Below are positions 1 through 64,000 of a DNA stretch of 64,000 nt, piece after piece; positions within the stretch are counted from its first letter, which is position 1, and each line of letters starts with the position of its first letter. The DNA lies in assembly GCA_949752735.1 (NCBI GenBank), contig OX457042.1, forward strand, positions 60,611,468 through 60,675,467, given 5' to 3'. Position numbers and translations under genes: made by a program. This DNA is from Lumbricus terrestris. Taxonomy: Eukaryota; Annelida; Clitellata; Crassiclitellata; Lumbricidae. The notes under the pieces were generated by a model. That model worked only from the letters and a program-made list of their open reading frames with translations. It searched no databases and was not told the DNA's origin.

Positions 1-500
1 GTTTGAAAGACAATGGTCATTGTTTCAGTTTTAGAAATAGCTTGAACATGCAAGGCAGAAAGTTATAAGAGCTTGTTTATTTCTATAGAGATTTCTAAAT
101 TTCTGACTTTCGCTGTCTGTATCATTCGTATAATTAATGCTTTAATGTGAAAAAATTAATGCATAGAAATTTGTTAAATACCCAAAAGTAGTAGTTAAAA
201 ACATAGGTGCCATTTTTCCAGGGGGTGGGCAAGTGCCCCCTTGCCCCTATGTGCGGGCGCCCATGTTCCTAGGTCTTCCTCTTGATCTTGCTCCCGGAAC
301 CGTTCTTTGAACAATTTCCTTCTCTTTAAGCAAACTCCATGTTTCCTCATGATGTGCTCGAAGTATGACATCTTCCTTCCTTTAATTTAATCAAGTTAAT
401 TGATTCATATAGACTCTTTTCTACACCTGCCGTCTTCTCATACTAGCTGCAAAATACACGAAACAATTATTGTTCAATGTGGTGTTTATTCTGATTTTAG
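1..500 (+). other. Intron sequence upstream of gene 1 exon
   Basis: No gene is seen here. The stretch ends in a splice acceptor (AG at 499-500 after TTCTGATTTT) that opens the exon at 501. A short G/C-rich patch at about 205-275 resembles the CAGGGGG-type ends of hAT MITEs, but no partner end is visible. The first exons of gene 1 should lie to the left of the window. Confidence 0.5.
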
Positions 501-839
501 TTGTTATAAAAGTCAAAGTTAAAAGTTCTGGAACAACGTCTGCAGAAGTCATTAACACACATCAAAGAATGAACGAACTTCTAAAAGGAATCAAATCAGA
601 ATCACATCAAACTGAAAAAATCTACAATAAAATGACGTATGAAGGCATAGAAATCCTCAACTCTCAACTGGAGAGACAGACTCTGGTCGTTTGGATCTGG
701 TGTCGTTCGCAAGCAGCTCTTGAAAATATTCAGAAGATGTACGAATCGAATCAACTGAGAGATATAATCTTTGAAAATATTGAACCGTCCATTTCAAAGA
801 TGATCAACATCGATAGGAATCAATTCAAGAAAACTGTTG
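501..839 (+). CDS. Gene 1 internal exon, TRADD-N-like alpha/beta module
   Basis: This exon has 339 bases (113 codons), begins after TTTTAG and is open throughout. Its product has a polar, helix-prone first half, then a beta-strand core (LVVWIWC), a helix (SQAALENIQKMYESNQLRD) and a conserved tail (MINIDRNQFKKTVG). Paralogous exons lie at 26690-26959 and 46452-46811. The pattern of a strand ending in Cys, then a helix with LExIQxxYxSNxL, resembles the small alpha/beta domain beside CARD or death folds in invertebrate adaptor proteins (TRADD-N-like). That is a fold-level inference. Both ends are phase 1. The donor reads G|GCAAGT, a GC-AG intron, and phase agrees only with this donor, not with the GT four bases further on. 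It should join the propeller exon at 10724 across a 9.9-kb intron full of transposons. Confidence 0.7.
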
Positions 840-1235
840 GCAAGTTCTCGTGAAATCACTCATGATACATAAGTTTAAAACGTAAGATGAACATTATACA
901 ACTTACCTGATTGAAATAGCAGAGATAAGAAACCTACAGGGTATTGAAACGCAAAATAAAGTCTGCTAAATGTGTGTGAATAGAGCAAAAAAATGAAAGC
1001 AGATACCCAGAACTGCAACTTACGAAGAATCAACCTTTGTTGACCAAGAGAGATTTTCATAAGGCGTTATATAACTTATATTTTCGTAAAGCAACTTAAA
1101 TTATTTCTTACGTCATCTACTTCGAGTGAAAAATCAATAGGCCTACAAAATTATGGCTACCGTTGCCGCCGGATTTTTTAACCACGTTGAAACCGGATGC
1201 TTTGTTGTCGTCCACGACGCTTGTTTCTTTCTCTG
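840..1235 (+). other. Start of gene 1 last intron, conserved with gene 2
   Basis: The first 130 bases after the GC donor align by eye with 26960-27080 of gene 2 (shared blocks such as GTTTAAAACGT and CTACAGGGTRTTGAARCGCA). This shows that intron and exon were duplicated together. No gene is seen. Confidence 0.6.
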
Positions 1236-4200
1236 GGATCGTAATCGTAATCGTAAACTCGAAATTTCTAAAGCGCCACTCGAAAGCCAAGCGCGGGGCA
1301 CCAGCTTATTCACGAGCGCTGCGTTGAGTTAGAAGGGTTGTCCGTGAGAGTAGTCCGTGGTGGTCAGGGTCGAAATTCCATAGGATCAGAGGGGCGGAAC
1401 AGCTATTAAGGTGGGTGTCGTTTGGGCCGGGAATTGGAAGGTGGAGGATCAGATGAGACAGGATAAGAGTTCGTGAAAAGGAGTGTCTTAAGTTTCGAAT
1501 GAAAAGCCCGAGGTGTGATGGATAGAGGAGCCTGAGGAAGGTTGTGGTGTGTGATTAGTAATGATGGCGGATGGACTGAAAAGGATCGGAATTCAGGAGG
1601 CAGTTCATTCCAAAGGCGTGGTGCTGAGATGGATATGGCTCGGTTGGAGAACTTGAGATGACTTGTGACCGGCGGTCGAGAAAGTGTAAGGCAGGCGGAT
1701 GATCGGGTAGAACGGGTAGGTTGGATGGTGAAGAGTTCGCGAAGATAACTTGGCTGAGAGCATTGCAAGGAGTTGTAGGTTAAGGAGAGAACTTTGAAGT
1801 GGATTCGCTCTGGGATTTTCAACCAGTGAAGTGATTTGAGGATGGGGGTGATGTGATGATGTCTGGGTGTTCTGGTGACGGCTCTAGCTAGAGAATTTTG
1901 AATGAGTTGGAGGCGCTTAAGTTGTGAGGAGTCAAGGCTTAAGAACAGAGAGTTGCAATAGTCAAGTTTTGAGTGGACGATGGACGTCGCAATGGTAGAG
2001 GCAGTTTTGAAATCGAGCATGGGTCGGATGCGACGGAGGTCCCGGATGTGCATGAAGCAGGAACGCGATAGATTAGAGATGTGGTTAGAGAAGGAGAGGT
2101 GTGAATCAAACATTACACCAAGATTGCGGACAGGAGCGTCAGAAGTAAAGGTAAGAGATGAAGAGTTAGTCGATAGGTGTATTGAAGGGTCTGGGATTTT
2201 CTTGATTTGGTCAGGAAGTCCAAGAATGATGAACTCTGTTTTGGAGGCGTTGAGGCAGAGGAGGTTGGAAGACATCCATTTAGAGATTAGATTGACCACA
2301 TTGAGAAGTTGAGCAATGGAGGTGGAAAAAGAGCCTGGGGAGAAGGAAATGAAGAGTTGAGTGTCGTCTGCGTAGAGATGGTGGTCAACAGACGAGGATT
2401 TTATGAGATGGCTTAAAGGAGTGGTGTAGAGAATGAAGAGCAACGGACCAAGGACGGAGCCTTGTGGAACGCCACAAGATAGTGGAAGGGGTTGTGAACA
2501 GTGACTGGAGGCTTTAACAGAGAAGGATCTGGAAGAGAGATATGACTGGAACCAAAGTAGAGCAGTGCCAGAGACGCCAAAAGAAGAAGAGAGACGGTTA
2601 AGAAGAAGATTGTGATCGATGGTGTCGAATGCAGCGGAGATGTCGAGGAGGCAGAGGCAGGAGACTTGTTGATGACTGACGGCAGAAACCAGTTTATTAT
2701 ACAGAGAGACAAGTAGAGTTTCTGTGGAGTGATGTTTAGTGAAGCCTGATTGGTGGGGGTTGAGGAGTGAGTTGGAGGAGAGGTAATCGTTTAGCCGGGA
2801 AAGGACAATTCGTTCGGTTAATTTAGATAGAAAAGAAAGGTTGGAGATGGGTCGGTAATTTGATAGGTTTTCCTTGTCAAGATTTGCTTTTTTCAGAAGA
2901 GGAGTGACGAGAGATTGCTTGAAGACCATTGGGAAATTGCCAGTGGAGAGTGAAAGATTGATAATTTTAGTGATTATAGGAATGAGGACGGAAGCGCAGT
3001 CTTTTAGGAGAGCAGTTGGGATAGGATCCAATTCACACTGTTTGCTTGGAAGAGAATTTAACAGGAGTGACACTTCAGCTTCAGAGGCGGGGTTGAGAAT
3101 TGGAAGCGATGACTGAGAGACAGGAGGAGTAGGATTTGGAAACGGAGATGCATCGGTGTTGGAGGATTGTGAATCAAGGAGGGACTGCAGTGTGAAGCGA
3201 AGGGAGGAGACTTTATCCGAGAAGAATGAACAGAAAGTATCGGCCATAGAGGGGGCTGGAATGGAGCTTGGCAGTGGAGAGGGAGATTTGCGATGAAGGA
3301 GAGAGTTGACAGCTCTCCAGAGATGGCGAGGGTTGGAGGAGCTGGAGTGAATAAGTGAGGAGTAATATTTCCTTTTTGTAGCAGTGATGAGTGCGTGATA
3401 TCTGTTTGTGGCTGATTTTAGGTTTGAGAGGGCTTTTGTTTTGGATAGAGAGTCAGTGGCGTCCTTGTAGATGTGCTGAAGTCGCCTACGGAAGGTTTTG
3501 AAAGCTTGGAGGTAGGAAGTGAACCAGGGGTTAGTGGCATGTGAGCTGGGTTTGGTGATGAGTGGTGCGTGAATGTCAAGGAGGTCGGAAAGAGTGGAGT
3601 TGTAGCAGGACAGAAGGTCATCAAGGGAGGAAGGAGGATTAAGAACAAGTTGAGAACTGCAAATATCTTTAATGAAGGCCTGGGAGTCAATGGACCCTAA
3701 GCGACGGAAAGAATGAGTGGAAGGAGGAGGCCGAGCAAAGGGTTTAATTTCAAGGTCAGCCATGATAAGGTAGTGGTCAGTTATGTTGAGAATAGAGTGC
3801 GATAGCTTGGGAGATAAAAGGGAGGTGTTGGCAGTTATGACAAGGTCGAGAGTGTGATTTTTGATGTGGGTCTGGAAGTTCACGTGTTGGACGAGATTGA
3901 CTGATGAGAGGAGGTTCAGAAAGTCAGTTGCATGAGAGTTAGATGGATCGTCAACATGGACGTTGAAATCGCCAGTGAGTAAGAATTCGTTGGGAGTAGT
4001 GGCAGCAACTGAGAGGAGAGAGCTAAATTCATCAAGAAAGACTGAGTTTTTAGAGGAGTACTTAGACGAGGTAGGAGGACGATAGATGTTGAAAACTGTG
4101 AGTAGGTCTGAGGAAAGTCGAAGTGTTGTGGACGAACATTCGAAAGAACTGAAGACGTGGCGAGAGGAGTTTAGGACGACAGCCGGCTCACGAACCAGGA

Positions 4201-4960
4201 AGGCAGTGCCGCCACCAGATATTTTTGAGGATTTAGAGGAGGCGGTTATTCGAGGGAAACTTTGAAGAGAGTAGCCAGGTGGTATGCAATCAGCAATGTG
4301 GGCGTTTGAAGAGGTAGAGGATAGCCAGGTTTCTTGGAGAGCAATGAGATCCGGTGGACGGGAGCCGGAAGCAAGGTCAGTGAGGGAAGTAGAGTTGTTT
4401 TCGTTTAGTAGGGACCGGATGTTGAGAGAGTAAAGTAGAAAGTTCTTGCTTGAGAGTCTGGTTGCATTGTGTGAGATATTTGCGCTGGAGTGAGATGAAG
4501 ATGATGGCCCAGGATTAACAGAAATGTCACCACATAAGAGGAGAAGAAGGAAGGACGGGCAAAGTTTCTGAGGTCTAGTATTCAAGCGATGCGATGTGAT
4601 GAAATATGAGAGCGGAATGACTGAGAGGTGACGATATTCAGCCGTTGCAGTTTGGCAGGCATGGCGTGGGTGAGGGGAGTAGGAAGCATTGTCTGTAAGG
4701 CAGCGAGGGCAGAGGAGGAGGAAGAGGAGAAGGAGCGTTAATGAGTGCATTGGAGCGTAGAACGAAGATGATTGGTCGGAGTAATGGCAGCGGGTTTGAA
4801 AAGATTTGAAACAAAGGGTTTCAGACAAAAGTCTATAATTCAGAAATTAGATAATTTAAGAAGATATGAAAAAAAGGAACGGACTCACCGGATTTATGAA
4901 GAGTGTTATGTAGAAAAGCAGAATTGTCGTTGTAAAGAAGACGAAGAAAGGAAGGAAAAT
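1236..4960 (-). mobile_element. Near full-length L2/CR1-like non-LTR retrotransposon
   Basis: The element lies on the minus strand with its 3' end at about 1236, where the (TTACGA)n-like tail occurs as CGTAATCGTAATCG on the plus strand. The 3' untranslated part (about 1236-1405) recurs in truncated copies at 15913-16240, 23935-24007 with 25997-26400, 32380-32640 and 48275-48440, which supports the 3' boundary. The 5' end is not defined; the region to about 4960 probably holds the 5' untranslated part. No target duplication was found by eye. Confidence 0.8.
1406..4828 (-). CDS. LINE endonuclease-reverse transcriptase polyprotein
   Basis: An uninterrupted 1140-residue frame. The N-terminus has hydrophobic stretches (about 29-43 and 91-99) followed by a 2A-like motif, GDISVNPGP, at about residues 100-108. 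Next is an APE-type endonuclease: LNIRSL near 136, LIALQETWL near 162, GDFNV near 286 and a later DHY motif. The reverse transcriptase follows, with SNYRPISNLSFLSKLTE, LDISAAFDTIDH, GVPQGSVLGPLLF and the catalytic YADD at 819-822. The C-terminal domain ends in the RAFHSKLKTLLF block typical of L2/CR1 elements. It copies its own mRNA into DNA at a nicked target. The open frame suggests recent insertion. Clade placement (L2 rather than another CR1 relative) is from motif memory. Initiation could instead be at Met27, which would place a signal-like segment at the start. Confidence 0.88.
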   Translation of the reverse strand: MSETLCFKSFQTRCHYSDQSSSFYAPMHSLTLLLLFLLLCPRCLTDNASYSPHPRHACQTATAEYRHLSVIPLSYFITSHRLNTRPQKLCPSFLLLLLCGDISVNPGPSSSSHSSANISHNATRLSSKNFLLYSLNIRSLLNENNSTSLTDLASGSRPPDLIALQETWLSSTSSNAHIADCIPPGYSLQSFPRITASSKSSKISGGGTAFLVREPAVVLNSSRHVFSSFECSSTTLRLSSDLLTVFNIYRPPTSSKYSSKNSVFLDEFSSLLSVAATTPNEFLLTGDFNVHVDDPSNSHATDFLNLLSSVNLVQHVNFQTHIKNHTLDLVITANTSLLSPKLSHSILNITDHYLIMADLEIKPFARPPPSTHSFRRLGSIDSQAFIKDICSSQLVLNPPSSLDDLLSCYNSTLSDLLDIHAPLITKPSSHATNPWFTSYLQAFKTFRRRLQHIYKDATDSLSKTKALSNLKSATNRYHALITATKRKYYSSLIHSSSSNPRHLWRAVNSLLHRKSPSPLPSSIPAPSMADTFCSFFSDKVSSLRFTLQSLLDSQSSNTDASPFPNPTPPVSQSSLPILNPASEAEVSLLLNSLPSKQCELDPIPTALLKDCASVLIPIITKIINLSLSTGNFPMVFKQSLVTPLLKKANLDKENLSNYRPISNLSFLSKLTERIVLSRLNDYLSSNSLLNPHQSGFTKHHSTETLLVSLYNKLVSAVSHQQVSCLCLLDISAAFDTIDHNLLLNRLSSSFGVSGTALLWFQSYLSSRSFSVKASSHCSQPLPLSCGVPQGSVLGPLLFILYTTPLSHLIKSSSVDHHLYADDTQLFISFSPGSFSTSIAQLLNVVNLISKWMSSNLLCLNASKTEFIILGLPDQIKKIPDPSIHLSTNSSSLTFTSDAPVRNLGVMFDSHLSFSNHISNLSRSCFMHIRDLRRIRPMLDFKTASTIATSIVHSKLDYCNSLFLSLDSSQLKRLQLIQNSLARAVTRTPRHHHITPILKSLHWLKIPERIHFKVLSLTYNSLQCSQPSYLRELFTIQPTRSTRSSACLTLSRPPVTSHLKFSNRAISISAPRLWNELPPEFRSFSVHPPSLLITHHNLPQAPLSITPRAFHSKLKTLLFTNSYPVSSDPPPSNSRPKRHPP

Positions 4961-5269
4961 GTAGATTCAGTCTCCGAGCGCTGTGCCTGGCTGGTTACCC
5001 CACGTGACTTGAGAAAGCCTTGGGATGTCTCCGATCGAAGTCGTGAACGTGAGATTGAGGCCGGAGTCGGTTTCCGTCAGGTTCTGAACGTCCTGAAGCG
5101 AAGCGGTCTTCCACTTGAAGTTCACTTCGCTGTACGTCGTCTCGGTTCGAGACCGACTCCCATCCAATGCAGTCTTCCGGTAGACTATAATCCATCGAAA
5201 CTTTCGCCATTTCCATGTCACTGCCGCCAACAACCTTTGACCCCAGAATTCCGTTGGGGCCTGTCAGGC
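4961..5269. other. Unrecognised segment with minus-strand open frames
   Basis: Two overlapping minus-strand frames (4967-5233 and 4995-5333) cross this GC-richer stretch. One reads like an extracellular beta-rich domain (FKWKTASLQDVQNLTETDSG), but I recognise no family. It may be the 5' part of the adjacent LINE or a captured exon. Confidence 0.25.
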
Positions 5270-5428
5270 AGTCCGCGCAACAGTAGAGCTCCGACTTCTT
5301 CGGTAGAAACGGATGGCCTATGAGTCCGCGCAACAGTAGAGCTCCGACTTCTTCGGTAGAAACGGATGGCCTATGAGTCCGCGCAACAGTAGAGCTCCGA
5401 CTTCTTCGGTAGAAACGGATGGCCTATG
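5270..5428. repeat. Three tandem copies of a 53-bp unit
   Basis: The unit begins AGTCCGCGCAACAGTAGAGC and repeats at 5270, 5323 and 5376 with no differences seen by eye. 53 is not a multiple of three, so the array is not a coding repeat. The near identity suggests a recent duplication. Confidence 0.9.
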
Positions 5429-5524
5429 AGTGACTTCTGACAGTGTTTGCCGGAGAAGCAAGCGTCCGTCGCGTGCCACTGATGCCCTAGCACTTAGTCC
5501 GTTGATTCGGTTGCTTGTCGGCTT

Positions 5525-5764
5525 ACTCAATGTCGATAAAATCCTGGCTACGCCTTTGCCGAATCGTACCGGCATTGCTTGATTTGCCCTATCAATGCAT
5601 TCTTTGCTCTTACAGTCTGTCCGTCATTCATTCATTAAACCACAGTAACTGTTGTAGGCTTGCTCAGAGTCGAGTAAGCACCCCATATATATAATCCTGG
5701 CTACGCCTTGACCAAAGCGTACCAGCATTGATTGATTGACCTTATCAATGCATTCCTTGTCCAT
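5525..5764. repeat. Imperfect direct duplication in intron
   Basis: The block AATCCTGGCTACGCCTT...TATCAATGCATTC occurs at about 5539 and again at about 5692. The same sequence, with its downstream CAGTCTGTCCGTCA part, continues after the hAT-like element at 8057, so the second copy was split by that insertion. A related stretch precedes the propeller exon of gene 2 near 27770. Confidence 0.65.
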
Positions 5765-8056
5765 TAGGGTGGTTCTAAAAAATGAAAGTGGTTTAAATTT
5801 TTTCTCCAACCCACCATTTGGTGACGCCAGGTGTTAGTATATCACATTTAAAAAATTATAAGAAAATGTAAATATTTAGGACTGGCGCGGAGCTGACGAA
5901 ATTTTCCTAATTTCGCAATGGTTTTTATCAAACTTATCAAGACATCGGCACACGCAAATGTTAGTAATAAATGCATACTAGTCAACCACAAATTCTGAGG
6001 TAAGCTTATGCAATTTAATTAATTTTCTAAATAATATTACTACATTCATGTCAGAATGAGGAAAAAAATTGGTTTTAAGACATTGACTGCAAAAATTAGA
6101 AGACAACAATGTCATGAAAATGTAGCCGAGAATATCAACATTTTCCGATGAATTTGTCAGTCATTCGATTTTTACCAACTAGATGGTTGCCGTCTTGGTT
6201 GGCTTATAGCATTGCCTCTTGTGTTTTCCTACGACCTGTTACAGTAGCCAGAACACTGCCTTTGTTCTGCACGTTGTGCTGGCGAAGAGTTAAATTTTTG
6301 AACTGAAGTGTCTACTCAACTTCAGCGATACAGTTAACTACTTTAACGGGTTTGAGAATCACATGGCACTTTTACTACATTTGAGCTCCAATAATTACGG
6401 GCTTGGATCATACTGTAAAAAGTCATCAGGCAGTTCCAAATAGTTGAAGAATGTCATGAGTGATCGACGGAAATTTAATATTGTGGAGTCCTGCTTTGCT
6501 GCAGGTTAAGGGAATGGTGGGATTCGTTCTAATGATCTCGCAGAACCAGAATTTTCGTTTAGGGCCATTGCCATGAGTCTTTTCTCATCCATTTAAAAAT
6601 AATCGTCAAAAAACGCAAGCCCAACCAGCAACTCGGGCAAGTCCTAGAAGTGAAAACTTAGCGTGTTTGTGGCAACCTATAGCAATCTCCCTGTTCTTGT
6701 CGGTGGGCAGCATGGGTAGCAAATTTGTGTCATTTTTGGGAGAAACAGACTGTTGACGCTGCGCTCTGGAAACAGTAGGCCTACTTGGTATTATAATAAT
6801 TATTATGTGAGTCACAAAGAGTGACACTTCCTTCAGATAATTCCAGACTTGTTCGCCATACGAAAGACACGAGACTTCCGTGATTTCGTTGATACTGGCA
6901 AAAGACCGTGTCAAGGTTCATATTGTGAGAGGAACATCCACATTTTAAATGTGTAAATGGCTCTGACCATCATAAAGCCCGACGCACAGCTGCTGGATAG
7001 CGGAAACATATTCGATGTGGTGGAATGTCACAGAGAAAAATGGCAGATAGATTAAGAAGTTCATCAGCAATCATCACCGCAAACTCATTAACCTAGTCCT
7101 TCCATGGGACCTGGTCGTCATCTGCTCATCCTCTGTGGGTGTGGAAAAGGTGGCCTGATATAATATATAATGGGCCGGAAATCTTTAAAGCGACTTAATT
7201 GATTGCTCCATATTGGAAAAACGTGGACGTATCATAAGGACCTAAGACCTTCTCAACACGATTTCAGAATTGTTGCGGTGGCATGCTAAATTTAGCAGCT
7301 CTCAACCTAATTCTCTTTCCGACAATGAGCACACGCCATTTTCGGAAGTCTTAAAAAATTTAGCGGCACTACCAACTAAACAACTTGGAGTAGCAGCTTT
7401 ACTTGGTACTTTACCGTTTAGCCTTTCCTTTCAGGCAGCACATTTAATTCAGGACTGCATCTTTTGCGTGGCGATGCTTATCAGGCTAAGCACCGTCTTA
7501 TCTGCGTGCGCTCTGTCTCTCACTTTTCACTTACATAGGCCTCCGCGCACTGCACTCTGCTGTTAGTGGTGACTCAATGGTTGCTTTCACTCTTACTTTG
7601 ACAATACAGAGCCATTCCTTCTCTGTGGTTGGTCCAACAACCTGGAGCTTGATTATTCTACACCTTTCAAACTGTTTTCAGTGTTAAAAAGGTCGAAGAC
7701 TGTTTTTCGCATGATCTTGGCCGGGAGCGCCTCTGAGTAGGCATCATGAAGGGGCGATATATAAATTCTAATTGATTGAATGATTGATTGACTGATTAAT
7801 TTACTGACCAAGACAAATTTTATACTAAAAAGTAAGTAGCAATAAAATAAAAAATAGTTCATTATTCAATTGTAAGAAATTACCGGAACATGCGCAATCA
7901 TCTAAACTTCAACTGGTTAGCGCCAGTCGTAAATACCTTTGGAATCTGAAAATATTTTGGGAAAAAGAGTATCTATAAGTCGTATCACCGAATGGTGGGT
8001 TGGAGAATAAGGAAGAAACAACTTCAAAAGTTGCCATTGTCGATGGAACCACCCTA
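5765..8056. mobile_element. Non-autonomous hAT-like element, 2292 bp
   Basis: The ends are inverted: TAGGGTGGTTC at 5765 and GAACCACCCTA ending at 8056, with a second inverted block just inside (CCAACCCACCATT against AATGGTGGGTTGG). An exact 8-bp target duplication, TTGTCCAT, flanks it at 5757-5764 and 8057-8064. TA-G termini with 8-bp duplications fit the hAT superfamily. No transposase frame is present. A LINE tail fragment lies inside at about 7440-7800. Confidence 0.85.
7440..7800 (+). mobile_element. LINE 3'-end fragment inside the hAT-like element
   Basis: One frame reads IQSHSFSVVGPTTW, the conserved end of CR1/L2-type reverse transcriptases. It is followed by the 3' tail GGGAGCGCCTCTGAGTAGGC...GGGGCGATATATAAATT and a decayed (ATTG)n run. 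The same tail occurs at about 63250 and at the 3' end of the SINE at 30387. Confidence 0.65.
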
Positions 8057-8064
8057 TTGTCCAT

Positions 8065-8639
8065 GCAGTCTGTCCGTCAATCATTCGTTAAACCATAGTT
8101 TATTAATTAATCAAAAGAGTGATATTTACTGAATTAGTTGTGCGTTTCATTCATAAGACCAAATTGCCAGATGAATCATATTTTAACTTTAAAAATGTTA
8201 TAGTAAGAAATAATACATTAAAAGGCGAAGAATAATTATTTAAAACTGAAAAATTGGCGATGAATTATTTATAATTATTAACGGATAAAGAAGATATTAC
8301 ACTATGTAACACGATTTTTGTTCCTGGGCAATGAGTGTAATTTCCTGGTTATTTGTGCCTCAAAAGTATAGGAAATGGTTGTTATTCTGTTTAAACTTTG
8401 CTTTTGGGGACAGGAGAATGATATTTAAAAGAAAACAACTATTTCCACAGCAAGCGAGCGAATTTGTTTGTTTTTGTTCACGTAAAGGCAGAATAAAACT
8501 ATATAGGTCACAAGAAACCACAAAATGACTCCAAAGCAACATGTACCAATACTAGAATGATAAAAAAATTGACCACCCGAAATTTAGAAATGCGTAGTTT
8601 TTCGAGATTTACAGTTATACTGTAAATCACTTTCACGAA
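8065..8639 (+). other. Intron sequence shared with gene 2
   Basis: Positions 8065-8320 align by eye with 27830-28080 upstream of the gene 2 propeller exon (TCATTCATNNGAYNAAATTGCCARATGAA, AAAAATTGGCRATNATTTAT, AACGGATAA). No gene is seen. Short frames here are not supported. Confidence 0.55.
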
Positions 8640-9900
8640 TCAGCCCCCAGATGTAGTCTCCCATCATGTTCTCATTGTACTCTCCTTGGTAGCGACGTTC
8701 AAAGTCTAGTATATCCTGGTGGAAGGGCTCGCCTTGGTCCTCCGAGTATATGCTCCCATGTTCTTCTTGAAGTTATCAAGGTGAGCATCAAGAATATGAA
8801 CTTTCAGGGAAGACCTGCATCCCATTTACTGTAGTTCTTCACCAGAGTCTCAATTAACCAGCTCTACATAGTTTTCGGCTTTCTTACTGCCCAGGAAGCT
8901 TCTAACCAACGCTACAAAGCTATTCCAAGCCGCTTTCTCACTCCTAGAAAGCATCTGGTAGAAATCCTTACACTCCATGATTCTCTTTATCTGTGGGCCG
9001 AAGAATATACCAGCTTTGAGCTTTGCCTCAGATAGCTTAGGGAAAAAACCTTGAAGGTATTTTAAAGCTGCCGATTCCTTATCCAGAGCCGTGACAAATT
9101 GCTTCATTAGGCCCAATTTAACATGCAATGGTGGCATCAGCACTTTCCCTTGCAGGCCCATCAGGATTGATACCATTTTGAAGTCTCCTATGACATCCCA
9201 GCCGTACTCATCGAACTTCAAGGCGGCTAACAAGGTTTTCACGCTGTTGTAATCCTCTTTGAAGTGTACCGAGTGAGCAAGAGGAAGAGATGGACACTTG
9301 TTCCCATTATGGAGTAACACGGCTTTGAGACTCCCAGATGAACTGTCAATGAAGAGATGCAACTCGTTCGGGTTGCAGTCGATTCCAATTTCCTGAAAAA
9401 GACCGGTCACGTTGTGACAGAAGCAGAGTCCATCTTGACTGGTAAAAGAGCTTGAAAATGCTTGATGACGCTTCCTCTGATCTGCGATTTGAGCACTGTC
9501 ATCCAACAGGTTCCACTGCTTGAGTCTAGACGTCAAAAGTTCGGCATTGGACTTGGTTGAGACCAAGACCTCTGATCGAGTCGTTGAGGTCTTTTTGGTT
9601 TGGATAGTGCGGATTTTTGCCATGAGCTAGAAAATTATAGTCTGGATCTAAAGCGTCTTCATCGCTTTCTGATTCTGATATACGTTGTTCTTCTGAAGGC
9701 GACTGGTTTCTATCCAGAACAGTGGGTACCAGAAGCTCAGGGCTGTGTGGCACTGGAGCCTTGGATGAAGGAAGGTCGGGGAAGTAGGATAGGAGCTGCA
9801 TTCTTTCCAGTCCGACGTTTGGAATTGGAAGGATCCACCATGCAGAAGTAGCAATTGCTTGGTTGTTCAGTGGGTTCTCGCCAGATTCTTGGTATTGCAA
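8640..9900 (-). pseudogene. Decayed transposon-derived protein gene
   Basis: Minus-strand frames at 9526-9900 and 8850-9623 belong to one protein. A frameshift lies near 9565, where the frame of HGKNPHYPNQKDLNDSIRGL passes to that of STKSNAELLTSRLKQWNLL. Later parts include LHLFIDSSSGSLKAVLLHNG, GWDVIGDFKMVSILMGLQGK, MPPLHVKLGLMKQFVTALD and, beyond a stop near 8850, a frame reading GEPFHQDILDFERRYQGEYN. I know this as a repeat-borne protein family common in invertebrate genomes, with no assigned biochemistry. A cysteine-rich segment I would expect after MGLQGK seems to be missing, which would be an internal deletion. The copy is non-functional. Confidence 0.7.
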
Positions 9901-9978
9901 ACTTCATGGCTCTCTTTATCCCTCTGTACCATCCTCCGCAAGAAAGTACAGACATGGGCCTAGCAGAATGCGTCAGCC

Positions 9979-10069
9979 GGATACTTGCAGCCTATTGATG
10001 CCATAATATGGCATCAAGAGGCTGCAAGTATCCTGTAGACACATCTCATATTATGAGTTGTGTCTACAG
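9979..10069. repeat. Two adjoining hairpins
   Basis: The first (9979-10033) pairs GGATACTTGCAGCC with GGCTGCAAGTATCC around a nested GATGCCATAATATGGCATC palindrome. The second (10033-10069) pairs CTGTAGACACA with TGTGTCTACAG. They share one base. Such paired hairpins occur at ends of foldback-type elements. Confidence 0.75.
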
Positions 10070-10437
10070 GCTATGCACCTAGTCAGACATACAACTAAAC
10101 TGAAGTGCATGGTAGGCTCAGGCATCTTTATTTATACTACTATCTGTAGCTATTTATAGGTGTGGAAGGTTCTTGCACATTCTAGAATATTCCCAGAAGT
10201 TCACAAAAGCTGTACAACTACTCCGAGTTAACACATGAATTTCAATGTACCGAAGAAGCAGTTACATTTCAGAATAATCAATTTCCTGGCTTGAAAAGCA
10301 AAGTCTTTGGGGTATAATGGCAATTTTCTATACTTTTGAGGCAGAAGCAATCAGGAAATAACATTTAATACCCAGGAACAAATAAAAAGTACAATTTTGT
10401 TACGTAGTGTTATTGGCAGTCAATTTGAGTGGCCCGA

Positions 10438-10681
10438 CCAGGGGTGCTGGGGGGGGGGGGTGCTGGGGTTGCTTGAGCACCCCCCGGGCTAAAAAGGTGA
10501 CCCACGCAATTTTTACAAATCCAGTGAGTTTTTTGTGGAGTTGGCGGAGGGGAGGCAGGGGTCTTTCGCTCTTTCAGTATGCTTCCCCCCAAACCCCTAG
10601 TCGGTATTGGCTTCGTTTCTTCGGCGCTTACAATAATAATTAATTCTGAGCACCCCAGGAAAATGTTCTGGTTGCGCCCCT
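10438..10681. mobile_element. Probable short hAT-type MITE
   Basis: The left end CAGGGGTGCTGGGGG and right end GCGCCCCTG are roughly inverted. The body holds a second G-run (GCACCCCCCGGGC and GAGCACCCCAGG). No clear target duplication was found. It lies about 40 bases before the propeller exon. Confidence 0.4.
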
Positions 10682-10723
10682 GATTATTTTCCCTCTGAAA
10701 GAATCGTACTGTTGATATTTTAG

Positions 10724-11712
10724 TTGCGTGTGAAGTTTCCATCGACTTCACTCAGAGAATCAAGATGCCTGAAGATAAATATGCGTGGGTAGTGACAAAA
10801 CTTCGTAATGAAATCTACGCCCTCCTTGATTCGGGATTTCTTTTAGGCCTATATAAAATTCATGTCTTTGAGGATCGAAATCCATTTCGTCTTCAGAAGA
10901 AAATCAAACTAACGGAGATGAAGTCTCCCGTAGATGTTGTATCCAGTGAGAAGGAAAATTGTCTCTACGTCTCTGACAATGACGAGAAATGCGTCTGGAA
11001 GATAACAAAAGAAAGAAATGACAAACACAAAATCATCAAATGGCTGATCACTGATTATTGGCCATATAATATGTCATTGAACAGTAATGGTCAGTTGTTG
11101 TTGGTCGATTATTTATCGTCTCTGTGGATTTACGGATCAGACGCAAAACTTTTTCGATCCATTCAGTTACCAAGAGAGATGAGGAATCCTCGTCATGCAG
11201 TGGAAACATCCATCGGAAATTTCATCATCCTTCACAGATGGAAGGAAATGAAAGAGAAAGGAAATAGTGGGTCAAGTGGGATAGAGAGTGAATTGACCAA
11301 GAAGATGAATTATAAGGAAGAGGAAGATAGTTGGTCAACAAAACAGGATGAACAAGCAGAAGCAGAGCAGAGATGGTGGACTATAAGTGAATTGAGTAGA
11401 GATGGGAAGACGGCCATCCGTCGATTTATTCCTTCAAATGAAACACAACAACTGAATTTTCCTCGTTATCTGGCAATAGATTCTTACGATCGAGTATTTG
11501 TGGCTGACTATTCTAATAATCGAGTGATTCTCCTTGATTCCCATCTTAAATGGAATCAAATTCTTCTTCCAACAAATAAAGAAACAGAAGAATCGCGTTC
11601 TCCCAACAACTTGTTCTATGACGAAGAAAATAAACAACTGATCATCTCACAATATTACGGAACCATTACGTTATATACACTTTTAAGTTGTAATCAAACT
11701 CACATTGCTTGA
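10724..11712 (+). CDS. Gene 1 terminal exon, NHL-type beta-propeller
   Basis: The frame runs open from the acceptor (TTGATATTTTAG, AG at 10722-10723) to the TGA, so translation need not start at the ATG at 10765. The first codon is split in phase 1, as in genes 2 and 3. The product (about 329 residues) has repeated blades: [61 protein letters not shown], then a closing blade ending YGTITLYTLL. The D-R-V-F-V-A-D-x-x-N-N-R-V pattern is the NHL repeat signature. NHL propellers bind protein or RNA partners. A polar loop (about residues 178-214, rich in Lys and Glu) separates the blades where gene 2 carries its Glu expansion. The exon joins 501-839. AATAAA lies at 11774. Confidence 0.85.
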
Positions 11713-11773
11713 ACAGATTATGTCGAAAATATCTTTCTAAACATAATCCGGACTCTGAAAAATATTCTAGTTT

Positions 11774-11779
11774 AATAAA
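11774..11779 (+). terminator. Polyadenylation signal of gene 1
   Basis: AATAAA lies 62 bases after the stop codon, in an AT-rich context. Confidence 0.5.
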
Positions 11780-13384
11780 TTATTATTATGAATAATAATT
11801 CAGATTCAACAGATACAAAGTCGAGACAATGAGCAGCTTGCATGCATTCAAACCAGGGGTTATTTTGACGTGCAGCTGGAAAACAAATTTGTGCAGTTAG
11901 GCTACTTTTTTACACACAATCGCATAAACACTGCAAGTAGCTAATATATTTTAATTAAACTAATTGTAACAAACAAGATCATAAGACATTCGGGACTGTT
12001 CCGCCACACTATGCCATCCGTTCTCTGATTAAAAGATGAATCTGTTACGCGTCTTGAAGATGGACGCAATTCTTCCGATCAATTCTTCAGCGTTTCGCTG
12101 TTCATGTCTTGTGCTGTTCCTCGTCATCGCTGTCTTCATAGAATCCTACGACAACATCGCCCACAATGGATGTCTACCACGAACATCACTTCGCTGGAGA
12201 ATCAAACCTATTTACGAAGACATCTTCGCCATCTTGGGCATCTTCAAGGTGTCTGTCTTCCGCGTCATTCCGGCGTTTCTCGCCCCATTCAATGTCACCA
12301 AAGTCTCTTAAGTGACAAAGCTGACAAATGGCCACCTCCAAAATGACTTTACGTCATCCATTGCCTCTATGGACTCGGCTTTGGCCTCTGTCGCCATGGT
12401 CCAAGCAACCTCCAACAGATCACATTGAATGGATCAGGAGAGCGACTTCTATCTGGCGGTCATGCTTATCAGCGTTTCGACGAGTTACGTGGCTTTGCCT
12501 ATCTGTGCTGATGCACTTTTGTTGCACTGTATACATGCATGTCTATGTTCTTGGTTCAATCCATGAAGCCATAATAAGACTTAGTGAAATAATCTTTTAT
12601 TGATTACACGGTCTTAAATCGCCTGAACTAAGTCTACGGGAAGGAAGAGCAGGCCAACGATCTCGAGAGTGTCTAATGGATTCATGTTTAAGGTGAGACT
12701 GTATCTAAGATCCGTTGCTAATTATTATAGCCACTAAATAATGGATGAGAAAACATAACTAATGTGTCAAAAAGATAAGAAAAGATAACGTAACATAAGA
12801 AAAGAATATTCTCTAATAAACCAATTGCTATCCGCATTTTGGTGTACAGACAATAATCAGACATGGTATAATAAACAAACGTAGGCCTACGTCCTTTGTT
12901 GGTTAGGCTATAGCCAGTCAATGTCAAATATTTTATACTAGGGCCTAGCAAAAACAAATATTCCTGAATACAATAATTTATAAATAATGACCAACTATTA
13001 TGTTATGCTGCACTTTGGTGTAGGCATGATATCTAAATAAGACAAAGCATCCTCGAATAAATCTAGCCTAAGCTTATTATGTTGTGAATGTGCATTTAAT
13101 AAAAATCACCGACAACCAGTTGTATCGAGCGAACGGTAAGTTATTTCAAACTAGTGGACGCTGATATTTAATGGAGAATTTCCGTATATTAGTTCTTAGA
13201 TAGGCAGTTACACACAATTATTTCCGATTATATCCAGTAAGATGAGTGTGTTGGAGTGTAGGAAAGTAGGCTGTAAAGGCAGGTGGTAACAGGTCATTAT
13301 TAAATCTGTACATAAATTCCAAGGTTTGAGCTGTCCTGATTTGGGTTATATTTACATGTAGGAGATTGAGTTATCATCCATCAA
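11780..13384 (+). other. Downstream region, partly duplicated beside gene 2
   Basis: Positions about 12320-12570 resemble 29810-30030 downstream of gene 2 (TTTCGACGAGTTACGT, TGATGCACTTTYGTTG, GTTCTTGGTTCAAT). The duplication unit therefore included 3' flank. The 91-codon plus-strand frame at 12036 has no recognisable family and no matching frame near gene 2. The rest, to 13384, shows nothing. Confidence 0.5.
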
Positions 13385-14027
13385 CTCTGCCATTGTCCAG
13401 TGCTGGTCAGTTGTTGATGGTCAACTAGTTAGTCATCGTTTATTCTGTGGATCTACGGATCAGACGCAAAACTTATTCGGTCGATGCGTCGTCGTCGTCG
13501 CCCGTCGTCGGTGCCTTATTCGTACGTCCGAACTTCGGCGGCACAAATGACGATCTGTCTCCAAGAAGATCTCTGCTGCTTTGATGCGGTCGATGCAGTT
13601 GCCAGCATAATATTTCAATTTTTCATGCAGTAGAAACATCTGTCATCATTTACGAATGGATGGAAGACGCAAAGGATGGACGGAGTGGGTCTATTTCGAC
13701 AGAGAGCGTACGAGGTGGGCATCTGTGAGTTGACAAGAGATGGACAAACGGTCATCCGTCGTTTTATTCCTTCAAATGAAACACAACAACTGAGTGATAC
13801 GGACTATTTGCCAATCGATTCAGACGATCGAGTGTTTGTGGCTGACACGTAGAATCACAGAATCATTCTCTTGGATTCCGATCTTAAATGGATTCGAATT
13901 CTTTTTACAACAAAGGAAGAAACAGAAGAAAATCCTTTCGTCAAACAGATTGTGTTGCGATGAAGATGAGCGACAACTGATCGTCGTAGACAATAATTGC
14001 ATTGCTCTGTTGCTATTTTCACTTTGA
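13385..14027 (+). pseudogene. Broken propeller exon
   Basis: Fragments line up with the terminal exons of genes 1-3: GGTCAGTTGTTGATGGTC, TCTACGGATCAGACGCAAAA, CATGCAGTAGAAACATC, CGTCGTTTTATTCCTTC and TTGGATTCCGATCTTAAATGG. A foreign insert, at about 13485-13625, separates two blades. An in-frame TAG follows the VFVADT block (13850-13852), and small indels shift the frame. It is a dead paralogue just downstream of gene 1. The break pattern, with no poly-A or loss of neighbouring context, argues for tandem duplication rather than retroposition. Confidence 0.8.
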
Positions 14028-14080
14028 ATTGAAATTAAATTCACTTATCTTCAACAGATTCTCACAAACAAATAATTTTA

Positions 14081-14285
14081 CGGTGGTGTGGTGGGTATGA
14101 ATTCGTTGCCTTGCAGCCGGAAAGTCGCAGGTTCGAATCCACCTCAAGCCGCCTTGGAGGGATCTTGAGCAAGTTCTTCACTCGCAATAGCTCGGACGCT
14201 TCGTAGTGAAACTCCGATGCAGTGTCCGCGCCGTAGACGGAGCACCTCCTTGTGGAGAGATTGAAGGGACGCTACAGAAATGGAG
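14081..14285 (+). mobile_element. tRNA-derived SINE, diverged copy
   Basis: A tRNA-like head carries a diverged A box (GGTGGTGTGGTGGGTATGAA) and a clear B box (GGTTCGAATCC). The body (CACTCGCAATAGCTC, GAAACTCCGATGCAGTGTCC) matches the SINE at 30387. The 3' end (GATTGAAGGGACGCTA) is a diverged form of the LINE tail. Confidence 0.8.
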
Positions 14286-14635
14286 AAATAACAAAATATA
14301 AAATGCATCCGTGTTTCGAGATGACTTTCCAATCCATACTGTAAGCTAATTTTGTATAACCTTGAATGGTCGGCTAAGTATTATGCAAGAGAGTACAGGT
14401 AAGGTAGGTCAGGTGGCTGAGTGGCGGGAAAGTTTGCTGGTGTGCGGCCGTACGCCTGAGAGCAAGAGAGACAGAGAGAGGGATAGAGCCGCTGAAAACA
14501 GGTTGTACGGTACGCTAAGAGTGAGATAGGCTTGGATAGGACTGACAGTCGTGTGTATAAGGAGTGTAGAGAGAGAGTTTGTTAAGATGGCGATGTAGTC
14601 TTAACGTTGAGTTGTTTTGATATCCGTAAACTTAG

Positions 14636-15073
14636 GGGCCGTCCATAAAGTACGTCACGCTATTTGTGACCATTTTTGACCCCTCTCCCCCTGTCACAAA
14701 CTGTCACAAATCTCGGACCCACCCCCTAAAGTAGGCCTACGTCACACTTTCGAAAAAAAAATTTAAAAGCATAACCATTTACCTAACCCTCTAAACCCTA
14801 GGATACTATCCCTAATCCCTCTGATAGTGACGTGTGTCCCTAAGCGCTTTGATAGTGACGGGAAATCAACTTTCATCCCGCCAGGCCGGATTTTAGACAC
14901 GCCTGGCCGGACCGGGCCGGATTTTAGGTACTAAGAAATAAATAAATAAAAAAGAATTTTAAAAATAAATGTGTGACGTCACACATGGCCTGACCCCCCT
15001 CCCCTGTCACAAACTGTCACACTTTCCTACACCCCCTCCTCCCCTGGAGCGTGACGTACTTCATGGACGGCCC
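14636..15073. mobile_element. MITE with GGGCCGTCCAT ends
   Basis: The left end GGGCCGTCCATAAAGTACG and the right end, read in reverse, GGGCCGTCCATGAAGTACG, form inverted repeats of about 25 bases with one mismatch. A second inverted pair of CCCCTGTCACAAACTGTCAC-type blocks lies inside. The element is 438 bp with no coding capacity. TTAG next to both ends could be the target duplication, but this is uncertain. Confidence 0.75.
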
Positions 15074-15912
15074 ATTAGTTGTTGTCGCGTCGTTGTATGT
15101 GTAATCTTGCTGATGGATTTTGAAGAACAGAAATACGAGAAACTTGTCGTTGTTTTGTGTAACAAAGTTAAAGAGCTGTAGATAGGCCTACATATAACTA
15201 GCCATTAGCTACCGAAGTAAAGTTAGTTCAGGATAGGCTCACACATACCATACAATTTATATTATGACTATTATAGATAATAATTTCTATAATTGTAATA
15301 TTCAACGTATATGAAATTGGGGCAAAGAACAGTTTGCTTTCAGCTAAAAATCTTAATCCCTAGTTAACAGAAATCATAAACATGCAATAGGCTACGCACA
15401 GCGAGTGCGTTATGTCGTTTATGTCGATATGCAAGAATATAATATCGTAACAGGTCTGTGTTGATTGGTTGAATATCGTGAACGTTGCCAGTTCTGAAGT
15501 GTCGTGACGGAGTTTAATAAATTACCGTAATTAACCAAACATGCCATGCGGCTCATCTGCGATTTTTCGCGAATAATTTTCGGTGTCACATTGTACATTT
15601 GCTAATGCGTAATACTTACTTACCTGTTCTTGCTGTTTACGATTTTTCAATATTTAATTCGGTGTCAGGCGTAGCACCTGTGAAGTGACTCAACTGCTTC
15701 GATTGTGCCACGCCTACATGTCACGTTTGCGCTGCATACATTTTACATGACGGGCGATATTCGGAGCTGAAACCCAAAGGTTATTTTCTTACTCTCCTCC
15801 AGCGTTTGATTGCCAAAACCTCACGCAGTTGTAATTAATAGATGATAATGGGTTCATAGCGATGTCTTCAAACGTGCAACGAATAGGCCTCACTGGTGTA
15901 GTGGTACAATAA
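15074..15912. other. No gene seen
   Basis: AT-rich sequence with several TAGGCCTA-type motifs. A short tRNA A-box-like piece (GGTGTAGTGGTAC) at about 15894 abuts the LINE fragment that follows. Confidence 0.4.
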
Positions 15913-16240
15913 TAATGCACCATAACCTTCCTCAGGCTCCTCTATCCATCACACCTCGGGCTTTTCATTCGAAACTTAAGACACTACTTTTCACGAACTC
16001 TTACCCTGTCTCATCTGATCCTCCACTCTCCAATTCCCGGCCCAGACGACACCCGCCTTAGCAGCTGTTCCGCCCCTCTGATCCTATGGTAACTCGACCC
16101 GGCCCACCACGGACTACTCTCACGGACAACCCTTCTAACTCAACGCAGCGCTCGTAAATAAGCTATTGCCCCGCGCTTGTCTTTCGAGTGGCGCTTTAGA
16201 AATTTCTAGTTTAGCCTACGATTACCGTTGCCACTAGACA
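15913..16240 (+). mobile_element. 5'-truncated L2-like LINE copy
   Basis: Reads CCTTCCTCAGGCTCCTCTAT and onward in the same order as the C-terminal coding end and 3' untranslated part of the element at 1236-4828, here on the plus strand. Only the last 40 or so codons and the tail remain. It ends in GCCTACGATTACC. Confidence 0.85.
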
Positions 16241-16536
16241 AAGTTTATCTAAAAATAGATCCGATCAATTTACATCCTGGATTTTTAACAGCCACATCAT
16301 AGTACTTTGTAGGCCTACTCCTTCTTGTTAACGATCACAATAGAAAAGGATGTTTCTGGCTACATCTGTAGCTGCGTAGCGTATCTTATGCAGAAACTAA
16401 TCAGCAAGTATCTAGAAACTCATTGCTTAATAAAGCAAATAATATCGGATAACCAAGACAACAAATTCTGGATACAAACGCAATGTGCGCCAGTGGATGA
16501 AAACTAATCCGAACGATAACGATAGCGGAAGTAAAC

Positions 16537-16584
16537 ATGAATAGCAGCGAAGAAATGTCGGATATTCTGCAACACGCAGAAGAG
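16537..16584 (+). CDS. Candidate first coding exon (gene 2)
   Basis: An ATG in fair context (GTAAACATGA) opens 16 codons (MNSSEEMSDILQHAEE) that end exactly at a strong donor, GAG|GTGAGT, in phase 0. Gene 3 begins the same way: a short exon (39842-39916) ending LARE before a phase-0 donor. The next module downstream on this strand is the F-box-like exon near 23524. The link is inference from position, phase and a weak resemblance of the last residues. Confidence 0.35.
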
Positions 16585-16904
16585 GTGAGTGGACAGAGGC
16601 ACATTATAATAAATTATTAATCTTAAACAGAAAACATAGACCGTGTTAAAGTCAATTAAAGATCAGCTATAAATAATTGCAAAGTTTTCAACATAATCAT
16701 CATCATCATGGGAAGAGTTTGGTTTCAGTTCTGGGGGTGGATAAAACATAGGCTACATGTAACTTGCCCTGCTGGGTTTTGTGTGGACGATCGAGCGGCC
16801 GAAGGAAATCGCGGAGAAAGGATGGGAAAAGAAGAGGTTTGGAAAGGGAACGCGACCCCCACCAACAAGGATTTTTTCCACATTGCAATGGGAGCATTTC
16901 AATA

Positions 16905-16926
16905 TATATATATATTATATATATAT
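16905..16926. repeat. AT dinucleotide tract
   Basis: A short (AT)n tract that served as target for the following element. The matching ATATATAT lies at 19997. Confidence 0.7.
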
Positions 16927-19900
16927 TAGGGTGGCCCTTAAAACTGAAAGTCAAAAATAATCTGCTGGCACCCCTCAAATCTATTTCAATTATGAAGAAA
17001 ATAATTTGTGCAAAAAATCTTTGCAATATGGCAATATTTAGGTGTGCCCCCCGAGCTCTCAAGTTTCAATAATGTACGAGTAAACTTCCAAATTATAATT
17101 GGAATCGCAAACTGAAATTTTCAGTGCTTTAATACAATCTGTCGGCCTACTAATGTTTGCAATGCTTCAACATTTAATATTTAGTACTTACTTGCTTATT
17201 AAAATTACGTTAGCTTTAAAATTTTAGAGACTGTACAATTTCAAATATATGTTTGTTTAACGTTTGTTGTCTGGTTGAAAAAAGGTGGCAATATTTTATG
17301 AAGAGTTGTCTAATACAAGGAAAGACATTTGATTTTAGTCTACTATTGGAAGCATAGGCCTACATTGTCAGACATAGTAAATACGAAATATTAATAATTA
17401 TTCATAATTAATTATGCAAACGCGAGGGAAAACAAGTGTCTATTTACTTGGTTCATATGAGCCTGAAATTCTTGGAGCAAAGTTGCCATCGTATCGTCAA
17501 GCTTTTTGATACTTCATGCATTTGCTCAAAGTTGGCAAGCAGACAGTCCGTTATTCCAGTCAACATGCTATAGAAAAAGCCACGCTATTTTGGAACCGAG
17601 CTGGTATACCTGTAAGAGGCAAAAAGCATTATATTGACAAGTTGGAGTCGGTGTTCGTGGAATGGAAAGGTCTTCAAAAACATAGACACCGAACAGCTAC
17701 AGCTCACAAGATTAAGGAGGAGAAATTTATTGAGAGACTAGATGACCTGTTTGATATTGCCCGTGCAGACGCTCTCACAATGATCTCCATTCCTGAAGAC
17801 AGAGACTTTTCTACTCTGTCAAAAGCAGACGGGACGTCCAGGTTCAGTTGGTGCAGCTGACATAGTGGATATTCGTCGACGAAAGCGTTCACAGGAACGG
17901 AAGGAAGTGGAACAGATGCGCAAAAAAGAGCACAGGAAGAGCTCGCGGCGTGCACAAGCCAGTTAGTACTGGATACTGATTCCTGTTCAAGTGATGAAGA
18001 ATCAAGTGATGAAAGTGGTGGGCCTGATGTTGGATGTAAAGGAAACAAAACCTGCAGCTCTAACACTAGTAAAACTGAAGCAACTGCGCCCAAACGAGCC
18101 AGAATCAATGTTCTGTCTCCTGGTCTGACATCGGCTTTGGACAGAACAAATATTTCGTCAAGAAATGCTACATTCGTTCTTAGCGAAGTGGTTTCCAGCC
18201 TTGGCTGTGACGTCAAGACTTTGAATATCCATTCAACGAGCCAGGGCGAGCAACAGAACCACCAAATCAAACAGCCTTCATTCCGAATTTTCCGCCTTGG
18301 CTCCTTTAACCGTTCATTGGGACGGCAAGTTTCTGGAAGATTTGACATCACGCGAACATGTTGACCGTCTTCCAGTTCTGATCTCAGGTGTAGGAATTGA
18401 ACAGTTACTGGGCATTCCAAAACTATCCTCAAGAACAGGCTCAGCTCAAGCATCTGCAGTCGTCCAGTGTTTGAGAGAGTGGAATGTTCAAGATCAGCTT
18501 GATGCTTTGTCCTTTGACACGACAGCCAGCAACACAGGTCATCGCTCAGGTGCATGTTTCTTAATAGAGCAAGAATTGAATAAAGATCGCTTTTCCCTGG
18601 CTTGTCGACACCATGTTATGGAAATAATTGTTGGGGCTGCATTCGAAAAACTTCCATTGAAAATTCATTTAAAGCGACAAATTTCAGGTAGCCTCGTCAG
18701 ATCCTTTGATGGAATCATTGGTGGCCCACACCGTTCTGATATCTTGGAGTTTGCTCATCTATAGACATTTAGCAACTGCACAGCCACGAGACGATTACAG
18801 GGAATTTATAGAGCTCTCATTTGTCTTTCTTGGAGGTGTTCCTGCTCGTGGAATTCGGTTTCGAATACCGGGCACGATGAATGGCAAAAGTCATCTATAC
18901 CATAAAGATGTGGCTCTTTCATGTTCAGTTCAAGAAGACTGCTGCAGAAGAACGCAGCATTCGTGATATTGCCATCTTTTCAGTTGTTGTCTACCTGAAA
19001 GTCTGGATAACTGCGCCAATTGCTGTGGAGGCTCCTCTGAATGACTTCACTCTCATGGCAAACCTTCTCACATATCCACATACTACAATTTTTTCTGCTA
19101 CAAGTAGAAAGCTAGGTTTTCATCTCTGGTAGGCTATTTGTCCGAAGAGCCTATTGGGCTTGCTCTTTTTGATTCAAGAGTATCCAATGACTCCAAGAAG
19201 CTAATGATTGCTGCCATGGAAGAAGCATCCCCAGATCATCCGCCTAAACGACCAAGTGTGAAGTCAGATGCATTTCTTGGCACCAGCGGTCTGGAACAAT
19301 TATTCTGTACAACCAACTCCAAGAAACTGTTCCAGGTGCTTGGTCTGCGTGGACTATCTGAGATGATGCTTTCAAAAGATCCTGCTCTTTGGGAAGAGCA
19401 TGAAGCATTTCGAGAAGCAAAAGCATTGAAGCAGTACTCAAAGGGTTGGCTGTCGTCAATGATAGAGCTGAACGAGGTGTGGCACTCATCCAGGACTTAA
19501 ATAAAAAGCTAACAAAAGATGAGGACCAGCTTCAATATCTCCTGCCGGTTGTCAGTGAACATCGACGACAGTTCCTTGACTGTACGAAAAGAAATCTCGT
19601 GTTAAATTAGTAGAAAGCAGTGATTCCTGCATTTTATTGTCCTGTACTGATCATTTACTTCTGTGACCAGCTGAACAGTGAACAATAACTGAATTATAAT
19701 TGAACGGTAAACACTTGTTTCATTGGCATTGTTGCATCACTAGAGTGTATTTTAGTCATCTCTGTAAAATTCTGAGTGACAGTGTGTTGAATATAGTTTG
19801 GTTGAAATTGTATGATTCAAATGATCAAATTTGTATTAAAGAATAAATTTCGGCACTCGAGGGGCACCCCTAAATGTTTTGCAATTCCAAAATCCTTTTC

Positions 19901-19996
19901 AACATAATGTTATTTCTATAATTGTCATGGATTGAAAGGGTGCCAGACAAAATTTTACGATTTTTATTTTTTGTCTGTATGCTAAGGGCCACCCTA
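16927..19996. mobile_element. Autonomous-type DNA transposon, 3070 bp, hAT-like ends
   Basis: Perfect 14-bp terminal inverted repeats, TAGGGTGGCCCTTA and TAAGGGCCACCCTA, flank a decayed transposase gene. ATATATAT lies at both sides (16919-16926 and 19997-20004) and fits an 8-bp target duplication, though the AT tract weakens this. The end sequence resembles the elements at 5765 and 36662. Confidence 0.85.
17516..19610 (+). pseudogene. Decayed transposase gene of the TIR element
   Basis: Consecutive frames belong to one protein: 17516-17830 (HAIEKATLFWNRAGIPVRGK, KHYIDKLESVFVEWKGL), a shift near 17830 into KQTGRPGSVGAADIVDIRRR and an acidic, Ser-rich linker, then VHWDGKFLEDLTSREHVDRL, LISGVGIEQLLGIPKL, ALSFDTTASNTGHRSGACFL, FSLACRHHVMEIIVGAAFE, then YHKD/MWLFHVQF parts, and an end reading RAERGVALIQDLNKKLTKDE. 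FDTTASNTG followed by CRHH is the hallmark of an RNase H-like transposase family I know from many uncharacterised invertebrate proteins. The superfamily name is not certain; the 8-bp duplication and TAGGG ends suggest hAT-like. At least four frameshifts or stops make it inactive. Confidence 0.75.
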
Positions 19997-20224
19997 ATAT
20001 ATATATTTGTTTAATGTGAAAAAAACCCAGATCGACATGACCGCAACTCAGTTACATGGAAGGGAAGTACTACTGGTTACACAATACACAGTCGCTTGTT
20101 GAGAAGGCACTGCCATATAAATAAAATTGCTCTATTTCAGTGTCGATAAGAGCGTTCTAAGACTTGAATAAATACATTGAAAATGCTAAAAGTTTCTTAT
20201 TGAGTTTACACATTGTGACTTACT

Positions 20225-20545
20225 TGACTTACTTGACTTATGGCTTTGACGATGCTTTCGCACGTCACAGCCGCCCAGCTATGAAAAATCCCCACTTCTC
20301 TCTTTCTTGGGCTTTGTGTGTAGCCTCCTGTACGAACCAACCCATCTCCCGACAGTCCTCTCATATCATGTCGAACCATCTCTTCTTTGGTCTTCCCTTT
20401 TTTCTTTCCCCATGCATTGCACATATCCGTTGACAGCTATCTTTGTATATCTCTCATCCCGTATTCTGGTTACATGGCCAAAGTAGCATAGCCGTTTGCT
20501 ACACATTGTAGCCCACTAATAACATTTCATGATGTCTTCTTTACA
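20225..20545 (-). mobile_element. LINE C-terminal fragment, minus strand
   Basis: Read in reverse, the frame gives FGHVTRI near 20480 and GKKKGKTKEEMVRHDMRGL, the usual end of RTE/Jockey-type reverse transcriptase polyproteins. A (AAGT)n-like tail lies at its 3' end (CTTACTTGACTTACTTGAC on the plus strand). Confidence 0.65.
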
Positions 20546-20689
20546 AAAATATTCCATTATTTAAAAGCTGATAAAAAGAGTGGTTTAAGAATGCAGTAAA
20601 TATAATTATAATTACAATATATATTTCTTATGTATCATGTGTAGGCTATATCATGTTTGGCAACTGAGTTCTTGTTTCTTGTAACGGTG

Positions 20690-21650
20690 CACTTTCCTAT
20701 CTTCGTCTTGTCAAGTATGGTGTTCCGCAGGGCTCTAATTTAGGACCCCTTCTATTTCTCCTTTTTATAAACGATTTACCTAACGCATCCTCCATTTTGA
20801 CGTTCATTCTGTTTGCGGACGATACAAACGTTTTCTTTTCCAATGCTTCATATTTGACTTTAACCCAAATTGTTAATGCTGAACTTCAATTGGTCTCTAA
20901 ATGGTTTGCAGCAAATAAATTATCTTTAAATTGGAAAAAAACCTCTTTTATCCTATTTAGATCGCCTAAGAAAATATCGCCACCAACAGGCTCGATCGTG
21001 CTGTCAATTAACGAGTCAATCATACCCCAAATCGTATCGACAAAATTCCTTGGCGTATACGTCGATCAACACTTGACGTGGGCTGATCACATCAAATTTA
21101 TCTCAACGAAAGTTGCGAAAAATATTGGCATTTTTTGTCGAGGGCATCCCATGTTCTTCCTAAATCCATTCGTTTTCAGCTCTATTATTATCTAATATAA
21201 TACTTTTACATACTGCAACTTAATATGGGCTTCCAATTATGCTTCACGACTAACAAAATTAGTAATATTACAAAAAAGAGCGGTTCGAGTAATTGCTGGA
21301 GTTCCACGTCGTTCCCATACTGGTCCATTGTTTTCTGAATTCCAGATTCTTAGATTTTGCCAGATAAACAAGTTCCAGGTGTGCGAGTTTCTCTATCGCT
21401 TTGATCACAATCTACTACCATATGCCTATAGGTCTTTTTTCAGCGGGGCTCTGATATGCATCGGTATAACACTAGAGGCGCCAGACTATATCGTAGTGTA
21501 CAGGCCCATTCCAACTCTCGTAGATTTTCCATTAGATTCATGGGTCCGCCAATTTTCAACTCACTTCTATTAAACATAAAAGAGGCACCTAATTTGTTAA
21601 TATTCAAAAAAATGCTGCGATCACACTTAGCCGATGAAAAATAAAGTTTA
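20690..21650 (+). pseudogene. LINE reverse transcriptase remnant
   Basis: The frame YGVPQGSNLGPLLFLLFINDLP, FADDTNVFF (catalytic FADD), NKLSLNWKKTSFILF, KFLGVYVDQHLTWADHI marks the middle and end of a CR1/Jockey-type reverse transcriptase. Only the portion from the GVPQGS block on is present, so it is 5'-truncated. Frameshifts near 21135 and 21420 and a stop after about 21195 break it. The later frames continue the same protein (KRAVRVIAGVPRRSHTGPLF). The 3' end at about 21650 is AAAATAAAGTTTATGAG. It lies in an intron of gene 2. Confidence 0.8.
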
Positions 21651-22519
21651 TGAGTTTATGCTGGTCAATAATTGTCAGTATAAGCTTACCATAGTTAAGT
21701 CTGTTAGTTAAGCTCTAGTTAAGAGTCAATCAACATTTATTACATTTATCTTCGTGAATTGCACAGTCAATGAACATGGTTTAACTCCTGATCTGCCAGT
21801 ACCTGTTTCATGGAAGATGGGGTCCCTCTTAGCGGGATTATTATCCCTTTTGGGGTCCCTTGTTACCTATGTGCCAAATTGCTTTTTGTGAAACTGTTTC
21901 TGCTGTGCGTATTCTGTTGTCGTTTTTTGGCAAAGGTTTCAATAAAAGATTGATTGATTGATTGATTGAGTTCTGCTTATTCTGCTGGACTATTACAATA
22001 AATAACTGCAGACGGGAGTGTAATTGCCTATAATTATAGGCCTACTTTGTAGCATTGGAATCAGCTTATCCCTGTTGCACGAGACAGTCCCAGACTGCAA
22101 ATCAGAGCACGATTAGCAGAAGTTAAACCAAGCAAGAGCTTCTATAGCTACCAAAATTTGAAAGCCATTTAGTAGCCAAATGATGGTGTTTTTACCAAGA
22201 ACACCAAAACACTGTTTAATTTCAAAATTTTTGAAATTTGACAGTTTGAAATTTAGCACTGGAGAGAAGCCATCTGTTTGTACAAAAATTGTGCATGCAC
22301 AAAGTATAGCAACATAATTATAATGATAATTTCAATTAATTTACCTGTTTTTGAAATGGTAATAACATTTAGTAGGCATCATAAGCATGGTTATAATGCT
22401 AAATGATATCATGGAATATTACAGCAGTTTTATATTATAGGCCAAATACAATAATACAAACACTTGTCAAGCAGCAACTAAGAACTATTATCATTTTCTC
22501 AATATTTCTGGAGGTAAAA
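21651..22519. other. No gene seen; LINE-like tail at 21940
   Basis: AT-rich intronic sequence. Near 21940 a (GATT)n run follows AATAAAAGATTGATTGATTG, a retroelement-type 3' tail without recognisable body. Confidence 0.4.
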
Positions 22520-23060
22520 TGAAATATCTGGGGTGAACCTTAGCAGCGACCCAGTCTGACCTGTCTTCCCAGCTGCCCGAGGTCGCTAGCGCTCAATCGG
22601 AACTCTCCCGTAGCTACCACGAGGTATTGGGTAGGATGGACGAAATGGAAGATTTCGTTCATGACCGAATATGAATGGACCAGTCTCAACCGAACCCTGA
22701 CTTCAACGAAGAAGTTGTGACCACAACTTTACAGGCACCACTCTTCCACTAAGACACCGATGATCGTCCAGATCCACCGCCCCTCATTCCTTGGCCAGAC
22801 CCACTAGGCAAGAGTTCGAATCCCGCACTGACGACCCCCAGACAGGGAGCCAGTACCGGAACCTGTCAGCCACCTGGAGCCAAAAGACACTGGAACGTCA
22901 GTGTTACCACTTTGGTCCGGAAGAAGACCCTACATACAGAGGTCCACTGGTCGCAGCATCCGACTCATTTCCATCTTCGCTGATAGCGCAGGGAGGAGAA
23001 GCACTCATTCTACTGGAGTAAGGATGGGCTGACGGCCCTGCTCGCTAGAGGCAGCTCCTA
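22520..23060 (+). other. Unrecognised GC-rich, formerly coding-looking segment
   Basis: Base composition changes sharply from the AT-rich surroundings. Short frames in all three phases read like pieces of a hydrophilic protein (DEMEDFVHDRI, QGSQYRNLSATWSQKTL) broken by stops. It may be a retroelement gag or other captured gene. I do not recognise it. Confidence 0.3.
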
Positions 23061-23523
23061 CGAAACCACAACGGCAATGGAGGTTGGCGATTTCGACGAT
23101 CATGACTATGATGATGATGGTGATGATGACACACGACGACTGTATGAAATAGGCATAGTGATAGAATCGTTCGCTTTAGGTCAGTACAAATGGAAAACGA
23201 TGCGCGCTCACAAAAGAAAAGAACATTCCAACAAATCGTTCTATCAGACTTTCCACGAATTTCAATGTGCATGGCGATACGAACACCCAAGTGAAAGCCA
23301 ACTCTGGCAGTTTGCTAACGGTGGAAAAGAATCTGACGGAACCTCTTACCAGTTCTGTGTCTCTATAGTAAGAAACAAGTCAGTGTGGCTACCATGATTT
23401 CTATGTTTTCAGTGGCGTAGCTTCCGATTCGTTGGCGTCACAAAAACAGAATGAAATAAAGATATCAACTCACTGGAATAGTTGGCCTATGAATATTACA
23501 AGGGATTCTAATACATAATAGCC

Positions 23524-23707
23524 TACAAACTGCCAGCGTTAAGTTTGCATCTGATCTTTAAAAAATCCTATCTTCATTGGATATTGAATTCACCAACAAA
23601 GCAAAGCGACAAAGATGTTTTCAGGTCTCTCATATCAGTCGACGTTTGCTTCAATCGAAGAATTTCTGGACAACGGTTCAAGAAGGAAATCTTGCGATAC
23701 TTTAAAG
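23524..23707 (+). CDS. Gene 2 exon, F-box-like module
   Basis: Reading from TAC at 23524 the exon gives YKLPALSLHLIFKKSYLHWIL, then SDKDVFRSLISVDVCFNRRI and RFKKEILRYFK, aligned end to end with the gene 3 exon at 43839 (LNELPFEVLDAILINSFLHW, TLASVDFCWSQRV, RFKKRIWRQIK). The start LPxEVLxxIL, the later LxSVxxxW and RRFKKxIW fit an F-box with a long inner loop. F-boxes dock proteins to the SKP1-CUL1 ubiquitin ligase; that role is inferred. Here the glutamate after LP and the tryptophan are lost (FEV to ALS, W to F), so function may be weak. The exon ends phase 1 at AAAG|GCAAGT, a GC donor. The acceptor (ATAATAG) is poor, and one base seems missing near the start. Confidence 0.55.
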
Positions 23708-23934
23708 GCAAGTCTCCTTACAAACATGATGTTTCAATTGACCAAAATAGATTACTTTAAAAATTGCGTTACAAAGCTTATAATTCGAGATGTTTTAGAG
23801 TGCTATTACACTAACATTTGGTTTGTTATTAGGCTACTTGTAATTTGACACTGAAACAGATCATTCCAGATGCCTCACCACGGACCTAAAGCTTAAAATA
23901 TTTGTGATATTTTAATTGAGTATATGGCATAAAT

Positions 23935-24007
23935 CGTAATCGTATGCTCGAGATTTCTTCAGCGTCCGCAAAGGCGAAGTTGGGGGAACCAGCTTATTTA
24001 CAGGTGC
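23935..24007 (-). mobile_element. L2-like LINE 3' end, first half
   Basis: Matches 1245-1315 of the full LINE on the same strand (TCGTAATCGTA, CTCGARATTTC, ACCAGCTTATT). It is continued at 25997 after a piggyBac-like insertion. Confidence 0.7.
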
Positions 24008-24292
24008 TTAACCCATTAGTGCCCAGCATCCGCTATAACGGACGCTTAGAAAACACGTTGGCAAAATAAGAGGCAACTGAATAGTACAGTCATGATAATT
24101 TTATTAAATTGTTGGGTCATTTGACTATAGATTCCACTATTGTGATTGCCGGATTATGTGAATTGGAAATATTTCATTGCTTGTGCAGATGTGTCTACTT
24201 CAGCATATCGAAAATCCTCGCTACCACTAGTTATTATATTCCTGTTTTGCATTGAACGAGGAGGAATTTAGAGAAAGTGTATATGTTGCTTA

Positions 24293-24510
24293 TACACTGT
24301 GTCCGGATAAAAAGTAGCCCCCACAAAAGTGTAATAACTCGGTCAAAACTCTTAGGATTTGTCTGAAATTTTAAACAGAGCAAAAGTGACCATATTTACA
24401 CGAGATCCTAAAGCCGATTAGAAATATTCGTGAGTTTGTCAAAGTTACGAGCGTTTGAAATGCAGCACCAAAAAATTGAACTTTCCAACTTTTTATCCGG
24501 ACACAGTGTA
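24293..24510. mobile_element. Mariner-type MITE, 218 bp
   Basis: Perfect terminal inverted repeats begin TACACTGTGTCCGGATAAAA and end in the complement, with TA at each outer edge as expected for a Tc1/mariner target. It is nested within the piggyBac-like element. Confidence 0.88.
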
Positions 24511-25677
24511 GTAGCCATATGGGTCAATATGCTGACAAAATATTATCCCAATTACCGCAATTTTTCCTAAGGAAATTTCGATTGCAATGTAAGCGTCCGT
24601 TATAACGGACGTCGGGCACCAGCCCAGAGATGACGTTTCCTACAGCAAGTCTCTAAGCGTCATTGTTCCAACAATTACCTCCGTCATTGCATCGCTTGTA
24701 ATATGAAGTGAGCATCAGCCTGCAATTTATTCAGACTGGCGACTGACTATTTTGACATGAATAAATAATTGAATATTGCAGACTTTGCACTTCTGACATG
24801 AGTTTGTGTACGACGGTGCATATGTACTTGAGGAACCTGTAAGCTTACTTGAGGAACTTGTACACAGGTCAATTGAAACCCATCATAGCAGCCAGATGCA
24901 AAGAACTAGTATCATGCCTCACTATACTGATTATATGCGCGACCGCTGTGTTGTTAGAAACGTCTACCCTCCCCTACCACTCTTCCCCGCGAGGGGACCG
25001 GATTCAATCCCTGTCCTTCCTCTCCCAGGCCGACCATCCCCTCCCGACGTAGGCTTTGGCTCATTTCTGATTTCTCGTTTTGCACTTGGTTCAAGATGCG
25101 CCCACCCTGTATAGGATATAAACCCCAGCTGCAGGCCTATTTATAATAGCGTTCAGTGCGTGAACTTTTGGGATGATGGACGAGGGTCATGTGCATTGAT
25201 AGTCACACAGCCAGAAGAAAGCCATGTCTGTTTTTCAAACATCCGTGTTCCTGCTCTACAGTCAAGGCATGGGCGGTTTTGGTAAGTAAGATCGGCGCGA
25301 TGCTTGTCACACGATAATATGAATCAGGCAACGGAAATTGTGATGTCCAATCAGTCTATCTGTTTGACATAGCTTGGTATCTCTTGCAAAGTTTACTAAG
25401 GCAGCAGAAGTTTGACTTCAGGCAACGGATGGCTGTAAGACTGTAAGTGTACACAAGTAGGCCTATCATGGCATGTCATCCAGTACTCAAGTGCTTGGCG
25501 TACCATCCATCCAGGGTCAACGTGCTGCTGCAGTAGGCCTACTATAAACCTGATGTACGATGCGATGGTAACTAACAATCATTGGAATGTACTAGGAAAA
25601 GCAAACTGTCATTGCAAGGCTTGAGAATTAATGTGATGGAAATCTTTATCCTGGGAGCCACAAGTATACTATCACAC

Positions 25678-25730
25678 GCTCGTAAATAAGCTGGTGCCCT
25701 GTTACAGTACTTGTCGTTAGATAAAGGGAG
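25678..25730 (+). mobile_element. Short L2-like 3' fragment
   Basis: CGCTCGTAAATAAGCTGGTG matches the 3' untranslated part of the LINE family at about 16152-16175. It lies inside the piggyBac-like element. Confidence 0.45.
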
Positions 25731-25996
25731 ATAATTAGCTCTATAGTAAATAGATGTTGCAAATCATCAAAAACATTCATCAAGCATTGTATGAAATAAG
25801 AAGGATGCTTGATTCTCCAAAACTAAGCACTGGGCTAGTGCCCGAGTCCGTTATAACGGGCAGTATGGAAAGTACTCATATTGTAACAGAAATCAATAAA
25901 TAAGTTCCCAGCCATGTTACTGCACCAAGTTGTTGAGATTACTGAAATTACAACTTAATTTGTTGGGTTTTGCCACTTTGGGCACTAATGGGTTAA

Positions 25997-26400
25997 TGAA
26001 AACAAAACATATAGGCAGAGAGTCAATATCCGTGGACTCAGGCAGGCAGACATACGGACTGCTAAAGTGTGTGATGTTTAGAGCTGTTTAGAGTTGATGG
26101 CGATGAAGGTGAGGAGTGGATGACGAATTAGGACAGGATCTGTGAAAAGCAACGTTTTCAGTTTTGAGTGAGATATTTGAGGCTTGGTTGCGTTCGAACT
26201 GTGAATCAGTGTCTTATACGGGGTAAGATTGTTCCTAAGAGGCGGGACAGCTATAATGGTTAAGCAGCGATTTGCAAATTTGAGTGATGATGTGGTGGAC
26301 GAGCGGAGCAAGATTCACGGTGGAAGAACAACGAGTTGAACGGAGCGGTTGGATAGTGAGCATCTGACGTATAATAGGCAAGTTGACAGGCTATATAAAG
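25997..26400 (-). mobile_element. L2-like LINE 3' end, second half
   Basis: The minus-strand frame 26078-26311 reads SSLKFANRCLTIIAVPPLRN and HSKLKTLLFTDPV, the C-terminal end of the LINE at 1406-4828. Together with 23935-24007 it was one copy before the TTAA insertion split its 3' untranslated part. Confidence 0.75.
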
Positions 26401-26689
26401 ATCTTTGAGAGTCTCTGAGATATTAAGGAATTGAATTAGAATCAAAGAATCTCTTAGAATTAAAGATTCTCTGGGGATTAGGCTGTATAAATACAATTGA
26501 TAGAAACACCGCTAACGAGCCTTTGCACGCGCGAACACTGAACCGATAAGGCGCCATCAACTGTAACAGTTGTAGCACACTACAGCATGTTCATTGTTCA
26601 AAGACCATCGTGCATCGAAGATGACAATCAAACACAAGCCTAATATGACACTGTTTGCATATTCGTTTAATTCCAACATACAACAGCAA

Positions 26690-26959
26690 TGAACGACCTT
26701 CGAAGTAGAACCAAATCAGGATCACATAAAACTGATAAACTCATCAGTCAACTGAAGGACGTAGGAATAGAAATCCTGAACTCTTAGCTGGACAGACAAA
26801 CTGTGGTCATTTGGATCTCGTGTCGTTCACAATCAGCCCTTCAACATATTCAGAAGATGTACGAATCGAATGAGCTGAGAGATGCATTCATTGAAAATAT
26901 TCATCCTTCCACTTCAAAGATGATCAACATCGATAGCAATCACTTCAAGAGAACCGTTG
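26690..26959 (+). pseudogene. Gene 2 broken TRADD-N-like exon
   Basis: Homologous to 501-839 and 46452-46811 (VVIWISCRSQSALQHIQKMY, MINIDSNHFKRTVG). The start of the exon and its acceptor (the TNGTNATAAAAGT block) are not recognisable upstream of 26690. An in-frame TAG at 26785-26787 replaces the Gln codon of NSQLDRQ. The end keeps the GC donor (G|GCAAGT, exon end 26959) and about 120 bases of conserved intron. Because the flanking modules are all phase 1, gene 2 could splice the F-box exon straight to the propeller exon and omit it. Confidence 0.8.
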
Positions 26960-28111
26960 GCAAGTCATTATACATTAGTTTAAAACGTGTAGTCAACATA
27001 ATGCAACTTAGCTGAATGAAATAACGGAGACAATAAATCTACAGGGTGTTGAAGCGCAGATGAAAAGTCTGCTAATGTTGTTGGGTCCCACGACTGTGTA
27101 CACTGTACAGTGTGTACTGTGTAGGCGTACGGATGGAACTTATCCAAGACTGGGAAGTTAGTCATGCATGATGGTCTGTGGGGCGACCTCCGACGGGAAA
27201 ATTATTTGTCTAAAGAGAGCGCAAATGGGTGACAAGGAAGTGCTGCATGGTGATCTTGACTGCTGCATGGTGATCGGTGGTAGTGTCTTGTCACAGTACT
27301 GTTGTCAGTGCTTCTTTCGACTTTAGTTAAATCTGCTTTTTGGTACGCCTTTCATTGTGTCTTATTTAAGGTCAGTACTGTATCTTCACAAGAGTCGCAT
27401 CTTTTAGTCAGCTGTTACTGCTTCAAGGCACGAGGTCTGTTGTCAACCTATGTGGGATAACGACGATGATGATGAATTGATGAATTGATGATGGTGATGA
27501 TGCGTTAACTAGGGTCCTTTCGTTTTTATTTCATCCTAGGATGAGACGTGTAGCTTTTAGTGTTTCCGCTTGCCTTCCTCTCAGAGTAACTTGTCCAAAA
27601 TCAGCCTCTCGTTCCTTATTGACATTGTTTTTGCCCTGGAACTTCTGTGCTGAGAGCGACTGTGAATCCGTTGTAGATATTATTATGAAACGATGCGATA
27701 GAGTAGCTTGAGGTAGATTCGAAATTCCTATCATTCTGAGGTAACGGGTCTGGTTACACGAGACACCGAACATACCGCTCCACCAAAACGTCTCAGCATT
27801 GATTGATATTAGAGCGTTATAATTGTTCTTGCAGTCAGTTTTTCAATCAATCATTAAATGATAGTTTAATGGGTTCACTAATTAACCAAAAAACAATGTT
27901 AATTGAATTACTTATTTGGCTCATTCATTGGATTAAATTGCCAAATGAACTTTGACTTTTATTACAGCCAAAAAATACATCAAAAGACGAAAAATTATTG
28001 AAAACTGGTCAAAAAATTGGCAATCATTTATTTGCAAATATCAACGGATAACATTTTTAGCAAGTAGCCTAATTATTTTGTTTTGAAATAATCTTTTTGT
28101 TTTTATTTTAG
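26960..28111 (+). other. Gene 2 last intron
   Basis: The first part matches the intron after 839, and the last part (27830-28080) matches 8065-8320. No gene is seen. Near 27465 there is a (GAT)n/(GATGAATT)n run. The intron ends in a strong acceptor, TTTTTGTTTTTATTTTAG. Confidence 0.55.
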
Positions 28112-29391
28112 TCGTGTGTCCAATTTCTATCGACTTTACCCAGAAAATCGAGATAAAAGGAGAAAAATCTATGCGGGGAGTGACTAAACTTGGAAATGAA
28201 TTCTACGTCCTAGATCAACCGCAATTTTGTCGATATAAAATTAGTGTCTTCGCGGGTGGAAATCCATTTAGTCTTCAGGAGAAAATCGAACTAAAGGAGA
28301 TAAGAAATGCTGTTGACATTGTATCCAGTGAGAAGGATAATTGTCTCTACGTTTCTGACTCTTTATGGAAATGCGTCTGGAAGATAAGTGTAAGGGAGAT
28401 GCCAAGAAAAGGCGTAAGGAAGATGCCAAGAAAACGCGTAAGGGAGATAAAAATGGAAAGAGATGACAAACACAAAATCATCAAATGGCTGACCACTGAT
28501 TATGAGCCCCATACTCTGTCAGTGAACAGTGATGGCCAGTTGTTGGTGGTCGATCGTTGGTCGTCCATTTTGATGATCTACGGATCAGACGCAAAACTCA
28601 TTCGACCGATTCAGTTACCAATAGAGATGGGAAATCCTCTTCATGCAGTGGAAACATCCATCGGGAATTTCATCATCATTCACGAATGGACAGAAAAGGA
28701 AGAGGAGGGAAACAGTGGATCAAGTGGGACAGAAAGTAAATTGATCAACAGGATGAAATATGAGCAAAGGGAGGATAGTAGGTCAATAAGTGCAATGGAA
28801 GAGGAAGAGGAAGGAGAAGAAAAAGGGGAAGGGGACGGGGAAGAGGAAAAGGAAGAGGAAGAAGAAGAGGAAGAGGAAGAGGAAAAGGAAAAGGAAGAGG
28901 AAGAGGAAGAGGAAAAGGAAGAGGAAGAGGAAGAGGAAAAGGAAGAGGAAGAGGAAAAGGAAAAGGAAGAGGAAGAGGAAGAGGAAGAGGAAGAGGAAGA
29001 GGAAGGGGAAGAGGAAGAGGAAGGAGAAGCAGAAAAGAGATGGCCGACAACGAAGACGATTGTTACAGTAGGAATAAGTGAATTGAGTGGAGATGGTACG
29101 TTGATCATCCGTCGATTTATTCCTTCAAATACGACACAGCGACTGAATTATCCTGAATATCTCACAATCGATTCAGACGATCACGTGTTTGTGGCCGACA
29201 CATTTAGTGACAGAGTGATTGTTTTGGATTCAGATCTTAAATGGAATCGAATTCTTCTTCCATCAAGCGAAGTAACAAAGGAAACGAAGATCGTTTTGCC
29301 AAAGAGATTGTACTTCGACAAAGAAAATAAACAACTGATCGTCGGAGATTATCACAGTATCATGATATTTACAATTTTGAGTAAAAAATAA
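28112..29391 (+). CDS. Gene 2 terminal exon, propeller with Glu-rich expansion
   Basis: Open from the acceptor to TAA, phase 1 start (TC|GTG|TGT) as in gene 3. Blades correspond to gene 1: [91 protein letters not shown]. Two additions are seen. A basic direct repeat ([19 protein letters not shown]) sits after the first blade pair. A run of about 80 residues of Glu with some Lys and Gly (encoded at 28796-29032 by GAA/GAG codons) lengthens the inter-blade loop that is only polar in gene 1. It stays in frame. The propeller probably binds a partner; the acidic tract may act as a flexible linker. AATAAA overlaps the stop codon. Confidence 0.85.
28796..29032 (+). repeat. In-frame (GARGAR)n microsatellite
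   Basis: A purine-only tract of about 235 bases made of GAAGAG and GAAAAG units, coding for Glu with Lys interruptions. All interruptions keep the reading frame. Confidence 0.9.
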
Positions 29392-30386
29392 TAAAACTTG
29401 CATTTCTTCAACAGATTCTGACAAACAACGATCCGTGTAAACACATCCGGGTTATGAGATAAATGTTCTAGTTGCATAAATTATTATTATTATTAGCCTC
29501 TGGATAATAATCCCTGTTTGGTGATATTCAGCAGATATGATTGCGACAACGATCGTCTCTCATGTAACAGTAGTCGTCGAGAGAGATCATTAACCGCCAG
29601 CAGTAGACTCTTTCCATCCGTCGTTTTAGTTCGTCTCTCGTCATTCGTTGCCTTATATATCTGTTGACATCATGATTCGTCTCATTCGTCTCAACGACTG
29701 TTCGTCTTGAGAGTTGCGTCGCTGGCATCGTCTTTTGACACGTGACCATTGACCACCTACTCCAGTGCAGTCTGCTGATCATGTGACGATCAGGTTGTGA
29801 AGGATATGGAGATAATATGTCATCCGTTTCCGCCATGGACTCCGCGTTGTCCAATGCAGTCATGGTCTAAGTTGCGGGCAGATTCGAGTTGAAATTCATT
29901 CTGATTCTTGTTTCGACGAGTTACGTAAATGAACTTTCGTCGGCCTACATACATGTACGTGTGTTGATGCACTTTCGTTGTAATGTATGCAACTATGCAT
30001 GTCTAAGTTCTTGGTTCAATTCCAATAATTGGCTTTATAGAATAAACAGATTTCAGTGCTTGAGAAGGACATGGACGTTATCTGAGAACACTTCTTTGTG
30101 CATAGGACACTGAATCAGTCCCATCCAAAGCTTGAAGATCACAGAAGAGGACCCACGAAAACTCCCTCTTGGTCTCAGGACCACCGTCATCTGAATGTTT
30201 TAAAATACTTTTTATCGATGAATTATATTTTGACGAGGCTGAAACGCCTTTAAACGGGAGAATACAAGTAGATTCACTTTGACGGACGACGGAATCATCA
30301 AATTCCTTGACGCTCCAACGCCAAGTGTGTACAGCATGCCTCCTACTAAACGACCCTTAGAATCAGTCTATTAAGTATGCCAATGT
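29392..30386 (+). other. Gene 2 downstream region
   Basis: Shares blocks with the gene 1 downstream region (see 12320-12570). A 111-codon minus-strand frame at 29528-29863 resembles no known family and lacks a clear matching frame beside gene 1. Confidence 0.45.
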
Positions 30387-30592
30387 GGGGCGCGGTGGTG
30401 TAGTGGTGGCGCCGTTGCCTTTAAGCCGGAAGGTTCGAGGTTCGAATCCACCTAAAGTCGCCGCGTAGGGTCGACCTTGGGCAAGTCCTTCACTCGCAAT
30501 TGCTCAGCGCTTCGGCGTGAAACTCCGATGCAGTGTCCGCTCTGCAGTCGGGAGCGCTTCTGAGTAGATAGCTTGAGGGGGCGCTATAATAA
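30387..30592 (+). mobile_element. tRNA-derived SINE with LINE-like tail
   Basis: Starts GGGGCGCGGTGGTGTAGTGG (A box) and carries the B box GGTTCGAATCC near 30440. After a tRNA-unrelated body it ends GGGAGCGCTTCTGAGTAG and GGGGGCGCTATAATAA. That end matches the LINE tails at 7725 and 63250, so this LINE probably supplies its retrotransposition machinery. Confidence 0.9.
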
Positions 30593-30852
30593 GTTCCCAT
30601 ACAGAGTCTGTGCGATTTAGCAGCGTACCCAAAACCAGCCAGTACGCATATTAAAATAAGAGTTCGTTAAGAACCAGTCCACGTTCACTATCACCGGTTT
30701 GTCCGCTACACGGCGAATAGCATAGGCTTAGACTACACAGCTAGAAATTGACGCAGGAAAACAGGGCTATAATTATACAGACTAAACCAACATGAATATT
30801 GCCCTATAGGGTACAGAACGTGCAACATGCAACGCCTTCGCCTAAATTACGA

Positions 30853-31383
30853 CTAACGGATTCTTGTGAGCTCCATCATCATCATCATCATCGAAATCCT
30901 TGGGCTAAACGCCCGTAGGTGTCCGGCGCCACTCTCTGTCTGAGTCTGTCTCGTGTCATGTTGCCCATCTTCAACCTGTCCGGTCTGCAGGTCCATACCA
31001 TTAACATCTTGAACCAGCTTAGACCATCTTGTCTGATTGAAGAGAATATTGGGAGAGAGGCACGAAGGACAACCTGGGTCAATGCCCGTACGTGTCCCAC
31101 GCTCTCTCCCCCCCGACTCTCTCCACTGGTCTGTACTGACCGGCCTGTGCATGTCAGCTCCACATCATGACACCTTGAAGCATCTGGGTCACTATGTCAC
31201 TTGTGCCATGGTTTTTGCGGATTTCAATGGTCTTGGTCTTTTACTGCCAGTGTATCTCCACCCATCTGGCAAACCTTCCTCATTTTATCCGGGCTTAGGA
31301 CCGGCACAGGGAAGTTGCTGGTTCCCTGTGGCAGAGGATGGATGCAGTTTAACGTCGTGCCCAGGACCATGAGCTCCACTTGA
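30853..31383 (-). mobile_element. Probable LINE 3' fragment, minus strand
   Basis: Minus-strand frames read RWSKLVQDVNGMDLQTGQVE and DTRQTQTE, like the C-terminal tails of RTE-type polyproteins, with a (GAT)n-type run (30878-30893) at the 3' end. The assignment is tentative. Sequence flanking both sides (30600-30830 and 31640-31830) looks like an older duplication. Confidence 0.35.
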
Positions 31384-32379
31384 GTCTAAAATGAATTAGC
31401 TCCGAGTACTGACAATATACGGTACAGGGTGGACAAAAAAGTAATTCCGACGGTTTGCCAAAATTTTGGCCCAAAATAAAGATTTTTATTGTGTTCCAGA
31501 GGTAAATCTTCCCATAATCGACCCCAATGCGACCATGAATTCTATTATCACTCTTGGTTATGGCCACAGATTGTGGCATTTCTCCAGCACAGCAGCTCTC
31601 CACTCACGATAAACTAACGGGTAAAAATCCAGAAGCTCCTTTCTATATAGAAGCGCCACCCAGAGATGACCTTTGAGCAAAAGAGAAGCACTCTGGAATA
31701 ATATAAGTTCGCTATAAACCAGTCCACATCTATTTTAACCTGTTCGTCCATGACACAATAAGTAAAAGCAGCAACACATTGACATGGGAAGGAAGCTAAG
31801 GTTAAGCAGACTAAATCAACCAATACATCAAGTGCGATGCCTGCTTAGTCACAATCCCAGGCAGAATACTCATATAGGCCAACAGACATAGAAATACTCA
31901 TATAGGCCTGTTGATCTATTATGAGTAATAATTCTGAAAGGCATGTTCTGCAGAACATCAATTACATGACTGTAGGTGCATCACGCGAAACGCCTATTTA
32001 CTTTAGTACGGCGTATTTCAAAAGGATGCAATCATGGGCGCCCGCAGAAATTTTTGCAGGAGGGGGCAAAACACGATGGTCACGGTTACATTTTTGCCGA
32101 AATGCAATGCAGCAAATTATGAAGATGCATGGGCATTTTTCATAGATCGCTTTTAGTGTATATTTCTCAGTGTCATGTTCTTATAATTTGTAATATGAAT
32201 AGTTTCTTTAGTGCGAAGAAAGTTGTTTTAAAAAAATCAAAATTAGTAGTTAAAAAGCAGGTTCCTGAATGGGTGCGATGCGTCCACTTGCCCTCTAGAA
32301 AATTGACACCATTTCTCATTCAGCTCTTCATTCATGCTCCCTCTATAGATATATAGTTAGACTAACTATATTTTGATCG
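31384..32379. other. No gene seen; mariner-like end at 31425
   Basis: A single mariner-type terminus (ACAGGGTGGACAAAAAAGTA) lies near 31425 without a partner. The G-rich block near 32035 (GGGCGCCCGCAGAAATTTTT) is a repeat scrap. Confidence 0.4.
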
Positions 32380-32640
32380 TAATTCCAAACTTTTAGCTGG
32401 AAAGTCAATCGCAGGCAGCAGCTTATTCATCGAGTCAAAGAGCTGTCAAATGGTAGCCAGAATGAGGTCCGAGTCCGGTTGTCAGAGGGGCGGATAGGGG
32501 GAGGGGCAGAGTAGCTGCTACAGTGGGTGTCATTTAGGATTGGAAGCTGGGAGATCAGAAGGTCCGATGAATAGTGGTAGGAATTCATTTGAACAGATGA
32601 GACTTCAGTTTTAAGTGAAATTCAATAGTTAGGGTTACAG
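32380..32640 (-). mobile_element. L2-like LINE 3' fragment, diverged
   Basis: Keeps the order of the 3' untranslated part of the LINE at 1236-1440: GCAGCAGCTTATTCAT, TCAGAGGGGCGG, GTAGCTGCTACAGTGGGTGTC, TGGAAGCTGGGAGATCAGA. Confidence 0.7.
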
Positions 32641-32707
32641 TTTTTAGGAAGAGCATGAAAAATGCAAGGCAGAAAAGTCAAAGCATTTTTATAAACGTAG
32701 ATTTCTT

Positions 32708-32782
32708 GGATTGACAAAAACAACGTTTGAAAACAACGATCCAGCTTCCATTTCTCAAACGTTGTTTTCGTCAATCCAGCTT
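32708..32782. repeat. Near-palindromic inverted repeat arm (left)
   Basis: The block from TTGGATTGACAAAAACAACG to TCAATCCAG is almost self-complementary. Its exact reverse complement lies at about 36411-36485, so the two arms bracket a 3.6-kb block. Confidence 0.85.
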
Positions 32783-33164
32783 CTATTTCACCTATAGAAA
32801 CCTTCATCCAGCTTCCATTTCACCTATAGAGAACATTCATCGGCCAGTGGCGGATTTAGGTTTGATTGCAGGAGGAGAAGAATTTCAAGAGGGCGCCTGT
32901 ACTTACATAGTTAAAAACAGTAAATTGATTATAATTCATCCGATTTATCCGAATTCATCAAACAGAATCAATAATCTAAAACAGAAACTTTTAAACTTGT
33001 GCGCTTGACTAGGCTACTTAGGCTATAATTTTTTTATTGAGTTACATAGATTTATGCTTATATATAACAAATATTTATTAATGTTATTTATTGGATATTG
33101 ATTCAGGTAAACGTGTATTTTAGCGTCGTAAATTATTCACTCGATGCAGCATTGTTATTTTTAA

Positions 33165-33440
33165 TCAATCCAACTTCTAGTTTGGCGAGAATCCTTTTCG
33201 TCGTTCCAGCTTCTGTTTATGCAAGGATTTGTTTGATCAATCCCGTTTGTTTTTCGTCAGCAAAATATTTTTCATCAAATCAATATAACTTCTATTTAAT
33301 TTAAAATTATTGTTCTTCAATCCAGCTTCAATTTCAGCAAGATTGTTTTCATTAATTCCTCTTCTATCTCAATAAAATTACTTTCATCAATCCGCCTTCT
33401 ATTTAGAAAGAATTTTTTTCGTCAATCCGACTTGCACTCG
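33165..33440. repeat. Diverged minisatellite, about 30-36 bp period
   Basis: Repeats of the type TTTTCGTCAATCCAGCTTCTATTT with heavy decay. They resemble the cleaner arrays on both sides of the hAT element (32760-32830, 34505-34700). Confidence 0.55.
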
Positions 33441-33588
33441 ACTAATGTTGAAACCCATGCAATCGCGCATTATTTATTACGCTAAAATACACGTCTACCT
33501 TGATATAAGCTTTACGCAGAAACTTGTTAGTTTATATAAATTGCCTTCTGCGTGATTTCAATCATTTCATTGAAGCAAAACGATGGGC

Positions 33589-33798
33589 CTATATAATTGA
33601 TTCAAAGTCGATGTTCTCAGCAAGACCACGTTCAACTGAAATTAATGCCAAACCAGATAGACGTTCGTTTGTCGTTATCGATCGCAAATAACTGTTCATA
33701 ATCTTCAATTTACTGAAACTTCTTTGAGCAGAAACAGATGTAACAGGAAAAGTCAAGTAAATTTTGTATAGTATTGACAAATTAGGTCCTGGTGTCAT
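33589..33798 (-). pseudogene. hAT transposase C-terminal remnant
   Basis: The 69-codon minus-strand frame reads LTFPVTSVSAQRSFSKLKIM, then SYLRSITTNERLSGLALISV and ENIDFESII. This is the hAT-family dimerisation domain (Dimer_Tnp_hAT type), which packs transposase subunits together. The rest of the transposase (catalytic RNase H fold) is absent. It agrees with the hAT-type ends at 32846 and 34508. Confidence 0.85.
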
Positions 33799-34504
33799 CT
33801 GTTTTTCTTCTATAGTCTATTCGTCATAAATCATTAGGCTACTTATTCTTAACGAACAATAAATTAAGTATGACTAATTGATTATTAATAATTAGGCTAT
33901 TGTTAATTACTAATTATTAGTCTGGTCTACTCAGATTTATTTATTCATAATCCCAAATTTCTATGTTAAATTCCCACAAAATTACTTAATCTCCGAGTAC
34001 TTAGCGATTACCATTCAATTGTATAAATCAGATGTCAAACTTAGATTGTTGAAAGAATTAAAATATTCTACCAAACCTCTGCAGACAATCAACACATGAC
34101 GAGGAACTGCCAAGAACAGCAAGCTGACGGTAGGTCAGGGTTGTTTACGATATCCGGTTTTAAAAAATCATTTATTTAATATAAATTTGTATAACGGCAA
34201 GTCGAATTTTTTCATTATACGCAATGCGGCAATGGGCCATAGTAATAAATAAAAATTAGTAATGGCCGCTATAGAAATAAATAAAAATAAGTAATTCGGT
34301 AATGAGTGTTAAATTCATGGTGTGATTGCGAAAGTCATTAAAAAATTATAATATAACTAACTGGTAAAAGTATGAGAATTTAGTTTCCATGAAGGACATT
34401 TTAGGTTTAAGTAATAAGTACGGGCCAGGCCCGAGGGGGCGCCATTTTTACCCAACAGGGTCTCGGGGGGCGACCAGACCCCCGGGCCTGGACACAATCC
34501 GCCA

Positions 34505-34705
34505 CTGCTTCATCCAGCTTCCATTTCTCTAGCGCTGTTTTCGTCAATCCAGCTTCCATTTTACCTATAGAGAACCATTTTGTACAGACGTGAATAGGTG
34601 AAATGGAAGCTGGATGAAGGTTCTCTATAGGTGAAATGGAAGCTGGATGAAGGTTATCTATAGGTGAAATGGAAGCTGGATGAAGGTTCTCTGTAGGTGA
34701 AAGAA
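34505..34705. repeat. Minisatellite, about 33-bp unit
   Basis: Three clear units of AGGTGAAATGGAAGCTGGAT plus GAAGGTTCTCTAT at about 34597, 34630 and 34663, with inverted units before 34575. The unit is also found at 32795-32835 in the other orientation. Confidence 0.8.
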
Positions 34706-36405
34706 AGTAAGTAAGTAAGTATTTTCTTTATTACTCCACTTGCAAACGCACAATGGGACACAGAACATCAATATAATACATAGAAGTAATAATAGGTAAT
34801 AAAAACGTGCAAAATTTAAAATCAAAAGTTAAATATAATATAATAATTACTAAACTATCATCGTCAATCAAGTTAACTATATAACATTCTGGTGATAAAT
34901 CCCTTTGCAATCAACGAATCACAACGTGGTATTTCAAGATTGTGTGATCGGGGTCTAAGGGAGTAACCAGTTACACGTTCAGGTGGAAGAAGATAATGGA
35001 GGACATGCCCGGGGTCACAGAGGATAGAAGAAAAGAGGGATACATCTGCCTTGGAACATAACATGTCAAAAGTAGGGGTGTTAGAGGGCAAAAAACCCTG
35101 TCTTATCAACTTTCTAATAATAGCGGACAGACGATTCCTCTGACCCTCATTTGCAAAACCCCACCATGCTGGCGAAGAATAAAGCATTCGCGCGACTGTG
35201 GTGGAACGTACAACATCATGTAGTCGGCTGCCAGTCAAACCATGCGACACAAGGACACGAAGTGCATAAAAAGATTGCTTTGCTTTACAGACAATGTTAT
35301 CAATGTGCTCAGAAAAACCCAACCTATATGAAAGCGTAATACCCAGAACCTTAACTGTATCAACTCGTTCAATCCCAATAATGGGGGGAGGGCAATCAGA
35401 AGTTTTGGAACGGGGACGCCTAAAGATGACTTCACATGACTTGCTATGATTGAGGCGCAAGTTACAATTTCTAGCCCACTCTGCAATGTGATTAAGTTCA
35501 GCATCAGTAGTGTCAATATTAGATGCAGGAATAATTAGGTAACAGTCATCAGCATATTTAAAAAGTCTATTACCTACAAATAGTAGCTTTAATCCAGAAA
35601 TTAAGGAAAGAAAGTTGACTGGCCCAAGGCCAGACCCTTGAATAATGCTTGCATTAATGCACTTGAAAGATGAGGTTATGCCACCGAACTTAGTGCAATG
35701 CACTCGGTTATGTAACAAAGCAAGAACCCAGTTGTAAACAAAGTCAGGAATCGGCATAGAGGCTAACTGTACAGCCAGACTATCATGCCTTACAGTATCA
35801 AAAGCCTTAGAAAAATCCAAAGATACCAGACGAACATATGGTTCACATTTAACTGACTCGAGTAAATGGTGAGTTAAAGCAATGAGCGCAGAAGTAGTCG
35901 ACCCAGAGGGTCTGAAAGCAAATTGGTCAGAATATATGCAGTTCTCATCAGGATTAGTCAGAATTGGATAGTAGTATTTATGCACAACAAATTTCTCTAG
36001 AATTTTACATAATACAGGTGTAATAGAAATTGGGCGGAAATCAGCCTCAGAATCAGGACTAGACATTTTTGGAATAGGGGTAATTTTGCTCTCCTTCCAT
36101 TGAGGAGGGATATACGATTCAGACAAAGATCTTTTAAACAGGTATGATATGGGTGCTGACAAAAGATGAGCCATGCTTGACAGGAGCCATGACGGGAGCC
36201 CATCAGGTCCAACTGACACACCACGAATAGACGATAGGGCACGGAAGACATGGAATTCCTCCATGACCACGGCCTCAACAGCGGTGACTGTTGCTTTTGC
36301 TGTAGGTTTCGCATAATGCAGGTCCGTAGATGTTTTCCCGTAGTGTAGATTAAGACTGTCAGCGGTGACTTTGCTATCGTTACATAAGTAATCCCTGGAC
36401 TCACC
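34706..36405 (-). mobile_element. Second LINE family, 5'-truncated copy
   Basis: Contains the reverse transcriptase frame below. The 3' end on the plus strand is GAAAGTAAGTAAGTAAGTAT, a (CTTA)n tail. The 5' truncation point is about 36405, next to the near-palindromic arm. Confidence 0.75.
34873..36405 (-). CDS. LINE reverse transcriptase, truncated but open
   Basis: The open frame extends to 36528, but its first 40 or so codons are read from the flanking inverted repeat. The genuine part has SIRGVSVGPDGLPSWLLSSM, ADFRPISITPVLCKILEKFV, QFAFRPSGSTTSALIAL, VSLDFSKAFDTVRHDSL, IIQGSGLGPVNF and the catalytic YADD near residue 327, then the thumb and C-terminal region (NHSKSCEVIFRR, VKVLGITLSYRLGFSEHI). 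It polymerises DNA on element RNA. QGSGLGP and the overall pattern differ from the L2-like LINE at 1406, so it is a separate Jockey/RTE-side family; the clade is not certain. No endonuclease domain is present in the truncated copy. Confidence 0.82.
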   Translation of the reverse strand, partial: GESRDYLCNDSKVTADSLNLHYGKTSTDLHYAKPTAKATVTAVEAVVMEEFHVFRALSSIRGVSVGPDGLPSWLLSSMAHLLSAPISYLFKRSLSESYIPPQWKESKITPIPKMSSPDSEADFRPISITPVLCKILEKFVVHKYYYPILTNPDENCIYSDQFAFRPSGSTTSALIALTHHLLESVKCEPYVRLVSLDFSKAFDTVRHDSLAVQLASMPIPDFVYNWVLALLHNRVHCTKFGGITSSFKCINASIIQGSGLGPVNFLSLISGLKLLFVGNRLFKYADDCYLIIPASNIDTTDAELNHIAEWARNCNLRLNHSKSCEVIFRRPRSKTSDCPPPIIGIERVDTVKVLGITLSYRLGFSEHIDNIVCKAKQSFYALRVLVSHGLTGSRLHDVVRSTTVARMLYSSPAWWGFANEGQRNRLSAIIRKLIRQGFLPSNTPTFDMLCSKADVSLFSSILCDPGHVLHYLLPPERVTGYSLRPRSHNLEIPRCDSLIAKGFITRMLYS

Positions 36406-36410
36406 GCGAA

Positions 36411-36485
36411 GCTGGATTGACGAAAACAACGTTTGAGAAATGGAAGCTGGATCGTTGTTTTCAAACGTTGTTTTTGTCAATCCAG
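36411..36485. repeat. Near-palindromic inverted repeat arm (right)
   Basis: Reverse complement of 32708-32782. It begins CTGGATTGACGAAAACAACG. Confidence 0.85.
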
Positions 36486-36529
36486 CTTCTATTTCAATTA
36501 AATAACTGTTTTCAATGGAGGGTAACATG

Positions 36530-36650
36530 AAACCGTACGGGTAACTTGAAACCGGTTTGAGATTACCCCGAGGAGGTAATCTGAAACCGGTTTCAAGTTA
36601 CCGGGGGTAATGTTTAGGAGGGGGTAGTTTGAAACCTTTACACCGGCACA
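36530..36650. repeat. Foldback repeat piece with ACCGGT palindromes
   Basis: Contains GAAACCGGTTTCAAGTTACC, AATGTTTAGGAGGGGGTA and GAAACCTTTACACCGG in the same order as the larger foldback block at 38909-39577. Confidence 0.75.
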
Positions 36651-36661
36651 TACATGTATAC

Positions 36662-38720
36662 TAGGGTGATTCAAAAAAAATTATTTTCGAATTTCAATGA
36701 GCATGGTTGCTAATTTTGTTCCTTTTGGACCCAGAATAAATTGTATATAAGACATTTCTAGCTAAAATGTATTTTAGAGCTAGCTCAATTAGCCCAAAGT
36801 TTCCACATACATTCGCATTGAAGCTACAAATTGAAAGAATCGCCATGTGAGATTTCACACACAAAATGAAGTTGAATAGAACAAAACATAGAGTCATTAT
36901 TGACTAAAATAGTCCTAGGAAAAAGATATTCATTCACAGCATTCTGCAAACTAAAAAAGTTTAATATTCCCAGCAGTAATCCACTGCCTGATCAGCTTGT
37001 ACATTGTACAATAAGCCTATAGAACTGCCAGTAAATGACTGGTGTATCAGATTCCAACGGACCAGTGCTTTCACGCTCCCATGCTTACTCCTCGTTTATA
37101 TGACTTGCAGAAAAACAGAATTCTGTGAAATTTCTAAAATTAGAGACTGTCAATTAAGAGTGAACTCTATAAAGATTGGTCTCGAAACAATAAGTGACAT
37201 CTGCCATTCATGTGTCATATGCACCTGGTTATCTAAGATGATACACTCCATCACTAGCAACCGTCTCTACTAGAATCAATGCAGGCACAATTCCATAACC
37301 TCCTCATCTTGCTGACAATTGATTGCTTGCATTGAACAGTTGAGAATGACACTGGCCTACTTCCATAATCTGCTTTATCAGCATAGTGAACTTCCTGTTT
37401 GAGAAGTTTATGTCAGCCAAGACATTCTGTTTTGATGAATGCAAAGTTTTTCTCTCTACTGTATCTTCATGTAAACCTTCAGGGAGAATATTCAGCTGTT
37501 ATGCAGTCACATTCATGTTTTCCTTCATAATCATCACTGCCCCTTTCGTCATCATCCCGGTCGCCGCTATTGAAATCTCTAGTTGCCTGCATGGTTACTC
37601 GAGCCAGACCCTTCAGCAGATTTTTTAGCATTTCCTGATTCAATCAGGCTCTTATTGTGTCATCGTCTGCTCTGCAACTCTTGCCTCCATCTTACAACTT
37701 TAGATCCATGCTCATCTTTCGAGATTCTTGCTGATTTGCAAACAATTTACATTCGTAAATTTTAAGAACATGCTCATGTTCTGATTTGCAATATAAAAAA
37801 TAAGATTCAATTTCAACACATGCCTCTCAGCTTTTTGCTTCTGTTTTCTATATCAGATCATACTCCTCAGCTAAACCCTTTATTTTGACACAGGTTTCCT
37901 GTGCAACCAAATTGAAACTATTAGCATCATTCCTTAAGCACTGCTTTAGTGTAGTTTGTTAACTTTGTTTCCTTGATGCTTGATTTGATTTGTTGTTCTG
38001 GTTCTGGTTGCCAAATAAATGATTTGTTTTTATTTGATGGCTGTATTATATTAAGTGAAGCCATTTTTAAAACTTTTTTTGCAGCTGGGTCTGTACAAAT
38101 GAAGTTACACAAATAAATAACCGAAAGCCACTTTTCATTATCTTGTTAATTATAATTATAACTGGGAAATGGAATTCCTCAAATATGACATTTACGCAAT
38201 GAAAACTTTAAAAGCAAAAATTTCAGAATAATGTGTATAAAGATGCTTATGATTAATTATTCATATCACACTGTCTGAACACAATGTCTAGACAGAAATA
38301 TCCATGCATTTATACTTTTATACGTTTATGTAAAATTATTCCTACTTCGTAGCAATTCGTCGCCGGTCAAAACAAATATTACAATTCAGCAGGTTGTTAG
38401 TGATCACAAGAAAATAAGAATTAATTAATTATTCATATATGGCCTCTGACTATGTCTATGTACATACTTTCAACTTACAGGATTATAGCTTAATCTAATT
38501 GAAAATGTTCGATTCGAGTGCCTCGTCAATGACAATTGCATTGATTCCTTCATATAGACCCCATCTCAGATTTCAAGGTAATTGAGCTACCTCTAAACAT
38601 TTCATATTTTGCAATAAAATTTTGATACAATGTTCACTAAGACTAAAGGAACAAAATAATCAACCATGTCAGACAATCAGAGAAAATTATTTTTTCTCCA
38701 TTGTAAAGTGAATCACCCTA
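36662..38720. mobile_element. Non-autonomous hAT-like element, 2059 bp
   Basis: Ends TAGGGTGATTCA and TGAATCACCCTA (12-bp inverted repeats), with an exact 8-bp target duplication ATGTATAC at 36654-36661 and 38721-38728. No transposase is recognisable; the short frames at 37004 and 37386 have no family. Confidence 0.88.
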
Positions 38721-38749
38721 ATGTATACATACTGTACATTAGTAATGCC

Positions 38750-38905
38750 TTACTTCTTCCGCACTCAGCTTCCTCCCATCGTCCACTTCGTTCGTCCAAC
38801 AGATTTGACCTATTGGTTCCTCGGTCTAGAGCTGCTATGGCTCAGTCTCGATCTTTTGTCTCCATTGGTTCTTCTCTTTGGAATGCTCTTTCTCCTTCTG
38901 TTTTC
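38750..38905 (+). mobile_element. LINE C-terminal fragment
   Basis: The frame FDLLVPRSRAAMAQSRSFVS followed by IGSSLWNALSPSV is the conserved end of CR1/L2-type polyproteins. It is truncated on both sides. Confidence 0.7.
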
Positions 38906-38908
38906 ATC

Positions 38909-39577
38909 TGTAACTAAAATACTAATCGCCGTTGAAGTCACACGAAGAAACGGCTTCGAGGCTATTATTTTTTTCGAATCAAAATATTGATAACAAACCA
39001 TGAAGTGGGACGACGGATGAAAATCTTCAGAGTAAAACAAGAAGCGGGATGATTTTTAAATTTTTGGCGCAATAAAAGCGATGAATGATACAAATCTAGT
39101 GTGCAGAGGGTAATTTGAAACCTTTACACCGGTGTAAAGGTTTCAAATTACCCCCTCCTAAACATTACTCCCCGGTAACTTGAAACCGGTTTCAGATTAC
39201 CCCCGGAAACTAGATTTGCATCAATCGTCGCAGTTATTGCAAAAAAAATTCAGAAAAATCATCACGCTTCTTGTTTTGGTCTGAAGATTTTCATCCCTCA
39301 TCCCACTTTGTGGTATGTTATCAATTTTTTTATCGAAAAAAAATAATAGCCTCGAAGCCATTTCTCCATTGTAACTTCAGCGCCGATTAGTATTTTAGTT
39401 ACAGATGAAAATATTGATAACAAACCACGAAGTGGGATGATGGATGAAGATCTTTAAAAAAACAAGAAGCGGGATGATTTTTCTGATATTTCTAGTGCAA
39501 TAAATGCGATGATTGATGCAAATTACAGTTTGCAGGGGTAATGTTTAGGAGGGGGTAATTTGAAACCTTTACACCGG
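38909..39577. repeat. Three-arm foldback repeat
   Basis: Arm A (38909-39133) and arm B (39129-39406) are inverted copies meeting at a CACCGGTG palindrome. Arm C (39402-39577) repeats A in direct orientation. Shared blocks include AATATTGATAACAAACCA, GAAGTGGGA, AACAAGAAGCGGGATGATTT and GAAACCTTTACACCGG. No coding capacity. Confidence 0.85.
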
Positions 39578-39841
39578 TCTATAGAACTTTAGCCTATTAA
39601 TCGTCTGAGCAGATGTCGCGGCGATGACGTAAATTTGTTGACAGACCCCAATCAACTGATATCCTGGTTTTGAAGGAACACACGGATTAAGACTTCACAT
39701 AATCAATCATTCGTGTATCGGGTTTTCGTTAATGCAGCTGAAGCCAATTTACACCCGCAGAAGCCTTTTGTTCAACGTTTATTAAAGGAGAATATTTAAA
39801 TATTTAAAGATCTTCTCGACACATTTTCTGTTTTGAAAACT

Positions 39842-39916
39842 ATGAAGTCTTCTTCAGGAAAAATCAAGCTGACCGTTTACAACCGTGAAGGCGACTGTCT
39901 TCATTTAGCAAGAGAG
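39842..39916 (+). CDS. Gene 3 exon 1, N-terminus
   Basis: ATG opens 25 codons (MKSSSGKIKLTVYNREGDC then LHLARE) and ends at a donor, GAGAG|GTAAAC, in phase 0. The next module exon (43839) also begins in phase 0. KIKLTVYNREGDCLHLARE looks like a short beta-beta start. No signal peptide or membrane segment is seen, so the protein should be intracellular. The exon call rests on frame, donor and position, not on homology. Confidence 0.5.
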
Positions 39917-40519
39917 GTAAACCTTATATCACTCACATACAAAAATTGAGAGGTAAGCTTAGACCTCATCGATCATCAATCACGCTACCTATAAAAACAG
40001 ACAGGCGTACTTTTTTCGCTTACTTACAAAACCATCGAAGTTGCAAAAGGTCCATAAAGTTCTGTTGGGGGAGCAGAGCGAACCATACGCACGAATATTT
40101 CCAATCTGGAAATTAATGATCTGACTAATGAATAAAAAATCGTCTTATCGTTCGTGGACAGAATTTGCTCTAATTATGTAAAACTAAGGTTAACGTCTGG
40201 TAAGTTGAAGTTTCAATGTTAAGAGGTTATAACGATTTGTGACTTAGGTCCTAAAAATATTGAAACGAGATGTATTGAGACCTGTGAACAATTGGAAGTC
40301 GTATTAAAATTATACTTCCGGTTTGCGTGTGAATTCGCAATAGATGTTCAGTTTCGTGATAGTCTCATGATCCAGACGCAAGAACTCCATTCCCACTTGT
40401 GGGAGTAGCCTACAACACAATAGTGCAATGATTAGCCAAATGGCATATTCAGGGACTATTTTGTAAAACGCTTAGTAAAAGAATAACCATCAGATATGCA
40501 GAACTACTTCACACAAATT

Positions 40520-41470
40520 TCTGTATTCTTCTTCTTCTTCTTCTTCCTCTTCCTCTTTCTCTTTCTCTTCCTCTTCCTCCTCCTCCTCCTCCTTCTTCAT
40601 CTTCTTCTTCTTCTTCTTCTTCTTCTTCTTCTTGCTATATTTTTTTATTTTAGAAGATATTTATTCTTATTCCTCCTCTTCTTTCTCTACTTCTTTTTCT
40701 TCTTCTTCTTCATCCTCTTCTTCTTCATCCTCTTTTTCTTCATTTTCTTTTTATTCTTCTTCTCTCTCCTCCTCTTCTTCCTCTCCTCCTCCTCCTCTTA
40801 CTTCTCCTTCTTCTCCTTCTCATCCTCCTCTTCTTCTTCTTTTGATTCCACTTCTTCTTTTTCTTCTTTTTCGTCTTTCTGGTTTTCTTCTACTTATTTT
40901 TCTTCTTCTACTTCTTCTTCTCCCTCCTCCTCCTCCTACTCCTCCTCCACTTACTTCTCCCTCTTCTTCTCTTCCCTCTCCTCCTATTCTTCTTTTTCTT
41001 CCTTTTCTCCCACTTCTTCTTCTCCTTCTTCTTCTTTATCTTCCTCTTCTTCATCTTCCATTTCTTTGTCTTCCTTTTATTCTTCTTCGCCATCTTCTTC
41101 TTCTTCCTCCTCCTCTTCTTCATGTTCTTTTTGTTCTTCTTCTCCCTCCTCCTACTCCACTTCTTCTTCTTCGTTTACTTCTTTGTCTTCTTCTTCTCCC
41201 TCCTCCTCTTCTTCTTCTTTTTATTCTCTTTCTTCTTCTTCTTTTTCTTCGACTTCTTCGACTTCTTCTTTTTCTTTTTTCGTCTTTCTGGTTTTCTTCT
41301 ACTTATTTTTCTCCTTCTCCTTCTTCTCCCTCTACCTCTTCTTCATCTTCCATTTCTTCGTCTTCCTCTTCTATTTCTTCTTTTTCTTCCTCTTCTTCCT
41401 GATCTGCTTCTCCTCATCCTCCTCCTCCTCCTCGTCCTACTTTTCCTCCTCTTCCTCATACTTCTTTGAG
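40520..41470 (+). repeat. 950-bp pyrimidine tract (CTT/CCT)n
   Basis: Almost pure pyrimidine on the plus strand, built of CTT, CTC and CCT triplets with few purines. Long frames through it are low-complexity artefacts. It lies in intron 1 of gene 3. Confidence 0.95.
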
Positions 41471-41789
41471 GCGGTAGACTTGAACTGGATATTGCCGCTC
41501 CATCATGCATCGTCGGGTCTCCTCTGCAGATTTGGAGAGTGTGCCGCAGACGAGATCCTTATGTCGTGCCAGGTACTAAAATACACTTCGAACATGTTTC
41601 GACTCCATACCCGGTCGACAGTGAGGGCCCGAAGGCACAAGATGCCGATGAAGCCTCGACATTGCGTTCATGAAAAGGTGAAACCCATTTCGTACCAAGT
41701 ACCGAGTCCGTTCAGCGCGGTTGGCCGTAAAGGTAGCAATACTCGAGAGTGTCAATGATCTCGAATGCCCGCTGAACTTGAGGCGCTCA

Positions 41790-42565
41790 CACCCGAGTTT
41801 GAAAGGGGCCCCAAATTTAGCTGGTCATTATGCCTATTTGTGACTGTACAGAGCCGGTGTCACGAAATAGAGTATCCCCCGTATTAATTGTATCCCCCCA
41901 AATTTAAAAAAGTCAAAAAAAACCGCTTCCACTTGTATTTTTTGGGGCAAATTAATTTTCATCTGCTTTGTTTTGAACAATGACACTAACAGGTTTGTTT
42001 ATTCCCACTAGATAATTTGTTTTGCCCTGTTTTTAGAGCACTTAAAACATTTAAAACACTTAAGAACACTCAGAGACACTAAATAAATTGGAGTTGCCTT
42101 TATCTGAGCATTGCTTAGGACACTTAAAACAATTAGAGTCACTTTCAATTTTGATTACAGCATAAATTTTTTTATTATGCTCATTTTTCAAAAAAGGGGA
42201 TAGAATGGTTTATCCCCCCGGATAGTATAGACCGGTTAATTCCATCCGGGGGGATGAATTAGTCTATCCCCCCGGATAGCTTTCAGGGGGGATACTCCGT
42301 TTCGTGTCACCGGCCTGGTGCATGCCTCAACTAACCATATGGCACTGCCATAGCAGACCTAATGCAAATATCATACTGATTTTGGGCGTAAGTATAAAGC
42401 CATTAGAGTTTGAAAGGGGCCCCCAAATTTAGCTGGTCATTATGCCTATTTGTGACTGTACAGATCCGGTCTGGTGCATGCCTCAACTAACCATAAGGCA
42501 CTGTCATAGCAGACCTAATGTAAATATCATACTAATTTTGGGCGTAAGTATAAAGCCATTTAAAC
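41790..42565. repeat. Direct duplication, one copy interrupted
   Basis: The block GAGTTTGAAAGGGGCCCC to GGGCGTAAGTATAAAGCCAT occurs at 41797-42406 (interrupted) and at 42408-42560 (uninterrupted). A third, more diverged piece begins near 42720. Confidence 0.8.
41854..42313. mobile_element. MITE with CCGGTG ends, 460 bp
   Basis: The ends read CCGGTGTCACGAAATAGAGT inward from the left and CCGGTGACACGAAACGGAGT inward from the right. The paralogous empty site at about 42467 (CAGATCCGGTCTGGTGC) shows where it inserted. Inside is a second inverted set of TATCCCCCCGGATAG palindromes near 42210-42280. Confidence 0.8.
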
Positions 42566-42929
42566 TAACTCAGGCAATTTCGGTCACTTTCTCAAACAAC
42601 GTTTAATTGTAACTTATTCTAATTGTTAATTGTATGAGGCCTCAAAATAAAACCTGCGTGAGGCCCAAACATTAAAGCCTGTGTAGGGTCCCAGATGTCC
42701 TTGGTATGTGTCTGATCTCAAGTTTGCAAGAGGCCTCAAATGTAGCTGGTAATTATACCTTTCATAACTGTTCAATCCTGAAACCACGCACCGAATTAGT
42801 TTTAACGCAAAGCATACAAAACAATATTACTCAAACCAATAGAGCATTGTCCTTCAACCAAAGAGGAGACTTGGGGTGTGGACAGGGGCACGGCCCCACA
42901 ATTTGTGGTTGGGACGGAATCATTGTATC

Positions 42930-43275
42930 CCTAAAATTTTAGAAATATGTCATAAGTATCATCCACTGCCCATCAATAATGATCAATTTTGTCAAGATGA
43001 CAGCCTATAAATTCTACCATTAGGCTACAGTTGGCAAATCGGACAAATTTAAACAATGGAGTGGGGACACTCTGAAGTCCTAAACCACGACTAACAGCAT
43101 TGAAAAATGAGCAATTTTTGCAATGATGCATGAAAGCTTAAAATTCTACCATTATAGCATGGAAATTCAAAAAAATTAACAATTGGGAGGGGACATTTAT
43201 TGAAGTCTTATGCCATGTCTTTCAGCACTTATATTATGAGAAATTTTGCTGCGATGACAGCTCAAGGTATGGGGG
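42930..43275 (-). repeat. About 130-bp satellite units, reverse orientation
   Basis: Two to three diverged units in reverse complement of the array at 45205-46060 (shared elements: GACTTCAATAAATGTCCCC, TTTCTCATAAT, AGCTGTCATC). Confidence 0.65.
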
Positions 43276-43838
43276 CCTCAAGTTTTTGTTTGGCGGGGGA
43301 CCTCAGGTGCCCTAACGCCGGCACTGACCCGAGGTCAGCTCGACCCGGCATTTCTCAATTCATTTTCAATATCTGGTTCAGCTAATATAAGTTGTTTAGC
43401 TGCTGGCAAACGCTTACGCAGAAATATCGGTTTGCCTAATATTCGCCTAATTTTATTCTATGGTGATTACCTCCGGTTATCAAAAGGCATAAGCATGGAA
43501 TATATCCCACATTCCATATCCAGAGAGGCATAGTTTATTTCTCTTCCACAATAAATTATGGACACAATATCTAGTCGATAAACAGAGGGGTCATCTACAC
43601 TTCTGGTGCCTCGGCTATTTCTGGCATTATTTTCACATGTTGTGGGATAATTATCATCACACTTTTTTACCTCAAAATTGTGTGTAAATGAACTCCTAAC
43701 AGCTGCCTAAATTGTCGTAATTTTATTCCATGCGAATCCAGTTTGTTATACGGAAACCTAAAGGGGCGATAACCGCCCCATATCTATAGTAGCCCGATGA
43801 TTGAACAAAACCATTGCTTGTTATTCTTATTATTTTAG
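43276..43838 (+). other. Gene 3 intron 1, 3' part
   Basis: No gene is seen. It ends in a good acceptor (TTATTCTTATTATTTTAG, AG at 43837-43838). Confidence 0.5.
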
Positions 43839-44025
43839 CTGAATGAGCTTCCATTCGAGGTGCTAGATGCCATCTTAATTAACTCGTTTCTGCACTGGAT
43901 ACTGAAATCTTCACCTGACCAGACGGATGGAAATGTCATCAAAACTTTGGCATCAGTTGACTTCTGTTGGTCTCAACGAGTGACAAGTCGCAGATTTAAG
44001 AAGAGAATTTGGAGACAGATTAAAG
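43839..44025 (+). CDS. Gene 3 exon 2, F-box-like module
   Basis: The 187-base exon reads LNELPFEVLDAILINSFLHW, then ILKSSPDQTDGNVIKTLASV, DFCWSQRVTSRRFKKRIWRQ, IK. LPFEVLDAIL and ASVxxxWSQxVTSRRFKKRIW match the F-box frame (L-P-x-E-x-L ... S-x-x-W ... W), with a longer loop between helices. F-box proteins bring targets to an SCF ubiquitin ligase through SKP1. The role is inferred from the motif alone. It starts phase 0 and ends phase 1 at AAAG|GTGAAT. Gene 2 carries the homologous exon at 23524 with a GC donor at the same place. Confidence 0.7.
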
Positions 44026-44339
44026 GTGAATTTGGTTTTTATTACCTGTGGTTGAGTCATGCTTTGAATCGTTAAAATTATAATAATATGGCAAGAAGAT
44101 GATTGTTATTAGGCCCTAATATCATTTTTCTTATAGAACTGTGGCTACACTAATTCTGACTTTCAGTCATGTGTATAACTGTATAATGTGTATATTCTGT
44201 ATAATGTGTTTGCTTGTCATGGTTGTTTGGATCCCGGAGCGGAACGCAATGTCAGTCCTGTCAGAAAGTTAAGAGCCAAAAATTCACGAACTGGTTTCGT
44301 CCATAATTATTATTATTACTGTCGTCGTCGCATTCTTCT

Positions 44340-44716
<377 letters not shown>

Positions 44717-44758
44717 ACCTCATTCATAAAATTTAATCTAGCTGCTTGATCTTTTCAG

Positions 44759-45046
44759 ATTTCTTTGGCAAATCGAAGAAAAGATCTTCAATTATTAGAA
44801 ACAATCGAAATTATCTCTTAGAAAATGTTCAGCCAAATGATGAATTCTTTGAATCGTTATTATCTCTCAACTGCATAACAGAGGAACAAAGTCACTTCAT
44901 CCAACGGCAACGTTCAAATCGGAATAAGAACACAGCACTTCTGAAGATTGTGAGATCCTTCAATGAGACGAAGTTTTCAAATTTTGTGACGTGTCTTCGA
45001 CAAACAAACCAGAGGATAGTGGCAAGGGTCATGGAAAACGGAGGAG
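44759..45046 (+). CDS. Gene 3 exon 3, CARD-like module
   Basis: The 288-base exon (acceptor CTTTTCAG, donor GGAG|GTTTGA, phase 1 at both ends) reads NYLLENVQPNDEFFESLLSL, NCITEEQSHFIQRQRSNRNK, NTALLKIVRSFNETKFSNFV, TCLRQTNQRIVARVMENGGG. The layout is that of a six-helix CARD: helix 1 L-L-E-N-V, helix 2 F-F-E-S-L-L-S-L-x-x-I-T-E-E, a basic helix 3 start, helix 4 L-L-x-I-V, helix 5 F-S-N-F-V-T-C-L, helix 6. CARDs pair with other CARDs in apoptotic and inflammatory complexes. No matching exon is found in genes 1 or 2 within the window. It is the strongest sign that this family works in signalling. Confidence 0.75.
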
Positions 45047-45204
45047 GTTTGAAGTACAAACTTAATCTAAAGAACATAATTATTGCAATTTTTTATGACC
45101 TGAATTACTCTATTGGATGCGCGCTTAAACCCTTACCAGGCATCGGTTCTTTTATATTAAGCTTATACAATAATACACGCATCCATTTTAACCAATTTGC
45201 CCAT

Positions 45205-46060
45205 CATTTCAGTGCCGAGACTCATGGCTTAAGACTTCAAAAGTGTTCCCTCCCACTATTTGCATTTTTTTGATTTTCCACACTCTGATGGCAACATTTT
45301 AGGTAGTAATTTTACTGAAATTTGTCCATCATTTCTGAAAGTCGTGGTTAAGATTTCAAAAGTGTCCCGTCCCATTGTTTATTTTTTAAATTTCCACACT
45401 GTAATAGTAACATTCTAAGCTGTCACATCAAAAACATTTCTCATAATTGCACTGCTGAAAAATATGGTTTAAGACTTCAATAAATGTCCCACCTCCATGC
45501 ATTTGCTTAAATTTTTGTAATTTCTACACTCTAATGGCGGCATTTTAAACTGTCAGCTTTGTAATTTTTTTCAATGCTGATAGTCACAGCTAAAGCCTTC
45601 AGAGCGTCGCATCCAGACTGCTCACAATTTTTTCTTCCATTGATTATACAATTGTTCATTTGCACAATAATGGAATAATTTTAAGCTGTCATCTATTTTT
45701 TTACCGTAATTGCTTTGCTCAAAAACATTATTTGAGACATCAGAAATTTTTTCCTCTCGCTTATGTAATATTTTAAATTTCCACACTTTAATGGCGGCAT
45801 ATTTCGCTGTCAAATTAATCAGATTGCTCTTTTTCAATGCTGATGGTCATGGTTTAAGACTTCAGAATGTCACCTCTAAAATGAGATTTGCACACTGTGG
45901 CCATAGCTTTTCAAGCTGTCATTTTAAAAGAAATTACTCATGATTTCAATGCTCAGAGACGTGGTTTAAAACTTCAATAAAAATTCCCTATTATTTAATT
46001 TTTCTTTTACATCCTGTAATGGTAGGATTTAATTATAATAATAGCTATCATCTTAGCAGA
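45205..46060 (+). repeat. Tandem satellite, about 120-135 bp period
   Basis: About six to seven diverged units: GGCTTAAGACTTCAAAAGTG, CCCTCCCA..TTTGCAT, TTTCCACACTNTAATGGCNN, CATTTTAAGCTGTCA, TTTCTCATNATTNCANTGCT. The reverse-oriented copy lies at 42930-43275, so the two arrays bracket the F-box and CARD exons. Confidence 0.75.
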
Positions 46061-46451
46061 ATTGCATATTATGGACAAACAAATAGATTGTAGAAATCTA
46101 TCATGATTTTTGCGAACTAATTGTAAAATATTGGGGGTATAAGCATCTTCGTTCCCCACGGCATACGTTGGGGAGACCCCCCGCCTGTTTCCCCCCTAAA
46201 TCTCCCATGCATATACTATAGGTAAATTACGCATGTTCAGTGAGACACTGTACAATTTATTGTTTCATTTCACGAATTGATTGCAAGTTATGTCAAAATC
46301 AATTTGAAGATCTAAACTATAGACTCGCATCGAAATGGTCACGATTTTGCAATACATTTTTGCAATTTACTTTATTACTCAATTATAATAATTGATTTCA
46401 AGTGCATTTTAAGATTAAGTTCCACATTCACGTTTGAATGTTTGCTTGCAG

Positions 46452-46811
46452 TCGTAATAAAAGTTGAAATGTGGAATAGTGAAGAAACTTCCATGGAAAC
46501 ACAGTATTTTCATCAACGTATCGAAGATCTTGTTGACAAAACAAAGCCATGGTCACATGATACTAATATACTGATCGGTCAATTGAGGGAGATTGGCATA
46601 GAAATCCTCAACTCCCAACTGGATAGACAGACTGTCGTCGTTTGGATCTGGTGTTATTCGCAAGCGGCCCTTCAATATATGCAGATATTGTACGAATCGA
46701 ATCAGTTGGAAGATGTCTTATTTGCTCTGACAAATACTGGACCATCTACGTCTCAAATGGTTCAGTCGAAAGTGATCAACATTGACAGCACTGAATTCAA
46801 GAAAACAACTG
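46452..46811 (+). CDS. Gene 3 exon 4, TRADD-N-like module
   Basis: The 360-base exon starts after TTTGCTTGCAG and ends at ACTG|GCAAGT. It reads YFHQRIEDLVDKTKPW, then ILNSQLDRQTVVVWIWCYSQ, AALQYMQILYESNQLEDVLF, and INIDSTEFKKTTG. It is homologous to 501-839 with a six-residue insertion (TNTGPSTSQMVQ region). The beta-strand VVVWIWC and following amphipathic helix suggest a compact alpha/beta domain like those next to death-fold domains in invertebrate adaptors. The use of GC as donor is conserved in all three copies and required by phase. The next coding exon is 13 kb away because the Polinton sits in the intron. Confidence 0.75.
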
Positions 46812-47307
46812 GCAAGTTTTTTCTCGCAGTAATCATAAAAAAACTTTATTTGCATTTGCGGTGGATAAACGATTGAAAGAATGCAGGTAAAATTATCATG
46901 ATGTTGCAACTGCATATTTGTGTAGAACTGTCTTACCACACGACACCATAGCCTATTTAAGGTCGTGGAGCCAGCCAGTGTTGCCACTGAGGTTTCAGAA
47001 ATAAGCCCAGATTTCCTTCCAAATAAACCCAAAAAACCCAAACTATTCGTATAGGGTTGCCAGTAGACTTGGACGGTTTTATTTAATGGCTAAAATGTTA
47101 ATTAACCTTCTCGTCGCCTCCTTACAACTATAACTTATGCACTTTAAATGCCTTCCTATTGAATAATTAAAAGGCGCATAGGCCTACGTTTTCCAAGCTT
47201 TAGACCGTTCTGTTGCTTAGATCTTCCTGTTATAAGAATAAAACTGCACTAAGAAATGTCTTGTAATAAGTTTCCAAATGTCACAACAATGTATCCCTTA
47301 TAAGAAA

Positions 47308-47490
47308 CACTGAATTCAAGAAAACAACCGGCAAGTTTTTTTTCTCGCAGTAATCATAAAACAATTTAATTGCATTTGCGGTGGATAAACGATTGAAAGA
47401 ATGCAGGTAAAATTTGCAACTGCATATTTGTTTAGAACTGTTTTGCCACACGACACCATAGCCTATCAATTATTAAGGTCGTTGAGCCAA
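47308..47490 (+). repeat. Partial duplicate of exon 4 end and intron
   Basis: Repeats 46787-46975: CACTGAATTCAAGAAAACAA, CGGCAAGTTTTTT, TGCGGTGGATAAACGATTGA, CACACGACACCATAGCCTAT. Only the last dozen codons of the exon are included, with no acceptor, so this piece cannot act as an exon. Confidence 0.85.
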
Positions 47491-48274
47491 CGAACGCGCA
47501 CTACTATTTGAACTGTCTTCACAGATTAGACATTTCACTTGTACCCAACTCGCAATGTCGCTGTTGATGTGCTCGACGACTACGTATCGCTTGAAAGTCA
47601 AGTAGACTTGCACCGGTTCCGTTGTCAGTTTCTTGAATGGCATCAGATTCACATCACAACTCCTATACAACGCTGGTAGCTGAAGATTTATCTTATGATT
47701 CTGGTGTAAACTGTATGTACATTATAGCTTCACACGATTAGGTCAGAATCGAATACTTTCACAAAGTTCTAGTGGAGTTTGAAGCATTCTTTTTTGAAAG
47801 ATGCAGTTGAACAAGCTGATCAAAAAATATTGTAATCCTGCAAAATCAAGTAGGCTTGCACCGGTTCACATTAATTTTCGTCGTTGATGTTCTCTTGGGG
47901 AACCGAGTTACACTACGACAAAATCATCTGTCCTTGCATCGACGGCCTTAGGCACTTCAGACCCCGTCTTGATGGTGACCATCTAGTTCACACAACAGTT
48001 TACGGCAACATTCATGACCGCTGGTGAGGCCCAACGGGTCTGCGGGGTAAACGAGTTTATCTCTGTGACATCATCGGTAAATATCTGCACCCCATGTGCC
48101 ACGATCGTAACGTTGCCGCTCAACCTGTTAGTGTTGTGACCACTTGTATGCAGGACGTCATGCATTGCTGCTAGTCGATATTGTCCCGCAGTTTTGTTGG
48201 ATCGCCCCTGTCCACCCTAAGCTTTCGTCATCCAAACCTCCTGCTCAAATGATTCGCAGCTTGGTCACCTTTGA
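47491..48274 (-). other. Unrecognised segment, coding-like on the minus strand
   Basis: Minus-strand frames read VVVEHINSDIASWVQVKCLI (47473-47670) and SGNVTIVAHGVQIFTDDVTE (47983-48165), followed in frame, past one stop, by VTIKTGSEVPKAVDARTDDF. Composition is less AT-rich than the intron around it. Two GTAG(A/G)CTTGCACCGGTTC blocks at about 47603 and 47850 hint at an internal repeat. It may be a decayed gene or element. No family recognised. Confidence 0.25.
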
Positions 48275-48440
48275 ATGGTGTAGATGACACCCGCTTTAGT
48301 AGCTGTTCCGCCCACTATGAGCCTAGGCAACCCTAACCTCCTTTGGACTCCTCTTAAGGACAAGTCTTTTGACTCAACGCAGCCATCTTGAAGAAGCTGG
48401 CGCCCCGCGCTTGACTTTTTAGAAGTTTGGAGATTACGAC
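48275..48440 (+). mobile_element. L2-like LINE 3' fragment
   Basis: Keeps GATGACACCCGCTTTAGTAG, CTGTTCCGCCC, ACTCAACGCAGC and CGCCCCGCGCTTGACTTT in the order of the LINE 3' untranslated part. It lies just outside the Polinton. Confidence 0.75.
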
Positions 48441-48605
48441 CACGATCAGGCCTACCTGAAAATTCTGACTGATCGTCCCCCTTGAGCACAAATCCAGCAG
48501 TGCTTTAGTCTCTTAATCGTTTTCCTATCGCACCTCCACCCTTCCATCGAAATTATCATAGATGTAAAAAACGATGAAAATAAAATAAAAAAACGGAAAA
48601 ACGTC

Positions 48606-49133
48606 AGTAGTTGATTAATAGCCGGTGTAAGGACAGCGACCAATAGGAAGCGGCCTTTTTGGTCACGTGACCTCATTAATATTCATGTGGATATGAGGGC
48701 CGGTATTAGGACAGCAACCAATGGCAAGCCACCAAATTTTCACTTGACCTCATTATGTTAATTATGCCCGCCCCTAATTAATATTCATGTTGTGACGTCA
48801 TATTCTAGAACTTTCTGGACCATTCCAGAAGGTCTATTGTTCCTTTGTCCGTCTCTTTGTCCGTCTGCGTGTTTGTCTGGCCGTCTGTGTGCATACCTAG
48901 GTGATTAAGAGGTCGTTAATGATATGCCCTAGGGTAATGGCTTTACTATGCATGATAAGAATCTTTATGACGCCCCAGCGCAGACGAATTTCAAAAACTA
49001 AACGGCGCAGGATAGGACAAAATAAAAACTTTAAGATTTTCCATCTAGAAAAAAAAAACCCCAAGATTTTCACTTTTATCTTTTAATGCAGCGAATATTT
49101 TAATTAAATTAAATGCGTACAAGGAGGAAGTTT
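48606..49133. repeat. Polinton left terminal inverted repeat
   Basis: The outer 220 bases match the right end closely (GTGTAAGGACAGCGACCAAT, AGGAAGCGGCCTTTTTGGTC). The inner part keeps AAGATTTTCCAYCTAGAAAA and ATGGCTTTA...GATAAGAATCT blocks. It is shorter than the right arm. Confidence 0.85.
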
Positions 49134-49241
49134 GACAGATGGCGCCACTTATTGTAATTACTTTATTAAAAAGACGATACTTATATCTTTAAGAATTATT
49201 CGTTATCCATTCTTTGCGAGTGATACACGTTTTGCGCAAAT

Positions 49242-49550
49242 ATGTGTCCATCGAATGTTCAATGTGAAATGGATGTGTTTGGCAACTACAAGTGCGAATG
49301 TGCCATTTGTGGAATCGATGAGCGCACGGAGGATGAGAAAGCTAAGAAATATCGCCTCATGAGACTGAAAGCGGAGAATGAAAAACTCAAAAAAGCAGTT
49401 ACTTGCGTGGTATGTAAAAATAAGCAAGTGGAAGCTCTGCTACTTCCATGTACGCATGTAAATATGTGTGATCCATGTGCAGATGAAGCTACAGAATGTC
49501 CTCAATGCAAAGAACGCATATTGGGCACAGTCAGAATTTACCTTGTATAA
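49242..49550 (+). CDS. Polinton RING-finger protein
   Basis: The 102-residue frame ends in a compact RING of the IAP/MUL1 type: CVVCKNKQVEALLLPCTHVN, MCDPCADEATECPQCKERI. This is the C-x2-C ... C-x-H-x3-C-x2-C ... C-x2-C zinc-ligand series at about residues 55-92. A charged helix (EDEKAKKYRLMRLKAENEKL) precedes it, and a short Cys pair (CECAIC) lies near residue 20. Such RINGs act as E3 ubiquitin ligases. It is the first gene of the unit, 37 bases before the ATPase. A RING is not part of the Polinton core set and may have been captured from a host. The frame begins at an alternative codon; the first ATG is at 49270 (MDVFGNYK). Confidence 0.75.
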   Translation: MCPSNVQCEMDVFGNYKCECAICGIDERTEDEKAKKYRLMRLKAENEKLKKAVTCVVCKNKQVEALLLPCTHVNMCDPCADEATECPQCKERILGTVRIYLV

Positions 49551-49587
49551 AAGTTTGCTACAGCATTTCAAGGACTCACTTTTCGTT

Positions 49588-50202
49588 ATGGATCCAACTT
49601 GGCAACATCCGTTTTCGGCTATAGTGAGCGGACCTTCTGGATGTGGAAAAACACAATTCACGCTACGATTTATAGATCATTTACATTATATGGTCAAACC
49701 GCAGATAGAAAAAATTATCTGGTGTTACGGAATATACCAAGAAATTTTCGACAAATATTCGCAGATTCAATTTCACGAAGGATTACCCGACTTGAATATT
49801 TTCGATGGTAAGCAGAAAACGCTTCTGATATTGGACGATCTTATGAGCGAGACTGATGACCGCGGTACCAAATTATTTACAAAGATCAGCCACCACAGGA
49901 ACGTTTCCATACTGTACCTGACGCAGAATCTATTCTACAGCAGCAAACATACGAGAACCATCAGTTTGAATGCGCATTACTTTGTTCTTTTCAAAAATGT
50001 GAGAGATTCGACTCAGATAGCAAACCTGGCAAGACAGATGTTCCCCGGCAAGTCGAATTTCATGATAGAGGCGTTCGGAGATGCGACAATGGCACCTTTC
50101 GGATATCTGTTGGTTGATCTCAAACCGGAGACGGATGAACGCTGCAGATTAAGAACGAACATTTTTCCTGGTGAGACGCATTTTGTCTACGTAAGAAAGT
50201 GA
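49588..50202 (+). CDS. Polinton DNA-packaging ATPase (A32/FtsK-HerA type)
   Basis: The frame is open from 49468, but the family start is the ATG at 49588 (MDPTWQHPFSAIVSGPSG), giving 204 residues. Walker A is GPSGCGKT (residues 15-22), and Walker B is LLILDDLM (about 81-88). A sensor-like YLTQN follows at about 112. Size and motifs match the packaging ATPase of Polintons and related viruses, which pumps the genome into capsids. The stop overlaps the frame of the next gene. Confidence 0.9.
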   Translation: MDPTWQHPFSAIVSGPSGCGKTQFTLRFIDHLHYMVKPQIEKIIWCYGIYQEIFDKYSQIQFHEGLPDLNIFDGKQKTLLILDDLMSETDDRGTKLFTKISHHRNVSILYLTQNLFYSSKHTRTISLNAHYFVLFKNVRDSTQIANLARQMFPGKSNFMIEAFGDATMAPFGYLLVDLKPETDERCRLRTNIFPGETHFVYVRK

Positions 50203-50243
50203 ATATAAGGTCGTGTAATCGCTCGAACGTTCATTCGTTGAAA

Positions 50244-50573
50244 ATGACGGCTCCACTGGAGGAGAAATTTGAGAAACTGAGATTGCTTAAAGAGTCGTCG
50301 CCCAATGTGAGGAAACGTATTTTGAAAGATTGCAACACCTCACTACTTTATTGTCTCTGTGAGTGTGCGCTTAATGTTTTAAAAGGGATTGTTCCTTTGG
50401 AAAAAGCTCAGAAGGAGAGACTTGGTCGTTTCAAACACAAGTTAAGGAAATTGGCTTCCAAGAAAACTCGTGTAAAGATTAAGAAACGAATAGTACAGAC
50501 TGGTGGTTTCATAGGTGCATTACTTACCCCTGTGCTTTCCTTTCTGGGTACCTTGCTAAGTAATAAACTGTAG
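50244..50573 (+). CDS. Small conserved Polinton protein, basic with hydrophobic tail
   Basis: From ATG 50244 (MTAPLEEKFEKLRLLKESSP) this is 109 residues. A basic middle (KERLGRFKHKLRKLASKKTR, VKIKKR) leads to GGFIGALLTPVLSFLGTLLS, a glycine-start hydrophobic tail like a membrane-active or capsid-internal peptide. I recognise the layout from small proteins found next to capsid genes of animal Polintons, but have no biochemical role for it. An in-frame start upstream at 50199 overlaps the ATPase end by four bases. Confidence 0.6.
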   Translation: MTAPLEEKFEKLRLLKESSPNVRKRILKDCNTSLLYCLCECALNVLKGIVPLEKAQKERLGRFKHKLRKLASKKTRVKIKKRIVQTGGFIGALLTPVLSFLGTLLSNKL

Positions 50574-50574
50574 C

Positions 50575-51228
50575 ATGGAACACACGAAGAAGATGGTCTT
50601 GGTTGAACCCATGCAGATTGAAAAATGGAAGGAAATCATGTTGGACAAGACTTTGTCCAAACTGGATACGCAGATGTACGACATTCTGCATCGCGATATT
50701 GCTGATGACGATAAAGCCAAACTCTATTCCAACAGTCTGAGTCGCTATCTGAACATTGATAAACCTACTGTACTTACCAAATTCGAAAAGAAAGAAGATG
50801 AAGTGACAGCTGCTGAGAAGGTGCAGCCGGTCAAAACCAATAGTATAGAAGCTCAAGTCTTGGAAACCGTGCCAAAGAAATGGAAAACGCAGGCTGCTAG
50901 ACTTTTGACTCATATGAAGAGCAACCCGGACGTTTCGTGGTCTACTAAAGGCGAACTTGTGCTGAAGAACGCGACGGTTCCGAAGACGCATGTGGTGGAC
51001 TTGGTAAACGACCTGTTGAGAAAACGTACAACAGCTTCACCGCCTACCGGATGGATGCAACTGGCCGACGCCTTGAAAGATTCCAACATTCCTCGCGAGT
51101 TGATCGGCAATCAAGATCGTTGGAAATATATTAACGGTCCGTTCGATGAAAGTCAGTCATTTACACCGAAAAGTAGACACGGAAAACATCAGCAACATCA
51201 TCTGGACGCTAGTTGGTTACCGTACTGA
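50575..51228 (+). CDS. Conserved Polinton protein of unknown role
   Basis: 217 residues, ATG one base after the previous stop. An acidic-basic N-terminal half (MILHRDIADDDKAKLYSNSL region) is followed by a conserved C-terminal module: VPKKWKTQAARLLTHMKSNP, VSWSTKGELVLKNATVPKTH, VVDLVNDLLRK, GWMQLADALKDSNIPRELIG. The helix-turn pattern of the C-terminal half suggests a small winged or helical nucleic-acid binding fold. Polintons often have such a protein just before the integrase. No catalytic motif is seen. Its stop and the integrase start overlap as TGATG. Confidence 0.6.
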   Translation: MEHTKKMVLVEPMQIEKWKEIMLDKTLSKLDTQMYDILHRDIADDDKAKLYSNSLSRYLNIDKPTVLTKFEKKEDEVTAAEKVQPVKTNSIEAQVLETVPKKWKTQAARLLTHMKSNPDVSWSTKGELVLKNATVPKTHVVDLVNDLLRKRTTASPPTGWMQLADALKDSNIPRELIGNQDRWKYINGPFDESQSFTPKSRHGKHQQHHLDASWLPY

Positions 51229-52262
51229 TGGATTCTTACTTCGATCCCAAACAGCCGGCTAGCTTCGGCGGCGTATCTTCATTTCAAAGACATATTGACG
51301 ATAAATTTAAAACTAAGGATGTTAAAAATTGGCTTTCGAAGCAGGACGCTTACACGCTGCATAAACCTGTCAGATTGAACTTTAGACGTAGACAGACTTT
51401 TACAGTAGGAATTGACGATCTATGGCAAGCTGACTTGGCCGATCTTTCTGCATTGTCGAAACATAATGATAAAAATAAATATATTTTAACGTGTATAGAC
51501 GTCTTTTCTAAATATGCTTGGGCAGTTCCGCTCAAGTCAAAGTCGGGAGCAGATTTGACTGCAGCCTTTTCGTCTATTTTGGTAGATAGACAGCCCGCTC
51601 ATTTACAGACCGACAAGGGAACAGAGTTCCTTAATAGAAGCTTCCAATCCATGCTGCGCAACAATTCCATTCGCTTTTACACATCTGAAAATAGCGACAT
51701 AAAGGCCTCTGTAGTAGAAAGATTCAATCGCACGCTTAAGACGAAAATGTGGAAGTACTTTACGTATAAGAATACGTATCGATATGTTGATGTTTTGCAA
51801 GATCTTATGCATTCGTACAACAATACATATCATAGAAGTATAGACATGATACCTAGTCAAGTGACAAAGGAAGACGAAAATAGTATTAGAAGTCGTTTGT
51901 ACGGCCAAAAGAAAAGTCCAACAAAGTGGAAATATGCAGTAGGTGATAAAGTGAGAATTGCAAAGGCTAGAATCGTATTCAAGAAGGGCTATCTTCCTTC
52001 TTGGTCCGAGGAGATTTTTAAGATCATACCTCGTATACCTTCCGATCCAGTAACTTACGAATTAGCCGATTTAAAAGACGAGACGCTAAAGGCTAAATTC
52101 TACGAAGTCGAACTGCAAAGAATTTTGAAAGATGATGACGTGTACGGTATCGAAAAGGTCTTAAAAACGCGTAAGCGGCGTGGAAAGACCGAATATTATG
52201 TCAAGTGGAAAGGTTACGACGTCAAATTTAACTCTTGGACTCAGGATATATTCGATGTCTAG
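51228..52262 (+). CDS. Polinton integrase with C-terminal chromodomain
   Basis: 344 residues from ATG 51228. A retroviral-type RNase H fold core carries D-D-E: LWQADLADLSAL (D near 69), LQTDKGTEF (D near 127) and ASVVERFNRTLK (E near 162). The HSYNNTYHRSIDMIPSQV block after it is also typical. At the end, YGIEKVLKTRKRRGKTEYYV, KWKGYDVKFNSWTQD is a chromodomain (aromatic cage Y-W-W), which tethers integrases to methylated histone H3. It inserts element DNA with 6-bp target duplications, as seen at both ends here. The N-terminal zinc-finger usual in retroviral integrases is not obvious. Confidence 0.92.
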   Translation: MDSYFDPKQPASFGGVSSFQRHIDDKFKTKDVKNWLSKQDAYTLHKPVRLNFRRRQTFTVGIDDLWQADLADLSALSKHNDKNKYILTCIDVFSKYAWAVPLKSKSGADLTAAFSSILVDRQPAHLQTDKGTEFLNRSFQSMLRNNSIRFYTSENSDIKASVVERFNRTLKTKMWKYFTYKNTYRYVDVLQDLMHSYNNTYHRSIDMIPSQVTKEDENSIRSRLYGQKKSPTKWKYAVGDKVRIAKARIVFKKGYLPSWSEEIFKIIPRIPSDPVTYELADLKDETLKAKFYEVELQRILKDDDVYGIEKVLKTRKRRGKTEYYVKWKGYDVKFNSWTQDIFDV

Positions 52263-52296
52263 CACTAACAATGCGCATTCTGTAATACATGCGAGT

Positions 52297-53190
52297 ATGG
52301 CTCACTTTTATCTAGCGTTACCAAGCAACAGCTCCATGCAGTATTATCCAAGCAATACTGCGGCACACTTTACAACAAAATTGGAAAACGACATTTCATT
52401 ATCGGGCGATTGGGAAGTTGGCTTGATTGAAATACATTATCCGCACACGTGGAACAATATAACATCCGACGATTGTGAATTTATTTATTGGCAAGAATCG
52501 AAAAAGTATTCTGACGGTTTGCATTGGCCAGGCGATCAAAAGACAATACAATTACCTACTGGGTATTACGAAAATATGCATGATATTGTATATGCTGTAA
52601 ATACGAATATACAGGAGTTTGCGGTCAAACATAAACTTGATAAATATTCACATTTTAAATATGACACAATAACGAAAACACTCAAAGGTGAAATAAATCT
52701 AGGAGCTGGAGTTAGATTCTCCACAGCATTATGCTTTATTTTGGGCATAGACGAAAGACAGAATCCTATTTATAACCTCAATTTTGGTAAATATGACGCT
52801 GAAGAGAATGAAGAATATTATAAAGAGCATTACGAAGAGTTTAATAAAGTATGGGATGAGGTACCCGATGTGGAATGGGAATCTGAGTATATTGGAGATA
52901 TAAATCCAGCATTCTCAAGCATACACGTTTATTGCAACATTCTGTCACATGTACCTGTTGGCGATACGAAAGCTCCATTACTTCGAATAGTTCACATTGA
53001 AGGTAAAAATGGCGACAATGTGCATATCATGTACGAGAATGCAGTCTACGTACCCCTTCAGCAGAAAAGTTTCGATTCGATAGAAATAGATATGAGGGGC
53101 GACTCTGGGAATCCAATACCATTCGAGTATGGGAAGTCGTTCGTGTTACTTCATTTCAGACAGTGCAAGAACGCGCATCTCATTCAATAA
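52297..53190 (+). CDS. Polinton penton-like minor capsid protein, copy 1
   Basis: From ATG 52297 (MAHFYLALPSNSSMQYYPSN) the product has 297 residues. Conserved blocks: NTAAHFTTKLENDISLSGDW, EVGLIEIHYPHTW, TIQLPTGYYENMHDIVYAVN, HVPVGDTKAPLLRIVHIEG, VPLQQKSFDSIEIDMRGDSG, IPFEYGKSFVLLHFR. These mark the single jelly-roll penton-type protein of Polintons. An acidic insert (YDAEENEEYYKEHYEEFNKV) is absent from copy 2. The frame overlaps the integrase end; 53190 is followed three bases later by copy 2. Confidence 0.82.
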   Translation: MAHFYLALPSNSSMQYYPSNTAAHFTTKLENDISLSGDWEVGLIEIHYPHTWNNITSDDCEFIYWQESKKYSDGLHWPGDQKTIQLPTGYYENMHDIVYAVNTNIQEFAVKHKLDKYSHFKYDTITKTLKGEINLGAGVRFSTALCFILGIDERQNPIYNLNFGKYDAEENEEYYKEHYEEFNKVWDEVPDVEWESEYIGDINPAFSSIHVYCNILSHVPVGDTKAPLLRIVHIEGKNGDNVHIMYENAVYVPLQQKSFDSIEIDMRGDSGNPIPFEYGKSFVLLHFRQCKNAHLIQ

Positions 53191-53193
53191 AAT

Positions 53194-54018
53194 ATGGCTC
53201 ACTTTTATATTACGCTCCCAAGCAATAGTTCCATGCTGTTTTATCCAAACAATACCGTAACACATTTTACCACGAGATTGGAAAACCCTATATCCCTAAC
53301 CGGTGACTGGGAAGTCGGGCTAGTTGAATTCCAGTACCCTAATAGTTGGAGCAACTTAGAAAGAAACGAAGGTAGAATCTCGTATATGCACGTCAAGTTT
53401 TCTGAAACGGGTGACATACTACCAGGATCGCTGCATAGAACTACACGGCTGCCAACTGGATACTATGAAACACCCCAACAACTTATCGATTCCATAAACA
53501 AATTTATAAGTCTTGTTGTGGATGAAATGGAATTGACTTCATTTCCAAAGTTCAAATACGATCCTATTTCGAAGCGACTCAAGGGAGATATAAACAAAGG
53601 TGCAAATATTCAGTTTTCACCAACCATATGTTCAATGCTGGGTGTTAATGCACGTCAAAATCCAATTCTCAATTACGATGAGGACGATGACTACATTGTC
53701 GATTTCGTGGGTGATAATGCTTGCGATGTAAATCGTGGGTTTTGTTCTCTGTACGTATATTGCAATGTGTTGGAACAAGTACCTGTGGGAGATACGAAGG
53801 CGCCATTGCTCAGAATTGTAAACGTGACTGGGAAAAGTGGCGATAGCGTGCGTACGACTTACGAAAAACCCGTTTACATTCCGTTGCAACAGAAGACTTT
53901 CGACTCCATCGAAGTGGATATAAGGGGCGACACTGGAAGTCCTATCCCATTCGAATACGGGAAGGCAATTGTGACACTACACTTTAGACATCGTAAGATA
54001 CCTTATCTTTTGCAATGA
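53194..54018 (+). CDS. Polinton penton-like minor capsid protein, copy 2
   Basis: 274 residues, starts MAHFYITLPSNSSMLFYPNN and aligns along its whole length with copy 1, sharing the TGYY, GDTKAPLLRIV, VPLQQK-like IPLQQK and PIPFEYGK blocks. It lacks the acidic insert of copy 1. The stop overlaps the next start as ATGA. Tandem duplication could allow two versions at the capsid vertices; that is inference. Confidence 0.82.
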   Translation: MAHFYITLPSNSSMLFYPNNTVTHFTTRLENPISLTGDWEVGLVEFQYPNSWSNLERNEGRISYMHVKFSETGDILPGSLHRTTRLPTGYYETPQQLIDSINKFISLVVDEMELTSFPKFKYDPISKRLKGDINKGANIQFSPTICSMLGVNARQNPILNYDEDDDYIVDFVGDNACDVNRGFCSLYVYCNVLEQVPVGDTKAPLLRIVNVTGKSGDSVRTTYEKPVYIPLQQKTFDSIEVDIRGDTGSPIPFEYGKAIVTLHFRHRKIPYLLQ

Positions 54019-54419
54019 AAAAACAATTTTGCTGCGATGCAAGTCGTTTGGCATATGAGGACTACTATGTACAACAGAGTGGCAACGGCATGCCAGTTTT
54101 TCAAGGTGCGCGCATGCAACGTGGGCATGGCGTGGGCAGCTTTCTTGGCGGTCTGTTTAGAAGTGCCTGGCCGCTTATTCAGACTGGCGCTAAGGCAATT
54201 GGCAAACAGGTTTTGAGAACCGGTCTGCAGATTGCCAACGACGTCGCGGACGGCGGTCAGTTGATAGACTCGGCCAAACGTCGCGTTCCAGAAGGTATAA
54301 AAGCGTTTACATCTCCCAAAGATGACAATGTGCAAAGCGGCGGCGGCAGGAAGAGACGTAAAAGATCGTTGAAAAGAATTAACAAGAGAACCAAGGAAGA
54401 TATTTTCGGCAAAGTTTGA
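54015..54419 (+). CDS. Small basic Polinton virion-type protein
   Basis: 134 residues. A conserved core MPVFQGARMQRGHGVGSFLG, GLFRSAWPLIQTGAKAIGKQ, VLRTGLQIANDV is followed by a basic tail (GGGRKRRKRSLKRINKRTK). The core is common in animal Polintons between the minor and major capsid genes. Glycine-rich amphipathic helix plus basic tail recalls capsid core or cement proteins of adenovirus-like viruses, which is a structural analogy only. Confidence 0.6.
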   Translation: MKKQFCCDASRLAYEDYYVQQSGNGMPVFQGARMQRGHGVGSFLGGLFRSAWPLIQTGAKAIGKQVLRTGLQIANDVADGGQLIDSAKRRVPEGIKAFTSPKDDNVQSGGGRKRRKRSLKRINKRTKEDIFGKV

Positions 54420-54423
54420 AAAA

Positions 54424-55735
54424 ATGGCGTTCGTTCATCCGCAATCTTGCGAATGTACAAAGAGCGAATTGGATCTGTTTAGCGCACCTCCCACGCAGAC
54501 CAGTATCGAAACTGGTTCATACGTAGAGTATAATCCAATAGCCACCATTTCGCAAGGTACACCTATCGAATTTAGCATAACAGGAGCGGGCCAAGATTAT
54601 CTGGACTTGTCGAATACTCAGTTGTATGTCAGAGCCGCTATAATAAGAGCGAATAACGATCCGACTGATGCCGGCGATCATGTTGGTCCTATCAACCTAT
54701 TCCTACACAGCCTGTTTTCGGAAGTCGACATCACTTTAAATGACACGCTCGTTACTTCGTCGAACAACACGTATGCGTACCGTAGTTATATGGAGACCAT
54801 CCTTAGCTACGGAGATGCCGCCAAAGCTTCCCAACTTACCTCTGCACTCTTTTACAAGGATACAGCCAACCACTTGGAAGATGCCGACCCTCACGACAAT
54901 GCTATAGCGAATGTTGGTTTTAAGAAACGCAGTGCATTGACCGACGAAGGGCGCGTCGTTGATATGATAGGAGGAATTCACAGCGATCTCTTCTTCCAAG
55001 AACGTTTTCTCCCCAACGATATTAATATAAAAATCCGGCTCGTAAGAAATAAGGATCCATTCTGCTTGATGTCAGCGACAGCGGGTGCCGCATATAAAGT
55101 AAAAATCTTGGAATGCAAGTTGTACGTTAGAAAGGTAAAGCTAAGTCCGTCGGTGTTTCTAGCACATGCTAAAGCCCTTGAGGTTGGCAATTTAAAGTTT
55201 CCCATTCGAAGAGCCATTTGCAAGACTTTCACGGTTCCGGCAGGAAACTTGGATGCGTCGCAGGAGAGTCTTTTCTCCGGTCAGATTCCTACCCGCATCG
55301 TTATCGGTTGCGTTGACAACGACGCGTTTAACGGAGTCTATACGAAGAATCCATTCAACTTCAAACATATGAATCTGACCCAACTAAAAGTGTACTTGGA
55401 CGGCCAACAGCAAACGATCAAACCTTTGGAAACAAATTTCGCAAACAATCAGTTTGTGAATGCTTACGCTTCGCTGTTTACTGGTACCGGAAAGTGGATG
55501 CGCGACGAAGGAAATCAGATAACGAGAGAGGACTTTGCCGGTGGTTACGCTCTTTACGCATTCGATTTAACGCCAGACCTGGCAGAGGGTGGACACTTCA
55601 ACCTCATTAAGCCGGGAAATATTCGTGTTGATATGAAGTTCGGCCAGGCTTTGGCTAGAACCATAAACGTCATAGCATTCGCAGAATTTGAAAATATTCT
55701 GGAAATCGACCGCTCCAGAAACGTGATTTTCGACT
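54424..55735 (+). CDS. Polinton major capsid protein, 3' end broken by insertion
   Basis: Starts MAFVHPQSCECTKSELDLFS. Blocks DYLDLSNTQLYVRAAIIRAN, INLFLHSLFSEVDITLNDTL, TYAYRSYMETILSYG, GGIHSDLFFQERFLPNDINI, KPGNIRVDMKFGQALARTIN and VIAFAEFENILEIDRSRNV identify the double jelly-roll major capsid protein of Polintons. The native frame is intact to 55735. Beyond it the open frame (to 55905) is read through a 292-bp LINE fragment, giving about 56 foreign residues with a hydrophobic end. The copy of the target duplication on the far side is followed by an in-frame stop within a few codons, probably the original end, so the loss is only the last few residues plus the foreign tail. Confidence 0.88.
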
Positions 55736-56027
55736 CTTCTTTTCCGTGCTCTGCCCTTAGGCAGGTTCGAATGTTTGACGTCTCCATTCTTCTCTGTTCT
55801 GCGCTTTCATTTTCAGCTTCTGATATCCATCCTTCATCATCCAGTCTAACAATCTTTGTCTTGGTCTGCCTCTCGTTCTTTTTCCATCCATTTTCCCCTC
55901 TATGATTGTTCGCAGCATCGAATCTCCTCTGAGTGTGTGCCCGATCCATCTTCTTTGTCTTTCTCTAATTGTGTGTATCATCGCTCTCTTTTCTCCGACT
56001 CTTCTCAATACCTCCTCATTTTCGACT
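55736..56027 (-). mobile_element. RTE-like LINE fragment inserted in capsid gene
   Basis: The minus strand reads [60 protein letters not shown], the C-terminal end of RTE-type LINE polyproteins. It is flanked by the perfect 10-bp duplication ATTTTCGACT (55726-55735 and 56028-56037), so the boundaries are exact. Length 292 bp. Confidence 0.93.
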
Positions 56028-56039
56028 ATACCAACTGAA

Positions 56040-56486
56040 ATGGACGGTGACACGATATATTCGATACTACGTGCAGATGCAAAGTGTGGTCCCATGTTTC
56101 TGGGCGTGTTTCCATGCGACCGCTTACCTTCTACGATAAACAGAAATCGTCCCTCCATTCTCGTGTGTAATACAGATACGTACGGCAATCCAGGGAAACA
56201 TTGGATCGTTATTTACATAGAGAATTCTACCTATGGGGAATACTTTGACTCGCTGGATGCGCCACCCGAAGCTCCGTTCAGGACATTTTTACATAGACAT
56301 TGTGCACGGTGGATCTTTACTGATCGGCAATTGCAAAGCTTAGTTAGCAAATTTTGTGGACATTACTGTATTTTGTATTCGTTGCATAGAGCTAGAGGTA
56401 GAAATATTAATGCTGTAGCGAACATGTTAACTTTTGATACTGGATTGAACGATTATTTGGTGTTTAATTTCGTTTCCAAAGTATAA
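56040..56486 (+). CDS. Polinton adenain-like cysteine protease
   Basis: 148 residues from ATG 56040. Catalytic His in [13 protein letters not shown] (about residue 60), an acidic residue in [11 protein letters not shown] (about 75), Gln-containing stretch RQLQS and nucleophile Cys in [10 protein letters not shown] (about 112-115) follow the order of adenovirus protease and Ulp1-type enzymes (family C5/C48). It matures capsid proteins in related viruses. The frame upstream of 56040 is LINE-derived and not part of the gene. AATAAA follows at 56488, the likely end of the element's transcript. Confidence 0.88.
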
Positions 56487-56487
56487 G

Positions 56488-56493
56488 AATAAA
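56488..56493 (+). terminator. Polyadenylation signal after the protease gene
   Basis: AATAAA two bases after the stop region, in an AT-rich context, at the end of the gene run. Confidence 0.55.
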
Positions 56494-56599
56494 GTTACTT
56501 GAACTTTAAAAGTGTTGTAGTTATTTGTATGCATGAATCTGAATGCTAGGGATTGAAAACATATCAAAGTTCTGCTGCGATCATTTAATAATGCACACA

Positions 56600-58638
56600 C
56601 AACAGATGGCGCCAACTCTGTAACAAACTTCCTCCTTGTACGCATTAAAAGATAAAATTGAACAAATCTTGCGTTTTTTTTCTTTCTGGGTGGAAAATCA
56701 TGGGTGAAAAATCTTGGGTTTTTCTAGGGTTTTTTTTCTGGGTGGAAAATCTGGATTTTTTTAAGGTGGAAAATCTTGGGTTTTCTGGGGGTTTTTTCTA
56801 GGTGGAAAACCTGACTTTTTCTAGGTGGAAAATCTGACTTTTTTTCTAGCTGTTTAATTTGCTGGGTCTAGCAGATTTATTTTTCTCCAACATGGGGCGC
56901 GGTACAGATTCTTATCGCAACAAATAAAGCCATTCATATGCCTTTCTTCATCACCGTAACGCGTCGGTTGAGTGGAGATGTTGTATAATACAATGGAAGC
57001 GGCCACTTATTGCCTGCGGCCATATAGCCGACGATCTAGTCACGGTGTAAAGGACTCCTGTGTGTATAAAATTCATATAGCTCAAATTTTAAAGCGCATG
57101 GCATACAATGCGCGTAAGTGTTGTATTTACATCTCATGCAACACTGTTTCTGCTTCTCAGAGGGATTCCGCGACTGAAAAATTAGCGTTTCCATCATTTT
57201 TTATGCGAATGATGGCTATTTCGCGCATCAAAGAATGAAGGACTTAAATGTTAAGAACTGAAAATAGCAAGTAATGCGCTCTCCACTGAATGGAGGAAGG
57301 GAGGGAGGGAGGGAGTATGATGTGTGGAATGATAGTCTCTGCCTCTCTCTATGACACTGCCTCTGTCTCTGTCTCTACCACTGACTCTGCCTCTGACTCT
57401 GCCTCTGTCTATGTCTCTGTCTCTACCTCTGTCTATGTCTCTGCATCTGTCTCTACCACTGACTCTGCCTCTGTCTATACCTCTGGCTTTGTCTCTCTAT
57501 GACTCTGCATCTGACTCCACTAAATAAACCAGCCTTTCAAATGACTTCTTTGTCATCATGTCGTTAGAGCGGAAACGCAAGCGTTCAAATAATATGCCTG
57601 CGGCAAATAGACAGACACCTACTGCTGGCCTTTTGTTGAGCGGATCGGTCTCGTCACGGTGCATGGCTTTGGGTGCTTTTGATCAGTGCTCTGTGTATGC
57701 ATCAAAATTGAGCGAGCGCTGACAGAGTCCTATGTAATAATGCTCCTTTGAGTTCCAATTCTGCCCTAAGAGTCCCAGTTTGCTTGTGAACTGTGCTTTA
57801 CGCAAAAATAAATGACTATATGGCTTTGTCAATGCCAGGCAAAATTGTGTATAAACGAGGAGGGTGGCCCTTCTTCTTCTTCTTACGACTCAGTGATGAA
57901 TATGCTTAAATTTTAAGAAACGCCGCTGCTGGCTGCACTGCGCTATTGCCTATCCCAAGTGAGAATAAAGGATTATGTAGCTCATATATTAGTTACGTAT
58001 AGAATGAAGATTGCCTTATATGCGTGAAGGAACTGGAAATGGTAAGTTTGGCAATTCTTAGATCTATTTTAAATTAATGCGATGCAAGAACGGTTGGATT
58101 GATTGAGTTGAGGGCGGGCACGAATAATGTTAGCTTTCTCACATGCCTAATGCGTGTATAATGACAGTCCCGCATGCAAAGGTCAATAGGCAACGTACAA
58201 TAGAAATTCTACACAGACCTTGATGTTTCTAGAAGAGTGACGTCACATGCACATGCGCAAAGGGTAATAGCCAGAATACTATAGAGCTTCTCCATGGATC
58301 TCGAATTTTCTAGACTGATGACGTCACATGCCCATGGGTAAAGGGCAATAGGAAAATTTGGTGGCTTGCCATTGGTTGCTGTCCTCATACCGGCCGTCAC
58401 ATCCACATGAATATTAATTAGGTTATGTGACAAATAGGCCGCATGACGTCACAACATGAATATTAATTAGGCGCGTGGCTAATTAACATAATGAGGACAT
58501 GTAACAATTCGGCGGCTTGCCATTGGTTGCTGTCCTAATACCGGCCCTCATATCCACATGAATATTAATGAGGTCACGTGACCAAAAAGGCCGCTTCCTA
58601 TTGGTCGCTGTCCTTACACCGGCTATTAATCAACTACT
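56600..58638. repeat. Polinton right terminal inverted repeat region
   Basis: Complement of the left arm at its inner end (56600-56930) and outer end (about 58430-58638). The part between (57000-58200) has no left counterpart. Two successive units near 58330-58480 and 58490-58638 repeat the CCATTGGTTGCTGTCCTNAT and CACATGAATATTAAT blocks. No gene seen. Confidence 0.8.
57340..57515. repeat. (CTCTGY)n-type microsatellite
   Basis: Imperfect six-base repeat, units CTCTGC, CTCTGT, CTCTAC and CTATGT, inside the right arm of the Polinton. Confidence 0.85.
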
Positions 58639-58644
58639 AACGTC

Positions 58645-59801
58645 ATTTATCTATTTTGCATGATCTGCCCAACAAATTTGAATTTTAATATCAGTGTCTG
58701 TTTATCCAACGTGGATCGCTCTCCAAAATTAATTTCTATCCGATTGAGTCAACTGTTGAACTCAAACGTCTTTTTACAAACTTGAATGTTGGCGTGTGAT
58801 GCAGTGTTTAATCGACTGGATGTAGCCTACTTGTCGAGCTCATTAGTGCTAATACTCACGGTGATAATCGAGAGTGAGCAGTTGATGCAAAGTCTGCACT
58901 TGTCAGGACTCATGTTTGATATCAAATTTGCCTTCTGCTTAGTAGTTTTACTGCGTTGTTGCGTGAGATGAGAAAGGAATCCGATATTTTTCAGAGATTT
59001 TCCATTGACATTTCAGCGCCATGTCGAACGTATAAACCCGACAATGACATGCAGCGGTCATGTTATAAACACTATATTATTATAATAGCCTACAGGTCTC
59101 CAGGTCTCAGTCTCTCAGAGGCCTAGTTGACTATTTCTATAATGTCGTAGGACTCGTGGGTCTTACTACCACATATGTTCATGATTTTCTGACTATATTA
59201 TAAGCACTTTAAAATCTCAAAAGATTAATGAAGTAACATAGGTATTAATATACTACAATAATTGGGCTATAAGCGTTCAGCGATAGGTTTTTGTTTTGTA
59301 CATTAAAGTCACGCCGTTTATTTTGAGTTTTTATTTCTTGTTGCTTCAAACTCAAACATCAATAATTCTTCGACCAACCATAAATAACTCCATGATCCTG
59401 ACGCCGAAATTCTAGAGCTGGCGCCGCCACTGCCTCCACACTTCCATTTATATGCAACGTCAGACAGGTCATCAGAATAGTAAAATACAACATGGCACAG
59501 TGCTCCGAGATCGATCGAGTAAAATAGTTCGAGTCGATGGTAACTCGGACAAGTCGAGTGGACTGACAAGTCGAGTCGTTAGATCGTTAATTTGGATATC
59601 GAGTCGATCATTGTTTCGTAGACTCGACTGAACTTATAAAATAATGTATCTGAAAATATGAGAAAACATATTCGATGAAAGCAAGTAAATTAAAATCCAG
59701 AATATTTATTACAGTAATGTACAAAATAACAAACAACTAACGTAGTTATTAGTTATTGAGTCATTATGGTCTTATGATCTCTAGTTTTATCTCTTATTTA
59801 G
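58645..59801 (+). other. Gene 3 last intron after the Polinton
   Basis: No gene is seen. A patch near 59510-59630 repeats GTCGAGT. It ends in the acceptor CTCTTATTTAG (AG at 59800-59801). Confidence 0.5.
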
Positions 59802-60760
59802 TCGTGTGTCCGATTTCCATCATCGCTACTGACAGATTGGACGTGGGATATGCATTCGGTTTGACTAAGCTGCGAAATAAAATCTACGTTCTTGGTGAAA
59901 CGACTTCTGCCGTTCATGTAATTCGTGTCTTTGAGGATCAAAATCCATTTCGTCTTCAGGAGACAATCGAAGTTAAGGGATCGATTGAGAAAGAAAACGG
60001 ATGCTATGGCTCTGGTGACATTGTAGCAAGTGAAGGTAAAAATTGCCTCTACGTCAGTGGCGAAAAACACAATTATCAAGCATATCCTACCGATACAATC
60101 TATCACGATTCACGGACATTTTACGACTCGGAGTTTAACTACATCTGGAGGATAACAATAGAAACAGGCGAACTAAACAAAGCCATTAAATGGCTGGCCA
60201 TCGATTATGAGCCATATACTCTGTCAGTGACTTATGATAGTCATTTGTTGGTTGTCACTCGTTCATCGTCCATTTTGATGATCTACGGATCAAACGCGGA
60301 ACTAATTCGTTCCATCCAGTTACCAAGAGACATTGGGTTCCCTCGTCATGCAGTGGAAACATCCACCGGAAATTTCATTATCACTCACACAATGGTAGAA
60401 GAGGAGGATGAAGTAGAAACTGGATCCTTTAGGAGAATGCAGGAAACTAAACAGGTCATAAGCGAAGTTACCAGCGATGGACAGAAGGTCATTCGTCGTT
60501 TCATGAGCTCCAATAAAACTCAGCAACTGCGATATCCGGCATATCTGTCCCTCGATGCAGACGATCGAGTGTATGTAGCGGATAATGATAGAGTGATTCT
60601 CTTGGACTCCGATCTTAAATGGAATCGAATTCTTTTGTCAACTAAAAAAGAAGAGAGTCTGATAGAATGGATAAACAGACTTTTTTACGACAATGAAAAA
60701 AAGCAGCTTATCATCGCAGGATTTGATTCTCACGGAGTTAATGTCTATACTTTACGTTGA
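59802..60760 (+). CDS. Gene 3 exon 5, NHL-type beta-propeller
   Basis: Begins phase 1 (TC|GTG|TGT|CCG), identical in register to genes 1 and 2, and ends at TGA. The blades read FGLTKLRNKIYVLGE, GDIVASEGKNCLYVSGE, YTLSVTYDSHLLVVTRSSSI, PRHAVETSTGNFIITHTMVE, YLSLDADDRVYVADNDRVIL and KQLIIAGFDSHGVNVYTLR. A longer first insert (HNYQAYPTDTIYHDSRTF) and a shorter middle loop set it apart from gene 2. With exons 1-4 it completes about 622 codons in frame. The propeller likely recognises the ligand or partner that the N-terminal modules act upon; that is inference. No AATAAA is evident close downstream. Confidence 0.87.
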
Positions 60761-61026
60761 ACTCAAATTCACTTTTCAGCCACAGCTTCTAATAGGGATA
60801 TACCGCAAAGATCTATTTCCATTTATCTGCTAAATCTACTACTAGACCTATCCACATATGTTTAAAATGATATTTAACACTTTTAAGTGCCAGGCTCTCG
60901 ATTATTTCTTCTCAATGCAAAGGAACTACTATGGTATTAATGTTTCGAACTATAGAGGCCTACATTGATTTGAAAACAACATGGCTTTCTTGCAAACGCG
61001 TTCCCTTGTATGCTGTTCCCATTTAA
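60761..61026 (+). other. No gene seen
   Basis: AT-rich flank of gene 3, to the TTAA at 61023-61026. Confidence 0.4.
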
Positions 61027-61993
61027 CCCTCATACGCACAAGGGGGGTCTGGCCAGACCCCTCTCCATATATTTGCTGCATAACTTTTTTAGGAGTGATA
61101 TTTTCTCAGATTGCTTTTATGACTTTGTTCCTATATTAATTAGCTACAATTAGCACATCTAAACGACCAAATCGATTTAGTGATAAGGAAGTTCTGAATA
61201 TAATACTGGCCGAGACCACAATGCTGACAGTTTGGACAGTTAGAGTAACAATAATGAATGTGAACACGAAGAGATGCCAATGCTTGAAGGACAACATTCA
61301 AGTGTTTCTCATGATGAAAGCAATGTGAAATTGAAGATGATGCTAAACACGATGATGAGACTGGATATAATAGTGAAGATAATGATGACGAAATTGCTTA
61401 TACTATTGAAGCCGAGAGACCTAAATAGCCTACAAGTAAAGATCCGCATAATTTTTGGCAGTCAAAAGCAATGCCAAGAGGACGCGCTCTGTTGCACAAT
61501 GCAGTAAAAAAGATGCGGAATAAAATAATACGGATGCATTATACAAACTCGAACGCAACAGCTAACGAACTATGTGTGATAAGCTTAGGCCTACATGTTT
61601 ACATTTTAGGTTTAGTCCTATTCCATTATTTGTTATAGATATTTTCTAGAAAACAGTCATGCTGACTCTGATCATAAGAGCATTCAGTACTAATTTTACT
61701 AAAATTATGGTTTCTTTATTTTGATTTCCAAATTTTATAGATAGACAACTATTGCGACGATGAACATGTATGACAAACCGTGGCAATTAATGTAACTAAA
61801 CATTTAATTTCAAATTCATCATAAAACTTATAAAGAGACTGATACATTGTTGTTTTGAGTTACTCTTATATCATCTTACAAAATTGGCACATAAAAATTA
61901 CTATTTCCTAATAAAAACCCACATCAAAACGGGGGGTCTGGCCAGACCCCCCTTGTTCAAATTAAGTTGCATTTTAGCTTGTTCGGATGAGGG
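61027..61993. mobile_element. piggyBac-like remnant, 967 bp
   Basis: TTAA at both sides (61023-61026 and 61994-61997) and ends beginning CCCTCAT in inverted orientation. Next to each end a GGGGTCTGGCCAGACCCC palindrome occurs (61044 and about 61933). A decayed plus-strand frame at about 61160 reads KRPNRFSDKEVLNIILA, like the start of piggyBac-type transposases. Confidence 0.8.
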
Positions 61994-62287
61994 TTAAACG
62001 ACCATTCTGCTAATAATTACACGTTTTTTGTTCATGGGCAGTGAGTAATATTTGCTGCTTACATCAATAAATAAAGAGAAGATTCTGTCTGTCTGTCTGC
62101 CTGTGTGTCTGTTTGACCGGGATGCATTTCCACAGTTTTTGAGCTTTTCACTTCAAACCTTCACTACTGTGTAGGTCTCGGCATGAGACACCCAAACGAG
62201 GGGTTGGCGATTCTCTACCACCATGGGGGCCAGGGTGGGGGACGAAACCCCCAAAGCGTCGAAAACCCAAAATTCCCGGTCAACGCC

Positions 62288-63879
62288 TGTGGCATGAAAT
62301 TATGTCCGGCATGAAATACTGTCCGACTCCGCCCACTTCCGTTGTCAGGACAGTATTTCATACGGTAGGTATGAAATCTTGTCCGGCATGAAATCATGTC
62401 CGGGTCCGGCCACTTTCGTTGTGAAAACAGTATTTACTATTACAAACGTGAGATATTGTCCGCGTTGGAGTTTCGTCTCAACGTAATATCAATAAGATAT
62501 GCGAAATAATGTTTGTTGAAGCAGATGAGAAAACAATGGTGTGAGCATTGGAATCATGGTTTTAAAGCACACAGCTTGTAGTCGGGGTCCCGATGGCGCT
62601 TGTTCTATTTTTAGAAGGAAATTCCCATCGTGGAAAGAGGCGAACGGGCGATATGTTGAGACGTATGTAAACAAGTCTTAGAGTTGCACACAAATACGAA
62701 ATTTAGGCTTTCATTTATTCATATCTATCTTTTCTTGTCTACTCCAGTCATCGAGACAAAGCAAAAGGGCTTTTGACCAACACAAATAGCTCAGCGGAGT
62801 TAGCTGCGTTAGGTTTTGGTCTGTTTATTTTCCCGTTACATAGCGGTCATTATTGGAAGATGCTTAGTTTTTACAAAGCACAATTTGACCTGCTGGCGCT
62901 GCATCCTGGTTCAAGCTCCACCCTACCTGTGCGGGCTTTTTACTCCAGTCTCCGTTTCTGAAAATAAAGTAAACAGTCCAACGCCCAGAAACCCTGCCGC
63001 ATATTCGTATTCATATTCGTATCCCGTTTCTCTGGGCCGTCGTTCGCTGCGGTCAGCTGCCCGCGGTGACTATTTTGTCCCTTTTTGTCGTACCGCTACT
63101 ATGCAGCGAAGAACATTTTCTGTGGTGGGTTATCTGGAATCTGGCTATCTGGAATGGCCTCCCTGCGGCTCTCCGTTCGCTTCCCCGTGACTCTGGTGGC
63201 TCTTTCTACCGTCTTCTCAAGACTTTTCTCTTTGATCAGGCCTGGGTTGGGAGCGCCTCTGAGTAGCGATCTTGAAGGGGCGCTATATAAATTTATGTGA
63301 TTGATTGATTGAATAATAATAATGAGATAATAATACCCAATGCAATGCAAGACATGTATAATGTAGCGGAATCCAAATATGCGTACGTAGTTCACTTGCA
63401 GTTCTCCTTTTGTCAGCTATCGCTGTTGACAAATATTGATACTGTTAGTAAATACAAACTTATAGGTCTACTATAGATAATAGATTCGATTTTATCTGAC
63501 TGTAATAGACCATTAATTTTATAAATTCATCTAAAAGGAAAAATATTCCGTAAGCGCAGCAAATTGCTTCTGTGTGCTATCATAATTTAAGTAGGTTACT
63601 TAAAACATAATTTTTCGGTAGTATCGGAAATCATAGACCTGCATAATTACACTTCGTATCTTAGTCATTGATCTATATTTTTTATATTATTATATGTACC
63701 TAATTATAGAGTTCGATGCCTCAGTACGTCGTATAATTATCTTGAATATTTTGTGTCTTTCCCGGACAAGATTTCATGATGCTTTAGCTTGACAGTTGCT
63801 ATCTGATGTCATCGGTCACATGAACCAATGACAGCGCTTTCCGGACACAATTTCATGCCGGACAACATTTCATGCCACA
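62288..63879. mobile_element. TIR element with TGTGGCATGAAAT ends
   Basis: The left end reads TGTGGCATGAAATTATGTCC followed by GGCATGAAATACTGTCCG; the right end, read in reverse, has TGTGGCATGAAATGTTGTCC and GGCATGAAATTGTGTCCG. The ATGAAAT-x5-GTCC unit is repeated several times at each end. No transposase. A LINE tail lies inside. Confidence 0.7.
62990..63320 (+). mobile_element. LINE 3'-end fragment with SINE-like tail
   Basis: The frames read RGDYFVPFCRTATMQRRTFS and, after a shift, WNGLPAALRSLPRDSGGSFY, LKTFLFDQAW, GSASE, the conserved end of CR1/L2-type polyproteins. The tail GGGAGCGCCTCTGAGTAGCG...GGGGCGCTATATAAATT and (GATT)n follows. Confidence 0.8.
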
Positions 63880-63902
63880 CCGGTTCCAACATCTAGTCTT
63901 AA

Positions 63903-64000
63903 TTAACACTCGAGTGCCCAAGGTATTTTTAGGTACACGAAGGCCCAAGGGGGGGTCCGCGCGGACCCCAGCGTTTTTTGTGAATATCTTGAGAAGGGAT
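63903..64000 (+). mobile_element. Left end of another piggyBac-like element
   Basis: TTAACACTCGAGTGCCCAAG is followed by a GGGGTCCGCGCGGACCCC palindrome, the same layout as the element at 61027. The element runs past the window edge. Confidence 0.5.

What the first reader, a model, noticed from the sequence alone, without database searches (positions are those of the whole stretch)
39842..60760. A gene that combines F-box-like, CARD-like, TRADD-N-like and NHL-propeller modules
Five exons join without a frame error over 1869 bases. Seen directly: frames, splice sites, phases. From family knowledge: CARD and NHL layouts. Inference: the protein links death-fold signalling to ubiquitin ligase recruitment. 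I know of no described family with this order, so it could be an unreported innate-immune or regulated-degradation adaptor in tandem expansion.
Basis: partly seen in the sequence, partly recalled or inferred. Interest (0 to 1): 0.9.

Follow-up and report, generated by a model that had tools for sequence, protein, structure and literature searches.

The report
Huge CARD–propeller gene family member
This is one intact member of a gene family with hundreds of loci in one animal genome; members join a death-signalling domain to a propeller whose likely ligand-binding face varies from copy to copy, so it may be an innate immune sensor.

Summary
The five-exon model holds exactly: 1869 bp, 622 aa, in frame. 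It is not a chance join: in the window's own genome 575 listed exon matches group into 299 loci, 244 of them in 19.5 Mb of one contig. Exons keep order and strand (exon 3 to exon 4: 80 downstream, 0 upstream, of 150), splice sites and phase, and diverge together (r 0.80-0.89). CARD is confirmed; the NHL-type propeller is confirmed at family level (22 of 23 members). New here: the N-terminal modules are conserved (median omega 0.26-0.39) and the propeller less so (0.58); 33 of 34 hypervariable propeller columns fall in loops that I assign to its top face, where young copies show omega 0.87-1.81. This fits a diversified intracellular sensor signalling through CARD, a new variant of known death-fold/TRADD-N/propeller expansions. 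A Polinton-like element sits in intron 4.

The parts
39842..39916 (+). exon 1, start codon and 25 aa
   Evidence: found in one young paralog
43839..44025 (+). exon 2, F-box-like module (call unconfirmed)
44759..45046 (+). exon 3, CARD
46452..46811 (+). exon 4, TRADD-N-like module (call unconfirmed); GC-AG donor follows
59802..60760 (+). exon 5, NHL-type beta-propeller and stop codon
48601..58643 (.). Polinton-like element inside intron 4; terminal inverted repeats 48601-48801 and 58443-58643, 95% complementary; site empty in the paralog at C8:60.49 Mb
503..835 (+). exon 4 of upstream paralog A (the nearest upstream CARD, C8:60609631, and exon 2, C8:60608080, lie just left of the window)
10723..11682 (+). 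exon 5 of paralog A
13348..14006 (+). decayed exon 5 copy with stops
23524..23706 (+). exon 2 of decayed paralog B
26683..26955 (+). exon 4 of paralog B, one stop; no CARD exon found in B
28111..29376 (+). exon 5 of paralog B, with a long acidic low-complexity insertion

Best explanation
The gene is one intact member of a lineage-expanded family of intracellular innate sensors. The C-terminal NHL-type propeller (six blades by my reading) displays a hypervariable top face that binds a ligand differing from copy to copy. Exon 4 sits between sensor and signalling parts and probably acts as a hinge or switch. The CARD then nucleates homotypic assembly with other CARD proteins (caspase or kinase adaptors). 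The exon-2 F-box-like module may add recruitment of an SCF ubiquitin ligase to the bound target or complex. Shown: gene structure, conserved order, co-duplication, CARD, NHL repeats, purifying selection on the N-terminal modules, hypervariable stretches. Inferred: splicing in life, blade and loop assignment, ligand binding, CARD partners, ubiquitin role, immunity itself.
For: Order and strand conserved (ex2 to ex3 67 down, 1 up; ex3 to ex4 80, 0; ex4 to ex5 57, 7; each of 150; no opposite-strand neighbours; shifted controls mean 11.4 to 17.8 over five exon pairs). 299 loci. Splice sites. Exon distance matrices correlate 0.80-0.89, 0 of 2000 permutations reach it. CARD 4.6e-8. NHL in 22 of 23 members, and the profile matches PknD, Thin, TRIM71 and Brat NHL chains. 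Median omega 0.26, 0.29, 0.39, 0.58 for ex2 to ex5 in 14 genes (49, 91, 78 and 91 of 91 pairs usable). 33 of 34 hypervariable columns in DA/BC loops (88 columns) against 1 in AB/CD loops (42 columns), Fisher 4e-6, circular shift 2 of 318. Among the four young C8 copies (6 pairs) top-loop omega is 0.87-1.81 and the rest 0.21-0.39; in all 15 pairs of six copies the top exceeds the rest.
Against: No expression, ligand or partner data. Loop assignment was made by eye from the NHL pattern after I had seen the entropy profile. Pairwise NG86 omega cannot separate positive selection from relaxed constraint or gene conversion. Exon 4 omega reached 1.05 in one young pair (window against the 60.24-Mb copy). 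One of 14 genes has a stop in exon 4 and paralog B is decayed, so part of the family is dead. Variation is between paralogs; variation between individuals was not examined. F-box and TRADD-N calls fail profile cut-offs.
Confidence: 0.58

Rival explanations
1. It is mainly a substrate-selecting ubiquitin-ligase receptor (F-box plus propeller, like FBXW proteins): the variable face picks targets for degradation, and the CARD and exon 4 only oligomerise it.
For: Exon 2 has an LPxEL...L start and a distal half with invariant Cys and Trp; its typed consensus hits F-box-like_2 at E 0.027 over residues 1-61 of 63; P0001 is one open frame with an exon-2-like stretch before a related propeller and no Pfam match, so no recognised CARD.
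Against: No member was seen to reach an F-box cut-off; unrelated families score as well in the same scan; hhalign with 12 real F-boxes of the same genome aligns only 12 columns, P 0.0095, probability 4.3 percent.
Confidence: 0.2
2. It is a developmental or RNA-binding NHL protein family (Brat/TRIM-NHL like) whose copy-number growth reflects tandem duplication with relaxed selection, not immunity.
For: The NHL profile matches Brat and TRIM71 chains; dead copies are present.
Against: CARD with low omega in the same gene; variation concentrated in one kind of loop; no RING or B-box match in the full model.
Confidence: 0.12
3. The exons belong to two or more neighbouring genes; the join across the Polinton-bearing 13-kb intron 4 does not occur in this copy.
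For: Intron 4 holds a 10-kb element; no transcripts were available.
Against: Order, phase, splice sites and divergence are shared by paralogs with short intron 4, for example about 1.8 kb in the 60.24-Mb copy.
Confidence: 0.07

Closest known systems
Invertebrate TRADD-N lineage-specific expansions (PMC8195603; passages and sections 8, 10 and 11 read)
   Same: Large lineage-specific expansions; a Death-superfamily domain placed before a TRADD-N domain, then a variable C-terminal part that can be a beta-propeller; immune role proposed there.
   Different: The expansions described in those sections mostly use DED, and WD40 propellers; 'F-box' and 'NHL' occur 0 times in the main text. Its supplementary architecture tables were not open to me. 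Here it is CARD and NHL, and the TRADD-N assignment is unconfirmed.
TRIM-NHL proteins (TRIM2, TRIM3, TRIM71, Brat, Thin)
   Same: C-terminal NHL propeller.
   Different: No RING or B-box match in the 622-aa protein; CARD instead.
F-box/WD40 proteins (FBXW7, BTRC) (family knowledge)
   Same: Possible F-box N-terminal to a propeller.
   Different: F-box unconfirmed; propeller NHL rather than WD40; CARD and exon-4 module in between.
P0001, 416-aa hypothetical protein from a JGI contig
   Same: Related propeller (hhalign E 6.8e-19), preceded by an exon-2-like stretch (P 0.0074, probability 5.3 percent).
   Different: No Pfam match at all, so no CARD was found; no exon-4 module recognised by me.

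Membership tests
CARD (PF00619) | Pfam gathering score reached | tested here: met
   33.4 bits against cut-off 23.9
CARD (PF00619) | homotypic CARD assembly | not testable with these tools
   needs biochemistry
NHL beta-propeller | NHL repeats in the family | tested here: met
   22 of 23 members match PF01436 at E<=0.1, best 1.6e-8; the window member alone is below cut-off at 0.061; profile matches PDB NHL chains
F-box | Pfam F-box cut-off reached | tested here: not met
   0 of 19 copies at E<=1; consensus 14.9 bits against 21.6; 3 of 24 rows hit F-box-like_2, best E 0.049, weaker than that consensus; no PF12937 match at the 150 listed exon-2 places
F-box | profile similarity to real F-boxes | tested here: inconclusive
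   hhalign P 0.0095 over 12 columns; unrelated control pair P 0.84
F-box | Skp1 binding | not testable with these tools
   needs biochemistry
TRADD-N | Pfam TRADD-like_N or NCOA6_TRADD-N match | tested here: not met
   0 of 11; TRADD-like_N in 2 of 121, best E 0.11, 25 of 91 matched families shown; PF20694 rings neither in the genome nor in the control genomes, so that search shows no absence; none of the 5 PF13820 matches lies at the 150 listed exon-4 places
TRADD-N | profile similarity to real TRADD-N domains | tested here: inconclusive
   hhalign with 4 NCOA6-type TRADD-N stretches of the same genome: P 0.035 over 14 columns; control pair 0.39
TRADD-N | RRM-like four-stranded alpha+beta fold | not testable with these tools
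TRADD-N | tiny-residue-Ser motif between strands 2 and 3 | tested here: inconclusive
   Asn54 is nearly invariant and Ser55 invariant in 11 copies, but Ser55 is not among the 90-percent columns of 121 relatives; its place in the fold is unknown
TRIM-NHL | RING and B-box before NHL | tested here: not met
   no such match in the full model

The most novel reading that the evidence does not exclude
A hundreds-strong family of germline-diversified intracellular receptors in which a hypervariable propeller face is built into one polypeptide with a CARD and an SCF-recruiting F-box, so that one molecule both signals death-fold assembly and marks its bound target for degradation.
Probability: 0.22. 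Interest if true: 0.9.

Novelty: new variant of a known kind. Interest (0 to 1): 0.72.

Why it matters
It gives a concrete, testable candidate for a large diversified innate receptor repertoire in an animal, with the variation mapped to one predicted surface and the signalling domain identified. It adds a CARD/NHL version to an expansion theme described mainly with DED and WD40 parts.

Tried and rejected
No fold search was possible.

Profile searches of exon 2 and exon 4 against PDB sequences gave nothing meaningful. Comparison of exon 4 with NCOA6-type TRADD-N of the same genome was weak (P 0.035; control 0.39).

Organism: COX1 on contig C331 fits NCBI table 5 (ATA=Met, AGA=Ser, TGA=Trp, AAA=Lys) at sites whose conservation I recall, against the echinoderm code; the species was not identified. 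An echinoderm origin, which I had considered, was dropped.

All four exon lists are the best-scoring 125-150 of 324-1091 candidates, so loci lacking a module may simply have it below the cut. The omega medians use only pairs with dS between 0.02 and 1.5.

Full report
OBSERVATION. The five exons join exactly as stated: 1869 bp, 622 aa, no internal stop, phases 0,1,1,1. Donor 4 is GC (GCAAGT), a rare but known donor type; 19 of 22 scorable exon-4 copies share GC there.

NOT CHANCE. Each of the four large exons was searched in the window's own genome (window = C8:60611468-60675467; 1.056 Gb in 331 contigs). Exon 4: 150 scored of 334 candidates. Exon 5: 125 of 1091. Exon 3: 150 of 508. Exon 2: 150 of 324. 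With the listed places, exon 2 to exon 3 within 10 kb on the same strand is downstream in 67 and upstream in 1 of 150; exon 3 to exon 4 is 80 and 0 of 150; exon 4 to exon 5 within 15 kb is 57 and 7 of 150; exon 3 to exon 5 is 72 and 7, exon 2 to exon 4 is 74 and 3; no opposite-strand neighbour was seen. Lists shifted at random gave mean downstream counts of 11.4 to 17.8 and maxima of 21 to 34 for these five pairs. 28 exon-3 loci have all partners within the set distances, 27 of them with exon 4 before exon 5. Grouping all 575 matches gives 299 loci: 23 show all four modules, 51 three, 101 two and 124 one; 245 loci are on C8, 244 of them between 41.8 and 61.3 Mb, and 28 on C10. The lists are truncated, so module loss cannot be read from these numbers.

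ONE GENE. Distinct exon copies, window included, keep AG acceptors (20 of 20, 30 of 31, 12 of 12, 29 of 30) and GT/GC donors (26 of 27, 32 of 32, 22 of 22). The non-AG exon-3 acceptor looks like a one-base offset of the match. In 14 genes with all four modules, amino-acid distances of the exons correlate at r 0.80-0.89, with 0 of 2000 permutations reaching the value. The exons therefore duplicate and diverge together. Exon 1 is supported only by one young paralog.

DOMAINS. Exon 3 is a CARD. Exon 5 is an NHL-type propeller: 22 of 23 members match NHL at E<=0.1, although the window copy alone stays below the cut-off, and the profile matches PknD, Thin, TRIM71, TRIM2 and Brat NHL chains as well as designed Pizza propellers. 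Exon 2 looks like an F-box by eye (LPxEL start; distal cysteine and RFKxxIW), but no cut-off was seen to be reached, unrelated families score as well in the same scan, and a search that finds 54 F-box-like places in the genome finds none at the listed exon-2 places. Exon 4 is likewise unproven as TRADD-N; its weak alpha-beta-plait hits are outnumbered by hits to an unrelated sigma-factor family. Structure prediction, which could have decided both, was unavailable.

SELECTION AND SURFACE. Median pairwise omega over the 14 genes is 0.26 for exon 2 (49 of 91 pairs usable), 0.29 for exon 3 (91), 0.39 for exon 4 (78) and 0.58 for exon 5 (91). One young pair reached 1.05 for exon 4. In 36 exon-5 sequences (34 non-redundant) 34 columns exceed 2.5 bits of entropy. 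With strands assigned by eye from the NHL pattern, after I had seen the profile, 33 of the 34 lie in DA or BC loops (88 columns), 1 in AB or CD loops (42 columns) and none in strands (142 columns); Fisher p 4e-6; 2 of 318 circular shifts reach the observed difference. DA and BC loops form the top surface of a propeller, AB and CD loops the bottom (PMC3066209, passages read). Six copies (the window copy, three more on C8 and two on C4) give 15 pairs: top-loop omega exceeds the rest in all 15. Among the four C8 copies (6 pairs) the top is 0.87-1.81 and the rest 0.21-0.39; in the 9 pairs with a C4 copy the top is 0.44-0.94. This is consistent with diversifying selection, but relaxed constraint is not excluded.

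INTRON 4. A Polinton-like element lies at 48601-58643: 201-nt inverted repeats of 95% complementarity, an A32-like ATPase, an integrase with chromodomain, a weak double-jelly-roll capsid match and a weak adenovirus-type protease match, the last two below their cut-offs. The paralog at C8:60.49 Mb aligns across the empty site with a 7-bp overlap of the two alignments, as a short target-site duplication would give. The element is thus an insertion into an intron of this copy.

RELATIVES. 164 short proteins from public assemblies match the exon-4 profile at E<=0.01, 120 of them listed, and 23 match exon 2; by length they look like single exons called as genes. P0001 carries an exon-2-like stretch before a related propeller in one open frame, which suggests an older two-module protein to which CARD and exon 4 were added; this is inference.

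KNOWN KINDS. PMC8195603 (passages, sections 8, 10 and 11 read; supplementary tables not open to me) describes lineage-specific expansions in marine invertebrates joining Death-superfamily domains, TRADD-N and variable C-terminal parts including propellers. The present family fits that theme with CARD and NHL, subject to exon 4 being TRADD-N. My paper searches for the exact combination found no description (listings seen); the library lacks most subscription papers.

VERDICT. Two of the four domain names hold. The most likely role is a diversified intracellular immune sensor signalling through CARD; the ubiquitin link remains a hypothesis.

Noticed in passing
48601-58643: Polinton-like element with 95% complementary inverted repeats in intron 4; the site is empty in a paralog.
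   Followed up: partly
49224-49547: RING-finger ORF inside the same element's bounds (zf-C3HC4_3, 4.4e-11).
   Followed up: no
1406-4846: Long minus-strand retroelement ORF with endonuclease and reverse transcriptase and a CGDISVNPGP stretch resembling a 2A peptide (motif recalled).
   Followed up: no
34873-36597: Second minus-strand reverse transcriptase ORF.
   Followed up: no
28087-29391: Paralog B propeller ORF carries a long Glu-rich low-complexity insertion.
   Followed up: no
L063:2703-2902: A second, diverged exon-1-like stretch downstream of the first; by eye, a related stretch near window 40455-40530 runs into a pyrimidine-rich repeat.
   Followed up: no
C8:60.87 and 60.90 Mb (L004, L005, L012, L013): Two copies 29,773 bases apart give identical scores for all four exons: very recent duplication or an assembly duplicate.
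   Followed up: no
exon 4 donors, family-wide: A GC-AG intron conserved in 19 of 22 scorable copies.
   Followed up: partly
contig C331 (L093): Mitochondrial COX1 reads best with ATA=Met, AGA=Ser, TGA=Trp, AAA=Lys (conservation recalled).
   Followed up: partly
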